In this document: piece after piece, positions 1 through 64,000 of the stretch
Position numbering within the stretch: position 1 is the stretch's first letter
Layout: each line of letters opens with the position of its first letter
From: Phellopilus nigrolimitatus
Taxonomy: Eukaryota; Basidiomycota; Agaricomycetes; Hymenochaetales; Hymenochaetaceae
Length of the DNA stretch: 64,000 bases
Assembly (NCBI GenBank): GCA_021029095.1
Contig: JAJOHG010000031.1
Span: 62,001 to 126,000, forward strand
Direction of reading: 5' to 3'
Notes under the pieces: generated by a model
Told to the model about the DNA's origin: nothing
Seen by the model: only the letters and a program-made list of their open reading frames with translations
The model's database searches: none
Position numbers and translations under genes: made by a program

Positions 1-1
1 G

Positions 2-85
2 GAGAAGGAGAAGGAGAAGGCGGGGAAGAAGGGCCGGCGGCGCAGCCTGTGGTCGCGGACGGTGGGGCAGTGGGCCAGCCGCTAG
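2..85 (+). CDS. 3' end of an unidentified gene (partial at left edge)
   Basis: Frame 2 runs in from the window edge, carries a Lys/Glu/Arg-rich tail (EKEKEKAGKKGRRRS) and stops at TAG 83-85. A short basic C-terminus like this is plausible for a real protein, but only 27 residues are visible and no family can be named. Frame 1 is also open across this stretch, up to about 528, but it soon becomes T/C-rich low-complexity sequence that looks like 3' untranslated DNA. Confidence 0.35.
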   Translation, partial: EKEKEKAGKKGRRRSLWSRTVGQWASR

Positions 86-1721
86 CCGGCGCCTCTGATT
101 CGCGTACTGACTCTGCTTCGCATGCTGACTCTGACTCTGACTCTGATTGTGGTTCGCGTTACTGCTCTGCCCCTGCTCTGCTCTGCCCTGCCCTCTGCTT
201 TGTTTGTTGTATGGTTTCCCTTTTTTTCTCTTTCTCTTTCTTTTCTTGTCATTTTTGTTTTTCGTCTTTCCTTTCCTTTTCTTTTCTCGACCGAGACTCG
301 ACACTCGACTTGATCGCGACTCGAGTTGCGTGCTGTTGTATGTATCGTACATGTATCTACGCTGTTGTTGTCGTGTGTAACACGCTGTTGGCGCTGCGGG
401 GCGGGCTGGTGGAGACGCGACGGCTGTCGTCCGCCGAAGCTTTCTATTTTCTATTCGGCGGGAACCATAAAACCATAATGAAATTTTTGGGGGCGGCTTG
501 GTGGGTCCACCCACTGCCGCGCGACTGACTGCAAGGCTCGGCGAGAATGCGCAGCCCGTACGTACATGTACGTATGTGCCGCTCCGGAGGCGCGCCGCGC
601 ACGGCTCGTTTGAAATGGCGGACACGCACGCGCCGGGACGCAACTCGCATCCTCCACCCTGCACACCGCGTTCCAGCCGACACCGACACCGCCGCTGCTT
701 CGCTCCAGCGCCCGCCCGCCCGCCCCCCGCCCCCCGCCAAGCGTCCTCTGCCCCGCGCGTTTCCAAACGTAAAATATATGATCTGAACACACGAAGATAA
801 GGATGAGAGGGGGAGGGAAAGTGGATTGGGTTTTTTTTTTACATAATTTGGATCTCTCTTTCGAATCGTCCCGCGCGCCCTCTTGCAGCTTGCAGTCGAA
901 TTAGCGTCATATTGAATAAATCACCTTCCCGCGAGCCCGCGATGCAGATCACATGTGTCTCCTCTTCCTCTTCAAAGCTTCAGGTCCTGAGCGGGGTGAG
1001 GATCGCCCGGCGGTGATGGACGGTGAGCCTAGGCAGGGCGATTACTGAGTACTGACGCGAACATTAATCATTAATATTGGCAGGCCCCGCGTTCTCGTGT
1101 GCGGTATCCTCGCGTGCTCGTGCTGCAGTGGAGGTGGGACGCAGGGTGTCGACTGTCGATTGATCATGGTTGACCCCCTCCGTTTGGAAGCGCGACAGCG
1201 ACGCTCGAGTTGCAGCTGCGGGAGATCGGGATGGGCAACGGGAGCCTGCGTTGTTGGTCGTCAGAGCCCGGTCGCGGTTGCGCTTGCGAAACCGCATGCG
1301 GGTGTGATCCGTGTCGTCGTTGCCAAACGGTACCGCAAGCGCGTATAGGATAACGCCAGATTGTGATCGTCGACAACATCATATTTTGTTGGCAAGCATG
1401 AGCACTCTGTGGGACGCTAGGCATCCTTTTTATGCAAGTTTTTTGGTTTGGATGTGCTTTGTTTTGTTGATTGCGTCGTCCAGAGTGAAGAGTTTGAAAT
1501 ACGGTATCTCACAGGTCAGGCCTGCACTTGGGCAGATTGAGATTTCGAATCGCGGTTCTGGGTGGGTCGCTATCGGAGATTTTCTAAACTTATTACTCGC
1601 GATCAACGATCTCAGATTTGGCAAGGCGGGGTTTCGCAACCGATCAGACTCTGAGCTATCCCGCTCGGATATACATCTGGGCTACTGGGGCCGTCCCCGC
1701 AGATGTACATGTGAAAAAGCC
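86..1721. other. intergenic, no gene recognised
   Basis: T/C-rich stretch at about 200-300, GC-rich stretch at about 560-760, then mixed sequence. Open frames here are short, overlap on both strands and show no domain motif. The 3' UTR of the upstream gene and the promoter of the DUF6533-type gene should lie here. Confidence 0.4.
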
Positions 1722-3280
1722 ATGTCGTCGTCGTCGTCTCTGCCTCCGAGCCCGCAGGAAATGCAGGAAATCTTGTCTACTGTCCATGACGTGTACATAG
1801 CCAGAGTGAGTCGGTCGTCTCCCCTGTCTAAGTCGCAGCATCGAGCCTGACGTCTTCGTCCTTTCAGTATACGCAAGGTACTGATCCAACGCTTACATTA
1901 AGACATGCATAAGCTGATTTTTTTTCATAGTAGCGACGCTTGCGTGCCTGGTGAGCTTTTGTCTGCGCTCGCTCGACGTAACTCTGCCTGACTTGGTGTA
2001 ATTGCCAGGTTTACGACTACATGCTGACCTTCAGCGAGGAGCGCCGCCTCGTCTGGTCTTCGCGCCTTTCCATCATCAAGGTCGCCTTCTTCTTGAACCG
2101 CTACATGCCGTTCGTCGGGCTCGCGGGGATGATGCACGGTACGTATACGCAATTTCGGCAACCGCTTCCTGATACCGCGTTTCCGATGAGGAGGTTCTTT
2201 TTGCAGTCACTGTTTCGGTGGATCCTGTCAAATACGCAGAGGTGAGTAGCCACAATAAGGCATAGTAGGTCGTCGAGGCGGTGCGCGTTTCTGAATGTAC
2301 GATATTTAGTCGTGCAGACCGGCTTTCATTGTGTTCTCTAGTGAGCAGATATTCCTTTCCTGCTTCTATCGGGGTGACCCTGAACACCGTTATGATTCTG
2401 AAGGCTTCATCGTGGCGGAGTATGTTGTCGCGGAATGTGAGGGCCTCTGACAGGGCCGTCTCTCATATGGATGTTGTTAACCGATGTCTTCAGTTATACT
2501 CTACATGCGAGCTTATGCGGTATGGGGTTGCTCGCGCTTGGTATCATTCATCCTCGGGTCGCTATACATAGTATGGCCTTCCGCTCAGCCTTGCTTCCTT
2601 ATACGTTCTAACATTCTCTTCTCTGATCGATAGGTCTTCTGCACGTTAGCGCTATATTTCTCGGGACAGTTTCTGAAAACAGTCACCAGTGCGTGGCGTT
2701 TTACCGCGCCCTTCTGGATTATAAACGGTGATTGAAGGAAATTTCCAGCTGTGAGCCTGCCGTTGCTCCCGACTGGGTGTCTCGTCAACCTGCGTGGCGA
2801 CATCGATCGGCTTGCGATGTCGATGCTCATGGTCATGGAAGCGTGTTCGTGTTTGCTCATATAGACCACGGGCGACTTGAGATGAGCTGACGTCTCCCCC
2901 TCTGATTTCACATAGTCGCGCTCGCCGCTTTATTAGGGAAAGCAGGTAGTCTGAGCGGACTGCCATACATCTCTATGGCCGGTATTTTAAAGAACGTTGT
3001 TTTTAGCCCAGATGCCTCATTCGACCATGATGAAGAGAATATTCACCGATGGTGGGTTCGCGCTCTGTCGTTCACTTATCACGTACTAAAAAATAACTTT
3101 GCTGAATCCGATCTTGCAAGGCATCATTTACTTCATCATTATACTATGTAGGACTCCATTTCTATCGATTTCTTCATCGTATCGCATACTAAATTTGTTT
3201 CTCCAGTCGCTGCAATCGCAAACATCATCGTTCTCAGCGCCGCCTCGCCCGTGCTCAGCGATTTCATGCTTGCGTGCGTC

Positions 3281-3312
<32 letters not shown>

Positions 3313-3364
3313 TTTTATTGCGCTTATCCTCGTCCGTCGGCTGATTCTGAACGCGCGAATTTGA
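1722..3364 (+). CDS. DUF6533-type multi-pass membrane protein (approximate exon model)
   Basis: The ATG at 1722 opens a Ser-rich N-terminus (MSSSSSLPPSPQ). After introns the frame reads RYTQVATLACLVYDYMLTF, then exon 2013-2141 with EERRLVWSSRLSIIKVAFF and LNRYMPFVGLAGMMH, then VTVSVDPVKYAE up to the donor near 2242. A Tyr-Asp-(Tyr/His) box followed by LTF..E...VW and KV.FFLNRY is the hallmark of the DUF6533 N-terminus, a domain common in Agaricomycetes and of unknown function. Near 3205 a hydrophobic segment (VAAIANIIVLSAASPVLSDF) and near 3325 LVRRLILNARI before a TGA at 3362 match the usual C-terminal helices of this family. Exons between about 2340 and 3200 were not resolved with certainty. 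A CTTT microsatellite lies in the last intron. The protein is probably an integral membrane protein. No functional link to the downstream synthetase genes can be shown. Confidence 0.6.
3281..3313. repeat. (CTTT)n microsatellite
   Basis: About eight CTTT units in the last predicted intron of the DUF6533-type gene. They act as the pyrimidine tract before the final exon. Confidence 0.85.
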
Positions 3365-4543
3365 AGCCCCCAGTGCGCGCTCCACAGCATCTGCTGCAGC
3401 CGCCTCCTGCTTCGCATCAGAGGAGCGTACACCTCGCTCTCGTACACCACTCTCACATATACATCTCTCACGGTATCAATGCCGAGCTTCCCGCACTCAG
3501 AGGGGGCCTCTGTCGGCGAATCCCTGCCATTATCTGATCGCAGCCACAAGCCCTGACGAGCTGTCATTGATCTCTTTTTTCCCCCTTTCGCGAGCTCAGA
3601 GGGCGGTCCACCCCCGCGGCTGTTTCCCATTCCTTCCTTTCTTCTTCCATTCTTTTCATGACTTATGGTCCGACAGACCTATAATATATATGTTTACGAT
3701 TTTTGCTCGAAATTGTTCTTCGAGATTGCGAACGCATCACTTGCTGCTCAAGCTCAGCCCTGTTTGTACTCTGGCTCCTTTTCGTAAAAGTGGCCCTGGC
3801 GCGGAAATGTCTCTTTTGTTTGTAACCGCTACGGGGGTGGTTGTTGTTGTTGTTGTACATCATCATTTTCACCACCATAGTATTGTACCAGACTCTGTTA
3901 TCATTAAATCTATGCGTTTTGGGAGCATAAATTAAATAAAAATGCCACAGCAGATGGTATTCTCAGCATTCTCAACCTCGAGTCTCATGCGACAAAATTA
4001 CGAGTTTCCCTGAGAGCTGTTCACATAGCTGGGGGATGGCATACAGGTAAGAAAACTTGAGCGGCTTTGTCTGTTGTTCGGAGCGGGATTTTCGGCGGAT
4101 TCACGGCCATCTTCGTAGCTGATATTGAATTTGCATATCGAACAGATGACGAAGTTGAAGCAGATAAAGGTCATAAGGATTGTATACGTACGTACCTGCA
4201 ACATCCGGAACCTTCCGCTACTTCTCATGTCCGACCGATGAACTTCCTCAGCTCCACTCGTTCTCAAACACTTTAATCCTAATGTGTAAATCGTACGTAA
4301 TCTGCCGATCTGAGCAGAGCACGCTTACGGTTTAGGTTATGCCGAGGTATCGAAGCTCGGCACAGAGCCTGCTAAGCGAGCAGGGTCTGATTGATACAAG
4401 CGCAGCTCGGATTGATACTAACCTCTGATTGATAGCAAAAGACCTCTATTGTGGAATCATGGCCCGCTGTACGAAAATCCATTCACGAGGCGGAGCTCCT
4501 GGGTTTATAAAGCGTCAGCGCAATACCTGGATCGACTTCGGAG
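3365..4543. other. intergenic between the DUF6533-type gene and synthetase A
   Basis: No convincing gene. It holds a GTT microsatellite (about 3840-3856) and, in its last 100 bases, the promoter of synthetase A. The stretch 4455-4530 resembles the DNA just upstream of synthetases C and E. Confidence 0.4.
4504..4511 (+). promoter_or_regulatory. TATA box of synthetase A
   Basis: TTTATAAA about 33 bp before the start codon, inside the block GGGTTTATAAAGCGTCAGCG. The same block precedes synthetase C (minus strand, TATA at 19847-19854) and truncated synthetase E (45916-45923), so these three share one core promoter. B uses TATAAAG at 10464-10470 and D a TATATAT at about 57716-57722. Confidence 0.6.
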
Positions 4544-7500
4544 ATGTCTCCGCTCGCTGTACCCAGGACCCAAGGCCTCCAAAGTACAACGTTCACTCAG
4601 CCTCCGCTTGACGAGTCTCTGAGCCTTCCCGCGATATACGACTGGCAGGCTGAGCACTCTCCGAAGCACCCCGCGTTCGTCTATGAAGATGAGCCAGGAT
4701 CTCAAAGGACGATACTCTGGGAGGAGAACGTGCAAGGCGTGCACCGCGCGACTCGCTTTGTGCGGAAAGCCATCGGTAACCCTCCCGCTTCGAGCAATGA
4801 CGGGAAGGCACCAGTGGTCGCCGTCCTCGCTTCAGCTGGTTTGTGAACTGCGAAAGACACGCTTTTGTTTTCCGGATCTCACTCGACGCTCTTTAGACGC
4901 AATAACGTTTGGCAGCCTCTTAATCGGCGCAATGCGAGCTGGCTGGACGGTTTTTCCCATCTCCACGCGCAATAGCCCGGCTGCGGTCACCACGCTCCTC
5001 ACGCAGACAAAAACCGCGCACATCTTCGTCTCGGCCGACTCGTCCATGCAACACCTTGCGGACGCTGCTCTGAAGGAGCTCTCTGTCGACAATGCTGTTA
5101 AGAAGCACAAGATGCCGGTCTTCGAGGAACTTTATCCCGTAGCAGGATTCGATCCGTCTTTTACACCCGAGCCTCTCGCGAACATCGACATGGACGCATA
5201 TTCTCTGATTTTTCACTCTTCTGGTAATGCGTTCAGTTATTTCATCTTGGCTTATTGCCGACGAATTGACTGTTTTAGGCTCGACTGCATTCCCGAAGCC
5301 GATTTATTTCACTTATCGGTCGATAGTCGGATGCGCTGCGGTAACATGTAAGTTCCTAGGCCGTTCGGAAATCCAGCGACTGAGTAATGGCTTATCCGTC
5401 AACACAGGTTACGGAGGCGTAGATATCGCCGGTACTACCTGGGCGTGCCATCCCGTACCCATGTTCCACGCCATGGGCATATTCGTCTTATTGGCCACCG
5501 TGCGTTTTTACTCTGTCCGTTTTTAGGAGCAAAGTAATCTGACTCTGTTTGTCTTTCTTATAGGCTACGTCCGGAGTTATAGCTGCAGTTTTCAAGCCTC
5601 AGTTTCCGCCCACCGTGCCGAACCCGGTCAACTTCATCGAAGGAGCATTATCATGTAAATCCGATTATATATACTGTACCCCAACGTTCCCGGAGGTCAG
5701 GAGCTTATTCGTACTTGTGCGGCGCTTCTATTAAAATCGCCCTTTCAGACTTGGTCGCACGAGTCTCACTACGTTGAAGCATTGGCGAAGATGAAAGGAA
5801 TAGTAAGCGTTTGCGTTTTGACTTCTCAACCACCTTGGCTAATGGGACCCATAGGTTTATGCAGGTGGGCCTATCAGTAAAGAGGCTGTCAACCATCTTG
5901 CTTCTAAAGGCGCCAAATTATACACACTATATGGAACGTGAGATATCGTTCAATATGCTTCTGTTTTCTGCCAGGCATTAAACTAAAGCTGCTTGTCCAG
6001 GACGGAGACAATGATGGTCAATGAGTTTTTACACAGTGCGTGTGTTTTACCATTTCGTGAAGTATGGACATACAAGTGAGCTTGATGGTTTTTCATTTGT
6101 AGCTTTGGGCGGCGAGGATTGCGATTACTTCAAAATTTGTCACGGCCGCGAAGCCCACTTCATTGACAACGGTGGCAACGAGTTTGAGCTCGTCTTTCTC
6201 GTACGATCTATTTATTGCTATCATTCTGAACTTTTTTTTTTCATTCGCATGACTCCCTCCTTTTTTGTCTTTTTATAGGCGACAGACTCCTACCGTCCGA
6301 ATGTCGTCAATACGCAAATCAATGGGCGGGATGCATACGCAACCAGCGACCTCCTCGCTCCACATCCGACGAAGCCAGGATATTGGAAAATTGTCGGGCG
6401 CACGGACGACCAGATCATGCACTCGACGGGCGAGAAAACAAACCCCGGGCCGCTAGGTGCGTTGCTTTTTTTACTTCTCAAAAGAGGCTTTATCTTATTA
6501 CTGCGTCCCGACGGATAGAGAAGATGCTGATCCACGACCCGCTCGTCAGCCAGGCGGTCTTTTTCGGGCGTGGGCACTTCCATTGTGGCGTGCTGGTTCA
6601 GCCGAAAGAGGAGTATGTGTTCGACCCCGCAGACACCAGCAAGCTCATCGATTTTAGAAATCGTATTTGGTGGGTAATCTCCGAGACTAGGCGTCTATCT
6701 CAGCAGTTAAACACGATAATTACGCCCTGCGAAGGCCCACGATCGAGAGGATGAACGAGTTTGCGCCAACGCACTCTCGGATTTTTAAAGAGGCGCGTTC
6801 ATCCATTCCTTAAAGCTGCTGTTTAGCTTAATCCGACATCGTGATATATTCACAGATGATTCTCGTCGCCTCACCGTCTAAACCGTTCTCTCTCACTGCA
6901 AAGAACACAGTCCGTCGTCAGGTTACCCTCAAGGAATATAACGACGAAATCGAAGCTGCATATAAAGCGGTCGATGAGAGCGCGCAGGAGAACATCGTGG
7001 GTCCGGAAAACTGGTCTCCGCCCCAGGCTACGGAGTTTGTAAGGCAGATCGTCCTGCAGACGATGAAGAAAGAGAACGGAGCGGTTGCGGTCGACGCAGA
7101 CTTGTTCGAGCATGGATTGGACAGGTGCGGCAAAGGCTTTATGATTTCCTGGATAGCTGTTTAATTTCGTGTTCAGTCTCCAAGCGACCTGGATACGGAA
7201 CACTGTCCTGCGGGTCCTACGAGAGTCGCACGCAGGCGTCGCGCGCAAACTCTCCGCGACATTCGTATACGACTATCCCACCATTGCGCGCCTCGCGACG
7301 TACCTGTCTTCGAGCGTCTCGGGTACGGCTGTCGACTCTGCAGGCGACGCAACCGCGAAGAGTCGCGAGCTGGAGGCACTTGTTTCGAAATACACGACAG
7401 CCTTCCCCACATTCGTCGCAGGCGAGGGATCTAGAAATGGTAGGGACGGGGATGTTATACTGCTCACTGGAAGCACGGGCTCGCTCGGGTCGAATATTCT

Positions 7501-8840
7501 GGCGAAACTCATCCAGAACAAAGCGGTCAGGCGTGTGTATGCGATGTCGCGCCCGTCTGCCGATGGCGTTTCGGTAAAGGAGAGACATGCGAAGGCTTTC
7601 GAGAGGGAGAGCTTGGACGTCCAGCTCCTGGACGATGCGAGAGTGAGTTTCGTGGAAGGAGACGCGGGGCACGCCGATTTTGCCATTGACCCGAAGCAGT
7701 TTGTTGAGGTGATGCATTTAGCTGTGTTATCTGAAGGGAAACTAAGCTCATTAACCTCCAGATGCAATCCTCCGTGACACATATTATTCATAATGGTGAG
7801 CTATCTGTCAACTAAATCAGTCTTTATATTAATTATCATGCTCCGCCGCAGCTTGGAGAGTCAATTTCAATGTCGCGGTCACCTCCTTCGAATCGAACAT
7901 CAGGAGCGTGCGCAACTTCATCGACTTCGCTCTTGGTGGTCATGGGGCAACGCCAGCACGCGTACTCTTTATCAGTTCCATCGGGGTGTTCAGCAGTCCG
8001 TATATTTCTCGGCGCTCGTGCTTGCAGGATCTTAGTTTCTCTTCTTAATTAGACTACTCCAAGGACGAGCCTGGACCAGAAGAGCCGCTTGCGACGCCGG
8101 ATACCGCAATCGGCACTGGGTACGCAGAGTCGAAATGGGTGTCCGAGCATATTATACAGATCGCGTCCGAGAAGACGCCGCTGAGCGCGACGGTGGTGCG
8201 CTGCGGGCAGATGACGGGCGGTCCGAGCGGCGCGTGGAACACGCACGAGTGGTTCCCGAGCCTAATCAAGTCGAGCATCGCACTGGGAATGCTGCCGGAT
8301 GCCAACGGGGTGAGTCGTCTCTGCTAGCCCGTAGATTTTCCTCTGATTTATTGCTCACTCCTTGTCCTGCAGGTCGTATCGTGGCTCACTGCACACGATG
8401 CGGGAGGGGCGGTCGTCGACATGCTGCACGCGCACGACTTCACGGTGAACCTTGTGCACCCGAGGCCCGTCCCGTGGTCCACCGTCATATCTGCGTTCTC
8501 AGACGTACTCAGCCTGCCTCGCGTGCCGTATTCCACTTGGCTCTCCGCTCTCGATGCGGCGCAGAATGAACTGTACTCCGGCGGTACGCCGAGCGCGGAG
8601 GCGGTGGCGGAGGCGCACGGAAACAACCCGGCGCTGCGGTTGAGCGCCTTCTTCCGCGCAGCAGATGGAAGCATGACGCGAGTGAATGCAGAGAGCGTGG
8701 AAGCACTGGGGAGCACGCTGCGATTCGAGCGCGCTGAAGCAGCGTCGACGACGCTGCGCGAGGCACCGCAGATAGGGGATGTGGATGTGAAAACGTGGGT
8801 GAAGAATTGGCGGTCTTCGGGGTTCATTCCAAGGGATTGA
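4544..8840 (+). CDS. A-T-R carboxylic acid reductase, NRPS-like (copy A)
   Basis: A predicted LYS2-like synthetase of about 1,085 residues in some 18 exons. It should adenylate a carboxylic acid, load it on a phosphopantetheine arm and release it by NADPH reduction. The adenylation domain fills roughly residues 1-560: the phosphate-binding loop HSSGSTAFPKP (split by an intron at 5223), YGTTE near 5935 and 6002, GRTDDQI near 6397 and an A10-like LTAKNTVRRQ near 6892. The carrier core FEHGLDSLQ has its Ser codon split by the intron at about 7123-7172. The reductase domain follows: nucleotide-binding GSTGSLGSN near 7470 and the YxxxK pair in GYAESKW near 8119. The start aligns with MSPL/MAPL starts of the other copies and lies 33 bp below a TATA box. 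All predicted joins keep the frame, so the gene looks intact. The family is well known; the substrate is not deducible here. Confidence 0.88.
6799..6855 (+). other. conserved GC-AG intron in synthetase A
   Basis: The coding sequence needs IFKE to join directly to MILVASPS. The only in-frame join uses donor GAG|GCGCGT and acceptor CAG|ATGATT. Copies B (about 12780), C (minus, about 17550) and D (about 60000) have the same GC donor. Confidence 0.6.
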
Positions 8841-8869
8841 GTCGGCTGGGAGTGGGGAAGTTGGGAACA

Positions 8870-9110
8870 GCGAGTTTTGCGTTTTTCTGTATTTTTAAGA
8901 CGACAATATAAACGGTGAGCACGAGCTTATTGAATTAGATGGCCAGTTTCAACTTGGAGAAACAGAAATCGGGGTTATTGTCGTACATTCCGTGGGCATG
9001 CTATTGCATGTCGTATTCGAGGGCTTTTCTCAGGTTTGAGGAAGTCGAACTTCAGTAGAGGCATTTGACATCCATAGATCCAGTCTTCAGGTAGCTCTAA
9101 TCAGTTTTTG
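8870..9110 (+). repeat. 3' flank shared by synthetases A and D
   Basis: The roughly 240 bp after the stop of A closely match 62104-62344 after D. Both include GCGAGTTTTGCGTTTTTCTG and TTCAACTTGGAGAAACAGAA. The match ends at AATCAGTTTTT / ACTCAGTTTTT, marking the edge of the duplicated segment. Confidence 0.8.
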
Positions 9111-9545
9111 GCGTGTTGCTGGGAACACATATGATCGGACGGCAGTGTAGACAGTAAAGGTGCTTGCTCCTCTTCATTGCATGTATGAGTTTTCGTGCGC
9201 GCCGGATGCATCGGGGCGTTCGAAGGCGACGAGCTCAACACGGCCTTAAGGACCGGCTTTCAAAGTCAAGTCGATGACACCATCTTCGACATCGACCATC
9301 ATCTTGCGTGCTCAACACAGTGCAGCGTGGGGGAAAGGGAGAAGGCCAGGTTTTGGAGGCGCAGGGATGGAAGATGGGCGCTGTCTGTGAGGTTTGTACG
9401 TATCTCTGTGTTCAGTGTTCGCTTATTTCTCGATCTCACGCTCATCATTTTGTTCTTCAGCACATCCACAACACATATTCACCTGCTAAGCAGTCAATAT
9501 CCTCGATGGCATAATACATTCGCTTCTTATATGTACCTTAAGGTG

Positions 9546-9770
9546 GGCTTGTAAGCATCTTAATCACCTTAAGCTGTCGCGAGCTACTATATTCGGTGCT
9601 GTTTGTCATCAAACAGGAAGTTCCATCAAATGTTCAATCACAGGTCAGTCACAGATTCACGCGGGGAAACTTTGACAGCAACCCGCGGTGTGTGACCTAG
9701 CAACCGCATTGGGAACGTGAGACATCCTGGTCCATCCATCTTGAAGGTACCTTAAGGTGCCCGATATAAA
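9546..9770. repeat. dispersed repeat with CCTTAAGG palindromes (inverted partner near 62.6 kb)
   Basis: CTACTATATTCGGTGCTGTT and ACCTTAAGGTGCCCGATAT occur here, and their reverse complements lie at 62580-62690. The copy here has about 125 extra bases between the two blocks. This may be a decayed miniature element; no clean ends or target duplication were found. Confidence 0.5.
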
Positions 9771-10520
9771 ACATATTCTTAAACATGTCTATTGTCCTAT
9801 TTTATTTCCAAGGAAGCTTGGGATTGTGACGAGTCAGATTGTATGCTGCCAACAAAATGATTTTATTTTTGAGAATTAAATCGAGCTTCGGTTATCTACA
9901 GTGCTGAGACTCTATTTCCTTTTCCGGATGTCCATGTCGATCAACAAGAAGATTACGTGTCCCCGCTCGAAAAGACTACATACGACTAACCAACGGACTC
10001 TCCTGTCCAAAGCTTTCGCGGAGTTACATAGCCAAAAGTCGGGCTTCGGAGTATGCCGGATAGCAAGACATCATACATATTGCCAGAGCGGGGAAAATGA
10101 AACAGGTAGTGCGATACGAAGTTACACTCAGGACCGGCTTTCCAAGCCCGATCGACGCGAATCTGCTACAGTCGCCGTCGTATCGTCCAAATTCTTTCTT
10201 CCAACGCACTCACTATAACTTATGGTCTGACGTGTAGGCTGGAAGAAGCCCGTACTTCCCGTGTTTCATCAATATAACCGAGACGTCTTACTACTGTCTT
10301 TCACGCACCACCCGAATTCCATGGGCACAACCACCTGCATCCCTCCTATGTCTCGGTCTCCCAATTGGCCTGCGCCTCGTGAAACCATGCTTCTTCGGTC
10401 ATGAATGGACTGCTGTAGTAAACCAATTTACGAACCCAGCGAAGGTAGCGGCGCCTGGGCAGATATAAAGCAGCAGCCTGCGCGCGCTGAAAGCTAACTG
10501 CATCTGAATAGACTTCAGAA

Positions 10521-13500
10521 ATGGCACCTCTTACTATACCCAGGACTCATGGCCTCCAGAGCACAACCTTCACGCAACCCCCGCTCGACGAGTCTCTGAG
10601 CCTGCCTGCGCTGTACGACTGGCAAGCCGAGCACTCCCCGAAGCACCCTCTCTTCGTCTTTGAAGATGTGCCCGGATCCCAGAGGACGATCCTCTGGGAA
10701 GAGGGCGTACAGGGCGTGCACCGAGCGACACGGTTTGTGCGACAAGCCGTCAGGAGTCCTTCCCCCTCGAACGGCGGAGGGAAGCCCCCAGTGATTGCCG
10801 TCCTTGCTTCATCTGGTTCGTGAACTGTGAAAAACAAAAGAAGTGAATTTTGCTTCCGGAGCTCAATCAATAACCCTTTAGACACGATCACTTTTTTTAT
10901 CTTCATCGTCGGCGCGATGCGAACCGGCTGTACGATTTTCTGCATCTCCCCGCGCAACAGCTCAGCGGCTGTCACCACGCTCCTCGCGCAGACGGGGGCC
11001 GCGCACCTCTTCGTCTCGGCCGACGCGTCTCTGCAGACTCTCGCGAGCGCCGCGCTGGACGGCCTCTCTGCGGAAAGTCCGGTTCGGAAACACGAGATAG
11101 CCGTCTTCGAGGACTTCTTTCCTACGAAGGGATGCGATCCGGCTTTTACTCCCGAGCCGCTCGCCGAGATCGACATGGACGCGCCGGCTGCGATTTTCCA
11201 CTCTTCAGGTAATAGAACACGCGTTTCATATTCGGGCTCGCGGCATATAATTGACGGAATGTTTGCCGTTAGGTTCGACGGCGTTCCCGAAGCCGATTTA
11301 TTTCACGCACCGAGCGTTAATTTGGGCTGCTGCCTCAATGTGTAAGTGCCCCCGGTTCTGTGCAGGCGATTAAGAGCGAATAGCTTACGACAGAGACAGG
11401 CTTTACAGAGACGGATACTGCTGGAACTGTGCTGGGATGCCATTCGGTGCCCATGTTCCACGGCATGGGTCTGTTCGTCCTGCTCGAAGCTGTGGGTGTT
11501 CTCCCTTTTATCCATTCATAAAACATAGTATAACTTTGTTTTGCATTAAGCCTGCGTGCGGTATTACAGTTGCAGTTTTCAAGCCGCACTCCCCGCCCAC
11601 CGTACCGAACCCTGCGAACGTCATCGAAGGCGCGATATCCTCTAAATCGGATTATATCTTTTCTACCCCAACGTTCCCGGAGGTGAGTGGTTGATCTAGA
11701 TTTCTGCTACTTTACGATGTTTTCAAATACTGAAACCATCCTTTTAGTCCTGGTCGCACGAGTCAGCCCACGTCGATGCGTTGGCAAAAATGAGAGGAAT
11801 TGTACGTTTTTGAGTGCTTCTCCGAGCCGATTATGTTGAAGAGAGGGATTTGCAGATATATATCGGTGGACCCCTTAGTAAAGAGGCTGGAAACTATCTT
11901 GCTTCGAAGGGCGTTCATATATTCACAATATATGGATTGTGAGTTGTCGTCCAATTTTTGTCTTTGAAATAAACGACTTAAATAGTGCTACGTATCTAGG
12001 ACCGAAACGATGCTGGTCAACGAGTTCTTGCATAGTAATTTTTCCGTTCAGTATTGATGTACAAACGAGCTGACGACCCTTCATTTATAGGTTTGGGTGG
12101 CAAGGATTGGGATTACTTCAGGATCTCTCCCGCCCGGGAAGCCCACTTCATCGATAACGGTAATAACGAGTTCGAGGTCGTCGTTCTCGTAAGACCGGAT
12201 TTGTGCTATAATACTGAAATTCATGCGACTGAGGAATCGTTTCTCCTTTTTTTCGTAGGCCACAGATTCTTTCCGCCCGAACGCCATCAATACGAAAGTA
12301 AACGGGAGAGACGCGTATGCAACGAGCGACCTCGTCGCTCCTCACCCGACGAAGCCGGGGTACTGGAAGGTCGTCGGGCGCACGGATGACCAGATCATGC
12401 ACTCGACGGGCGAGAAGACGAACCCCGGGCCACTAGGTGCGTTGCTTCTTTCTGTAACTTAAAAGAGGCTTTATCTAATGCGCACGTCCTGCTTGTCAGA
12501 GAAAATGCTGGCTCGCAACTCGCTCGTCAACCACGCGATTATCTTCGGACGCGGGCGCTTCCACTGTGGCGTGCTCGTGGAGCCCAAGGAACCGTATGCG
12601 TTCGATCCTACAGACACCAAGAAGCTCGTCGAGTTCAGAAATCGCATCTGGTAAGCAACGCCTGAGCCTAAGTATCCTTCCCGACAGTTGAACAAAAGAA
12701 TCGCAATCTGCGAAGGCCTACGATCGAGGCGATGAACGAGTTTGCGCCGACACACTCCCGGATTTTTAAGGAGGCGCGTTCATCCATTCCTCGAAGCTGC
12801 TATGTAAACTAATGTGACATCACGATATGTCTGCAGATGATTCTCGTCGCCTCACCATCCAGGCCGTTCCCTCTCACTGGAAAGGGCACGGTCCGTCGTC
12901 AGGTTACCATCAAGGAATATGATGGCGAAATCGACGCTGCATATAAAGCGGTCGATGAGAGTGCGCAGGAGAACATCGTGGGTCCGGAGGACTGGACCCC
13001 GCCGCAGGTCACGGAATTTGTGAGGCAGATCGTCCTGCAGACCATGAAGAAAGAGAACGGAGCGGTTGCGGACGACGCAGACTTGTTCGAGCATGGACTG
13101 GACAGGTGTGGCGAAGGCTTTATGATTTCCTGGATAGCTGTTTAATTTCATGTTTAGTCTCCAAGCGACCTGGATACGGAACACTGTCCTGCGGGTCCTA
13201 CGAGAGTCGCACGCAGGCGTCGCGCGCAAACTCTCCGCGACATTCGTATACGACTACCCCACCATTGCGCGCCTGGCGACGTACCTATCTTCCAGCGTCT
13301 CGGGGACGGCGGTCGATTCCGCAGGCGACGCAACCGCGAAGAGTCGCGAGCTGGAGGCGCTTGTTTCGAAGTACACGAAGGCCTTCCCCACGTTCGTCGC
13401 AGGCGAGGGGTCCAGAGACGGTGGGGATGGGGACGTTGTCCTGCTAACTGGAAGCACGGGCTCGATCGGTTCGAACATCCTGGCGAAACTCATCCAGAAC

Positions 13501-14847
13501 AAAGCGGTCAAGCGTGTGTACGCAATGTCGCGCCCGTCTTCCGATGGCGTTTCGGTAAAGGAGAGACATGCGAAGGCTTTCGAGAGGGAGAGCTTGGACG
13601 TCCAGCTCCTGGACGATGCGAGAGTGAGTTTCGTGGAAGGAGACGCGGGGCACGCCGATTTTGCCATTGACGCAAATCAATTCGCCGAGGTAAGGTGCTT
13701 GACTGAATCATCTGAATGGAGTAAGCTCATCAACCTCCAGTTGCAATCCTCGGTGACGCATATCATTCACAATGGTGAGCTACATGTTAATCAAACTATT
13801 ATTCACTGGATACTCATGCTCTGCTGCAGCATGGAGAGTCGATTTCAACGTCGCGGTCACCTCCTTCGAACCGAATATTCGGAGCGTGCGCAATTTCGTC
13901 GACTTCGCTCTGGGTGGACACGGGGCAGCGCCAGCGCGCGTGCTCTTCATCAGCTCCGTCGGGGTGTTCAGCAGTCTGCATCTTTCTCTGCTCTCGTGCT
14001 TCCATATTCTTACTTACCGTTTTTCTTTGTTAGACTATGCCAAGGACGAGCGTGCACCGGAGGAGCCGCTCGCGACGCCGGACACCGCGATCGGCGCGGG
14101 CTACTCCGAATCGAAGTGGGTTTCGGAACATATCCTGCAGGTTGCATCCGAGAAGACGCCGCTGAGCGCGAGCGTGGTGCGCTGTGGGCAGATGTCAGGC
14201 GGACCGAGCGGCGCGTGGAACACGCACGAGTGGTTCCCGAGCCTGATCAAGTCGAGCATCGCGCTGGGGATGCTGCCGGACGCCGATGGAGTGAGTCTCC
14301 TCTATGCAGACTTGTATTCCTTCTCTCTCTTTTCTCTTTAATTCATGGTTCTCTGCTTGTTTGTTAGGATGTGTCGTGGCTCACTGCACACGATGCAGGA
14401 GGGGCGATCGTCGACATGCTGCACGCGCACGACTTCATGCTGCACCTCGTGCACCCGCGACCAGTCCCGTGGTCGACCATCATCACATCGTTCGCGTCCG
14501 AGTTCGGCCTATCCTGCGCGCCGTACGCCGTGTGGCTCGCCGCTCTCGAGGCGGCCCACGCAGAACTGTATTCCGGCTCAGAGCCGAGCTCGAAGGTCAT
14601 CGCGGAAGCGCACGCGACGAACCCGGCACTGCGGCTGCGCCCCTTCCTCCACGCGGCAGTAACACACATGGCGCGCGTGAAGGCGGAGAACGTGGAGCCG
14701 CTGGGGATCACGCGGCTGCGCTGCGAGCGCGCGGAGGCGGCGTCGGCGACGCTGCGCGCGGCACCGGAAATGGGCCCGGCGAATGTGAGGACGTGGGTGG
14801 AGAACTGGGGGGCGTCGGGGTTCATTGCGCTTTTGCCCCGAGCTTGA
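10521..14847 (+). CDS. A-T-R carboxylic acid reductase, NRPS-like (copy B)
   Basis: Second full A-T-R synthetase, about 1,090 residues, with the same intron positions as A. Start MAPLTIPRTHG at 10521 follows a TATAAAG at 10464. Visible motifs: HSSGSTAFPKP across the intron at about 11209-11271, GRTDDQIMHSTGEK near 12377, the A10 motif LTGKGTVRRQ near 12873, carrier core FEHGLDSLQ with the Ser codon split by an intron near 13105, GSTGSIGSN near 13450, and GYSESKW for the YxxxK pair near 14100. B is the most divergent copy in its adenylation domain (LAQTGAAHLFVSADASLQTL) and its last exon (IALLPRA at the C-terminus), so it may take a different acid. Its carrier-domain exon and the intron before it are nearly identical to A, which suggests recent gene conversion. 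No break was seen. Confidence 0.88.
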
Positions 14848-14993
14848 GGTTGGTTATGTTGGGGAGTGAGGTCAGTGGGAATGAATGGCTGGGTGGTGAT
14901 AGGTGTGCAATTGTTTTTTCTCTCTTTCTGATAGAAACTTAGATTAGCTGTGGAGGAACTGCAAGTAGATCTCTTCGCGCGGGAGCCGTATGT

Positions 14994-15090
14994 GATTGAT
15001 TCAATACAAATCGCTTTTGTTTTTGTGTATCGTCGTGAGGAGGCATGTATAAGAAGCTCTTCGATGCGTATGAAGTCCTTGATAAGAGAA
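14994..15090 (+). repeat. left arm of inverted repeat between converging B and C
   Basis: AGAAGCTCTTCGATGCGTAT and TTCAATACAAAT here match inverted sequence at about 15258-15370. The arms are probably the related 3' flanks of B and C in opposite orientation, spaced by about 170 bp. Transcribed, they could form a long hairpin. Confidence 0.65.
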
Positions 15091-15257
15091 AATCTGCCTT
15101 TACGAGAGCGTCGATCTCCGCATAATGATCGACGGAAGCTTCCTCCATCTCAACCTTTTCTGGGGAGACTTCGAAAAGTCAGATCATTCATTTACTTACA
15201 CTGGAATGACCCTGAAATAACCTCTTTCACGCTTTTACGATAAATATCATCGACATG

Positions 15258-15370
15258 ATGTCAGATTCACTTTTATCAAGGGCTTCATACGCATCGAAGA
15301 GCTTCTTCTCCGATTTTTCTTTCGACAAGTACACGAAGAGCTACAATTTGTATGTATTGAATAAAACATA
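15258..15370 (-). repeat. right arm of inverted repeat between converging B and C
   Basis: ATACGCATCGAAGAGCTTCT pairs with the left arm at about 15050-15075, and TTTGTATGTATTGAATAAAA pairs with TTCAATACAAAT near 15000. The AATAAA here would lie on the B side as a possible polyadenylation signal. Confidence 0.65.
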
Positions 15371-15507
15371 TGCGCGGCCAGAGTGACGACATCTACTTGC
15401 AATTCCTCCGAAGCCGATCTACGTTTCCGTCAAATGCGGGAAAAACAAAGCACGTATCTATTGCCATCCAAGCGCCCCTTCACAAACGTTCCCCAGCACA
15501 TCTAGGC

Positions 15508-18500
15508 TCAGGCCCTTCGAATGAACCCCGACGCTCGCCAATTCTCAACCCATGTCTTCACATTCACCTGCCCCAGTTGTGGTACTTCGCGCAGCGTCGT
15601 CGACGCTGCTTCAGCGCGCTCGAATCGCAGCGCGGTCCCAAGTGCCTCCACGGTCTTTTCACTCACGCGCGTCATGGTTCCCTCCGCTGCGCGGAAGAAG
15701 CCGTACAGCCGCAGCGCCGGGTTGTTCCCGTGCGCCTCCGACACCGCCTCCGCGCTCGGCGTACCGCCGGAGTACAGTTCATTCTGCGCCGCCTCGAGAG
15801 CGGAAAGCCAAGTGGAATACGGCACGCGAGGCAGGCTGAGTACGTCTGAGAACGCAGATATGACGGTGGACCACGGGACGGGCCTCGGGTGCACAAGGTT
15901 CACCGTGAAGTCGTGCGCGTGCAGCATGTCGACGACCGCCCCTCCCGCGTCGTGTGCAGTGAGCCACGACACAACCTGCAGGACAAGGAGCGAGCAAACA
16001 ATTAGAGGGAAATCTGCGGACTAGCAGAGACAACTCACCCCGGTGGCATCCGGCAGCATTCCCAGCGCGATGCTCGACTTGATCAGGCTCGGGAACCATT
16101 CGTGCGTGTTCCATGCACCACTCGGACCACCCGTCATCTGCCCGCAGCGCACCACCGTCGCGCTCAGCGGCGTCTTTTCGGTCGCAACCTGCAGGATATG
16201 CTCGGACACCCACTTCGACTCGGTGTACCCAGTGCTGATTGCAGTGTCCGGCGTCGAAAGCGGCTCTTCTGGTCCAGGCTCATCCTTGGACCACTCTAGT
16301 TTAGAAGAGAGTAAGGACCTGAAAGCACGAGGGGCCGAGAAATATACGGACTGCTGAACACCCCGATGGAGCTGATAAAGAGTACGCGCGCTGGCGTCGC
16401 CCCATGACCACCAAGAGCGAAGTCGATGAAGTTGCGCACGCTCCTGATATTCGATTCGAAGGAGGTGACCGCGACATTGAAATTGACTCTCCAACCTGAT
16501 CAAACAGTCGAGCATAAGTATCGAGAAGATCTTCCCTTGTCTATTAATCAAATAATTTACCGTTGTGGATGATATGCGTCACCGAGGATTGCAACTGGAG
16601 GTTGATGAGCTTACTCTCCATTCAGACGAAACAGTCGAGCACCTTACCTCGGCAAATAGCTTTGCGTCAATGGCAAAATCGGCGTGCCCCGCGTCTCCGT
16701 CCACGAAACTCACTCTCGCATCGTCCAGGAGCTGGACGTCCAAGCTCTCCCTCTCGAAAGCCTTCGCATGTCTCTCCTTTACCGAAACACCATCGGAAGA
16801 CGGGCGCGACATTGCGTACACACGCGTGACCGCCTTGTTCTGGATGAGTTTCGCCAGAATATTCGACCCGAGCGAGCCCGTGCTTCCAGTGAGCAGGACA
16901 GCATCCCCGTTCCCATCGTTTCCTGATCCCGCACCTGCGACGAATGTGGGGAAGGCCGTCGTGTACTTCGCAACGAGCGCCTCTAGTTCGCGTGCCTTCG
17001 CGCGCGCGTCCCCTGCAGGGGCGACCGAAGTACCCGAGACGCTCGAAGACAAATACTCCGCGAGGCGCGCGATGGTGGGGTAGTCGTATATGAATGTCGC
17101 GGAGAGTTTGCGCGCGACGCCTGCGTGCGAGTCGCGTAGAACGCGGAGGACGGTGTTGCGTATCCAGGTCGCTTGGAGACTGAAAACGAAACTAAACAGT
17201 AATCCAGAGAAATCACTAAGTCCTCGCCGTACCTGTCCAGTCCATGTTCAAATAAATCTGCATCATCAGCAACCGCCCCGTTTTCTTTTTTCATCGTCTG
17301 CAGGACGATCTCCCTCACAAACTCCGTGACCTGCGGCTGAGACCAGTTTTCCGGACCCACGATGTTATCCTGCGCGCTCTCATCGACCGCTTTATATGCA
17401 GCTTCGATTTCGTCGTCATATTCCTTGATGGTAACCTGACGGCGGACTGTGCCCTTTCCAGTGAGAGGGAACGGTTTAGAAGGTGAGGCAACGATAATCA
17501 TCTGCGAATATATCACGATGTCGGATTAAGCAACACAGCAGCTTTAAGAAATGGATGTACGCGCCTCTTTAAAAATCCGGGAGTGCGTTGGCGCAAACTC
17601 GTTCATTTTCTCGACCGTGGGCCTTCATAGATCGCAATTCTTATGTTTAACTGCTGAGATAAATGCATAGTCTCGAAAGTTACTCACCAAATACGATTTC
17701 TGAATTCAGCGAGCTTGTTAGTGTCCGCTGGATCGAATGCGTACAGCTCATCAGGCTGTACGAGGACGCCGCAATGGAAGCGTCCGCGCCCGAAAAAAAC
17801 AGCGTGGCTGACGAGTGGATCGCGGGCCAACATTTTCTCTATCCATCGAGATACGCGTTCAATAAAGCATCCGAAAATAAAGCATATAGACACACCTAGT
17901 GGCCCGGGGTTCGTCTTCTCGCCCGTTGAGTGCATGATCTGGTCATCCGTACGACCGACGACCTTCCAATACCCTGGCTTCGTCGGGTGCGGAGAGAGGA
18001 GGTCGCTCGTTGCGTATCCATCCCGCCCGTTAATCTTCGTGTTGATGACGTTCGGACGGTAGAAGTCCGTCGCCTATAAAAAGACAAAAGAAAGGGAGGA
18101 ATGGTTTGCTGAGTCACGCGAATGTTCGGAATGATAGTAATAAATAGATCGTACGAGAAAGACGAGCTCAAACTCGTTATTACCGTAGTCGATGAAGTGG
18201 GCATCCCGGTTGGGACAAATCTTAAAGTAATCGCAATCCGCGCCACCCAGAGCTAAGCAGGAAAGACAATCAAGCTCACTTGTATGTTATACTTCACCAA
18301 ACTGTAGAACAGACGTACTATGTAAGAATTCATTGACAATCATGGTTTCCGTCCTGGACAAGTAGCCTGAGTCAGATGGCTGAAAGGAAGAAGTGAATAA
18401 AACGATATCTCACGATCCATATAGTGTGTATAGGGCGACGCCCTTCGAAGAAAGATGGCTGCTAGCTTCTTTACTAAGAGGTCCACCTCCATAGGTCTGC

Positions 18501-19813
18501 ATATCATGTTCTTCAAGGTGGTCGAGAAATCGAGGCACACAAACTTACGACTCCTTTCATCTTTGCTAATACTTCAACGTAGCGAGACTCGTGCGACCAA
18601 GTCTGAAAGGGTAAGCTAAACGTAAGCGTTGTAGCAATACAAATACACCACTGACCTCCGGGAAAGTCGGCGTAGAAAATATATAATCGCATTTAGAAGA
18701 TATTGCGCTTTCCATGAAGTTTACCGGATTTGGTACGGTGGGCGGAGACTGAGGTTTGAAAACTGCAGCTACAGCACCACATACAGCCTATAAGGCGAGA
18801 AACAAATTGAGTTAAAATACATTGCTGTATAAAAGAAGCCCAAAGAAAAACGCACAGTATTCAGCAACACGAACATGCCCATGGCATGGAACATGGGTGC
18901 AGCGTGGCACGCCCAGGTAGTTCCGGCGGTATCTTTTTCTCCAAAACCTACGTCGGTCGGTTAGTCACCACCTGGTCGTCAGGGCTTCGAACGAGGTCGA
19001 TCACTTACACATCGCACCAACAGTCCAAATTGTTGCTCGATGAACGAAGATAATGGGCTTCGGGAACGCAGTTGAGCCTGATGACATACAGCTCGTGAAC
19101 CACGGACCACAAAACCAAGGCAGGGATGTATTACCTGAGGAATGGAAGATCACAGCAGGAGCATCCATGTCGATTTCGGCCAACGGCTCGGGTGTAAAAG
19201 ACGGATCGAATCCTTTTACGGGGTAAAGGTCCTCAAAGACCGGCAACTTGTGCTTCTTAACAGTATTATCGACAGAGAGCTCCTTCAGAGCAGCGTCCGC
19301 AAGGTGTTGCATGGACGAGTCGGCCGAGACGAAGATGTGCGCGGTTTTAGTCTGCGTGAGGAGCGTGGTGACCGCAGCCGGGCTATTGCGCGTGGAAATG
19401 GGAAAAACCGTCCAACCAGTTCGCATAACTCCGATAAGGAGGCTGGCGAATGTAATGGTGTCTGAAGGCGTCGAGTGAGATTCGGAAAACGAAAGCGTGT
19501 CTTTCGCAGTTCACAAACCAGCTGAAGCGAGGACGGCGACCACTGGTGCCTTCCCGTCGCTGCTCGAAGCGGGAGGGTTACCGATGGCTTTCCGCACAAA
19601 GCGAGTCGCGCGGTGTACGCCTTGCACGTTCTCCTCCCAGAGTATCGTCCTTTGTGATCCTGGCTCATCTTCATAGACGAACACGGGGTGCTTCGGAGAG
19701 TGCTCAGCCTGCCAGTCGTATATCGCGGGAAGGCTCAGAGATTCGTCGAGTGGAGGCTGAGTGAACGTTGCACTTTGGAGGCCATGCCTCCTGGGTATAA
19801 CGAGCGGAGACAT
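15508..19813 (-). CDS. A-T-R carboxylic acid reductase, NRPS-like (copy C, end of module 1)
   Basis: Third full A-T-R synthetase, read leftward from 19813 (MSPLVIPRRHG) to a TGA at 15508-15510. An in-frame ATG six codons upstream (MKITPEM, 19831) is an alternative start also present in copy E. Motifs in order: HSSGSTAFPKP across the intron near 19130-19075, a YGSTE-type box, GRTDDQIMHSTGEK near 17940, LTGKGTVRRQ near 17460, FEHGLDSLQ with a split Ser codon near 17230, GSTGSLGSN near 16890, and GYTESKW near 16220. All predicted joins are in frame. It closes module 1 on the minus strand, downstream of the unrecognised gene and reductase 1. Its final exon is close to A and D, while its intron near 16650 matches that of B. 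Confidence 0.87.
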
Positions 19814-20094
19814 TTCCGGAGTGATCTTCATGCATTGCGCTGACGCTTTATAAACCCAGCCTCCGCCTCGTAAATGGATTTTCGTACAACAGTCAAATCG
19901 CGGCCGAAGAAACAGGGGTCCACAATGCGCAACCAAGTAACGTCACCGAGGACCGAGATATGGGAGTAGTTTAGTCAGTCGGCACTACGAAGTGTGCCAT
20001 GGTTCTCGGGCGAAGCGTTAGAGCGTGGTAGTAAGAAGAGATTTAGGGTTGCTATCGATGGAACATGGCTGACCCGAAGTTTTGAGCGCTGCAC
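19814..20094 (-). promoter_or_regulatory. promoter region of synthetase C, shared with E
   Basis: Closely matches 45690-45957 upstream of E, including TTTATAAA at 19847-19854 and AGTCGGCCGACTAAACTACT-like sequence. The match shows that module 3 once carried the same synthetase promoter. Confidence 0.6.
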
Positions 20095-20774
20095 TGTGCG
20101 TTACGTAATTTAACACATTAGGATAAAAGTATTGATGCGTACCAGCGAGCGCTGAGTACACATGTACGTATCCATCCTTTTTTGCTTTCTCTCTTCTCCG
20201 CTTTTTTCTGAGCGCGTTTGACTCAAATTCACAGGACAGGATGGTAGACTGAAATTTAGTACTAAACCGCCCTTTTTCAGCACATCTTTGGCTACACACG
20301 CCTGCATGGATTGCACACATCACGAGGACAGATGTGCGGAAATGGTGGCTTCTGCATCTTCCGCTCGAAGTGGTCTCGCTTTCTGTGCTCCCTCGCGACA
20401 TGCGGTTCTTGCCATAGCCTCTCAGGAGGCTCCGCGAAAGCTCAGAGCAAGATGCTGAGCCCCAAAATCGACTTAATCTGATCATCCAAGTCTTCTCGAT
20501 TCTGCCGCCGACCCAGTATAGGAAGAGCCAAATGGACTTCGGACTTGGCGCATCAAACTTGCGCGATTATCAGCTTTCATCGTCAGCTCGGTGGTCAATC
20601 AGATTTTTTGCCTCAAGCCCGCTCGCTTCCATTGTCTGAGTGCCCAATGCTCTCAATCTCTGAAAGATGGACTCTGTGGCGCTGGCGAGGAAAGCTTTCT
20701 GCGATTTCTGCTATGAAGCCTCATCGCCAATATGGTCTATTATTTGAATGCACGATAGATGTGCAGACCCGGAT

Positions 20775-20966
20775 TCATGGTCTTCGGTAGTAGTCCTGCC
20801 CGACGTCCCCGACGTCCACGTCAGACGAGTCCTCCATTACAGAGTTCTCAGAGTCGGACGTGAAGCCAACCTGGGAGTAAATCTGGTGGGCATGCACAGT
20901 GTCGTCGGGATGGATCTGGTCCTGACGTCGTGAACATCGGTTCTGCATGTCTATTCTATGACGCAA
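20775..20966 (-). CDS. small conserved ORF, unrecognised (module 1 copy)
   Basis: A 63-residue frame (MRHRIDMQNRCSRRQDQIHP at its start, VGDVGQDYYRRP at its end). Module 2 has a collinear frame at 37736-37927 with mostly conservative changes, and module 3 keeps only the last 20 residues or so (44925-44987). Conservation may simply reflect recent duplication. No known domain is recognised, and whether it is translated or an exon of a larger transcript is unclear. Confidence 0.3.
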   Translation of the reverse strand: MRHRIDMQNRCSRRQDQIHPDDTVHAHQIYSQVGFTSDSENSVMEDSSDVDVGDVGQDYYRRP

Positions 20967-21446
20967 CCGAAATTATCTGAGAAAACTTAGGACTGAGCAA
21001 CCCACAAGAAGACGTTGAGAAAATAAGCAGCTCACTATAAACAAAAAAAGAGCGCGAACGCTATGAGCTCGTGCCCGAGTTCGATTGAACCTGCACTGTG
21101 AGCCAAGTGAAGTAAAGCCCCCCCCAAAAAGACAAGATAGATAACGATGAAAGGAAAGCGAGTGACTTGAGATGCTTTCCTTTTGGAAAGAGTGAGGATG
21201 AAGTAACGCTTCAGCCTTCGCTGTCCCTGGGTGGTGATAGAACGACAAGGAATGGGTCAAATCAGAATACATGTACATGTACGCTGACATTATTAAGCTT
21301 TGATCACGTGACAATCACAGCCGACTTCTTGTCCAAAAACGTCCACGTTATCACAATGATTCACATTGACATCCGTTTTCCTACACACTCATTGTCTACA
21401 TACTAGAAACACACCAATAAACACCTTTCTATCGCCAGCAGTTCGT

Positions 21447-22797
21447 TCACCACCCGCGCGCCTTCAGATTCTCGATACTGTCCTTTGCCGTCGATTTCTT
21501 GTCATGGAACTCGATCCCGAGCACCGTTCTCGCCTTCGCACTGCTGTACCAGGATTTGTACTCGAAGTCCTTCCCAGCGCCCGGCGTGCCAGTGGGCACA
21601 GTGAGCCCTGGGAGCTTGAGTTCGTTCGCCGCGTCGACTGCAAGCCAAGCGCGTCAGTCCGCGTTGTAACGGTCAGAGCAGAGTGGAAGTCGAAAAACAC
21701 GTACGCCAGTCCTGCCAGATGAACGGTCCAGCGGACAGGATGAAGCGCTGCCCTCCCACCTCGGGCACCTCGAGCGCGCGCACGTGGCCGAGCGCGACGT
21801 CGCGCACGTCGACCCACGAGCCCTGCATCTCCGCAAGCTCCTCCGGCGTCTTCTTCTGCGTCAAGATCGCCTCGTAGAAAAGCGCGACGCTGCTGTTCAG
21901 CGCAGCGGGCGATGATACTTCGTGTAGGATCGGGCCGAAGACCTTATAGACGAGTTAGGAAGGACAAGAAAAGGAGAAGTGAGGGACGTACGAATGGCGG
22001 GTTCAGCGCAACGAGGTCCCATGAAATCTCGGACTTGTGTTTCTCGGCGAACTCCCACGCGGCTGGAACTTTAGGTCAGAGGAGGTTTCACAAGGCGCGC
22101 GAGGCGCTGCGGACACACCCTTTTCGGCGAGCGACTTCGACGCGCAGTACTTGGCGGCCTGTCCCGCGGCGCGGCCCTGCGCGCGCACCTCCGCGATGCT
22201 CTCCTCGTTCCACCTGCGCTCATCGAGCTCCCCGCGGTCCGAATCATTTATGATTGACGCGCATGAGGACAGTACCGCGATGCGCCTCAGCTGTGGACCG
22301 CTGTCGTGTGCAGAAGAGAAAGGACGCGATAAGGTTTGTTCACTTTGGGGACAAAGGGGGAATAGAGGGAATAAGTGCTCACGCGTGCTTCAGCGCAGAC
22401 TCGAGGATGCCGACCGTGCCCTTCACGGCGGGCTCGATGACATCTGTGGGTGGATGCGACGGCAATGTCAGCCGTGCGACTCTCTCCGTCGGGAGTGCCA
22501 CTCACCATTTGGGTCGTCCGCGTTGAAATGGAACGGCGACGCGGTGTGCGCGATCGCGTCGACGCCCTGCACGGCCGCGTCGAACGCGCCCGGCTTCGTG
22601 ATATCCGGCACCTCGACGATCTCGAGCTTGTCCCCGTGCGCCTTGAAGAGGTTGCGTATATGTGTGGCCTTACTCTCCGCGCGCACGGTGCCACGCACGC
22701 TGTATCCGCGCTCGAGGAGGTCCTGCACGAGCCACACCGCGATGAAGCCGTTCGCGCCGGAGACGAGTACCTTGGCTGGTGCTGCGATGGCGGGCAT
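21447..22797 (-). CDS. NAD(P)-dependent reductase, extended SDR (module 1, intact)
   Basis: A spliced gene read leftward from MPAIAAPAKV (22797) to TGA at 21447-21449. It starts with a Rossmann motif, VSGANGFIAVWLVQDLLERG, and carries YCASK, the YxxxK catalytic pair, near 22155. Other conserved blocks are AHTASPF, VVLSS-like AVLSS, NPPFVFGPIL across an intron, and VDVRDVALGHVRALE. This is the layout of the dihydroflavonol-4-reductase / cinnamoyl-CoA reductase / Gre2-like group, which reduces aldehydes or ketones with NADPH in the cytosol. Five or so introns sit at the same places in the three module copies. All joins keep frame. It lies between the acidic-protein gene and synthetase C, and would suit reduction of an aldehyde released by the synthetase; that link is an inference. 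Confidence 0.82.
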
Positions 22798-23476
22798 TTC
22801 TGATTCTTCGTAGATTTGGTCGTGGGTTATTGGAAGTTGGAATATGGGACGGATGAGCTTCGAGCCTTTTTATGTGCTGAGAAATTTAAGGAAATTAATA
22901 ATGGTAGCAGTATGTACCTATATAGAAGTATGCTTACTTTGTATAGTACAGTCATTTACCGGGACACCGAATCGCCATTGCGAGTTCAACATTGCGAGTT
23001 CAAAATGTTGTGTCGTTTTCGAGTTGCCGATTTCTCATCCCTGCCTTCGAAGAACTCCTAATATCGGTATGAATGTTTTACTACACACAATGCGAGGCTC
23101 CCGACACCGAGCTCATACTCTGTAAAATTCCTCTCGGTCTCGCTTCAGTTGGAGTAAGTACTTTGAAAATGCCTTAACCAACTTATTTTTACCAATAGCT
23201 TTCCTCCATGGTGGAGTTATATCTCGTAAGACGATTTGTGGCATGAGCTACTCGCTCCCAACGGGGAGGAAATGAGTATTAGCCTATGCCGGACGATAGC
23301 GTATAATCCTGCCAGAACGATATATGCAAGATAGATTGTTCTTAGAGAATACCTGTCGACCTAATCTGGATATGTAGATTAGAAAGAGAAGTCGATTATT
23401 GCGTAGTCGGAGTCGGAGGAGCCATTGTGCTCGGAGCTTGCGGGTGTACAGACGTCATTACAGCGACGTCATTATA

Positions 23477-23786
23477 CAAATGGTCAGAAAAATGGGTCAG
23501 AAAAGTCTTCCCCCCCCCCCCCCCCCCCTTCCTCTAAAAAAGGAAGGCGGCTCTCGTCTGCCTTATTCAGAAAAAAAAAAGTGAAGTTTGATTGTTCATA
23601 ATGTATCCAGACGCATATTATATGTAAACAATATGTTCTTGCTGATTGTTCTTTGCGTGAGTTGAGCTGGCAGCATACCATAGACAATAGTGAGGGACAA
23701 CTCGACGACGCGGCATCGTTTGCTACGCAGGCGGTAACCGTGTTCCTTTTTCACGGGGCGGGGGGAAGACTTTTCTGACGTACCTG
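23477..23786. mobile_element. TA-flanked miniature inverted-repeat element, copy 1
   Basis: A 310-bp insertion with terminal inverted repeats built on GTCAGAAAAGTCTTCC, flanked by TA (23475-23476 and 23787-23788). The sister modules carry the uninterrupted site: the reverse complement of 35.25-35.28 kb reads GTCATTATAGCAAAGAGC. TA duplication and CA(G)-type ends suggest a Tc1/mariner-pogo type miniature element. It has no coding capacity. A 19-C run follows the left terminus. Confidence 0.85.
23510..23528. repeat. poly-C run (19 C)
   Basis: Homopolymer just inside the left inverted repeat of the miniature element. Copy 2 has only seven to eight C here, so the tract has expanded. Confidence 0.9.
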
Positions 23787-24516
23787 TAGCAAAGAGCACA
23801 CTTTACATACTTAATATGCAGAAGGGATTTTGCTAGCATGGAACATTGAAAATTGTCAGGATCAAGGTTGATAATGTCTCTCTGGATTTTCTTCAGCGCT
23901 AAAATTCTAATGCCATTGCCAGTCTCTTGCACTCGGATGGCGTAAGTTTATTGCTCACTCACTTCGCCGTACGGACTAAATGGACACCTCTTTGGGAGCA
24001 AAGGCAAATTTATCACTAGCATGGCTATCATATAGTTTTTGATGAACTCGGCGAGACATCATAACGAAACAAAAGAAATAAGAGAGTTTGGGAGGTTTCA
24101 TTGGTCCTGGAACGTTGCAATCGGGTCATAAAGACCGCCCGCATTGAATTGGACGCAGACAATTCCGCTGCAGAGAATATGTGTAGACAAGTCGCGAACT
24201 TTGATAGCTGGTTAGTCACGCCACCGACGATCCAGCGGAGTGCGATTCGGCACGTCGGCGTGGACGCCCACTATAAATGAACCAACTCATTCTAATTACT
24301 GTTTCCGCATGTCCCATACGCCTTTGATGAAAGTTTTTGGTATTTGGCGAACACACTCGAATTGAAATAATCTAGCTCGTGCAGCTTGATGTACTCAATG
24401 GACTTCAGGAACTAATCGATCTTTCAGACGTGGTCGTCCAATACGTGCGGACTACATCTATACTGCATCCTTGTCTTTGGCCCATCATTCAAAGACGAAC
24501 TTTTCTGGAGTCCCTG

Positions 24517-25789
24517 CTACTCGTACCACACCTCGCTCTCGTCTTCCGACTCGGAGTCCGTCTCCGTCTCGGATTTCAACTGATGATGTAGGATATACAT
24601 CCGAAAGCAACTTTCGATCTGCTGCGATAATGGTATACATACGTTAGTCTCATAGCGATCTTTGCAAAGCTCCGTTGCTCACTCGAAACGTCCTATCGAT
24701 CCCAGCGTTGGTCCGCCACTCGTTGTGGAGCGTGTCGCGCACCTCGCGCAGTCTCTCGACGGCCATCTGCGTCTGCTCCTCGTACTCAGGCGCGCAGATA
24801 TCGATGCCCGCGTACTCGAAGAGGGTCTTGAAGACGTCAAAGATGCCGGCGCGGTGCATCTCTTCTGTGTACCTGTCTACGACAGTGTTGACGATGCTGC
24901 CGTCGAAGATACCTACTCGCACGAGCTGTCCGACGAGCGCGACCTTGGCGTGGCCGAGCTCCAAGTGCGCTTCGGGATCCTTGAAGATATGGACTCGGTA
25001 CGTCAGCAAGCGCGTCATGTAACATTCGAATTTGCTTACCTTTTCCCACCATTGGTCTAAATCATCTAGGACGAGGGTGCGTATGGTCTCCTTTGCCTTC
25101 TCCGGATCAACGCCTGCCCTGACCTCCTCGATGACCTTCTGACATGCTATTATGACTGCTGCATATGACTCCTGACGGCAGTGCAATCCCTGAAGGACAT
25201 ACAGCAAGGGCATATCGGTGCTGTAGTCTTCGCGGAACCACGTTTCGAGGCCATCCGCATACTTGACACCTATTCTCTTGTTGTATCTCTTCAGGGAGAG
25301 CATGAGCGTCTCGTCGGTCTCCGGCGGCTCTTCGTCCTCACTTGATCCATCGTCGGACGCGTTTTCTATCTCTTCATTGTCGGCAACAACAAATTCACCG
25401 TCGAGAAAAAGACCATCGCTATCTGTTTCTCCATCGCTGATGTCCTCCTCGACGCTCCCGTCCGAATCCGTGGGTGGCTCATGGCTCGTCCTGCTACTCG
25501 CAGTGTTCCCACTATCTGCATAGTGGGTCCAACTGTTACTGTCGGACGTCGAGCCATCTGATCGTAGACCACCGATATGGCTGCGTGTGGCGGGGAGGGC
25601 GTTCGCACGCCGGGCAGCTGACAAGATGTGTACGGAACGGGCCATGTAAGTGCGGAGCTCGCTATTGATTTCGTGCGCAGGACGTGCGGCGAGGTTCGCG
25701 ACGCCGGAAGGCTGCTCGAGGGGTGGAGCAGGCTGTGCGTGGAAGACAGGCTGGTACAGCGGGATTTGGAGAGTCCGACGCGTCTCCAT
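24517..25789 (-). CDS. unrecognised acidic protein, module 1 copy
   Basis: ATG at 25789 (METRRTLQIPLYQPVF) leads into a Ser-rich then Asp/Glu-rich segment (SSEDEEPPETDE), then a helical-looking region with WFREDYSTDMPLLYVLQGLH and TIRTLVLDDLDQWWE. I infer a 60-bp intron (GTAAGC...TTCAAG, about 25040-24981), because the module 2 copy has a 49-bp version holding a stop that would otherwise break the frame. A second intron (donor GTGAGC near 24690, acceptor CATCAG near 24590) joins to the tail SETETDSESEDE ending WYE at a TAG at 24517. Without splicing, the frame ends soon after TFRVSNG. The later part (LGHAKVALVGQLVRVGIF) faintly recalls MIF4G-like helical repeats, which I would not rely on. 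Each module has one copy, between halogenase and reductase. Function is unknown. Confidence 0.6.
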
Positions 25790-25887
25790 GGCTGATAGTC
25801 GAGGCAGCGCTAATAGTGTGGCGCGACGAGGAGGCAAAGAGCGAGAGCGAGAGTCGACGTATGTGTTGTTGGTGGACGTGCGCGTTC

Positions 25888-26062
25888 AGTCTTATAAGCC
25901 ACACCGTTGTGCTGTGGCTACCTTGTTTGGTCGGCACGTTCTGGCTGGCCGCTTAGACCGTTCATATCTTATAAGCCACACCGCGTCATGCTGTGGCTGC
26001 CCCCCTTTTTTTTGTCGGCACATTCTTGCCGGCCGCTTAGATTGTTCATTGTTCGCTTTTCA
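25888..26062 (-). promoter_or_regulatory. tandem promoter repeat of the acidic-protein gene (module 1)
   Basis: Two copies of a roughly 88-bp unit, each with CTTATAAG and a GCCGACCAAACAAGG-like block on the minus strand. The same duplication is clean in module 2 (32845-33028), while module 3 has one unit. The TATA-like CTTATAAG of the proximal unit lies about 100 bp before the ATG. Confidence 0.5.
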
Positions 26063-26461
26063 TATCATATGCTGATTGTTAACTGGTGCTCATGCGGATG
26101 GAGTTAACAATCTCGCTGTACTTTTTATCAGGTGAGTACCACTGATTCTCCTCTTTGATATTCGAGACCGACAGTCTAGTTTCAGAGTGGACGTTGCTTA
26201 TGTCCAACTTATGCACCTCGGTTCAGTAAAGCAGGCTGTCCACCGTACCATATACCGAATACGGAAACGGGGGCCGTGTCGTATTGAGCAAAGGAGGGGG
26301 ACAAATACGGCGGTCGTATCATGGGACCCGTATCGGCATTACGGTTCTGCTGAGGTGCCCTCATCTGTTCTCGAGAAATAGGTGTATCTGACTTGTAAAA
26401 GATGAACACGCCTTTCGCTCTGTTATTGCTTCCAGCTTCGAGATTAAGCAAGTAACGCATG

Positions 26462-26580
26462 TCGACGAGCGCCTTGCCGAAGATCCCGCGGAAGATCTGT
26501 GGAGGTTCTGGAGAGGATTGAAGGAACGCGGAAGGCGCTGGAAGGAGTTGTGGTTCGTGATTCGCGTTACGTCACGCGTA
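26462..26580 (-). repeat. 110-bp recurrent block (copy 1 of 4)
   Basis: On the minus strand it reads ACGCGTGACGTAACGCGAA, ACCACAACTCCTTCC, then CAGATCTTCC and TCTTCGGC. The other copies are at 27655-27785 (-), 32366-32485 (+) and 39690-39835 (+). It borders the halogenase region in every module. Confidence 0.6.
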
Positions 26581-26583
26581 GTA

Positions 26584-26888
26584 CAGTGGGTCAGAAAAGT
26601 CTTCCCCCCCAAGAAAAAAAAGGAAGGCAGTTCACGTCTGCCCTATTCGCACAAAAATAATGTCGAATAGTGTTCTACTATGCATAATCTTTGCTTTAGA
26701 TGCATATTATTGAAAACATCAGATACATAACTCGTTAATTATTTTTGGGATGTGTTGAGCCGGCAGCATACATAGGTAATGGCGAAATGGCGAGCTGACA
26801 ACTCGACGGCGCAGCATCGTTTGCTACGCAGGCGGGAACCGCTTTCATTTTTCAGGTGGGGGGAGGGCGAAGACTTTTCTGACACCTG
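26584..26888. mobile_element. TA-flanked miniature inverted-repeat element, copy 2
   Basis: A 305-bp insertion with ends CAGTGGGTCAGAAAAGTCTT and, inverted, CAGGTGTCAGAAAAGTCTTC, flanked by TA at 26582-26583 and 26889-26890. Module 2 has the empty site near 32356-32375 (reverse complement CGCGTAGTAGTACCCAGACG). Its interior matches copy 1, including CAGCATCGTTTGCTACGCAG. Non-coding; probably a non-autonomous Tc1/mariner-pogo type element. Confidence 0.88.
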
Positions 26889-27172
26889 TAGTACCCAGAC
26901 GATCGAGTCACGCTTGTTTTTCCTCAGCGCTTGCTGTTTGGCTCCAGACAAGCCCCTCATCGTCTACGTCATTGATCTACGGCTGTCATGCGCTGCCTTC
27001 GGACTGGCCCGCAAGCGTGTGACTATCTTTTGTCGAGAGAAGAAGCGAAAGAAAAATGAGTTTGAAAGGGATGCAATGTACGCGTACATACAATCTTCGA
27101 CCTTGAAGGAGATTCACATAGTCGACCCGACGCGCTAAAGTGTTCGCGACTGGCGTCAGCACAAACTTGTCA

Positions 27173-27195
27173 GGGGGGGGGGGGGGGGGGGGGGG
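27173..27195. repeat. poly-G run (23 G)
   Basis: Homopolymer in the 3' flank copy beside the halogenase relic. The collinear spot in module 2 (near 32055) has no such run. Confidence 0.9.
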
Positions 27196-27560
27196 CACGA
27201 AACGAAAAAAAAAGAAGAAGAAAACGAAGCCTGTGCCGATTCCGAACACACTCAACCCCAAAAGTATCAGAAAAAACCATGATTTCTCTAGCAAACACAC
27301 AACTACATACAGGAGCAGTAAAAGAGGGTTTCTAGTCCCACAACAACAAACAGCATAAGCATAAGCAGAAGCAGCAGCAGCAGCAGCAGGAAGTACCAAC
27401 ATAGCAACAAAGAAAAGAAAAAAAGAAAGAAAAAAAGAAAAAGAGAGAAAAAGAAAACACATACAGAACGGCATACAGAACCAGCAGCACGAGGAAACCC
27501 GATCGAACAAGCCTACACGTCCCCGACCAACCACCCTCTCACTCGCTTCCGACCCGCCCG

Positions 27561-27645
27561 TGCCCGCTCACGCCGCCGCGGCGCTCAGCGCGCCCGTCGG
27601 CGAGAGGTGCGCGCCCGAGGAGAAGTACGGGCCGATGAACGCGCA
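27561..27645 (-). pseudogene. halogenase 3' relic (module 1)
   Basis: On the minus strand this reads AFIGPYFSSGAHLSPTGALS, then AAAA and a stop. It matches the flavin-contact segment of the intact halogenase (31000-31060, FIDPYFSSGVHLALTGALS) joined directly to the last alanines and stop of the same gene (31615-31630). So about 190 internal codons are deleted, and everything upstream of AFIG is gone. The following 3' flank (27.54 down to 26.9 kb) is collinear with 31.64-32.36 kb. The join lies in GC-rich alanine codons, compatible with microhomology-driven deletion. Confidence 0.85.
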
Positions 27646-27654
27646 CGACGCGCA

Positions 27655-28000
27655 ACGTATGCAACGTACGCAATATCACCGGGCTCCTCGCCAAAGATAC
27701 CGGAGAAGATCTGAGGAGGAGGGTTGAAAGAGAGCCGAAGGAGTTGTGGCTCGTCCCGTTCACGTTACGGTCACGCGTATACTGCATGTATGTACAATGT
27801 ACATGTACATGTACATGTACATATTACTAAAGCAACCCGAGTCGCGCTTTTTGCTGGCTCCTCTTTGCCAACACCTACTGGCAGTGCCGGAACCCTTCTG
27901 ATTTTTGCAATGCAATCCTTGCTCGATCTTGTTTTCAGCACGATGTCTCCTTACGGGTTCAAATATGTACCGGGTTTTCTGCTTATGTTGATTCAGCGGG
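27655..28000 (-). repeat. inverted partner of 39380-39835
   Basis: The stretch reads TTACGGGTTCAAATATGTAC and CTGGCTCCTCTTTGCCAACA here, and the reverse complement, with small changes, at 39.38-39.83 kb. It includes another copy of the 110-bp block (27655-27785). Confidence 0.7.
27790..27822. repeat. (TGTACA)n palindromic microsatellite
   Basis: ATGTACATGTACATGTACAT repeated across 30 bp. Shorter GTACATGTAC motifs recur in the window, for example near 340, 21270, 37425, 38507, 39670 and 45590. Confidence 0.85.
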
Positions 28001-28790
28001 GCATGAGAAGACATTGAGCATACACGAGCAGCTGCTTGAACGTCATCCTGACCCCCGATCATGTACGTATAACGAATGGCCTCCCCAGCAACAATCTGAT
28101 TTGCCTGCACGCAATTTGCACCTGTGCGAATGCAGAAAGGCTAGGCCAAGCCGTGCACGGAGTTTGATATGATATGAGGCGGGGAGTCTTGAGAGGGAAA
28201 AAGAAGAAAGAAAATAGTGCAGAGATACGTAGCACGTATGGGAAAAAGAGAAGAAAACATTGAGCTGCCACTATTTTTCTTCTTCTTCTTTGGACTTGGA
28301 GGCGGAATTTTGGTAATCCAGCCATTCACGCGGAGGCGGGCGCGCGCCGTCCGATACGATGCCGCCCGAGCGAGCGCACCGATGGGCGGGCCGGGCACTC
28401 GTTTTGCGCAGTGCACAGTGATGAGAGAAGGAAAAAAAACCCCCCCCCACACCCGTATGTATGCGTTCGCAGGGCCTTTCAGTTAGTGTATCGGTAGCGG
28501 GGCCTATCTACTGAGGATTCTTGGCGAAGCACCCGTTTGGGCAGACCCGAATTACGTTGTGGACTGATCCGCGGCGGCTGCCGTTATTTTCTGCAGACGG
28601 CTGTGAGCGATTGTGCGATGACGGACGGCGCTAACGCCGGTACGACCGGCCGCACGGAGGCTGGCAGGAATTCGCGGCAAGGGAGCGCAGGTCAGCAGCG
28701 GCGGCGGCGATGCGGATCAAAACGTAAATCATATTCCATACGGCGCAGCCGCCGCCGTGCGGGGACCCCAGACTCCGGCGGACTCTATTC
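28000..28790 (+). repeat. direct repeat upstream of the halogenase (partner 38660-39375)
   Basis: GTACGTATAACGAATGGCC, GGCGGGGAGTCTTGAGAGGG and GCAGTGCACAGTGATGAGAG occur in the same order in both copies. The second copy lies at the start of module 3, upstream of where a halogenase should be. It shows that module 3 once contained the halogenase region. Confidence 0.75.
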
Positions 28791-31630
<2,840 letters not shown>

Positions 31631-32365
31631 GCGAGCACGGGCGCGGCGGCGGCGGCGGCGGGCCGGAAGCGAGCGAGAGAGGCTGGATGGTCGGGGACGT
31701 GTTTTCGGGTTGTGTTGTTCAAACATGTAGGCTTGTTCGATCGGGTTTCTTCGCGCTGCTGGTCTGTATGCTGCTCTGTATGTGTTTTTTTCTTTCTTTT
31801 CTTTCTTTTTCTGTTGCTATGTTGGGACTTCCTGCTGCTGCTTCTGCTGTTGCTTCTGCTGTTGCTGTTTGTTGTTGTGGAACTAGAAAACCTGTTTTTT
31901 CTGCTACTGCTACTACTGTATGTAGTCTTTCGTCGTTCGTCTCTCGCGTGTGTTTGCTAGAGAATTTTTTTTTTTTTTTCGATACTTCTGGGGTCGAGTG
32001 TGTTCGGAATCGGCATAGGCTTCGTTTTCTTTCTTTTTTATTTCGTGCCCCCTGAGGTTTGTGCTTGCACCAGTCGCGGACACTTCAGCGCGCCGGGGCG
32101 GATGCTCGAGCCCAGGAGGTGCTGCGCTCAATAGCGGCATGGCATGGTCGACAAAACGTGTGTCTACTATGTGAATCTCCTTCAAAGACTGTACACAGTA
32201 CTACATGCATCCTTTCAAACCCATTTTTCTTTCGCTTCTTCTCTTGACAAAGGAAGGCAGCGCAGGACAGCCGTAGATCAATTACTTAGACGATAAGGGG
32301 CTTGTCTGGAGCCAAACAGCAAGCGCTAAGGAAAACACGCGTGACTCGATCGTCTGGGTACTACT

Positions 32366-32485
32366 ACGCGTGACGTAACGCGAACCATGAGCCACAACTC
32401 CTTCCAGCGCCTTCCGCCCTCTCCTCAATCCTCTCCAGATCTTCCGCAGGCTCTTCGGCAATGCGCTCGTTGATATGCGTTACTT
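32366..32485 (+). repeat. 110-bp recurrent block (copy 3 of 4)
   Basis: ACGCGTGACGTAACGCGAAC, ATGAGCCACAACTCCTTCC, CAGATCTTCC in order. See 26462-26580. A short frame starts at its ATGAGCCAC, but it is not conserved in length between copies. Confidence 0.6.
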
Positions 32486-32844
32486 GCTTAATCTCGAAGC
32501 TGGAAGTAATAACAGAGCTAAAAACGTGTCCATCTTTTACAAGTCAGATACACCTATTTCTCGAGAACAGATGAGGGCACCTCGCCAGAACCGGATTGCC
32601 GATACTGGGTTCCGTAATACGACCGCCGTATTTCCCCCCCTCTTTCGCTCAGTACGATACGGTCCCGTTTCCCTGGACAGCCTGCTTTACTGAATCGAGG
32701 CGCATCAGCTGGACACAAGCAACTTCCACTCTGAAATTAGACTGTCGGTCTCGGATATCAGAGAGAGAGTTTAGTAGTGCTTACCTGATAAAATACAGAA
32801 ACCCCACTCCGTATGAGCACCAGTCAACAATCAGCATATGGTAT

Positions 32845-33028
32845 GAAAAGCGAACAATGAACAGTCTAAGCGGTCGGCCAGAACGTGCCGACCAAACAAG
32901 GCAGCCACAGCACAACGCGGTGTGGTTTATAAGATTGATATGAAAAGCGAACAATGAGCAGTCTAAGCGGCCGGTCAGAACGCGCCGACCAAACAGGGCA
33001 GCCACAGCACAACAGTGTGGCTTATAAG
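32845..33028 (+). promoter_or_regulatory. tandem promoter repeat of the acidic-protein gene (module 2)
   Basis: Units 32845-32933 and 32942-33028 each run from GAAAAGCGAACAATGA to a TATA-like TTTATAAG or CTTATAAG. The second TATA lies about 95 bp before the ATG at 33117. The module 3 copy has only one unit (about 40136-40222). Confidence 0.6.
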
Positions 33029-33116
33029 ACTAAACGCGCACGTCCACCAACAACACACACGTCGAGTCTCGCTCTTTGCCTCCTCATCTCGCCACGCGCT
33101 GCCTCGACTATCTCCC

Positions 33117-34376
33117 ATGGAGACGCGTCGGACTCTCCAAATTCCGCTGTACCAGCCCGTCTTCCGCGCACAGCCTGCTCCGACCCTCGAGCAGCCTTCC
33201 GGCGTCGCAAACCCCGCCGCACGTTCTGCGCACGAGAACAATAGCGAGCTCCGCAATTACACGGCTCTATCCGCACACATCTTGTCAGCTGCACGGCGCG
33301 CGAACGTCCTCCCCGCCACATACGGCTATGCCAGTGGTCTAAGATCGGATGGCTCAACGTCTGACAGCAGCAGCTGGACCCACTATGGAGATAGTGGGAA
33401 CACTGCAAGTAGCAGGACGAGTCTTGAGCCACCTACGGATTCAGACGGGAGCTTCGAGGACGACGACAGCGATGGAGAAACAGACAGCGATGGCCTTTGG
33501 CCCGAGGGCGAATTTGTTGTCGACGACAATGAAGAGATAGAAAACGCGTCCGATGATGGATTAAGCGAGGACGAAGAGCCACCGGAGACCGACGAGGCAC
33601 TCATGCTCTCCCTGAAGAGATATAACAAAGCAATAGGTTTCAAGTATGCGGATGACCTGGAAACGTGGTTCCGCGAAGACTACAGCACCAATATGCCCCT
33701 GTTGTATGTCCTTCAGGGATTGCACTGCCGTCAGGAGTCATATGCAGCAGTCATAATAGCATGTCAGAAGGTCATCGAGGAGGTCAGGGCAGGAAATGAT
33801 CCGCAGAAGGCGAAGGAGACCATACGCACCCTCGTCCTAGATGATTTAGATCAATGGTGGGAAAAAGTAAGCACTTTCGAATGTTAGATGCCGCGCTTGC
33901 TGACGCACCTTCAAGGATCCGGAAGCGCATTTGGAGCTCGGCCACGCCAAGGTCGCGCTCGTCGGCCAGCTCGTGCGGGTCGGTATCTTCGACGGCAGCG
34001 TGGTCAGCGCCCTCGTAGACAGGTATACAGGAGAGACGTACCGCGCCGACATCTTGGATGTCTTTAAGACCCTCTTCGAATACGCGGGCATCGATATCTG
34101 CGCACCGGAGTACGAGGAGCAGACGCAGAAGGCCGTCGAGAGACTGCGCGAGGTGCGCGACATGCTCCACAACGAGTGGCGGACCGACGCTGAGATCGAT
34201 AGGACTGTTTCGAGTGAGCAGCGGAGCGTCGCAAACATCGCTATGAGACTAATGTATGTATACCATTATCGCAGCAGATCGAAGGTCGCTTTCGGATGTA
34301 TATCCTACATCATCAGTTGAAATCACGAGACGGAGACGGACTCCGAGTCGGAAGACGAGCGAGGTGGTACGAGTAG
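33117..34376 (+). CDS. unrecognised acidic protein, module 2 copy (altered C-terminus)
   Basis: Same protein as at 24517-25789: ATG at 33117 (METRRTLQIPLYQPVF), acidic stretch SEDEEPPETDEALM, WFREDYSTNMPLLYVLQGLH, then an inferred 49-bp intron (GTAAGC at about 33867 to TTCAAG at about 33915). That intron has an 11-bp deletion and an internal TAG relative to its sisters, and the frame survives only if it is spliced. After DRT an extra base (ACTGTTTCG against ACGTTTCG) shifts the frame. The acidic tail found in modules 1 and 3 is then not read properly, and another single-base change follows near 34324. The last 30 residues or so therefore differ, and the exact end is uncertain. Confidence 0.5.
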
Positions 34377-35911
34377 CAGGGACTCCAGAAAAGTTCGTCT
34401 TTGAATGATGGGCCAAAGACAAGGATGCAGTATAGATGTAGTCCGCACGTATTGGACGACCACGTCTGAAAGATCGATTAGTTCCTGAAGTCCATTGAGT
34501 ACATCAAGCTGCACGAGCTAGATTATTCAATTCGAGTGTGTTCGCCAAATACCAAAACTTCATCAAAGGCGTATGGACATGCGGAACAGTAATTAGAATG
34601 AGTTGGTTCATTTATAGTGGGCGTCCACGCCGACGTGCCGAATCGCACTCCGCTGCGATCGTCGGTGGCGTGACTAACACAATCAAAGTTCGCGACTTGT
34701 CTACTACACATATTCTCTGCAGCGGAATTGTCTACGTCCAATTCACTGCGGACGGTCTTTTCATTAACCGATTGCAACGTTCCAGGACCCATGGAACCTC
34801 CCGAGCTCTCTTACATGTATTTCTCTTGTTTCGATATGGTTGCGTATACTCATGTCTCGCCGAGTTCATCAAAAAGTATATGATAGCCACGCTAGTGATA
34901 AATCTGCCTTTGCTCCCAACGAGGTGTCCATTTAGTCCGTATGGCGAAGTGAGTGAGCAACAAACTCACGCCATCCGAGTGCAAGAGACTGGCAATGGCA
35001 TTGGGATTTTAGCGCCGAAGAAAATCTAGAGACACATTATCAAGCTTGATCATGACAGCATTTTGGAGCTCGACAGCTTCGCTCGCAGAGCCCCGCGTTT
35101 GGAAATCGTACACATCACCCCAGAGTCAATCGAAACTTGATTCTTTCAGCGATGGTCATGGTCGGCTATAATTTATAGGCACTACGCTTTTCAATGCTGG
35201 TCAAGAACCCATGCTAGCAAAATCCCTTCTGCATGATAGGTATGTGAAGTGTGTGCTCTTTGCTATAATGACTTTGCTGTAACCCGGAAGCTCCGAGCAC
35301 AACTGAAGAGGGTGGCTTCTTTGACTCCGATCACGCAAAAATCGATCTCTCTTTCTCATCTGCAATTCAGAGTAGGGCGACAGGTCTTCTCTAAGAACAA
35401 TCGATCTTGCATATATCGTTTTCCTATTTGTACTGGCTATCGTCCGGCATAGGCTAATACTTATTCGGAGCAAGTAGCTGATGCCACAAATCGTCTTATG
35501 GAGAAAAGCTATTGGTAAAAAGAAGCCGGTTAAGGCATTTTCAAAGTACTGAAGCGAGACCGAGAGGAATTTTACCAATCACATACAGAGTATGAGCTCG
35601 GTGTCGGGAGCCTCGCATTGTGCGTAGTAAAACATTCATACCGATATTAGGAGTTCTGCGACGGCAGGGACGAGAAATCGGCAACTCGAAAACGAAAAAT
35701 GTCACAACATTTTGAACTTGCAATGGCGATTCGGTGTCCCGGTGAATGACTGTGCTATACAAAGTAAGCATACTTCTATATTGTTACCATTATTAATTCC
35801 TTGAATTTCCCAACACATAAAAAGGCTCGAAGCTCATTCGTCCCATATCCAGCGCTTTCCCAGCGCTTCCAAGTTCCAATAACCCACGACCAAATCTAAG
35901 AAGAACCAGAA
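34377..35911. other. module 2 spacer
   Basis: No gene seen. Collinear with 22.8-24.5 kb (inverted) and 41.57-43.50 kb. It holds the empty target site (about 35255-35275) of miniature element copy 1. Confidence 0.6.
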
Positions 35912-37399
35912 ATGCCCGCCATCGCAGCACCAGCCAAGGTACTCGTCTCCGGCGCGAACGGCTTCATCGCGTGTGGCTCGTGCAGGACCTCCTCGAGCGC
36001 GGATACAGCGTGCGCGGCACCGTGCGTGCGGAGAGTAAGGCCACACACGTACGCAACCTCTTCAAGACGCATGGGGACAAGCTCGAGATCGTCGAGGTGC
36101 CGGATATCACGAAACCGGGCGCGTTCGACGCGGCCGTGCAGGGCGTCGACGCGATCGCGCACACCGCATCGCCGTTCCATCTCAACGCGGACGACCCGAA
36201 TGGTGAGTAGCACTCCCGACGGAGAGTCGCACGACTGACATTGCCGTCGCATCACCCACAGATGTCATCGAGCCCGCCGTGAAGGGCACAGTCGGCATCC
36301 TCGAGTCTGCGCTGAAGCACGCGTGAGCACTTATTCCCTCTATCCCCCTTTGCCCCCCAAGTGAACGAACCTTATCGCCTCCTTTCTCTTCTACACACGA
36401 CAGCGGTCCACAGCTGAGGCGCATCGCGGTGCTGTCCTCGAGCGTGTCTATCGTAAATGATTCGGACCGCGGGGAGCTCGATGAGCGCAGTTGGAACGAG
36501 GAGAGCATCGCAGGAGGTGCGCGCGAAGGGCCGCGCCGCGGGACAGACCGCCAAGTACTTCGCGTCGAAGTCGCTTGCAGAGAAGAGTGTGTCCGCAGCG
36601 CCTCGTACCCCTTGTGAAACCTCCACTGACCTAAGGTTGACGTGCATTCAGCCGCGTGGGAGTTCGCGGAGAAACACAAGTCCGAGATCTCGTGGGACCT
36701 CGTTGCGCTGAACCCGCCACTCGTGCGTCACTCACTTCTCCTTTTCTTTCCCTTTCTAACTCGTCTATAAGGTCTTCGGCCCGATCCTACACGAAGTATC
36801 ATCGCCCGCTGCGCTGAACAGCAGCGTCGCGTTGTTCTACGGGGCGATCCTGTCGCAGAAGAAGATGCCGGAGGAAGTCGCGAAGATGCAGAATTCGTGG
36901 GTCGACGTGCGCGAAGTCGCGCTTGGCCACGTGCGCGCGCTCGAGATCCCCGCGGCGGGAGGGCAACGCTTCATCCTGTCCGCTGGAACGTTCATCTGGC
37001 AGGACTGGCGTACGTGTTTTCCGACTTCGGCTGTGCTCTGACCGTTACAACACGGACTGACGCGCTTGGCTTGCAGTCGACGCGGCGAACGAGCTCAAGT
37101 TTCCAGGGCTCACTGTGCCCACTGGCACGCCGGGCGCTGGGAAGGACTTCGAGTACAACTCCTGGTACAGCAGTGCGAAGGCGAGAACGGTGCTCGGAAT
37201 CGAGTTCCGCGACAAGAAATCGACGGCAAAGGACAGTATCGAGAATCTGAAGGCGCAGTGGGTGGTGAACGAACTACTGGCGACAGAAAGGTGTCTATTG
37301 GTGTGCTTTAAGTATGTAGACAATGAATGTAAGAAAATGGATGTCAATGTGATAACGTGGACGTTTCTGGACAAGAAGTCGGCTGTGGTTGTCACGTGA
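35912..37399 (+). pseudogene. NAD(P)-dependent reductase, module 2 copy, frameshifted
   Basis: Collinear with the intact reductases at 21447-22797 and 43504-44861. One base is missing after GGCTTCATCGC at about 35969: the sister reads ATCGCAGTGTGG, here ATCGCGTGTGG. This breaks the Rossmann motif VSGANGFIA right after its start. A second shift, an extra base near 36511 (ATCGCAGGAGGTG against ATCGCGGAGGTG), lies before the YxxxK region. The 3' end also differs, since GCGCAGTGGGTGGTG reads through the stop used by the sisters. The gene is probably inactive. The damage is recent, since the rest is close to the intact copies. Confidence 0.75.
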
Positions 37400-37735
37400 T
37401 TAAAGCTTAATAATGTCAGCGTACATGTACATGTATTCTGATTTGACCCATTTCTCGTCGTTCTATCACCACCCAGCGACAGCGAAGGCTGAAGCGTTAC
37501 TTCATCCTCACTCTTTTCAAAAGGAAAGTATCTCAAGTCAGTCGCTTTCCTTTCGTCGTTATCTATCTTGTCTTTTTTCTTGGGGCTTTACTTCACTTGA
37601 CTCACAGTGTAGGTTCAATCGAACTCGGACACGAGCTCATAGCGTTCGCTCTCTTTTTTGTTTATAGTGAGCTGCTTATTTTTGCAACATCTTCTTATGG
37701 GTCGGTCAGTCCTAAGTTTGCTCAGATAATTTCGG

Positions 37736-37927
37736 TTGCATCATAGAATAGACATGCAGAACCGACGTTCACGACGTCAGGACCAGATCCATCCCGACGG
37801 CACTGTGCATGCCCACCAGAGCTACTCCCAGGTTGGCTTCACGTCGGACTATGAGCACTCGGTAATGGAGGACTTGCCTGATGTGAACGTCGAGGACGTC
37901 GGGCAGGACTACTACCGAACACCATGA
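37736..37927 (+). CDS. small conserved ORF, unrecognised (module 2 copy)
   Basis: 63 residues (MHHRIDMQNRRSRRQDQIHP at its start, VEDVGQDYYRTP at its end), collinear with 20775-20966 on the minus strand. No domain recognised. In module 3 a deletion of about 540 bp removes all but its last 20 residues or so. Confidence 0.3.
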   Translation: MHHRIDMQNRRSRRQDQIHPDGTVHAHQSYSQVGFTSDYEHSVMEDLPDVNVEDVGQDYYRTP

Positions 37928-38659
37928 ATCCGGGTCTGCACATCTATCGTGCATTCAAAAAATAGGCGATGAGGCTTCATAGAAGAAGTCTCCTCACCAG
38001 CGCTACAGAGTCCATCTTTCAAAAATTGAGAGCATTGGGCATTCAGCCAAGGGAAACGAGCGGGCTTGAGGCGAACAATCTGTTTGACCACCGAGCCGAC
38101 AATGAAACCGCAATCCTGATGCGCCAAGTCCGAAGTCCATTCGGCCCTCCAGTACTGGGTCGGTGGCAGAATCGAGAAGACTTGGATGACCAGATTAAGT
38201 CGATTTCGGGGCTCAGCATCTTACTCTGAGCTTTCGCGGAGCCTTCTGAGAGGCTATGGCAAGAACCGGATGTCGCGAGGGAGCATAGAAAGCAAAACCA
38301 CTTCGAGCGGAAGATGCAGAAGCCACCAATTTCGCACATCTGTCCTCGTGGTGTGTGCAATCCATGGTGTAGCCAGAGATGTGCTGAAAAAAGGGCGGTT
38401 TAGTACCAAGTTTCAGTCTACCATCCTGTCCTGTGAGCTTTGAATTTGAGTCAAACGCGCTCAGAAAAAAAGCAAAGAAGAGAGAAAGCAAAAAAAAAAG
38501 GATGGATACGTACATGTACTCAGCGCTTAACGCTTCAGCCACCTTCTCGCTGGTACGCATCAATACTTTTTTCTTAATGTGTTTAATTACGTAACGCACA
38601 GCGGTCAACACGAGGGTAGAGTGAGATCACGGAAAAATTGGCCGGTTGCGACGGATCAC

Positions 38660-39375
38660 ACACAAAAAATGAATAGAGTTGGGGAGACATTGAGCACACG
38701 AGCAGCTGCTTGAACATCATCCTGATCGTGTACGTATAACGAATGGCCTGCTCAACAACAACCCAATTTGCCTGCATGCAATTTGCACCTGTACGATGCA
38801 GAAAGGCTAGACGAAGCCGTACACGGAGTTTATATGAGGCGGGGAGTCTTGAGAGGGAAAAAGAAAATAGCGCAGAGATAGCACATACGGGAAAAAGAGA
38901 AAGAAACATTGAGCTGTCATTCTTTTTTTTTTGGACTTGGGGGCGGAATTTCGGTGATCCCGCCTCCGCGGGCGCGCCGTCGGACACGATGCTGCCCGAG
39001 TGGACACACCAACAGGCGGACTAGGCACTCGTTTTGCGCAGTGCACAGTGATGAGAGAAGAAGAAAAAAAACCGCCCATATGCATCTTCCGTGCACAAAT
39101 CGCGTTCCCGAGCCTTTTTGGTTTTTCTTTCCGGTCCGTTATCTGTGTTGCGGGGCCTATCTACTGAGGATTCCTGGCGAAGCACCCGTTTGGGAAGACG
39201 CAAAGTACAATGCGGACTGATCCGTGGCGGCTGCCGTTATTTCTGCAGACAGCTGTGAGCGATTGTCGTACACACTGTGCGACGATGATACTCCGCAGCA
39301 GCAGCGGTGCGGATCAAACGTAAATCATATTCCATACGCGGAGGTCGATCCTCCGGCGCAGCCGTCGCCCCGCGC
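38660..39375 (+). repeat. Module 3 start: copy of the halogenase upstream region
   Basis: Direct copy of 28000-28790, ending near CTCCGGCGCAGCCGTCGCC. No halogenase follows. Confidence 0.75.
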
Positions 39376-39379
39376 AATC

Positions 39380-39835
39380 ATTTAACATAAGCAGAAAACC
39401 CGGTACAAATTTGATCCCGTAAGAAGACATCATGCGAAAAACAAGTTCGAGCAAGGACTGCGTTGTGAAAGTCAGAGGTTCTGGCACTTCGAGTACCCCC
39501 CCCCTCTCTCTTCAACAAGCGGCTCCTTCTTTTGAGAAGATAAGGAAAAAGAAAAGGTGCCTATTTAAATGCTTGTTGGAAGAAAGCGCAGAACAGCTGC
39601 AACATTCACCATTCACCATGTTGGCAAAGAGGAGCCAGAAAGAAGTGCGACTCAGATGCTTTAGTAATATGTACATGGTACATGTATACATGCAGTATAC
39701 GCGTGACGTAACGTGAACGATGAGCCACAATTCCTTCGGCGCTTTCCTTGTCCACACCTCTCTTTCAACTCCTCCTCAGATCTTCCCCGGTATCTTCGGC
39801 GAGGTGCCCGGTGATAATGCGTACGTTGCTTTGCC
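39380..39835 (+). repeat. inverted copy of 27655-28000, with the 110-bp block
   Basis: See 27655-28000. It occupies the place where module 2 has the halogenase, and its 3' part (39690-39835) is the fourth copy of the 110-bp block. Confidence 0.7.
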
Positions 39836-40322
39836 GCGTTTTCCGTAAGCGTAAGGTGTGATCAAAGGTAGCTCGGAGGATCACAAAAACGAAATGGCAA
39901 CTTCACGTTGGGTCGCTTGTTTGGACCTCGCGAGGAGTCGGAAAAGGCGGACAGACGACCCCTGCTTTCCTGGGTCGAAGCGCATTAGCAACTTCCATTG
40001 TGAAATTAGACTGCCGGTCTCGAATATGAGAGAGAGAGAGGAATTAGTGGTGTTTACCTGATAAAATACAGCGAAATTGTAAACTCCAGTCCACTCCGCA
40101 TGAGCGCCAGTCAACAATCAGCATAGGCTAACATGAAAAGCGAACAATGAACGGTCTAAGCGGCCGGCCAGAACGTGCCGACCATACAAGGCAGCCACAG
40201 CACAACGGTGTGGCTTATAAGACTGAACGCGCACGTCCACCAACAACACGCACGTCGATTCTCGCTCTCGCTCTTTGCCTCCTCGTCGCGCCACACTATT
40301 AGCGCTGCCTCGACTATCAGCC

Positions 40323-41567
40323 ATGGAGACGCGTCGGACTCTTCAAATCCTGCTGTACCAGCCCGTCTTCCGCGCTCCGCATGCTCCACCCCTCGAGCAG
40401 CCTTCCGGCGTCGCGAACCTCGCCGCACGTCCTGCGCACGAAATCAATAGCGAGCTCCGCACTTACATGGCCCGTTCCGTACACATCTTGTCAGCTGCCC
40501 GGCGTGCGAACGCCCTCCCCGCCACACGCAGCCATATCGGTGGTCTACGATCAGATGGCTCGACGTCCGACAGTAACAGTTGGACCCACTATGCAGATAG
40601 TGGGAACACTGCGAGTAGCAGGACGAGCCATGAGCCACTCACGGATTCGGACGGGAGCTTCGAGGACGACGACAGCGACGGCCTTTGGTCCGATGACGAA
40701 CCTGTTGTTGACGACAATGAAGAGATAGAAAACACGTCCGATGATGGATCAAGTGAGGACGAAGAGCCGCCGGAGACCGACGAGGCACTCATGCTCTCCC
40801 TGAAGAGATATTACAAAGCAATAGGTTTCAAGTATGCGGATGACCTCGAAACGTGGTTCCGCGAAGACTACAGCACCGATATGCAATTGCTGTATGTCCT
40901 TCAGGGATTGCACTGCTGTCAGGAGTCATATGCAGCAGTCATAATAGTATGTCAGAAGGTCATCGAGGAGGTCAGGGCAGGCGTTGATCCGGAGAAGGCA
41001 AAGGAGACCATACGCACCCTCGTCCTAGATGATTTAGACCAATGGTGGGAACAGGTAAGCAAATTCGAATGTTACATGACGAGCTTGCTGACGTACCGAG
41101 TCCATATCTTCAAGGATCCCGAAGCGCACTTGGAGCTCGGCCACGCCAAGGTCGCGCTCGTCGGACAGCTCGTGCGAGTAGGTATCTTCGACGGCAGCAT
41201 CGTCAACACTGTCGTAGACAGGTACACAGAAGAGATGCACCGCGCCGGCATCTTTGACGTCTTCAAGACCCTCTTCGAGTACGCGGGCATCGATATCTGC
41301 GCGCCTGAGTACGAGGAGCAGACGCAGATGGCCGTCGAGAGACTGCGCGAGGTGCGCGACATGCTCCACAACGAGTGGCGGACCAACGCTGGGATCGATA
41401 GGACGTTTCGAGTGAGCAACGGAGCTTCGCAAAGATCGCTATGAGACTAACGTATGTATACCATTATCGAAAGTCGCTTCCGGATGTATATCCTACATCA
41501 TCAGTTGAGATCCGAGACGGAGACGGACTCCGAGTCGGAAGACGAGGGCAAGGAGTGGTACGAGTAG
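40323..41567 (+). CDS. unrecognised acidic protein, module 3 copy (intact)
   Basis: ATG at 40323 (METRRTLQILLYQPVF), a Ser/Asp-rich region, WFREDYSTDMQLLYVLQGLH, TIRTLVLDDLDQWWE, an inferred 60-bp intron at about 41055-41114, LGHAKVALVGQLVRVGIF, then a second intron from GTGAGC (about 41412) to CATCAG (about 41503). The last exon encodes LRSETETDSESEDEGKEWYE and stops at TAG 41565. Compared with module 1 it lacks about six residues in the acidic stretch. Predicted size is about 385 residues; no signal peptide or membrane segment. The gene keeps a fixed place between halogenase and reductase in all modules, but a role in the pathway is only a guess from position. Confidence 0.6.
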
Positions 41568-43503
41568 CAGGGACTCCAAAAATGTTCGTCTTTGAATGAC
41601 GAGTCAAAGACAAGGACGCAGTATAGATGTAGTCCGCACGTATTGGACGACCACGTCTGAAAGATCGATTAGTTCCCGAAGTCCATTGAGTACATCAAGC
41701 TGCACGAGCTAGATTATTTCAATTCGAGTGTGTTCGCCAAATACCAAAAACTTTCATCAAAGGCGTATGGGACATGCGGAAACAGGAAATACATGTACGT
41801 AGAATCAATTGGATCATTTATAGTGGGCGTCCACGCCGACGTGCCGAATCGCACTCCGCTGGATCGTCGGTGGCGTGACTAATCCAGAGCACATCAAAGT
41901 TCGCGACTTGTCTACACATATTCTCTGCAGCGGAATTGTCTACGTCCAATTCACTGCGGGCGGTCTTTTTATGACCCGATTGCAACGTTCCAGGACCAAT
42001 GAAACCTCCCAAACTCTCTTATTTCTTTTGTTTCGTTATGATGTCTCGCCGAGTTCATCAAAAACTATATGATAGCCATGCTAGTGATAAATTTGCCTTT
42101 GCTCCCAAAGAGGTGTCCATTTAATCCATACGGCGAAGTGAGCGAGCAGCAAATTTACACCATCCGTGTGCAAGAGACTGGCATTGGAGTTTATACTGTG
42201 ATCTCGGTACGGATGCTTCTCGCCGGTACTCAAATTTGTAAAAAAAATTCTCAGAAGTCTTGAAATGGATCTGAAATATAATAGCGCTGAAGAGAATCTA
42301 GAGACACGTTATCAACCTTGATCATGACAGCATCTTGGAGCTCGACAATTTCGCTCTTTTTTTTCTCGTAGAGCGCCACGTTTGAGTGTACAAGAAATCG
42401 TATGTACACATCCCAGAGTCAATCGAAACTTGATTCTCTCAGCGATAGTCGTGGTCGGCAGTGATTTATAGGCACTACGTTTCTGAATCTCGATGCTGGT
42501 CAAGAACGCATGCTAGCAAATCCCTTCTGCACAATAGGTGTGTGCTATTTGCTATAATGACTTTGCTGTAACCCGGAAGCTCCGAGCACAACTAAAGGGG
42601 TGGCTTCTTTAACTCCGATCATGCAAAAATCGATTTCTCATTCTCATCTACAATTCAGAGGTCTTCTCTAAAAACAATCGATCTTGCATATATCGTTTTC
42701 CCATTTGTACTAACTATCGTCCGGCATAGACTTCGGAGCGAGTAGCTTTTGCCACAAATCGTCTTATGGAGAAAAGCTATTGGCAAAAATAAGTCGGTTA
42801 AGTCATTTTCAAAGTACTTACTCCAACTGAAGCGAGACCGAGAGGAGTTTTACCAATCGCATACAGAGTATGAGCTCGGTGCCGGGAGTCTCTCATTGCG
42901 TGTGGTAAAACGTTCATACCGATATTAGGAGTTCTTCGAAGGCAGGGACGAGAAATCGGCAACTCGAAAACGAAAAAAAAATGTCACAACACTTTGAACT
43001 CGCAATGGCGATTCGGTATCCCGGTGAATGACTGTACTATACAAAGTAAGCATACTTCTATATTAGAGTGTTCTCAAAGCTGATGAAAAATGCTTTTGCT
43101 AGTGAAAGATGGCACGATTCTAAGTTCACTCGGCAGTCAGATTGTATGCTGCCAACAGAATGGGTTTGTCTCGTCAAATTTCGGGCATGAAAGATAGGAT
43201 GTGAACAGTTATCTGCGGTGCTGAGATTCAGGATGTCCGTGTTCAACCCGGATAAGAGCCTTCGTCACGTCTCCGGTACCGAGAGGCTTCGGCACTTTCG
43301 GCAGCCTGCAGCTCGCTTAGAGCTAATGGAAAATGTAAGTTGCATTTGTGTAATATAAAACGCAGTTTCTATCAACTTTAAAAATACTATATTGCTACCA
43401 TTATTAATTCCTTGAATTTCCCAGCACATAAAAAGACCCGAAGCTCATCCGTTCCATGTTCCACGTTCCAATAACCCACGACCAAATCTAAGAAGAACCA
43501 GAA
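41568..43503. other. module 3 spacer
   Basis: Collinear with 34.38-35.91 kb. No gene seen. It contains a 321-bp insertion at 43065-43385. Confidence 0.6.
43065..43385. mobile_element. hAT-like miniature element in module 3
   Basis: A 321-bp insertion absent from modules 1 and 2, flanked by TCTATATT (43057-43064) and ACTATATT (43386-43393), an 8-bp duplication with one mismatch. The ends are imperfect inverted repeats: GTTCTCAAAGCTGAT on the left and ATTTTTAAAGTTGAT read from the right. An 8-bp duplication suits hAT elements. It has no coding capacity. A relative of its interior (GTCAGATTGTATGCTGCCAA, GTGCTGAGA, GGATGTCC) lies at 9829-9960. Confidence 0.65.
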
Positions 43504-44861
43504 ATGGCCGCCATCGCAGCACCAGCCAAGGTACTCGTTTCTGGCGCGAACGGCTTCATCGCAGTGTGGCTCGTGCAGGACCTCCTCGAGCGCGGATACA
43601 GCGTGCGCGGCACCGTGCGCGCGGAGAGTAAGGCCACACATATACGCAACCTCTTCAAGGCGCATGGGGACAAGCTCGAGATCGTCGAGGTGCCGGATAT
43701 CACGAAACCCGGCGCGTTCGACGCGGCCGTGCAGGGCGTCGATGCGATTGCGCACACCGCATCCCCGTTCCATTTCAACGCGGACGACCCAAATGGTGAG
43801 TGGAACCCCGACGGAGAGAGTCGCACGGCTGACATTGCCGTCGCATCCACCCACAGATGTCATCGAGCCCGCCGTAAAGGGCACGGTCGGCATCCTCGAG
43901 TCTGCGCTGAAGCACGCGTGAGCACTTATTCCCTCTATTCCCCCTTTGCCTCTCAGTAAACGAATCTTATCGCCCTTTTTCTCTTCTGCGCACGACAGCG
44001 GTCCGCAGCTGAGGCGCATCGTGGTGCTGTCCTCGAGCTTGTCTATCGCAAGTGATTCGGCCCACGGGGAGCTCGATGAGCGCAGGTGGAATGAGGAGAG
44101 CATCGCGGAGGTGCGCGCGCAGGGCCGCGCCGCGGGACAGCTCGCCAAGTACTGCGCGTCAAAGTCGCTCGCCGAGAAGGGTGTGTCCGCAGCGCCTCGT
44201 GCCCCTTATGAATTCTCCTCTGACCTAAAGTTGACGTGCATCCAGCCGCGTGGGAGTTCGCAGAGAAACACAAGTCCGAGATTTCATGGGACCTCGTTGC
44301 GCTGAACCCACCTCTCGTGCGTCCTTCACTTCTCCTTTTCTTGTCCTTTCTAACTCATCTATAAGGTCTTCGGCCCGATCCTACACGAGGTATCATCGCC
44401 CGCTGCGCTGAACAGCAGCGTCGGGCTTTTCTACGAGGCGATCCTGACGCAGAAGAAGACGCCGGAGGAGCTTGCGGAGATGCAGGCTCCGTGGGTCGAC
44501 GTGCGCGACGTCGCGCTCGGCCACGTGCGCGCGCTCGAGGTGCCCGCGGCGGGAGGGCAGCGCTTCATCCTGTCCGCTGGATCGTTCATCTGGCAGGACT
44601 GGCGTATGTATTTTCCGACTTCGGCTGTGCTCTGACCGTTACAACACGGACTGACGCGCTTGGCTTGCAGTCGACGCAGCGAACGAGCTCAAGCTCCCAG
44701 GGCTCACTGTGCCCACTGGCACGCCGGGCGCTGGGAAGGACTTCGAGTACAACTACTGGCACAACAGTGCGAAGGCGAGAACGGTGCTCGGGATCGAGTT
44801 CCGCGACAAGAAATTGACAACAAAGGACAGTATCGAGAGCCTGAAGGCGCGCGGGTGGTGA
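43504..44861 (+). CDS. NAD(P)-dependent reductase, extended SDR (module 3, intact)
   Basis: Spliced gene from MAAIAAPAKV (43504) to TGA at 44859-44861, about 335 residues. It has the Rossmann motif VSGANGFIAVWLVQDLLERG, AHTASPFHFNADDPN before intron 1 (about 43796-43856), IVVLSSSLSIAS, YCASK as the YxxxK catalytic pair near 44155, NPPLVFGPILHEV across an intron, and VDVRDVALGHVRALEVP. This family (dihydroflavonol-4-reductase / cinnamoyl-CoA reductase / Gre2-like) reduces carbonyl groups with NADPH. Reductases 1 and 3 end at the same RGW-stop, so that is taken as the true end. Upstream AGCACATAAAAAGAC supplies a TATA-like element about 75 bp before the ATG. Its neighbour downstream is truncated synthetase E. 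Confidence 0.82.
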
Positions 44862-44924
44862 ACGAACTGCTGGTGACAGAAAGGTGTTTATTGCTGTGCT
44901 TTTAGTATATAGACAATGAATTAG

Positions 44925-44987
44925 TAATGGAGGACTTGCTTGACGTGGACGTCGGGGACGTCGGGCAGGACGACTACCGGACACCAT
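44925..44987 (+). pseudogene. remnant of the small ORF (module 3)
   Basis: VMEDLLDVDVGDVGQDDYRTP, the end of the small ORF of modules 1 and 2. The DNA jumps from sequence matching 37316 directly to sequence matching 37855, a deletion of about 540 bp. Confidence 0.5.
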
Positions 44988-45957
44988 GAATCCGGGTCTG
45001 CACATCTATCGCGTATTCAAATAGTAGACCATGTTGGCGATGAGGCTTCATAGCAGAAGTCGCAGAAAGCTTTCCTCACCAGCGCCACAGAGTTCATCTT
45101 TCAAAAATTGAGAGCATTGGGCAGGCAGCCAAGGGAAACAAACGGGCGTGAGGCGAAAATCTGACTGACCACCGAGCCGACGAGCGCAAGCCTGATGCAT
45201 TTAGTCCGAAGTCCATTCGGCCCTCCTGTACTGGGTCGGTGGCAGAATCGAGAAGACTCGGATGACCAGATTAAGTCGATTTCGGGGCTCAGCATCATGC
45301 TCTGAGCTTTCGCGGAGCCTTCTGAGAGGCTATGGCAAGAACAGGATATCGCGAGGGAGCACAGAAAGCGAGACCACTTGAAACGGAAGATGCAGAAACC
45401 ACCATTTCCGCACATCTGTCTCGTGGTGTGTGCAATCCATAGAGGCGTGTGTACCCAAATATGTGCTGAAAAAGGGGCGGTTTAGTACCAAGTTTCAGTC
45501 TACAATCCTGTCCTGTGAGCTTTGAGATTGAGTCAAACGCGCTCAGAAAAAAGCGGAGAAGAGAGAAAGCAAAAGAAGGATGGATACGTACATGTACATG
45601 CATGTATGTATGTACTCAGCGATTAACGGTTCAGCCATCTTCTCACTGGTACGCATCAATACTTTTATCCTAATGCGTTAAATTACGTAACGCACAGCTC
45701 AAACTTTCGGGCAGCTATGTTCCATGGATAGCAACCCTAAATCTCTTCTTCTTACTACCCCCGCTCTAACGCATCGCCATGGCACACTTGTAGTGTCGGC
45801 CGACTAAACTACTCCCATATCTCGGTCCTCGGAGACGTTGGGCATTGTGGACCCCTGCCGCGATTTGACTATTGTACGAAAATCCATCTACAAGGCAGAG
45901 GCGGCAGTTCCTGGGTTTATAAAGCGTCAGCGCAATGCATGAAGATCACTCCGGAAA

Positions 45958-46370
45958 TGTCTACGCTCGTTATACCCAGGACCCAAGGCCTCGAAAATGC
46001 AACGTTCATTCAGCCTCCACTCGATGAATCTCTGGGCCTTCCTGCGATATACGACTGGCAGGCCGAGCATTCTTCGAAGCACCCCGTGTTCGTCTATGAA
46101 GATGAGCCAGGATCTCTAAGGACGATACTTTGGGAGGAGAACGTACAAAGCGCGCACCGCGCGACTCGGTTTGTGCGGAAAGCCATCGGTAATCCTCCCG
46201 CTTCGAGCAGCGATGGGAAGACACCAGTGGTCGCTTCAGCTGGTTTGTGAACTGCGAAAACACGTTTCTATTTTCCGAATCTCACTCGACGCCCTTCAGA
46301 CGATATTACATTCGGCAGCCTCCTCATCGGAGTTATGCGAGCTGGTTGGACGGTATTTCCCATCTCTCCA
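45958..46370 (+). pseudogene. truncated A-T-R synthetase (copy E, module 3)
   Basis: MSTLVIPRTQGLEN at 45958 (or MKITPEM at 45940) matches the N-terminus of C, with the shared TATA block 35-40 bp upstream. Exon 1 is open but lacks about three residues near its end (PVVASAG against PVVAVLASAG). After intron 1 the frame reads LHSAASSSELCELVGRYFPS out of phase and the match ends near 46370, within the second exon. From there the DNA resembles the downstream flank of the acidic-protein gene (compare 42010-42140). At most about 150 of some 1,085 codons remain, and the carrier and reductase domains are gone. Confidence 0.85.
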
Positions 46371-46540
46371 GGACATCGTGGGACTTCCCGAACTCTCTTA
46401 TTTATCTTATTATGATATGATTGAGTATCTCATTCCTTATTTTATCAAGACAATTATATGATAACTACACTAGTTATGATTTTGCCTTTGCTCCCAACTG
46501 GATGTATGTTCAGTCTGTACGGAAACGTTAGAAAGTCTGC
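46371..46540 (+). repeat. breakpoint repeat: fourth copy of the acidic-gene downstream flank
   Basis: CGAACTCTCTTATTTATCTT and TTTGCCTTTGCTCCCAACTG resemble 42010-42140, 34800-34940 and, inverted, 23.99-24.10 kb. It joins directly to the cut end of synthetase E. Confidence 0.6.
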
Positions 46541-46690
46541 AATTATAATGCTCGCGATTATGGAAAATCCCAGAGCGAACTGGTACACTCGCGTTCTGCA
46601 ACCCGGCAAAGCTGCTTATACTGACTTCGATTTTATTCTCCTTTCGTCAGCATGCTTTGAAGGGCTAAATAATGAGTAAGTACAATAGTA

Positions 46691-46883
46691 CAGTCGAACC
46701 TCCCATAATGCATAACCAAAAATGATGGTATAAACCCAGATAAGAATTCGACTTGCTCCACAACCTTGTGATGTATAGTCCCATTTGAAAGATACAAAAT
46801 CCCTTTTGCGTTTAGTGAGGTTTTTAGATAATAAACTCAATAGAATAAAAAAAGCTATTTTATGCATTATGGGAGGTTCCACG
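46691..46883. mobile_element. 193-bp miniature inverted-repeat element
   Basis: The left end CAGTCGAACCTCCCATAATG is mirrored by the right end, whose reverse complement begins CGTGGAACCTCCCATAATGC. TA lies on both sides (46689-46690 and 46884-46885). CAG ends with TA duplication suggest a non-autonomous Tc1/mariner-pogo element. AT-rich and non-coding. Confidence 0.75.
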
Positions 46884-47490
46884 TAGTACACCGCAATTTG
46901 AACAAAATGTTTAAAAAGATTGACGCTGCGCTGTTTGAATGTCATGATAAGAACGTAATTTGACTCTTAGAGAAGTGTTTTTTGAAGACCATTACGCCAA
47001 TTGTTTGACCGTTTTTAAATAGACCATGTTGTTATACCATTTCCCAAGGAGTCTTTGACATATGTCACCGAATGACCTCGGAGCAACCTTTTCAAGGAAA
47101 CGTGAATGCAACATGCTCAGTGATGTTTTACGAAGCTTTCGGCAACTGTGGGTCGGACGCTGCCGCAAGTGTTCATGCAATATAGCCGATGAATGTTTAA
47201 AAAACATTTTTGCGAGTGACTCGAAAACGTAGCATCCTGTCACATAATGACAACACCCACCAAGACTATCTAGACGTTTGTAACTATGCTGTCGGGCTCC
47301 TGCTTTTGGATTTTTGAGATATTCAATTATATTTATATATACATATAACATCAAGATAACGATAACACATGGAAAAGAGAACTGCTCGACAGGGTGGGTC
47401 AGAAATGTCAGCGCCCCCGCCGAGCCCTCCAGTCCCGCCACGATGGAAGTCCTGTGTAAGCTGCACCCGACGTGCTGGAGGTGCCAGCGC
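46884..47490. other. AT-rich intergenic stretch
   Basis: A long minus-strand frame crosses here (46992-47732), but its left part has no recognised motif and its right part overlaps the eIF2-gamma pseudogene in another frame. No gene called. Confidence 0.4.
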
Positions 47491-47499
47491 AGAGTCGGG

Positions 47500-49080
47500 C
47501 GTTGTGGAGCGGGTAGGGATGCGCGAGGCCCTCGAAGTTCTCTTGTCCTCGGTTTTGATGTCCAGCAGACGCTGCAAAAGGAATAAACTGGTCTCAAGCT
47601 CTGGGTGTGCAGACGGACGCGCGTAAGCGCACGAAAGAAGTACAAAAAGGATGATGCAACGCACCTGTGTAGATCTGGGAGAGCTTGCTCACCGCGCCGA
47701 GCACCTGCCCGACGAGCCTGTCTGCGCGGCACAGCATCAGGTCGATCAACGTGCCCACGCCGAGCCCGCTTGGCACCGCGAACTGCAGCTGGTTGTTCTC
47801 CGCGAGTAGCGTGATGATACAGCTGAAGATCGGACGGCAGCGCTTGCAGCCCTGCTGGTCCTTCATGACAATGCCCGGGTAGATCTCGATGCGCATTTCG
47901 AGCGCGAGCACGCCCGCAAGGATCGAGCCGCGCGTGACACCACCCATCCGCTCGTTGACCTCCGTGCCGAACTTATTCACATCAAACGAGTGGATGACAA
48001 CCAACCACGGCGATGACATGAAGTCCCACACCGGGATTGGGATCCGCTTCATGACGTACTCGTTCACTGCATCAATGTTGTATTTTAGCTGCGCGGAGAT
48101 CGGCACGATGAGCGACGCCTCCGCCACGGTGCCTGTATACGAGCAGAGCCCTCTCAGCTCTGTAGCAAAAAAGTTTTTATTTCTCAGTTGGTGCAAACCT
48201 TTTACGAACGAAGCGATACTCTTCTGGTGCTCGAGCGCCTGTGCCTCCTTGACCAATCCGACCTTGTTTTGCAGAATGGTGATGTTCTGAAGCTTCATGC
48301 TCTCCACGGCGGCGAGATGCTCGAAGTCTGGGGCTGCGGGCACGGCTCATTCCCAGCGATGAGAAGGAGTGCAGCATCCATGTCTGCCGCACCGTTCAGC
48401 GTGGTGGCCATGAGAATATTGTATCCGGGTCAGTCGACGAAGGAGACATACCGAAACAGCTCCATATGATGCTCGCATCCTCGCACGGCAGGCGATCCTC
48501 CTTGTCGGAGTGGTACGAGCGATAGCAGCCCTGTCCCAGGTACGCCTTGTTCTCGCATTTATTCATCTATTTCTTGCCGCCGTAAGATGGAAAAGCAGAA
48601 GAGAAAAGCGGCATACGACGCACTTTTGCATTCGCGTAGCCCAGCTTGATGGTGATATATTCCGGACGAGCTCATTCTTGAAGCGCACGGTCATGACCCC
48701 TGAGATAACCTTCACCACTGTCAACTTCCTGTGCGCGACGTGCCCAACTGTGCCTGCAGTATCCCACCGTGCCATGAGCATTTCGTATTCAGCCACCTCT
48801 CATGACTGGAATGAAATTTACGTACCAAGATTTAATGTCGCCTAACAGAACAAGCCAATGAACTCAACGCAAGTGATGTTCATTAAGACAGCAGGACACA
48901 CACCTACTTGGAGATAACCTCGGGTGACAAGGGCGAGAGTTTTGTTCGGTCGATCTCGATAGGCATAGCAGTGGTGCTCTTCGACGGTTGCAGAGGTGCG
49001 GGCTGATAGCGGACGGCCTGGCTGCGCGAGGATGTCCTGCGTAGACTTGCTATGCCTATACGGGTGGTCCGCAGGCAAGA
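47500..49080 (-). pseudogene. translation initiation factor eIF2 gamma pseudogene
   Basis: Pieces of the eIF2-gamma GTPase, which brings initiator tRNA to the ribosome, appear in order on the minus strand. DRTKLSPLSPEVISK lies near 48950-48910, then [20 protein letters not shown] near 48750. GCYRSYHSDKEDRLPCE lies near 48510, [20 protein letters not shown] near 48390, [20 protein letters not shown] near 48090, and [20 protein letters not shown] near 47700. The GTPase P-loop, normally GHVAHGKST, has lost its Gly and Ser. A TGA at 48430-48432 breaks the G3 region (SFVD, stop, PGYN). Frameshifts occur near 48650 and 48335. Introns are still present, so it arose by DNA duplication, not by retroposition. 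The working gene must lie elsewhere. Confidence 0.85.
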
Positions 49081-49128
49081 GCGTGGGGTCGGGATGGAAT
49101 ATCGCTCTTTGCCTTTGTGCCTCTGCCG

Positions 49129-50135
49129 CTACTCCGCAAGCCTGCGATCCGCAGCGGAGGGAGCAATCTCTCCGTTCGTGCGCTCAGCCTCCTCCGAACC
49201 GTCCTCCGTGTCCCACTCTTCATCCGTCGAGAAGTCAAGATCATCCGCAAACTCGATCTTCCGCTGTTTTGACGACGGCTCAGGGAAAACCCCTCCGACC
49301 ACCTTCGATCCAGCAGTCGCCGATGGCGGACGCGTCTTCAAGGACGTTCCGCTATTCACTGTCTTCGTATTTGATTGTGTAGAAGAGCACCGCTGGGACG
49401 AGCTCGACCTTGCAGGCGACTTCGAGCGCTTCCCTTTCGACGGAACTCCATTGGGCTTCTGCGGTTGAGCAGATGGTCGTGACGGTGCAGGTGAAGGAGG
49501 GTGCATCGAGAGACCACTCGCAACCGCACCGTGGTGTGGTCACTGTCGTCCAAAGTGGCTCGCAGCTGCGGCAGCTGCCGCCGCAGTAGCAGCCGCCATG
49601 CGCCCACCAACCTTGCTCCGTTGTATCATCCCGCCCGACAAACCCCCGACACCTAGATGAGGATGAATCCGCCTGCCGGAATGTGCGTTGCAAATGCGTT
49701 GTACCATGTCGGCCCTCTTTCCCCTTTCCCTTTGTGACTGCTGCCGCTCCCTTCCGACACTGCATCCTCAGCCCATTTCGTGAGCTCGAGCCATTGCTGC
49801 TGTGCGAACGCGCTGTGCCTACACTTGCACGCGAAGCGACACTGGCCGGTTCGCAAGCGGCCGCAGTGGCAGCTGTGGCTCTGTTATCAACCATTGATGA
49901 TGTCGCGATACTCATACTAAGCGTGGACTGCGAGCCAACCTGCCATGCTGCGCGATGAAGAACTTGCGCTCGGGCGGGTTAGGCGACGCGCCGCCACCGG
50001 AGGAAGCAGGGAGGTGGGTGTGGGTGTGGCTTCGGAACGAGGTGGCGGGCGGTCCTCAATGGTAGATTTCTGTTCGATTGACTCTGGCGTTGGAGGCAAC
50101 GATGACGACGAGGTGACAGGTATACGAGTAGCCAC
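49129..50135 (-). other. possible gene remnant, unrecognised, low-complexity
   Basis: Overlapping minus-strand frames carry Ser/Pro/Lys-rich disordered sequence ending in an acidic patch (KIEFADDLDFSTDEEWDTED near 49235-49180). The composition looks protein-like, and the stretch sits directly upstream of the eIF2-gamma pseudogene. No single frame or splice model spans it, so it may be the decayed neighbour of that gene. Confidence 0.25.
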
Positions 50136-50214
50136 CGATGATGTATCGCATCATGTGAGGTGGCCCCAAGGTCCCACTCATGGGTCGATGGAACGTTTCG
50201 GCCATTGTAAGTGA

Positions 50215-50470
50215 TGGAAGAAACTTCATGCGGTGCGCGCACCCGGGGCACTTGCTTGTCGGAGCTGTACAAGCAATAGCAACCTGGCTACGGGCTTGCT
50301 CTCACATTTGTAGACCTGTTTCTTACTGCCATGGGTGCGTTGTATAGAAAACCAAGAGAGAAACATGGTATGCGACGTACTTTAGCATTCACGTAGCCCA
50401 GCTTGATGGTGACGTTTAGGACAAAGTTCGGACATGACAGCACAAGTTCAAGTTCGTGTGAACGAAAAAA
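50215..50470 (-). pseudogene. second eIF2 gamma fragment
   Basis: VTIKLGYVNAKV near 50420-50385 matches the [11 protein letters not shown] segment of eIF2 gamma, and GCYCLYSSDK near 50275 matches GCYRSYHSDK, with an intron-like gap between them. Both are one exon apart in the 47500-49080 pseudogene. This is an independent, more decayed copy; nothing after the Cys-rich part is recognisable. Confidence 0.6.
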
Positions 50471-50479
50471 CAAGGATTT

Positions 50480-51540
50480 TAGAGATTACATAAGTTTTGT
50501 TGATGACGAAGTAACGGGTTATCTGTATTTTTATGGTCGAAACCATGTACATGACTTGTAGCATTGCATTGCACCTCTGCCTTGTGTAATTACTACGTGT
50601 TTTCCTATATATGTAGATTACTTTTTGGTTGAAGTTGTTTGAACGCCTCCAGATACATCACTCGGATGTCTCCGAAAATGTCTAAAAAACATTTGTCGGC
50701 TAATCCTCAACCAATATCTGGGCAAGTCTTGCATAAATGAGTACAAAATGTAATACTGATCTTGCTGCCCATCGGCCTTACAACACAACACAAACCCTGT
50801 ATTAACACTTGTTGTAGCATTAAACAACCTTACATGATATCCTCCAATTACAGCAATGTAAATCTTAATTCACTAGAAATTTTTCCGTTTTTTCGTCAGT
50901 TTGTCCCGAACATAATATGTGTATTTAATTAAAACATTTCAATTATGTTTTTCCAAAAAATCCCATATCAGCATTTCCACGATCCATTATTCGACATTAT
51001 TTGTGACATTTCTAAGGCGTATACCTCTGTTTGTCTTAACAACATTTGACTCAGTTGGCGGTGTAGTAGTAGTAGTAGTAGTAGTAGAATCAGACTCCTA
51101 TCGTATGATTGTATCTCGAATACATACAATTATCTTGTTTCAGCCTAATTCGCTGGGTTGTACTATAACTATTCAAATTCTTCGTGGGGGATCCTAGCCT
51201 TATCATGAAGAGTCGTACATGTAGAGCTGACTGACTATATATTACAATGTTTACATTCGCGTCCTCCGTGACGGTCCCTAGATTCTGATACGGCAACCCA
51301 AAGCGGGCGTGGCTCGGTGCATTGGCTGCTTGGTTTACCAAGTCGCAGGCCTGGGGGAAAAACAGAGGAATGTTAGTCAGAGCTGTCGGAAGCGCCAGCA
51401 AGTGCTTGTTACACTGGCGGGGAAAAGATGAAAGTAGCTCTCTTTAACGAGACCCTCACATGCGCATGGCAGAGGTATCGAGCCAGAACAGAAGGCGAAA
51501 AAAAAGAAAAAGGTCTGGTATAAAAGAAGGACATCTGCGT
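50480..51540. other. AT-rich intergenic stretch
   Basis: No gene seen. It contains a GTA microsatellite (about 51065-51088). The 3' UTR of the OPT gene should lie at its right end. Confidence 0.4.
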
Positions 51541-51542
51541 AC

Positions 51543-54500
51543 TCACCCGAATGTCTCCCCCTTTGGTACCGTCTTCAAGCTTACGTCATTCCAGTCTCCA
51601 GTATTTTTGAATACTGTATTCCCCCACCATGATTGGATGGTGTTGAGGCCGATCTCGCCATTCATCGGATACTGCAGGCTACCGTACATAAGTGAGATTA
51701 ATTCAAAAGCAATTCTGAAAAACGCAGGGGCGATGCATGCGCCTCAGCCTTACCAAAAGAAAATAATTATGATGGATATAGCAACGCCAGAGTCGAGTGC
51801 GGCAGAAAGCACATCTGTTTGTTATATGATAAGTAGAAGCGAGGAATGCGATGCTAGAAAAGCATACAATTATACTTCGTCCACCAGCTGAAGTGGCGTC
51901 GGCGGATAATGAACTGGAAGATGAAGCCGACGATCGCCCACGGCACGTAGTTGACCGCCGACGCGGGTGGAATAGATCCAGTTCCAGAGAAGATGACAGG
52001 AAAACTAGGAAGGACGTCGATACCAGTCTTTGAGAACTAAAAAAAAATGCCCACTTGATATAGCGCATAAAAGAGTTCGGCCATCTCAAAGAGATGAGGT
52101 ATCCGAAGAAAGGGAGCGCAGCGCCAATGAGAAAGAAAAACAAAAGTGCTAAGGAAAAGGGATTAATTCTTTCCCACAAAAGATGGAATGATATGTTGCA
52201 ACTGTTAATCAAGAAACGTACCACTGCGCCGAAAGAGGTCAGACTTTATAGAGGACCGATGTACGAGAAGAAATACACTCACTAGTACATTTCGCCCTTC
52301 GAAAACTGAAGAGCTGGGCCGATCGCACCCCACTAAAATATTACGGCAAAACGTCAATGGAAAGCAAATGGTAAGAAATCAGGTCGTACGATGATCGATG
52401 CCGTTCCAAACACCTCCGTCCCAGGACAGATGAACCCATCTTTCTGATGAGCGTCGCATAAGTCCGGAATGTTCGTGAACATCCATGCTTGCACGGCGAG
52501 TTGCACGGTACCAGCGACGACCGTGCCGACAACCTGTCCCCAAAACATTGGACGCGGCGGGACCTTCATATAGTGTCCGAGCTTGAAGTCCGACGTGAAC
52601 TGGAGCGCCTGTGCCATAGTGATGTACCCCCAAGTCTTGAACATCATCATTGCGACTGGCCTCCCGGGAAGCGCATATCCGATAATGAGCTCCGTAATGA
52701 CGTTCAGACCAACCTGCTGGTTTGTAATAGCCTGGATCATGCCGACGGGTATGACATAGAAGAAGGCTGAAAGTAGAGATACGGCGATCCCATCACAGTA
52801 AGAAACGCATTAATTGCGAGAGAAGACCACACACAAATGAAGAGCGCAAGAACGAACGCCCACACGGGGAACTGGGTCGGCCAGACCTCAATAGAAATCA
52901 CGCCGAAGACGAACATTAACACTGTCAGCGATTTTTAGTCGGCGAAGAAGACACCAGAAATAGGAGACAGCCTCACGAAACATAACCAAGTACCACCAAT
53001 CAGGCACCTGCGGGTAAACCGACATCAGTCTAGCGTGGATGTCTGGTTGCTCGTGCATCGCGCGTCTGCTCTGTGTCCAGATTTGCCTGCGGAAATAGAG
53101 AAATGCGTGTGTCAAGGTTGCTGCCACACTTGCGAAACTCAAGCCATACTGCGAAAAACAAAACTAGTTTGGCAAAAGAGGAAAAGTGAAAAGAATAAAA
53201 CATATTGACCGTCATGGCAAAAGTCGTAGACAAGAACAACGGGCTGTAAGCATGGTACTTCTCCAAATTGATCGTCGTATCGTCATTCAAGATGCGCGAG
53301 ACATTGTATGCAGCGCCGGTGTTGTCGAATGAGCCGCGCGAAGAGATGGGCATGTACTCCGAGTACCAAGTATTGGAATAGTATAGCACCGGTGTGAGAA
53401 ACCAAAAGAAGAACACGAAGCCAACAGTGATATTCGCCTCGGCCCACCAGGGCGTAGCGAGCGGTGAGCCAATGTATGCGATTTGCGACCAGTCAAAGGT
53501 GATGAGCGACATGCCCATACCGCTAGAGTATCCAAACAACTGATTGATTTTCTGCGAAATACGCGGATAAAATTCATAATATCCCGACATCAGTAAAACA
53601 GACACAAATATGTTTTGGAGACTCACGATATTGTCCGGAGCGATCCAGCAGACCCATGAAAACACGGAAAGTGCCTGAAATATGTATCCGGGAAACAAAT
53701 ACCACACGCCGGACGCGAGAAACGCGTACGTGAAGAAACGTTCACGACTCATGCCAGCTTGCGCACCCATTCCCGCGTAAACTTGCGAGTGCAGTGTATT
53801 GAAAAGAGCACAATTCACAAGGTTCGCGGGCCAGATCATCGAGGGGGGCTGCACGAGGTAGCGCCGCCCGATGCCCCCGATAGAAAACCCTATGAGTTGT
53901 GTCGACATCACGACCATCCATTGGTACCCGAAGTTAAAGGTCTGGTTGTAGAAAACGCGCTGGACGGCGATGATTCCTGTCTATGATAGTGCACGTATGA
54001 GCGTCCAAGTAAAAAAGACATAGTTAGAAGTAGCGCACAGCGTAAGCTCCTCCACTTGCTACAGTAGAAATGATTGTCGAGAGTACGTGCTCCTTTATGG
54101 TATAACGGCCAGGGTTGAGCTGGTGTCCAAATATAGAAACGTTTGGCACGACACGCGCCCAAAGACGGCCGACAGGAAACGCGAGCAGCTGTGCGACGAG
54201 CTGTTGAAGACGTGAGCGATAAGTGATTATAGCGCAAGATACTGTGGAAGGTACCTACATTCTCAATGGTGACAGACGGATATCGCAAAGAAAAAAACTG
54301 GTTCAGGCCAGAGATGATGATAGTGAAGACGAGACCTGGAAGAGGGGGGAAACGCTCAGAAGATCTGCAAGTTTAGCTAGCAGAGACTAGACGGTAGCTC
54401 TTCACCTATAACCCAGGAGCGGATCGTTGATACTGGCATAGTAGGATCGTCCGTGTTGGCCACGGCCGATCGTACCTCCGGATAAGGCGAATCATCCTCT

Positions 54501-54764
54501 GTAAAGAAGGCAAATATGGATGAGTAATTACATCGCGTTGCGTTGCTCTTAAAGCATATCACCAAGAAAGACAGCCCCCTTGTCTATGTTCGGGTCATCG
54601 AAGTCGGCAACGGCAGCGAGAGGATCTACGACCGCGTCTTGATGAAGGTCAGTTAGCGCAGGTGGACCGAGTTCTCGAATAGCAGTTACTAGGTACATAC
54701 CAATACCCTTCTCAACATCTTTCTCTTCAGATAAAGAGTCCTGGCTACGATGCTCGTTCAACAT
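51543..54764 (-). CDS. OPT-family oligopeptide transporter
   Basis: A multi-exon gene read leftward from MLNEHRSQDSLSEEKD (54764) to GETFG-stop (TGA at 51543-51545). Family blocks in order: SPYPEVRSAV (near 54490), NQFFSLRYPSVTI, FGHQLNPGPYTIKEHVL (near 54120), YQWMVVMSTQLIGFSIGGIG (near 53915), FFTYAFLASGVWYLFPGY, MSLITFDWSQIAYIGSPL (near 53490), PVWAFVLALFI joined over an intron to FYVIPVGMIQAITNQQVG, ELIIGYALPGRPVAMMMFKT (near 52690), LSAALDSGVAISI (near 51800) and NTIQSWWGNTVFKNT (near 51620). Together these predict a plasma-membrane proton-coupled peptide importer with 12 or more helices. No broken exon was noticed. It may serve nutrition; a link to the synthetase cluster is not supported beyond proximity. 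Confidence 0.87.
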
Positions 54765-57700
54765 AGCGACTCTTTCGAAAGATGGGAGAGGGAAACTCGA
54801 AGATGAAAGGCGCGATAGCGCCGCACTTATAAGTAGACACTACGATTGTCCACTTCCCAGATGAGACCAAGATGATAAGCGTCCACAAGGTCCTCTAATG
54901 CAAGAGGTCAACACGAGTTAGGTAGCAGCGGTCCGGAATAGCAACAGCAACGGCATTTAGTCCTGAGAGATTGAAACCCGGTCGGCAGACTTACAATAAT
55001 GACCGGTTAACTTCCTTACCAGAAATAAGAGAAATGCTTGAGCCCCTGACTGCTTCCGACCACTCTTGAGAAGGGGAAGACAGCTGCGGATCGTGCTTTA
55101 GAATGCATATGAGCTCATACAACTCCGTGAGACGAGGTATAGACCCGAAACGATATTCCGTAGACAAATAATAATATTATCTGCTCTTCCTTATCTAGAC
55201 TCCAGAGTCGTGCACATCAGTTCGCCGAATTTTTTCAAGAACGATCTTCCTATAGCTTCCATGAACTAGAAGGAATTGTGGTACTTCCGCTTGAGCATTT
55301 TTTAAAGAGCTCGGAGACTCATTGCGTCCTGAATGCCTGAATGAAGGTAGGTAACCAGCTAAACCTTTGAAACTCTGAGCCATTCGTACACTCTGAAAGG
55401 AGCAGAGCTAGACAACAAAATAGTTCTGAAGATTCGAAGCAGTCGGCCAAGAGCTTGTCGGCTTGTTGTGGACAAACACGCGATTCGATTCCTGGTGCGT
55501 CCGATCGCGTCGCGCTGTCTTAAAAAAGGTACGCGTCCACTTACGTCACACTGCATTTCTTCGCTTGCATTGACTAGCGTTTCTCGGTATGAGACTTCAG
55601 ACACAACATCGGTGCGTGTACGTAGCAAGAGCCCATCTATTCAATAATACGCCAAGTAATTTTCCTACTAACTTTGACGGTCGGCTCTGCGGCGCTACGG
55701 CCGCCGGCGCGATCACTGTAGCTCGTGCCACTGGGAAAAAGAAAAGAGAAAGGGGGAAAAGGCAGAAGAGGAAATATCTGACCGTCTTCTGGACAATGAC
55801 CGTGGTAGCTGAGTAGGCATAGCGCGGTTAGAAGCTCAAGGCACGCCCAAGGCCAAAGCATAGATGTCCACATGTACATGTTGCCTCCGCTTTTTCAGTT
55901 CAATGATTTCCTTAAGTAAAAGATAAGCTGAGAATCTATCCACGCGCAGAATCCCCGCCAAGTAACAACTTGACAACAACGATAGATGACTAAGCAAGTG
56001 GTGCTGTAAGTCACTTGCACATGAGACATGAGACGCTGTGGGTGAAGTGAAGTGAGCAAGCGGTTTAAATGCGACAAGAACAATTTGAACAGTAACAAAG
56101 TCAGAGATCTTGGTGGAAAATAGTCTCATCGGGCGAACCCTCTGAAGTAGCAAATATAACACGTAGCATCATTCGAAATTGGAGATGTGGACGAAGTATA
56201 AGCATTGAGTGATTCTTACCTTGAGGCGATTGCACAAACATGCTTATGGTATTCATGGGCTTATGTAACTGGAAAAGCCCTCCGCGACGCGCTTCTGCGC
56301 GGCGCTGTCCTCGCCGAGCGCGTCCCACTCGCGGCGCTGAGATGCGTGAGCGTGACGGCGCAGAGTACAATTAAGCAAGCTGGCTAAGAAAAACTTGAAG
56401 TCAACAGCTTCGAACGGTACGAGCAATATGAACGAAGTTAGGCAAGTTCGGACCAAAATCTCACAGAGCACATATGCACCCTCCAGGGACACATTGCCTA
56501 GTATCTTTCAAGAGAAAAGGGCGAAGAAAACGGGATTGTCATAACCACCAGGTACAAGTTAAACTCACCAAGCCCATCTTACGAGCACTCCTTCTGATCG
56601 AGCAACCTCCATCTTTCTGGCAACCAGGGACGTCAGCAGGGGACAACGAAATGGCGGGTTACAGCTTGACACTGTGCTGGAAGTAAAGCGGATCTGGGAG
56701 AAAAGTAGGTTGACGACGTATGGAACATTGGAAGACACGTCGATAAAATGACATGGCAATTTCCGAGCGGAGTTTATCGGCAAACTGTGGCTCGGTACAC
56801 CATTGGTTGTATCCGTAATGTTGCTCAGCCTGCAGAGAGCCACGACCACGACCAAGGTTTCGGCCTGCTCTGGTAAACTGACGTGCTGACAGGAACATAC
56901 GACAACCATGATTGTATATGTGGGGTGCCCACATATTAGGGTGGCAGCGAAGCAAGTGTGACTAAGGCTTATTCTGAGCTCTTTCCTTTTTGCTTTTTAT
57001 AACCATTGACTTACTTTTCAGTGTGATGTAATTAGAACTAATTGTTTAAATGTCCACTAGTAATTTCGGCTTTTGTATACTTCAATGTGTAGAGTGTGCT
57101 TCAATGTGCAGAAGATGGCCAAGCTCTCACGTATTACGTAAGGAGTCCACAGTCCCAGGTCACGTGATGCGTCTCAGGGAGGTCGTTAGTCTAATTTTTT
57201 TTTTTCCTCACTGAACCTCATTTAATTTTGCAGGCAAAGTGCAAGAATCATTTGCTAAGATCAGTATTTAAGTGTGGGGGAGGAGGAAAGGAAGAGGAAA
57301 GAGAAAGCAAGCATACCAGCATCGTAGTCAGTTCTCACGGGGGGGGGGGGGGCCACACAGCCACCCCGCGCGTGGTCACATGATCTATTTTTTGGGAGCC
57401 CCTATCCGTGTAAATGGAGCTTCGCTCCAATAAACAGCTACCGCTGAACAAAAGTTGATCGATTGGACGGTATGCAGTGCGCGCTGGGCACCAACTCAGG
57501 CCAGAATGACCGTGTCTGGCCGAGTCCGACTTCAAAATCAGGCGATGGCGGAAGACGCAGCTGCCAGAAGGACTGATGCGTCCTTGACCGTGTGGAGTCT
57601 GGTGACTTTAGAGGATCGACAATCGACATTTCCCGCTAACACGCAAATTACACATTTTAGTACAAGTTAGATTATCAGCGAGTCCATGGCACAGTCAGCT

Positions 57701-57766
57701 TGCGCCGAGAGAGCATATATATGTAGGTCCCAATGTCAACACGGCAACTGCTACGCGACTTCGGGG
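54765..57766. other. intergenic between the OPT gene and synthetase D
   Basis: Short overlapping frames only. A minus-strand frame at 56659-56955 (MLRCHPNMWAPHIYNHGCRM) looked protein-like but matches no family I can name. A 14-G run lies at 57339-57352. The synthetase D promoter, with TATATAT at about 57716-57722, is at the right end. Confidence 0.4.
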
Positions 57767-60700
57767 ATGGCTCCTCTCGTAGTAAACGAAACACAGGGTC
57801 TACAAAGTGCAACTTTCACTCAGCCTCCGCTCGACGAGTCTCTAAGTCTTCCTGCGATATACGACTGGCAAGCAAAACACTCTCCGAAGCATCCTATCTT
57901 CGTCTTTGAAGATGCGCCAGGATTGCTAAGGACGATACTCTGGGATGAGGGCGTGCAAGGCGTGCACCGCGCGACTCGGTTCGTGCGGAAAGCTGTCGGG
58001 AATCCCCTAATGCTGGAAGATAGCAGCAAGCCATCAGTGATCGCCGTTTTGGCTTCGTCTGGTTTGTGAACTGTGCAAGACTTCCTTTGTGTTTCTGAAT
58101 CTCAGTCAACACCCTTCAGACACGATCACATTCACTAGCCTCCTCATTGGGGCAATGCGAGCTGGATGGACGATTTTCCCCATCTCCATACGCAATAGCC
58201 CGGCTGCGGTCACCACACTTCTCACGCAGACAAAGACCGCGCACATCTTCGTCTCGGCCGACTCGTCCATGCAACACCTTGCGGACGCTGCTCTGAAGGA
58301 GCTCTCTGTCGACAATGCTGTTAAGAAGCACAAGATGCCGGTCTTTGAGGAACTTTATCCCGTAGGAGGATTCGATCCGTCTTTCACACCCGAGCCTCTC
58401 GCGAACATCGACATGAACGCACATTCTTTGATTTTTCACTCTTCTGGTAATACATCCAGTCCTTCGACTCTTGGCCTCTTACTAACGAGTTGAATGTCTT
58501 AGGCTCGACTGCATTCCCGAAGCCGATTTATCTCACTTATCGGGCATTAATCGCGTGTGCTGCGGTAACATGTAAGCTCTTGATTCCGTTAGGAAATCGA
58601 GCGACCGGGCGATGGCTTACCCATCGATATAGGTCACGGAGATATCGCCGGAACTACTTGGGCGTGCCACCCCGTACCCATGTTTCACCTCATGGGCATA
58701 TTCGTCTTATTGAATACCGTGCGTTTTTATCTTCTCTCTTAAGAAGAGGAGTAATCGAATTCGTTGTCTTTTCTTGTAGGCTTCGTCCGGTATTATAGTT
58801 GCAGTTTTCAAGCCTCATTCTCCGCCAACCGTACCAAACCCAGTGAACGTCTTTGAGTCCACGATATCCTGTAAATCCGATTATGTATTTGCTACCCCGA
58901 CGTTCCCGGAGGTCCGTGGTTGATTCAGATTTCTGCAACTCTTTTACCTAAACGCCTTTTCAGACCTGGTCACACGAGTCTCACTACGTTGAAGCATTGG
59001 CGAAGATGAAAGGGATCGTAAGTGTATGCGCCGCGACTTCTCGACCACTTTGTATAACAGGATTTATAGGTCTATGCAGGTGGACCTCTCAGTAAAGAGG
59101 CTAGCAACCATCTTGCTTCGAAAGGCGTCAACCTATACACAATATATGGATCGTGAGATGTCGTTCAATCTACTTTTCCTCATCAGCTACCTAACTACGG
59201 CTCCTTGTCCAGGACGGAAGCCATGATAGTCAATGAGTTCTTACACAGTACGCACGTTCTACCCTTTCGTGCAGTTTAAACACACAAGCGAGCTTGATGG
59301 GTTTTTCATCTGTAGGTTTGGGCGGCATGGATTGCGATTACTTCAAATTTTGTCACGCCCGCGAAGCCCACTTCATCGACAACGGCAACAACGAGTTCGA
59401 GCTCGTCGTTCTGGTACGACTCATTTATTATCATTATTCTGAATATTCGCGTGATTGATAATTATTTTCTCGTTTCTTTTTTATGTTCACAGGCGACGGA
59501 CTCCTTCCGCCCGAACGTAATAAACACGCAAATTAACGGACGCGATGGGTACGCAACGAGCGACCTTCTCTCTCCGCATCTGACCGCGGAAGGCTATTGG
59601 AAGGTCGTCGGACGCACGGATGACCAGATCATGCACTCAACGGGCGAGAAGACGAACCCTGGGCCGCTAGGTGCGTTTATGTTCTTTACGACCTTGGATG
59701 CATCAGTAAATGCGTGTTTCGATGGATAGAGAAAATGCTGGCCCGCGACCCGCTCGTCAGCCACGCAGTCATTTTCGGACGCGGGCGCTTCCATTGTGGC
59801 GTGCTCGTGGAGCCCAAGGAACGGCATGCGTTCGACCCCGTAGACACAGACAAGCTCGTCGAGTTCAGAAATCGTATCTGGTAAGCAACGCCTGCATCCG
59901 TCTCGGCGGCTGAGCATAATGATTACATTTCTTGAAGGCCCACGATCGAGGTAATGAATGAGTTTGCGCCGACGCACTCCCGGATTTTTAAGGAGGCGCG
60001 TAGTTCATTTCTTCGAAGCAGCTGTGTAGCCTAATCCGACATCGTGATATATCTGCAGATGATTCTCGTCGCCTCGCCGTCCAAACCATTTGCTCTTACT
60101 GGAAAAGGTACACTTCGACGACAGATAATCATCAAGGAATATGACAGTGAAATCGACGCTGCATATAAAGCGGTCGATGAGAGCGCGCAGGATCACATCG
60201 TGGGTCCAGAGGACTGGACCCTGTCGCACACCACAGAGTTTGTGAGACAGATTGTCCTGCAGACGATGAAGAAAGAGAACGGCGCGATTGCTGATGACGC
60301 AGATTTGTTTGAACATGGACTAGACAGGTGCGGCGAGAACCTTGAGATTCTTCTAAATAGCAGTCTAATTTCATTTTCAGTCTCCAAGCGACCTGGATCC
60401 GGAACACCGTCCTACGAGTCCTACGCGAGTCGCACGCGAGCGTCGCGCGCAAACTCTCCGCAACGTTTGTATACGACTACCCTAACATCGCGCGCCTCGC
60501 AGAGTACCTGTATTCGAGCGTCCTGGGGATGATGGTGCCTTCCGCAAGCGACGCAGGTTCGAAGCGCCGCGAGCTGGAGGCGCTTGTTTCGAAGTACACG
60601 ACGGCCTTCCCCACGTTCATCGCAGATGAAGGATCCATAGATGCTGAAAACGGTGATGTTGTTCTGCTAACTGGAAGCACTGGATCGCTCGGGTCGAATA

Positions 60701-61993
60701 TCCTGGCGAAACTCATCCAGAGCAAAACGGTCAAGCATGTGTACGCAATGTCACGCCCGTCGGCCGATGGCGTGTCGGTGAAGAAGAGGCATGTGAACGC
60801 TTTCGAGAGGGAGAATTTGGATGTCAGGCTCTTGGATGACGCAAATGTGCGTTTCCTGGAGGGAGACGCGAGCCATCCCGACTTTGCCATTGACCCGAAG
60901 CAGTTTGTTGAGGTGATGCGTTTAGCTGTGTTATCTGAAGGGAAACTAAGCTCATTAACCTCCAGATGCAATCCTCCGTGACGCATATTATTCACAATGG
61001 TGAGCTATCTGTCAACCAAATCAGTCTTTATATTAATTGTCATGCTCCACCGCAGCTTGGAGAGTCAATTTCAATGTCGCGGTCACCTCCTTCGAATCAA
61101 ACATCAGGAGTGTACGCAATTTCATCGACTTCGCCCTTGGTGGACATGGGGCTACGCCGGCACGCGTACTATTTATCAGTTCCATTGGGGTGTTCAGCAG
61201 TTCGTATATTTCTCGGCATTCGTGCTTGCGGGCTCTAAGTCTCTCTTCTTAATTAGACCACTCCAAGGATGAGCCTGGACCAGAAGAGCCGCTTGCGACG
61301 CCGGACACCGCAATCGGCACTGGGTACGCAGAGTCGAAATGGGTGTCCGAGCATATTCTGCAGGTTGCGTCCGAGAAGACGCCGCTGAGCGCGACGGTGG
61401 TGCGCTGCGGGCAGATGACGGGCGGGCCGAGTGGCGCGTGGAACACGCACGAGTGGTTCCCGAGCCTGATCAAGTCGAGCATCGCGCTGGGAATGCTGCC
61501 GGATGCGAACGGGGTGAATCGTCTCTGCTAGACCGTAGATTTCCCTCTAATTTATTGCTCACTCCTTGTCCTGCAGGTCGTATCGTGGCTCACTGCACAC
61601 GACGCGGGAGGGGCGGTCGTCGACATGCTGGACGCGCACGATTTCACGGTGAACCTTGTGCACCCGAGGCCCGTCCCGTGGTCCACCGTCATATCTGCGT
61701 TCTCAGACGCACTCAGCCTTCCTCGCGTGCCGTATTCCACTTGGCTCTCCGCTCTCGAGTCGGCGCACAACGAACTGTACTCCGGCGGTACGCCGAGCGC
61801 GGAGGCGGTGGCGGAGGCGCACGGGAATAACCCGGCGCTGCGGTTGAGCGCCTTCTTCCGCGCAGCGGAGGGAAGCATGACGCGCGTAAGTGCAGAGAAC
61901 GTGGAGGCACTGGGAATCACGTTGCGTTGCGAACGAGCTGAAGCAGCATCGGCGACGCTGCGTGGGGCGCCGGAGATGGGGTTGCGGGTGTGA
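57767..61993 (+). CDS. A-T-R carboxylic acid reductase, NRPS-like (copy D, C-terminal frameshift)
   Basis: Fourth long A-T-R synthetase. Start MAPLVVNETQGLQS at 57767. Motifs: HSSGSTAFPKP across the intron at about 58446-58502, YGSTEAM across the intron near 59155-59213, GRTDDQIMHSTGEK near 59610, LTGKGTLRRQ near 60099, FEHGLDSLQ with a split Ser codon near 60327, GSTGSLGSN near 60677, and GYAESKW near 61323. It is very close to A in the adenylation domain and 3' flank. It lacks two codons after intron 3 (HGDIAG against YGGVDIAG). Near 61980 one base is missing relative to A, so the frame ends at TGA 61991. About 17 terminal residues (TWVNNWRTSGFIPED, stop near 62041) are lost. All catalytic motifs precede the break, so activity could remain. 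Confidence 0.83.
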
Positions 61994-62061
61994 AGACGTG
62001 GGTGAATAATTGGCGGACTTCGGGGTTCATTCCAGAGGATTAAGTCGGCTTTGGGGGCGGG

Positions 62062-62064
<3 letters not shown>

Positions 62065-62092
<28 letters not shown>
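62065..62092. repeat. poly-G run (28 G)
   Basis: The longest homopolymer in the window, 20 bp after the ancestral stop of synthetase D. The collinear place after A (near 8850) reads only GGGAGTGGGGAAG, so the run has expanded in D. Confidence 0.9.
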
Positions 62093-62103
62093 AGGAGTTG
62101 GAA

Positions 62104-62344
62104 GCAGCGAGTTTTGCGTTTTTCTGTACTTTTAAGATAAAATTATATCGTGAATACGAACTTGTTGAAATAGATAGCTAGTTTCAACTTGGAGAAACAG
62201 AAATCGGGGTTATTGCCGTAAATTCCGTGGGCATGCTATTGCATGTCGTATTTGGAGGTTTTTCTCAGGTTTGAGGAAGTCGAACTTCAGCAGAGGCATT
62301 TGACATCCATAAGTCCAGTCTTCAGGTGGCTCTACTCAGTTTTT
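62104..62344 (+). repeat. 3' flank shared by synthetases D and A
   Basis: Partner of 8870-9110. Shows that A and D were copied with their 3' flanks. Confidence 0.8.
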
Positions 62345-63446
62345 AAAGCAAGAAATTTGATCAGATGGAAAAGGCCATTTCAAGCCTGAGGTCCAGACTG
62401 AAGCGAAGATATCACTCAGGTTGTCAGCAGAATTGATGTCAGCACGCGAGACGGATGACGAGCGGAATTGTCACAACAAGTACGATCCAGTATTACCTCC
62501 AGTCGGATGTACAAGCTAAGAAAATTGGTTTTGAGATAAAACAGGAGTGGTTGTGGATGAAAAAAGGCGTCTCGTGTAGGTGATACCTTAAGCGCTAACC
62601 ATATCGGGCACCTTAAGGTACTTTCTGTGTGATGACAAACAGCACCGAATATAGTAGCGCGCGTTTAAAATGCTTACAAATTGACCTTCACTCACCATCT
62701 CGCCATTGCAATTTCCGAGCGGAGGCTGACAGTTCATCATCTCACTCTTCTGAGTCTTCTCGACGCTACACATTATGCACTAATTGTTCAAGACAAGAGT
62801 CAATCTACTGCCTGACCACGTTGAATATTGAATGGTCCATCCGGCCGTTGCTTAGCGAGGAGGCTTCCAATCTATCTTTATCTCGCCCGCTGCATGGCTC
62901 CTTGCATTGCCGCCATCTCTCGTTGCACATGGATTCTGAACGAAACAGATAACTCCACACTGTCCTGGTCGCCACTCTGTTAGAAGCAGAGCATTAGCAT
63001 CGAGTACCTCAGTGCGTCGAACTCGCATTCCCCCCTGAAGTCGAACTGTCCCGAAATGATCTGGTGTGTGACAGTATCCGAGTCGTTTTAACCAAAAAGT
63101 CATCCTATGGAAAGACAGGCAACAGCAAAAAAGGAAGCATCTCCTTCGCGAACGTTCGTCTTGCACTATATGGCCTTTCAAGTTATTCGGCCCCGGTTCA
63201 CCTCGTGCTTCGCTGGCCGCATGACATCCTGAAGACGTGTTATCGTGGTCTCTATATGTTGTGAATGCGCGTGGGCCTCTATGATTTCTACGCGCTGTAT
63301 GTCGTTGAGACATGTGCGTCTCGTTCTTCTGAAAGAAAACTGGTGTGCTTCTGTCGTCGGTATGCTGGGCTATAAAATGGGGACCAACGAACACTCGTAT
63401 TGTCTTGGGCATCAAGCACAACCCGTAGACTATTTCCACGTCAAGC
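62345..63446. other. intergenic between synthetase D and the RNase gene
   Basis: 62580-62690 is the inverted partner of the CCTTAAGG repeat near 9.6 kb. A long minus-strand frame (62852-63589) overlaps the start of the RNase gene in antisense and shows no domain; it is taken as a shadow. TATAAAA at 63371-63377 is the probable RNase core promoter. Confidence 0.45.
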
Positions 63447-64000
63447 ATGTTCTCCAAAGTGCTGTCAGTCTTTCTTCTAGGTGCATCAGTCGTCACCGCC
63501 GCTTCAGTCTCCGTTGCCGCCGTCCCGTCGGGCACTGTTACTTGCGGCAGTAACCAATACACCGGGTCTGCGATCACTGCTGCCATCAATGCCGGAGTGA
63601 GTGACCAGGCATCCGGAAACCTTCCTGGTTAGTTATGACATATTCTCGTTTGGACACAAAAAAATATTAATCACTTGTTCAGATAACTACCCGCATCAGT
63701 ACTACGAGTGCGTGTAGAAGGGCTTTACCGCAGAAAAATTCGATGATCTTACAAGATAATACTTTCTTACTATAGCGAGAAATCCGAAAATATCACCCTC
63801 TATTGCAGCGGTAGTGGTCCCTGGTATGAGGTAAGAACAGAAATGCTTCAAATGTTCTCTGTACTGACTCTCAGCATTGACTTGTTCTTGTATTAATCGC
63901 CTTTCGTTTCTCGCCATCCTTCTTCGCAGTTCCCCATCATGCCAGACGGCTCGATCTACACCTCGTCTTCGAGTAACTACGTTTCCCCGGGCACGGACCG
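63447..64000 (+). CDS. secreted guanyl-specific ribonuclease, RNase T1 family (partial at right edge)
   Basis: MFSKVLSVFLLGASVVTAAS is a clear signal peptide. After it come VTCGSNQYTGSAITAAINAG and, over two introns (about 63629-63681 and 63710-63778), DNYPHQYYDEKSENITLYCS, then WYE and, over a third intron (about 63830-63930), FPIMPDGSIYTSSSSNYVSP and GTDR at the window edge. The pattern PH(Q/K)Y, YE(F/W)PI, GxDR carries the catalytic His, Glu and Arg of the RNase T1 family, which cuts single-stranded RNA after G. Two Cys are visible, in TCGS and YCSG. The last exon or exons lie beyond the window. TATAAAA sits 70-76 bp upstream. A nutritional or defensive role is possible; nothing ties it to the synthetase cluster. 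Confidence 0.85.

Follow-up and report, generated by a model that had tools for sequence, protein, structure and literature searches.

The 64,000-nucleotide window analysed here, from Phellopilus nigrolimitatus, is best explained as part of a secondary-metabolite locus that has been amplified in a dikaryotic, wood-decaying fungus, a reading to which we give a probability of about two in three. The locus combines adenylation-thiolation-reductase (A-T-R) enzymes, a halogenase, Gre2-like reductases and an O-methyltransferase. It would be changing through duplication in inverted as well as direct orientation, through loss of genes and through gene conversion. Its features are collected in Table 1. 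Window positions are prefixed w, C235 is the contig that carries the window, and primed names (M1', R1', HAL', S3') denote copies in a mirror at C235:1-44 kb. C103 is a haplotig and C57 a further contig with one synthetase copy.

Table 1. Features of the window (window positions).
Feature	Position	Strand	Basis
O-methyltransferase gene, 3' end	1..85	+	gene model C235:59778-62085; PF00891, PF08100
A-T-R synthetase S1 (P0123)	4544..8840	+	gene model, Pfam, motifs
A-T-R synthetase S2 (end approximate; P0127 cluster)	10521..14850	+	gene model, exon lengths, Pfam
A-T-R synthetase S3, full length, downstream of module 1	15508..19831	-	gene model, exon lengths, comparison
Module 1 (M1), inverted-repeat arm 1	20094..27647	-	self-BLAST, three-way alignment
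Reductase R1, intact, six exons, Gre2 / aldehyde-reductase-type extended SDR	21447..22797	-	gene model, Pfam, structure matches
A1, acidic orphan protein gene, open frame	24517..25789	-	gene model, copy comparison
MITE-like insert, ~307 bp, in module 1	26582..26891	.	self-BLAST, genome search, alignment
Halogenase remnant in module 1, 77 bp	27571..27647	-	89.6% to w31063-30987 (self-BLAST)
Halogenase HAL, intact, RadH type	29588..31630	+	gene model, Pfam, structure match, motifs, dN/dS
Module 2 (M2), inverted-repeat arm 2	31611..38602	+	self-BLAST, three-way alignment
A2, acidic gene copy broken by frame changes and stops	33117..34320	+	copy comparison
R2, reductase copy broken by frame changes and stops	35912..37399	+	copy comparison
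0.6-kb segment matching w28009-28614 (78%)	38685..39266	+	self-BLAST, genome search
Module 3 (M3), direct copy of module 2	39367..45698	+	self-BLAST, alignment; C103 covers from w39768
A3, acidic gene, open frame	40323..41567	+	gene model, copy comparison
Reductase R3, intact	43504..44861	+	gene model, copy comparison
Synthetase 5' flank and first ~420 bases, truncated copy	45873..46366	+	self-BLAST
Insertion, 4.17 kb, absent from haplotig C103	46889..51062	.	contig comparison
OPT oligopeptide transporter gene	51543..54764	-	gene model, PF03169
A-T-R synthetase S5 with flanks	57757..62344	+	self-BLAST, synthetase comparison

Genome searches scored the best candidates only, and copy counts are lower bounds. 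Absence statements rest on DNA queries of 1.45-8 kb, which recovered their source; queries of 9.9 and 10 kb missed theirs. The gene finder was rough, synthetase exon ends are uncertain, and antisense models that it proposed over true genes were disregarded. An NCBIfam profile search returned below-cut-off matches only. Values of dN/dS and dS were obtained with our own Nei-Gojobori script.

The three modules are homologous, M1 and M2 forming an inverted repeat around a spacer of about 4 kb that holds the intact halogenase. In self-BLAST (gaps counted), M1 matched inverted M2 at w20094-23464/38601-35262 (87.4%), w23849-26583/35064-32362 (87.6%), w26888-27126/32364-32162 (77.8%) and w27123-27587/32100-31611 (69.3%), and M2 matched M3 directly at w32940-34998/40133-42187 (87.5%), w35010-35782/42282-43064 (84.0%), w35776-37328/43387-44921 (91.1%) and w37862-38602/44924-45698 (85.1%). 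Alignment of all three modules together, with gaps left out of the count, gave 89.9% for M1/M2 over 6,768 columns, 86.8% for M1/M3 over 5,853 and 87.4% for M2/M3 over 5,789, the last two figures including poorly matching starts at 49-57%. When module 2 was shuffled in 3-base blocks, 0 of 50 shuffles had any match at 1e-10. The original prediction of a collinear repeat in three copies, one inverted and one direct, was borne out, and the self-comparison proposed as its check returned collinear blocks with 10-13% difference; the repeated field is wider, however, with four full-length synthetases in the window and the mirror at C235:1-44 kb. Introns were also found collinear, as predicted: in all five reductase copies examined, the six exons keep their internal splice sites. 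The description as a giant palindrome suits an inverted repeat but not a tight one, and the argument that palindromes of this size are unstable would hardly apply at 10-13% difference with a 4-kb spacer. Nor are the arms near-identical, as in a homogenised palindrome of the Y-chromosome type (M1/M2 89.9%, outer mirror 95.4%). In keeping with the transposon differences that had been proposed, M1 carries a transposon-like insert, which also occurs elsewhere in the genome, where M2 has an empty site (w32362/32364). The orientation of the 0.6-kb segment relative to its own module is flipped between M1 and M3.

The reductase has near full-length homology to solved members of its family (CgKR1 5b6k, 1.1e-54; GRE2 4pvc, 2.7e-54; aldehyde reductase II 1ujm, 1.6e-36). 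dS between the intact R1 and R3 is about 0.13, and dN/dS for R1/R1' is 0.12. For the acidic gene dN/dS is 0.55-0.65, and constraint looks weak. The A1 protein has no Pfam family; its two homologues among the proteins listed are both from Phellopilus, and the window copies are absent from that list. Because of the weak constraint and this absence, the acidic gene may be no working part of a module.

Decay is evident in every module. M2 is without an intact reductase, acidic gene or synthetase and, with its reductase and acidic genes disrupted, is not a working module. Modules 1 and 3 were both predicted to run into a synthetase; M1 does so at full length, but M3 keeps the start only (gene part w45948-46366). 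M1 in turn keeps only a scrap of halogenase, found by search at w27523-27645 and, in the mirror, at C235:5470-5592. Its position and orientation fit the ancestral order that had been proposed, halogenase, acidic gene, reductase, synthetase. With this decay and the R1/R3 dS, the earlier dichotomy that the structure is either recent or kept by selection is not supported.

HAL has a coding GC of 74% and a GC3 of 96%. Its best solved structure is RadH 8gu0 (E 5.6e-145, 487 bits), with CmlS as runner-up at 119 bits. Protein P0001 has GGGPGG at 27 and WAWLIP at 253, both motifs are present in all four Hymenochaetales relatives checked, and HAL also carries KKxGAAFK; we take GxGxxG to be FAD-binding and WxWxIP to be a halogenase motif. 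HAL/HAL' has a dN/dS of 0.08. Two copies were found in the genome, both on C235, with none elsewhere at E 0.001 (9 of 9 candidates scored). HAL shares the 8gu0 match, the FAD motif, WxWxIP and KKxGAAFK with the RadH / Rdc2 phenol halogenases. However, in an unrooted tree of 35 rows chosen from 120 listed matches, with Hymenochaetales as the only basidiomycete order, the 12 Hymenochaetales rows form a branch of their own (100/97) apart from the 23 sampled ascomycete rows; a recent acquisition from within the ascomycetes is not supported.

All five synthetase models scanned have PF00501, PF23562, PF00550 and PF07993 in that order, and GLDSLQ and the GYxESKW motif occur in 12 of 12 models. The complete set of nine motif patterns, which include the A-T-R active-site motifs (GLDSLQ, YxESK, A-domain core), was found in six of the nine Phellopilus models, one of the nine being on C57; the other three lack one, one and four patterns, and these gene models may be faulty. 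S5 is 99.9% identical in C103. In the synthetase tree, eight C235 rows and the C57 copy form one clade (100/100), separate from the Coniferiporia and Phellinidium rows; as judged from these sequences, the expansion is lineage-specific. The copy Smid is a mosaic that passes from S5-like (91-97%) to S3'-like (95-98%, columns 2700-3600), with a maximum chi-square of 307. Mosaics were obtained in all seven triples tried, which were picked after the synthetase comparison had been inspected, with 0 of 500 shuffles as high. The exchange tracts lie mostly in the thiolation-reductase half. We suggest that synthetase numbers rose within this lineage and that the copies trade tracts through gene conversion or through unequal recombination.

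Could the repeats be products of assembly? For the M1/M2 inverted repeat, an artefact joining separate loci or haplotypes is highly improbable. Contig ends C235:1 and C103:1 fall inside modules, where the assembler evidently struggled, but the M1-halogenase-inverted-module junction was assembled twice on C235, in copies 95% identical and with the halogenase scrap in M1 of both. Because these copies are ~5% apart, the repeat is not a single misjoin. Each copy has M1 plus at least the start of the inverted module, and thus the junction of both orientations, so M1 and M2 are not alleles of one locus; M1-M2 divergence is also far above that of M1-M1' (reductase region 93.6% vs 98.6%). In the mirror copy the inverted module is present for its first ~1 kb only and is patchy: 1-44 and 1029-1111 match M2 at 96% and 92%, 555-1032 matches M2 at 79% with many gaps, and 555-841 is equally close to M1/M1' (80-81%). 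Arm 2 as such is therefore only partly replicated. For the boundary between M2 and M3 (w38.6-39.8 kb) there is a single assembled copy, since C103 begins at w39768. The earlier case against an artefact holds for the M1/M2 arms but is incomplete for the larger mirror, having been made without sight of that mirror or of the two haplotypes in the assembly, and the two-haplotype scenario, excluded for those arms as alleles, survives for that mirror.

This larger mirror sets C235:1-44 kb against 52-94 kb and copies the window from about -10 kb to 32 kb (reverse alignments C235:1104-35276/93940-59945 and 39363-44139/56751-51927). Its 95.4% identity (~4.6% different, gaps counted), its insertions and an unmirrored centre at 44.2-51.9 kb with its own synthetase copy rule out a simple fold-back of one read. 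We slightly favour the simplest view, that the second nuclear haplotype has been joined on in reverse orientation. Both haplotypes are represented in the assembly: clean reciprocal insertions separate C103 from C235 (the 4.17-kb insertion adjoins a (GTA)n run and is heterozygous and transposon-like), and Homeobox_KN, which we take to be the HD1 type, has two matches on each of two contigs. In one Inonotus hispidus strain whose mating type is known, two HD1 genes are described (PMC12858565). We infer that the source fungus is dikaryotic. A second possibility, which we place somewhat short of even odds, is that the mirror is real: a nested palindrome on one chromosome with arms of 42-43 kb and a centre of 7.8 kb, each arm having module 1, halogenase and inverted module, formed by a second, breakage-fusion-like inverted duplication and patch-homogenised by gene conversion between its arms. 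The two reverse-aligned blocks with patchy mismatch (0-9% per kb in the main part), the unmirrored centre, a junction beside a ~240-bp repeated element, and a mirror ~4.6% different where C103 is within 0.3% of C235 in 17 of 19 kilobase bins would all suit a real palindrome. Against it stand the presence of two haplotypes and the occurrence of the halogenase and the queried O-methyltransferase part twice each, as expected at one per nucleus (the latter matched only its own mirror copy, C235:33136-35374, among the 40 of 193 candidates scored). Moreover, mirror homology extends to the first bases of C235. The mirror stops at what corresponds to w32648, and C103 picks up at w39768, so that between them the two cover most of a second haplotype. 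Among the 38 of 73 candidates scored, no other contig contained the junction at C235:51.2-51.8 kb. A phase-specific comparison of M1' with C103 and with M3 of C235 gave no haplotype signal. It is doubtful that a natural nested palindrome with 42-43 kb arms drives recombination within a single nucleus, in which mirrored synthetase copies would swap thiolation-reductase halves by conversion while adenylation domains stay distinct, shuffling substrate specificities on a common catalytic chassis for chlorinated aryl metabolites. Improbable, too, is that selection for dosage or for arm-to-arm gene conversion maintains the repeats: the intact HAL, R1, R3 and several synthetases, the low dN/dS of HAL/HAL' and R1/R1', and tract exchange among synthetases fit such selection, whereas the losses in arm 2 and the truncated M3 synthetase do not.

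Under the amplified-locus reading, the ancestral module would have comprised halogenase, acidic protein, reductase and A-T-R synthetase. Head-to-head copying would have produced module 1, halogenase and module 2, and a further direct copy module 3, in what we reconstruct as the order of events. M1 would have lost its halogenase, M2 its synthetase, with reductase and acidic gene broken, and M3 its halogenase together with all but the start of its synthetase. A single halogenase, two of the reductases and several synthetases are still intact. The A-T-R enzyme is predicted to activate an aryl acid and reduce it to the aldehyde, which the Gre2-like reductase would convert to the alcohol; chlorination at a position of the phenol ring would fall to the RadH-type halogenase, and capping of the product to the O-methyltransferase. 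From this predicted enzyme set, the cluster products are probably chlorinated aryl aldehydes or alcohols.

Among the closest known systems is AscB / AscD of the ascochlorin-ascofuranone cluster in Acremonium egyptiacum, described as an NRPS-like reductase and a flavin-dependent halogenase that yield ilicicolin B and then ilicicolin A (PMC8235479). The pair is of the same type, and several HAL relatives are named ascD. The ascomycete cluster has a polyketide synthase and a prenyltransferase, whereas here neither of these, nor another aryl-acid source, was recognised by eye in the rough gene models of C235:1-156 kb; here, the reductases are in about ten copies and Gre2-like reductases are added. 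Chlorination in the basidiomycete Armillaria likewise involves redundant genes, the parallel halogenases ArmH1-5 (PMC9144378, and its reference 40 by title); compared by description rather than sequence, halogenases are multiplied there and A-T-R reductases here. Gene palindromes in Folsomia candida, and in Adineta vaga as cited there, are described as collinear inverted duplications within a scaffold and discussed as gene-conversion substrates (PMC5490193). Those are parthenogenetic animals, whereas the present assembly contains both haplotypes of a dikaryon, and a haplotype join may account for the outer mirror. The Adineta palindromes were reportedly later doubted as assembly effects. Among the papers listed for palindromic fungal clusters there was no direct fungal precedent, and among those listed in our other literature searches none was seen to name a gene set of this kind, which is not proof of absence.

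The locus offers a readable case of how segmental duplication, inverted as well as direct, lets a fungal metabolic cluster grow and decay, and the exchange tracts in it gather in one half of a modular enzyme. It is also a caution that a mirrored structure in the assembly of a dikaryon can come from joined haplotypes. With a halogenase, an aryl-acid-type reductase, an alcohol reductase and an O-methyltransferase in a hymenochaetoid wood-rotter, it is a candidate source of chlorinated aromatics, for example of the anisyl type.

All three copies of the biosynthetic module in the original prediction were recovered close to where it had placed them (0/50 shuffled controls matched), module 1 on the minus strand and modules 2 and 3 on the plus strand. 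Module 1 is indeed inverted relative to module 2, but these two arms lie ~4 kb apart, and the spacer carries one intact halogenase. What had been described as a palindrome is therefore an inverted repeat with a spacer, and this repeat is real. Modules 1 and 3 had also been expected to continue into an A-T-R (adenylation-thiolation-reductase) synthetase; module 1 does so at full length, whereas module 3 retains the first ~420 bases alone. The homology of module 2 stops at w38602, without a synthetase. A 77-base halogenase scrap sits where module 1 should have its own halogenase, and the mirror copy of this module (below) likewise holds a scrap, which supports the proposed ancestral order of halogenase, acidic-protein gene, reductase and synthetase. 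Module 3 is replicated by C103, a contig read as a haplotig of C235. The original prediction thus largely held as an observation, and in part as an interpretation.

Coordinates of features at the locus (w, window position; window = C235:62001-126000)
Feature	Coordinates	Remark
Module 1 (arm 1)	w20094-27647	minus strand
Module 2 (arm 2)	w31611-38602	plus strand
Module 3	w39367-45698	plus strand
Synthetase of module 1	w15508-19831	full-length
Synthetase start at module 3	w45948-46366	
Acidic orphan protein genes	w24517-25789, w33117-34320, w40323-41567	
Halogenase	w29588-31630	coding GC 73-74%, GC3 0.90-0.96
O-methyltransferase	C235:59778-62085	coding GC 73-74%, GC3 0.90-0.96
0.6-kb segment	w28009-28614, w38685-39266	
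4.17-kb insertion	w46889-51062	open gene model w47594-48781, without Pfam match
OPT transporter	w51543-54764	
FAD-dependent oxygenase-like gene	C235:132937-135131	just past the window's right end
Outer mirror	C235:1-44139, C235:51927-93940	right side from before w1 to ~w31940
Outer mirror, main part	C235:1104-35276, C235:93940-59945	reverse complement
Mobile element	C235:42-558	516 bp
Inverted reductase pair (L027, L028)	C131:20104-25670	

A second copy of the 0.6-kb segment adjoining the halogenase lies between modules 2 and 3 (78%), its orientation relative to its own module flipped between modules 1 and 3. Outside the locus and its mirror, a genome contig search (best candidates scored) gave short matches of 71-72% only.

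Gene integrity was assessed by projecting the six-exon map of R1, the Gre2-like reductase of module 1, onto the other reductase copies. Frames are open in four of five reductases (R1, its mirror copy R1', R3 of module 3 and the C103 allele of R3) and in four of five acidic genes (A1, A1', A3 and the allele of A3). Both disrupted copies, R2 and A2, belong to arm 2, which is not being preserved, contrary to the suggestion that the structure is kept by selection. The other option offered, a recent origin, is likewise not supported by the reductases: R1 and R3 differ at dS 0.13 (dN/dS 0.27), so the triplication is not fresh. The lower dS between A1 and A3 (0.05; dN/dS 0.65) may reflect exchange. 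The inner inverted repeat is decaying and, judged by its reductases, not recent. Among the matches listed, the acidic protein has two homologues, both from Phellopilus and on a 1.24-Mb contig; that listing does not include the copies in the window. At the DNA level, relatives of the gene (71-72%) lie on C102, C603 (two) and C65.

A far larger inverted copy occupies the same contig. Identity is 95.4%, gaps counted, for the main part of this outer mirror, which extends inward at 90.7-91.9% beyond an interruption by mobile elements; divergence is patchy, at 0-9% per kb. The left copy holds M1', a halogenase and the opening kilobase of an inverted module, which reaches the first base of C235 with a mobile element inside, and thereby replicates the junction of module 1, halogenase and inverted module. 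Its halogenase differs from that of the window by 4 non-synonymous and 17 synonymous changes (dN/dS 0.08). The inverted-module kilobase fits module 2 patchily (short pieces 92-96%, a longer piece 79%), and part of it is equally close to module 1 (80-81%), so that replication of arm 2 itself is partial. The inserted element has terminal inverted repeats and is 94-99% identical to eight other copies among the matches listed; its window counterpart is an empty site near w32605.

The assembly comprises 56.4 Mb in 635 contigs; a published table gives 56.7 Mb and 14,792 genes for Phellopilus nigrolimitatus (PMC10410303). C103 starts at w39768 and tracks C235 over the 26 kb read, with four aligned pieces at 99.1-100%, insertions aside. 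Of 19 kilobase bins, 17 diverge by ≤0.3%; the remaining pair, at 1.3% and 2.7%, falls at w42-44 kb, within and next to R3. Clean insertions with target-site-like flanks occur both ways, 4.17 kb in C235 only and 1.5 kb and 0.79 kb in C103 only. Homeobox_KN gives six hits, two each on C50 and C1 and two more, near-equal, on C59 and C24; in Inonotus hispidus, one strain of known mating type is described with two HD1 genes (PMC12858565). Together, the reciprocal insertions and paired homeobox hits indicate that both nuclei are probably represented. The 4.17-kb insertion looks like a heterozygous DNA transposon.

We favour, at roughly 60%, a tail-to-tail join of two haplotypes as the origin of the outer mirror, because the halogenase is found twice, both times on C235, as is the queried part of the O-methyltransferase (twice; best candidates scored), the mirror runs to the contig end, and mirror and C103 together cover the greater part of a second haplotype, leaving ~7 kb uncovered at module 2. 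An identity of 95% would lie within the range for alleles, since other allelic-looking contig pairs span 99.3-99.5% (C101/C110) to 89.5-93.5% (C323/C589). A real palindrome with arms of 42-43 kb nevertheless keeps a substantial share of the probability: its centre is not mirrored, and the two sides differ by ~4.6% in 0-9% patches, against the near-identity of C103 in 17/19 bins.

Related reductases form collinear arrays on C589 and C323 (L020-L025); the two contigs are 89.5-93.5% alike across three ~4-kb stretches and may be strongly diverged haplotypes. On C131, a reductase paralogue forms a near-perfect inverted pair (99.9% across 2,755 bp), which is either a palindrome of recent origin or an artefact of fold-back.

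By sequence comparison the halogenase belongs to the RadH type, its closest non-self relative among the matches listed being a Coniferiporia protein (71%). Relatives of the reductase include GRE2 and aldehyde reductase II, and the O-methyltransferase carries PF00891. The FAD-dependent oxygenase-like gene is possibly part of the cluster; after it, at 142.8 kb, lies a putative housekeeping RNA-binding protein gene, recognised by eye. Compared with the coding GC of the halogenase and O-methyltransferase (73-74%, GC3 0.90-0.96), the S1' (mirror synthetase) and A1 models have a GC of 57% (GC3 0.67-0.68), and R1 64% (0.84). Chlorinated anisyl and drosophilin-type compounds are products of hymenochaetoid fungi. 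PMC6299022 names Phellinus as a large source of chloromethane. The locus parallels the pairing of NRPS-like reductase and flavin halogenase described for AscB/AscD (PMC8235479), and from this parallel and the enzyme families we infer that the product would be a chlorinated aryl aldehyde or alcohol.

C235:1-156 kb holds ten near full-length A-T-R copies, four inside the window, and an additional one lies on C57. S1, S3, S3' and, on C103, the allele of S5 agree with the 18-exon S1' model in the length of every exon, and S2, S2' and S5 in 17 of 18; Sb departs in three, Sc and Smid in two each. Their alignment indicates that the copies are mosaics. S1 and S2' are 66-80% alike in columns 0-2400, 79-90% in 2400-3900 and 69% thereafter; Smid passes from S5-like (91-97%) to S3'-like (95-98%) near column 2700, and Sc is 91-92% S5-like at columns 2100-2700, with 65-76% before and 74-84% after. 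In 7/7 triples tried, the observed break was reached by 0/500 shuffles each, a descriptive result, as the triples were picked after viewing the similarity painting. On the wider scale, the locus is an amplified cluster with abundant exchange tracts. In the synthetase tree, Phellopilus copies of this type group in a single clade (100/100) and the four Phellinidium rows in a separate one (100/99), with three more Phellopilus A-T-R proteins outside that Phellopilus clade. This pattern would reflect either independent amplification or, in each species, concerted evolution.
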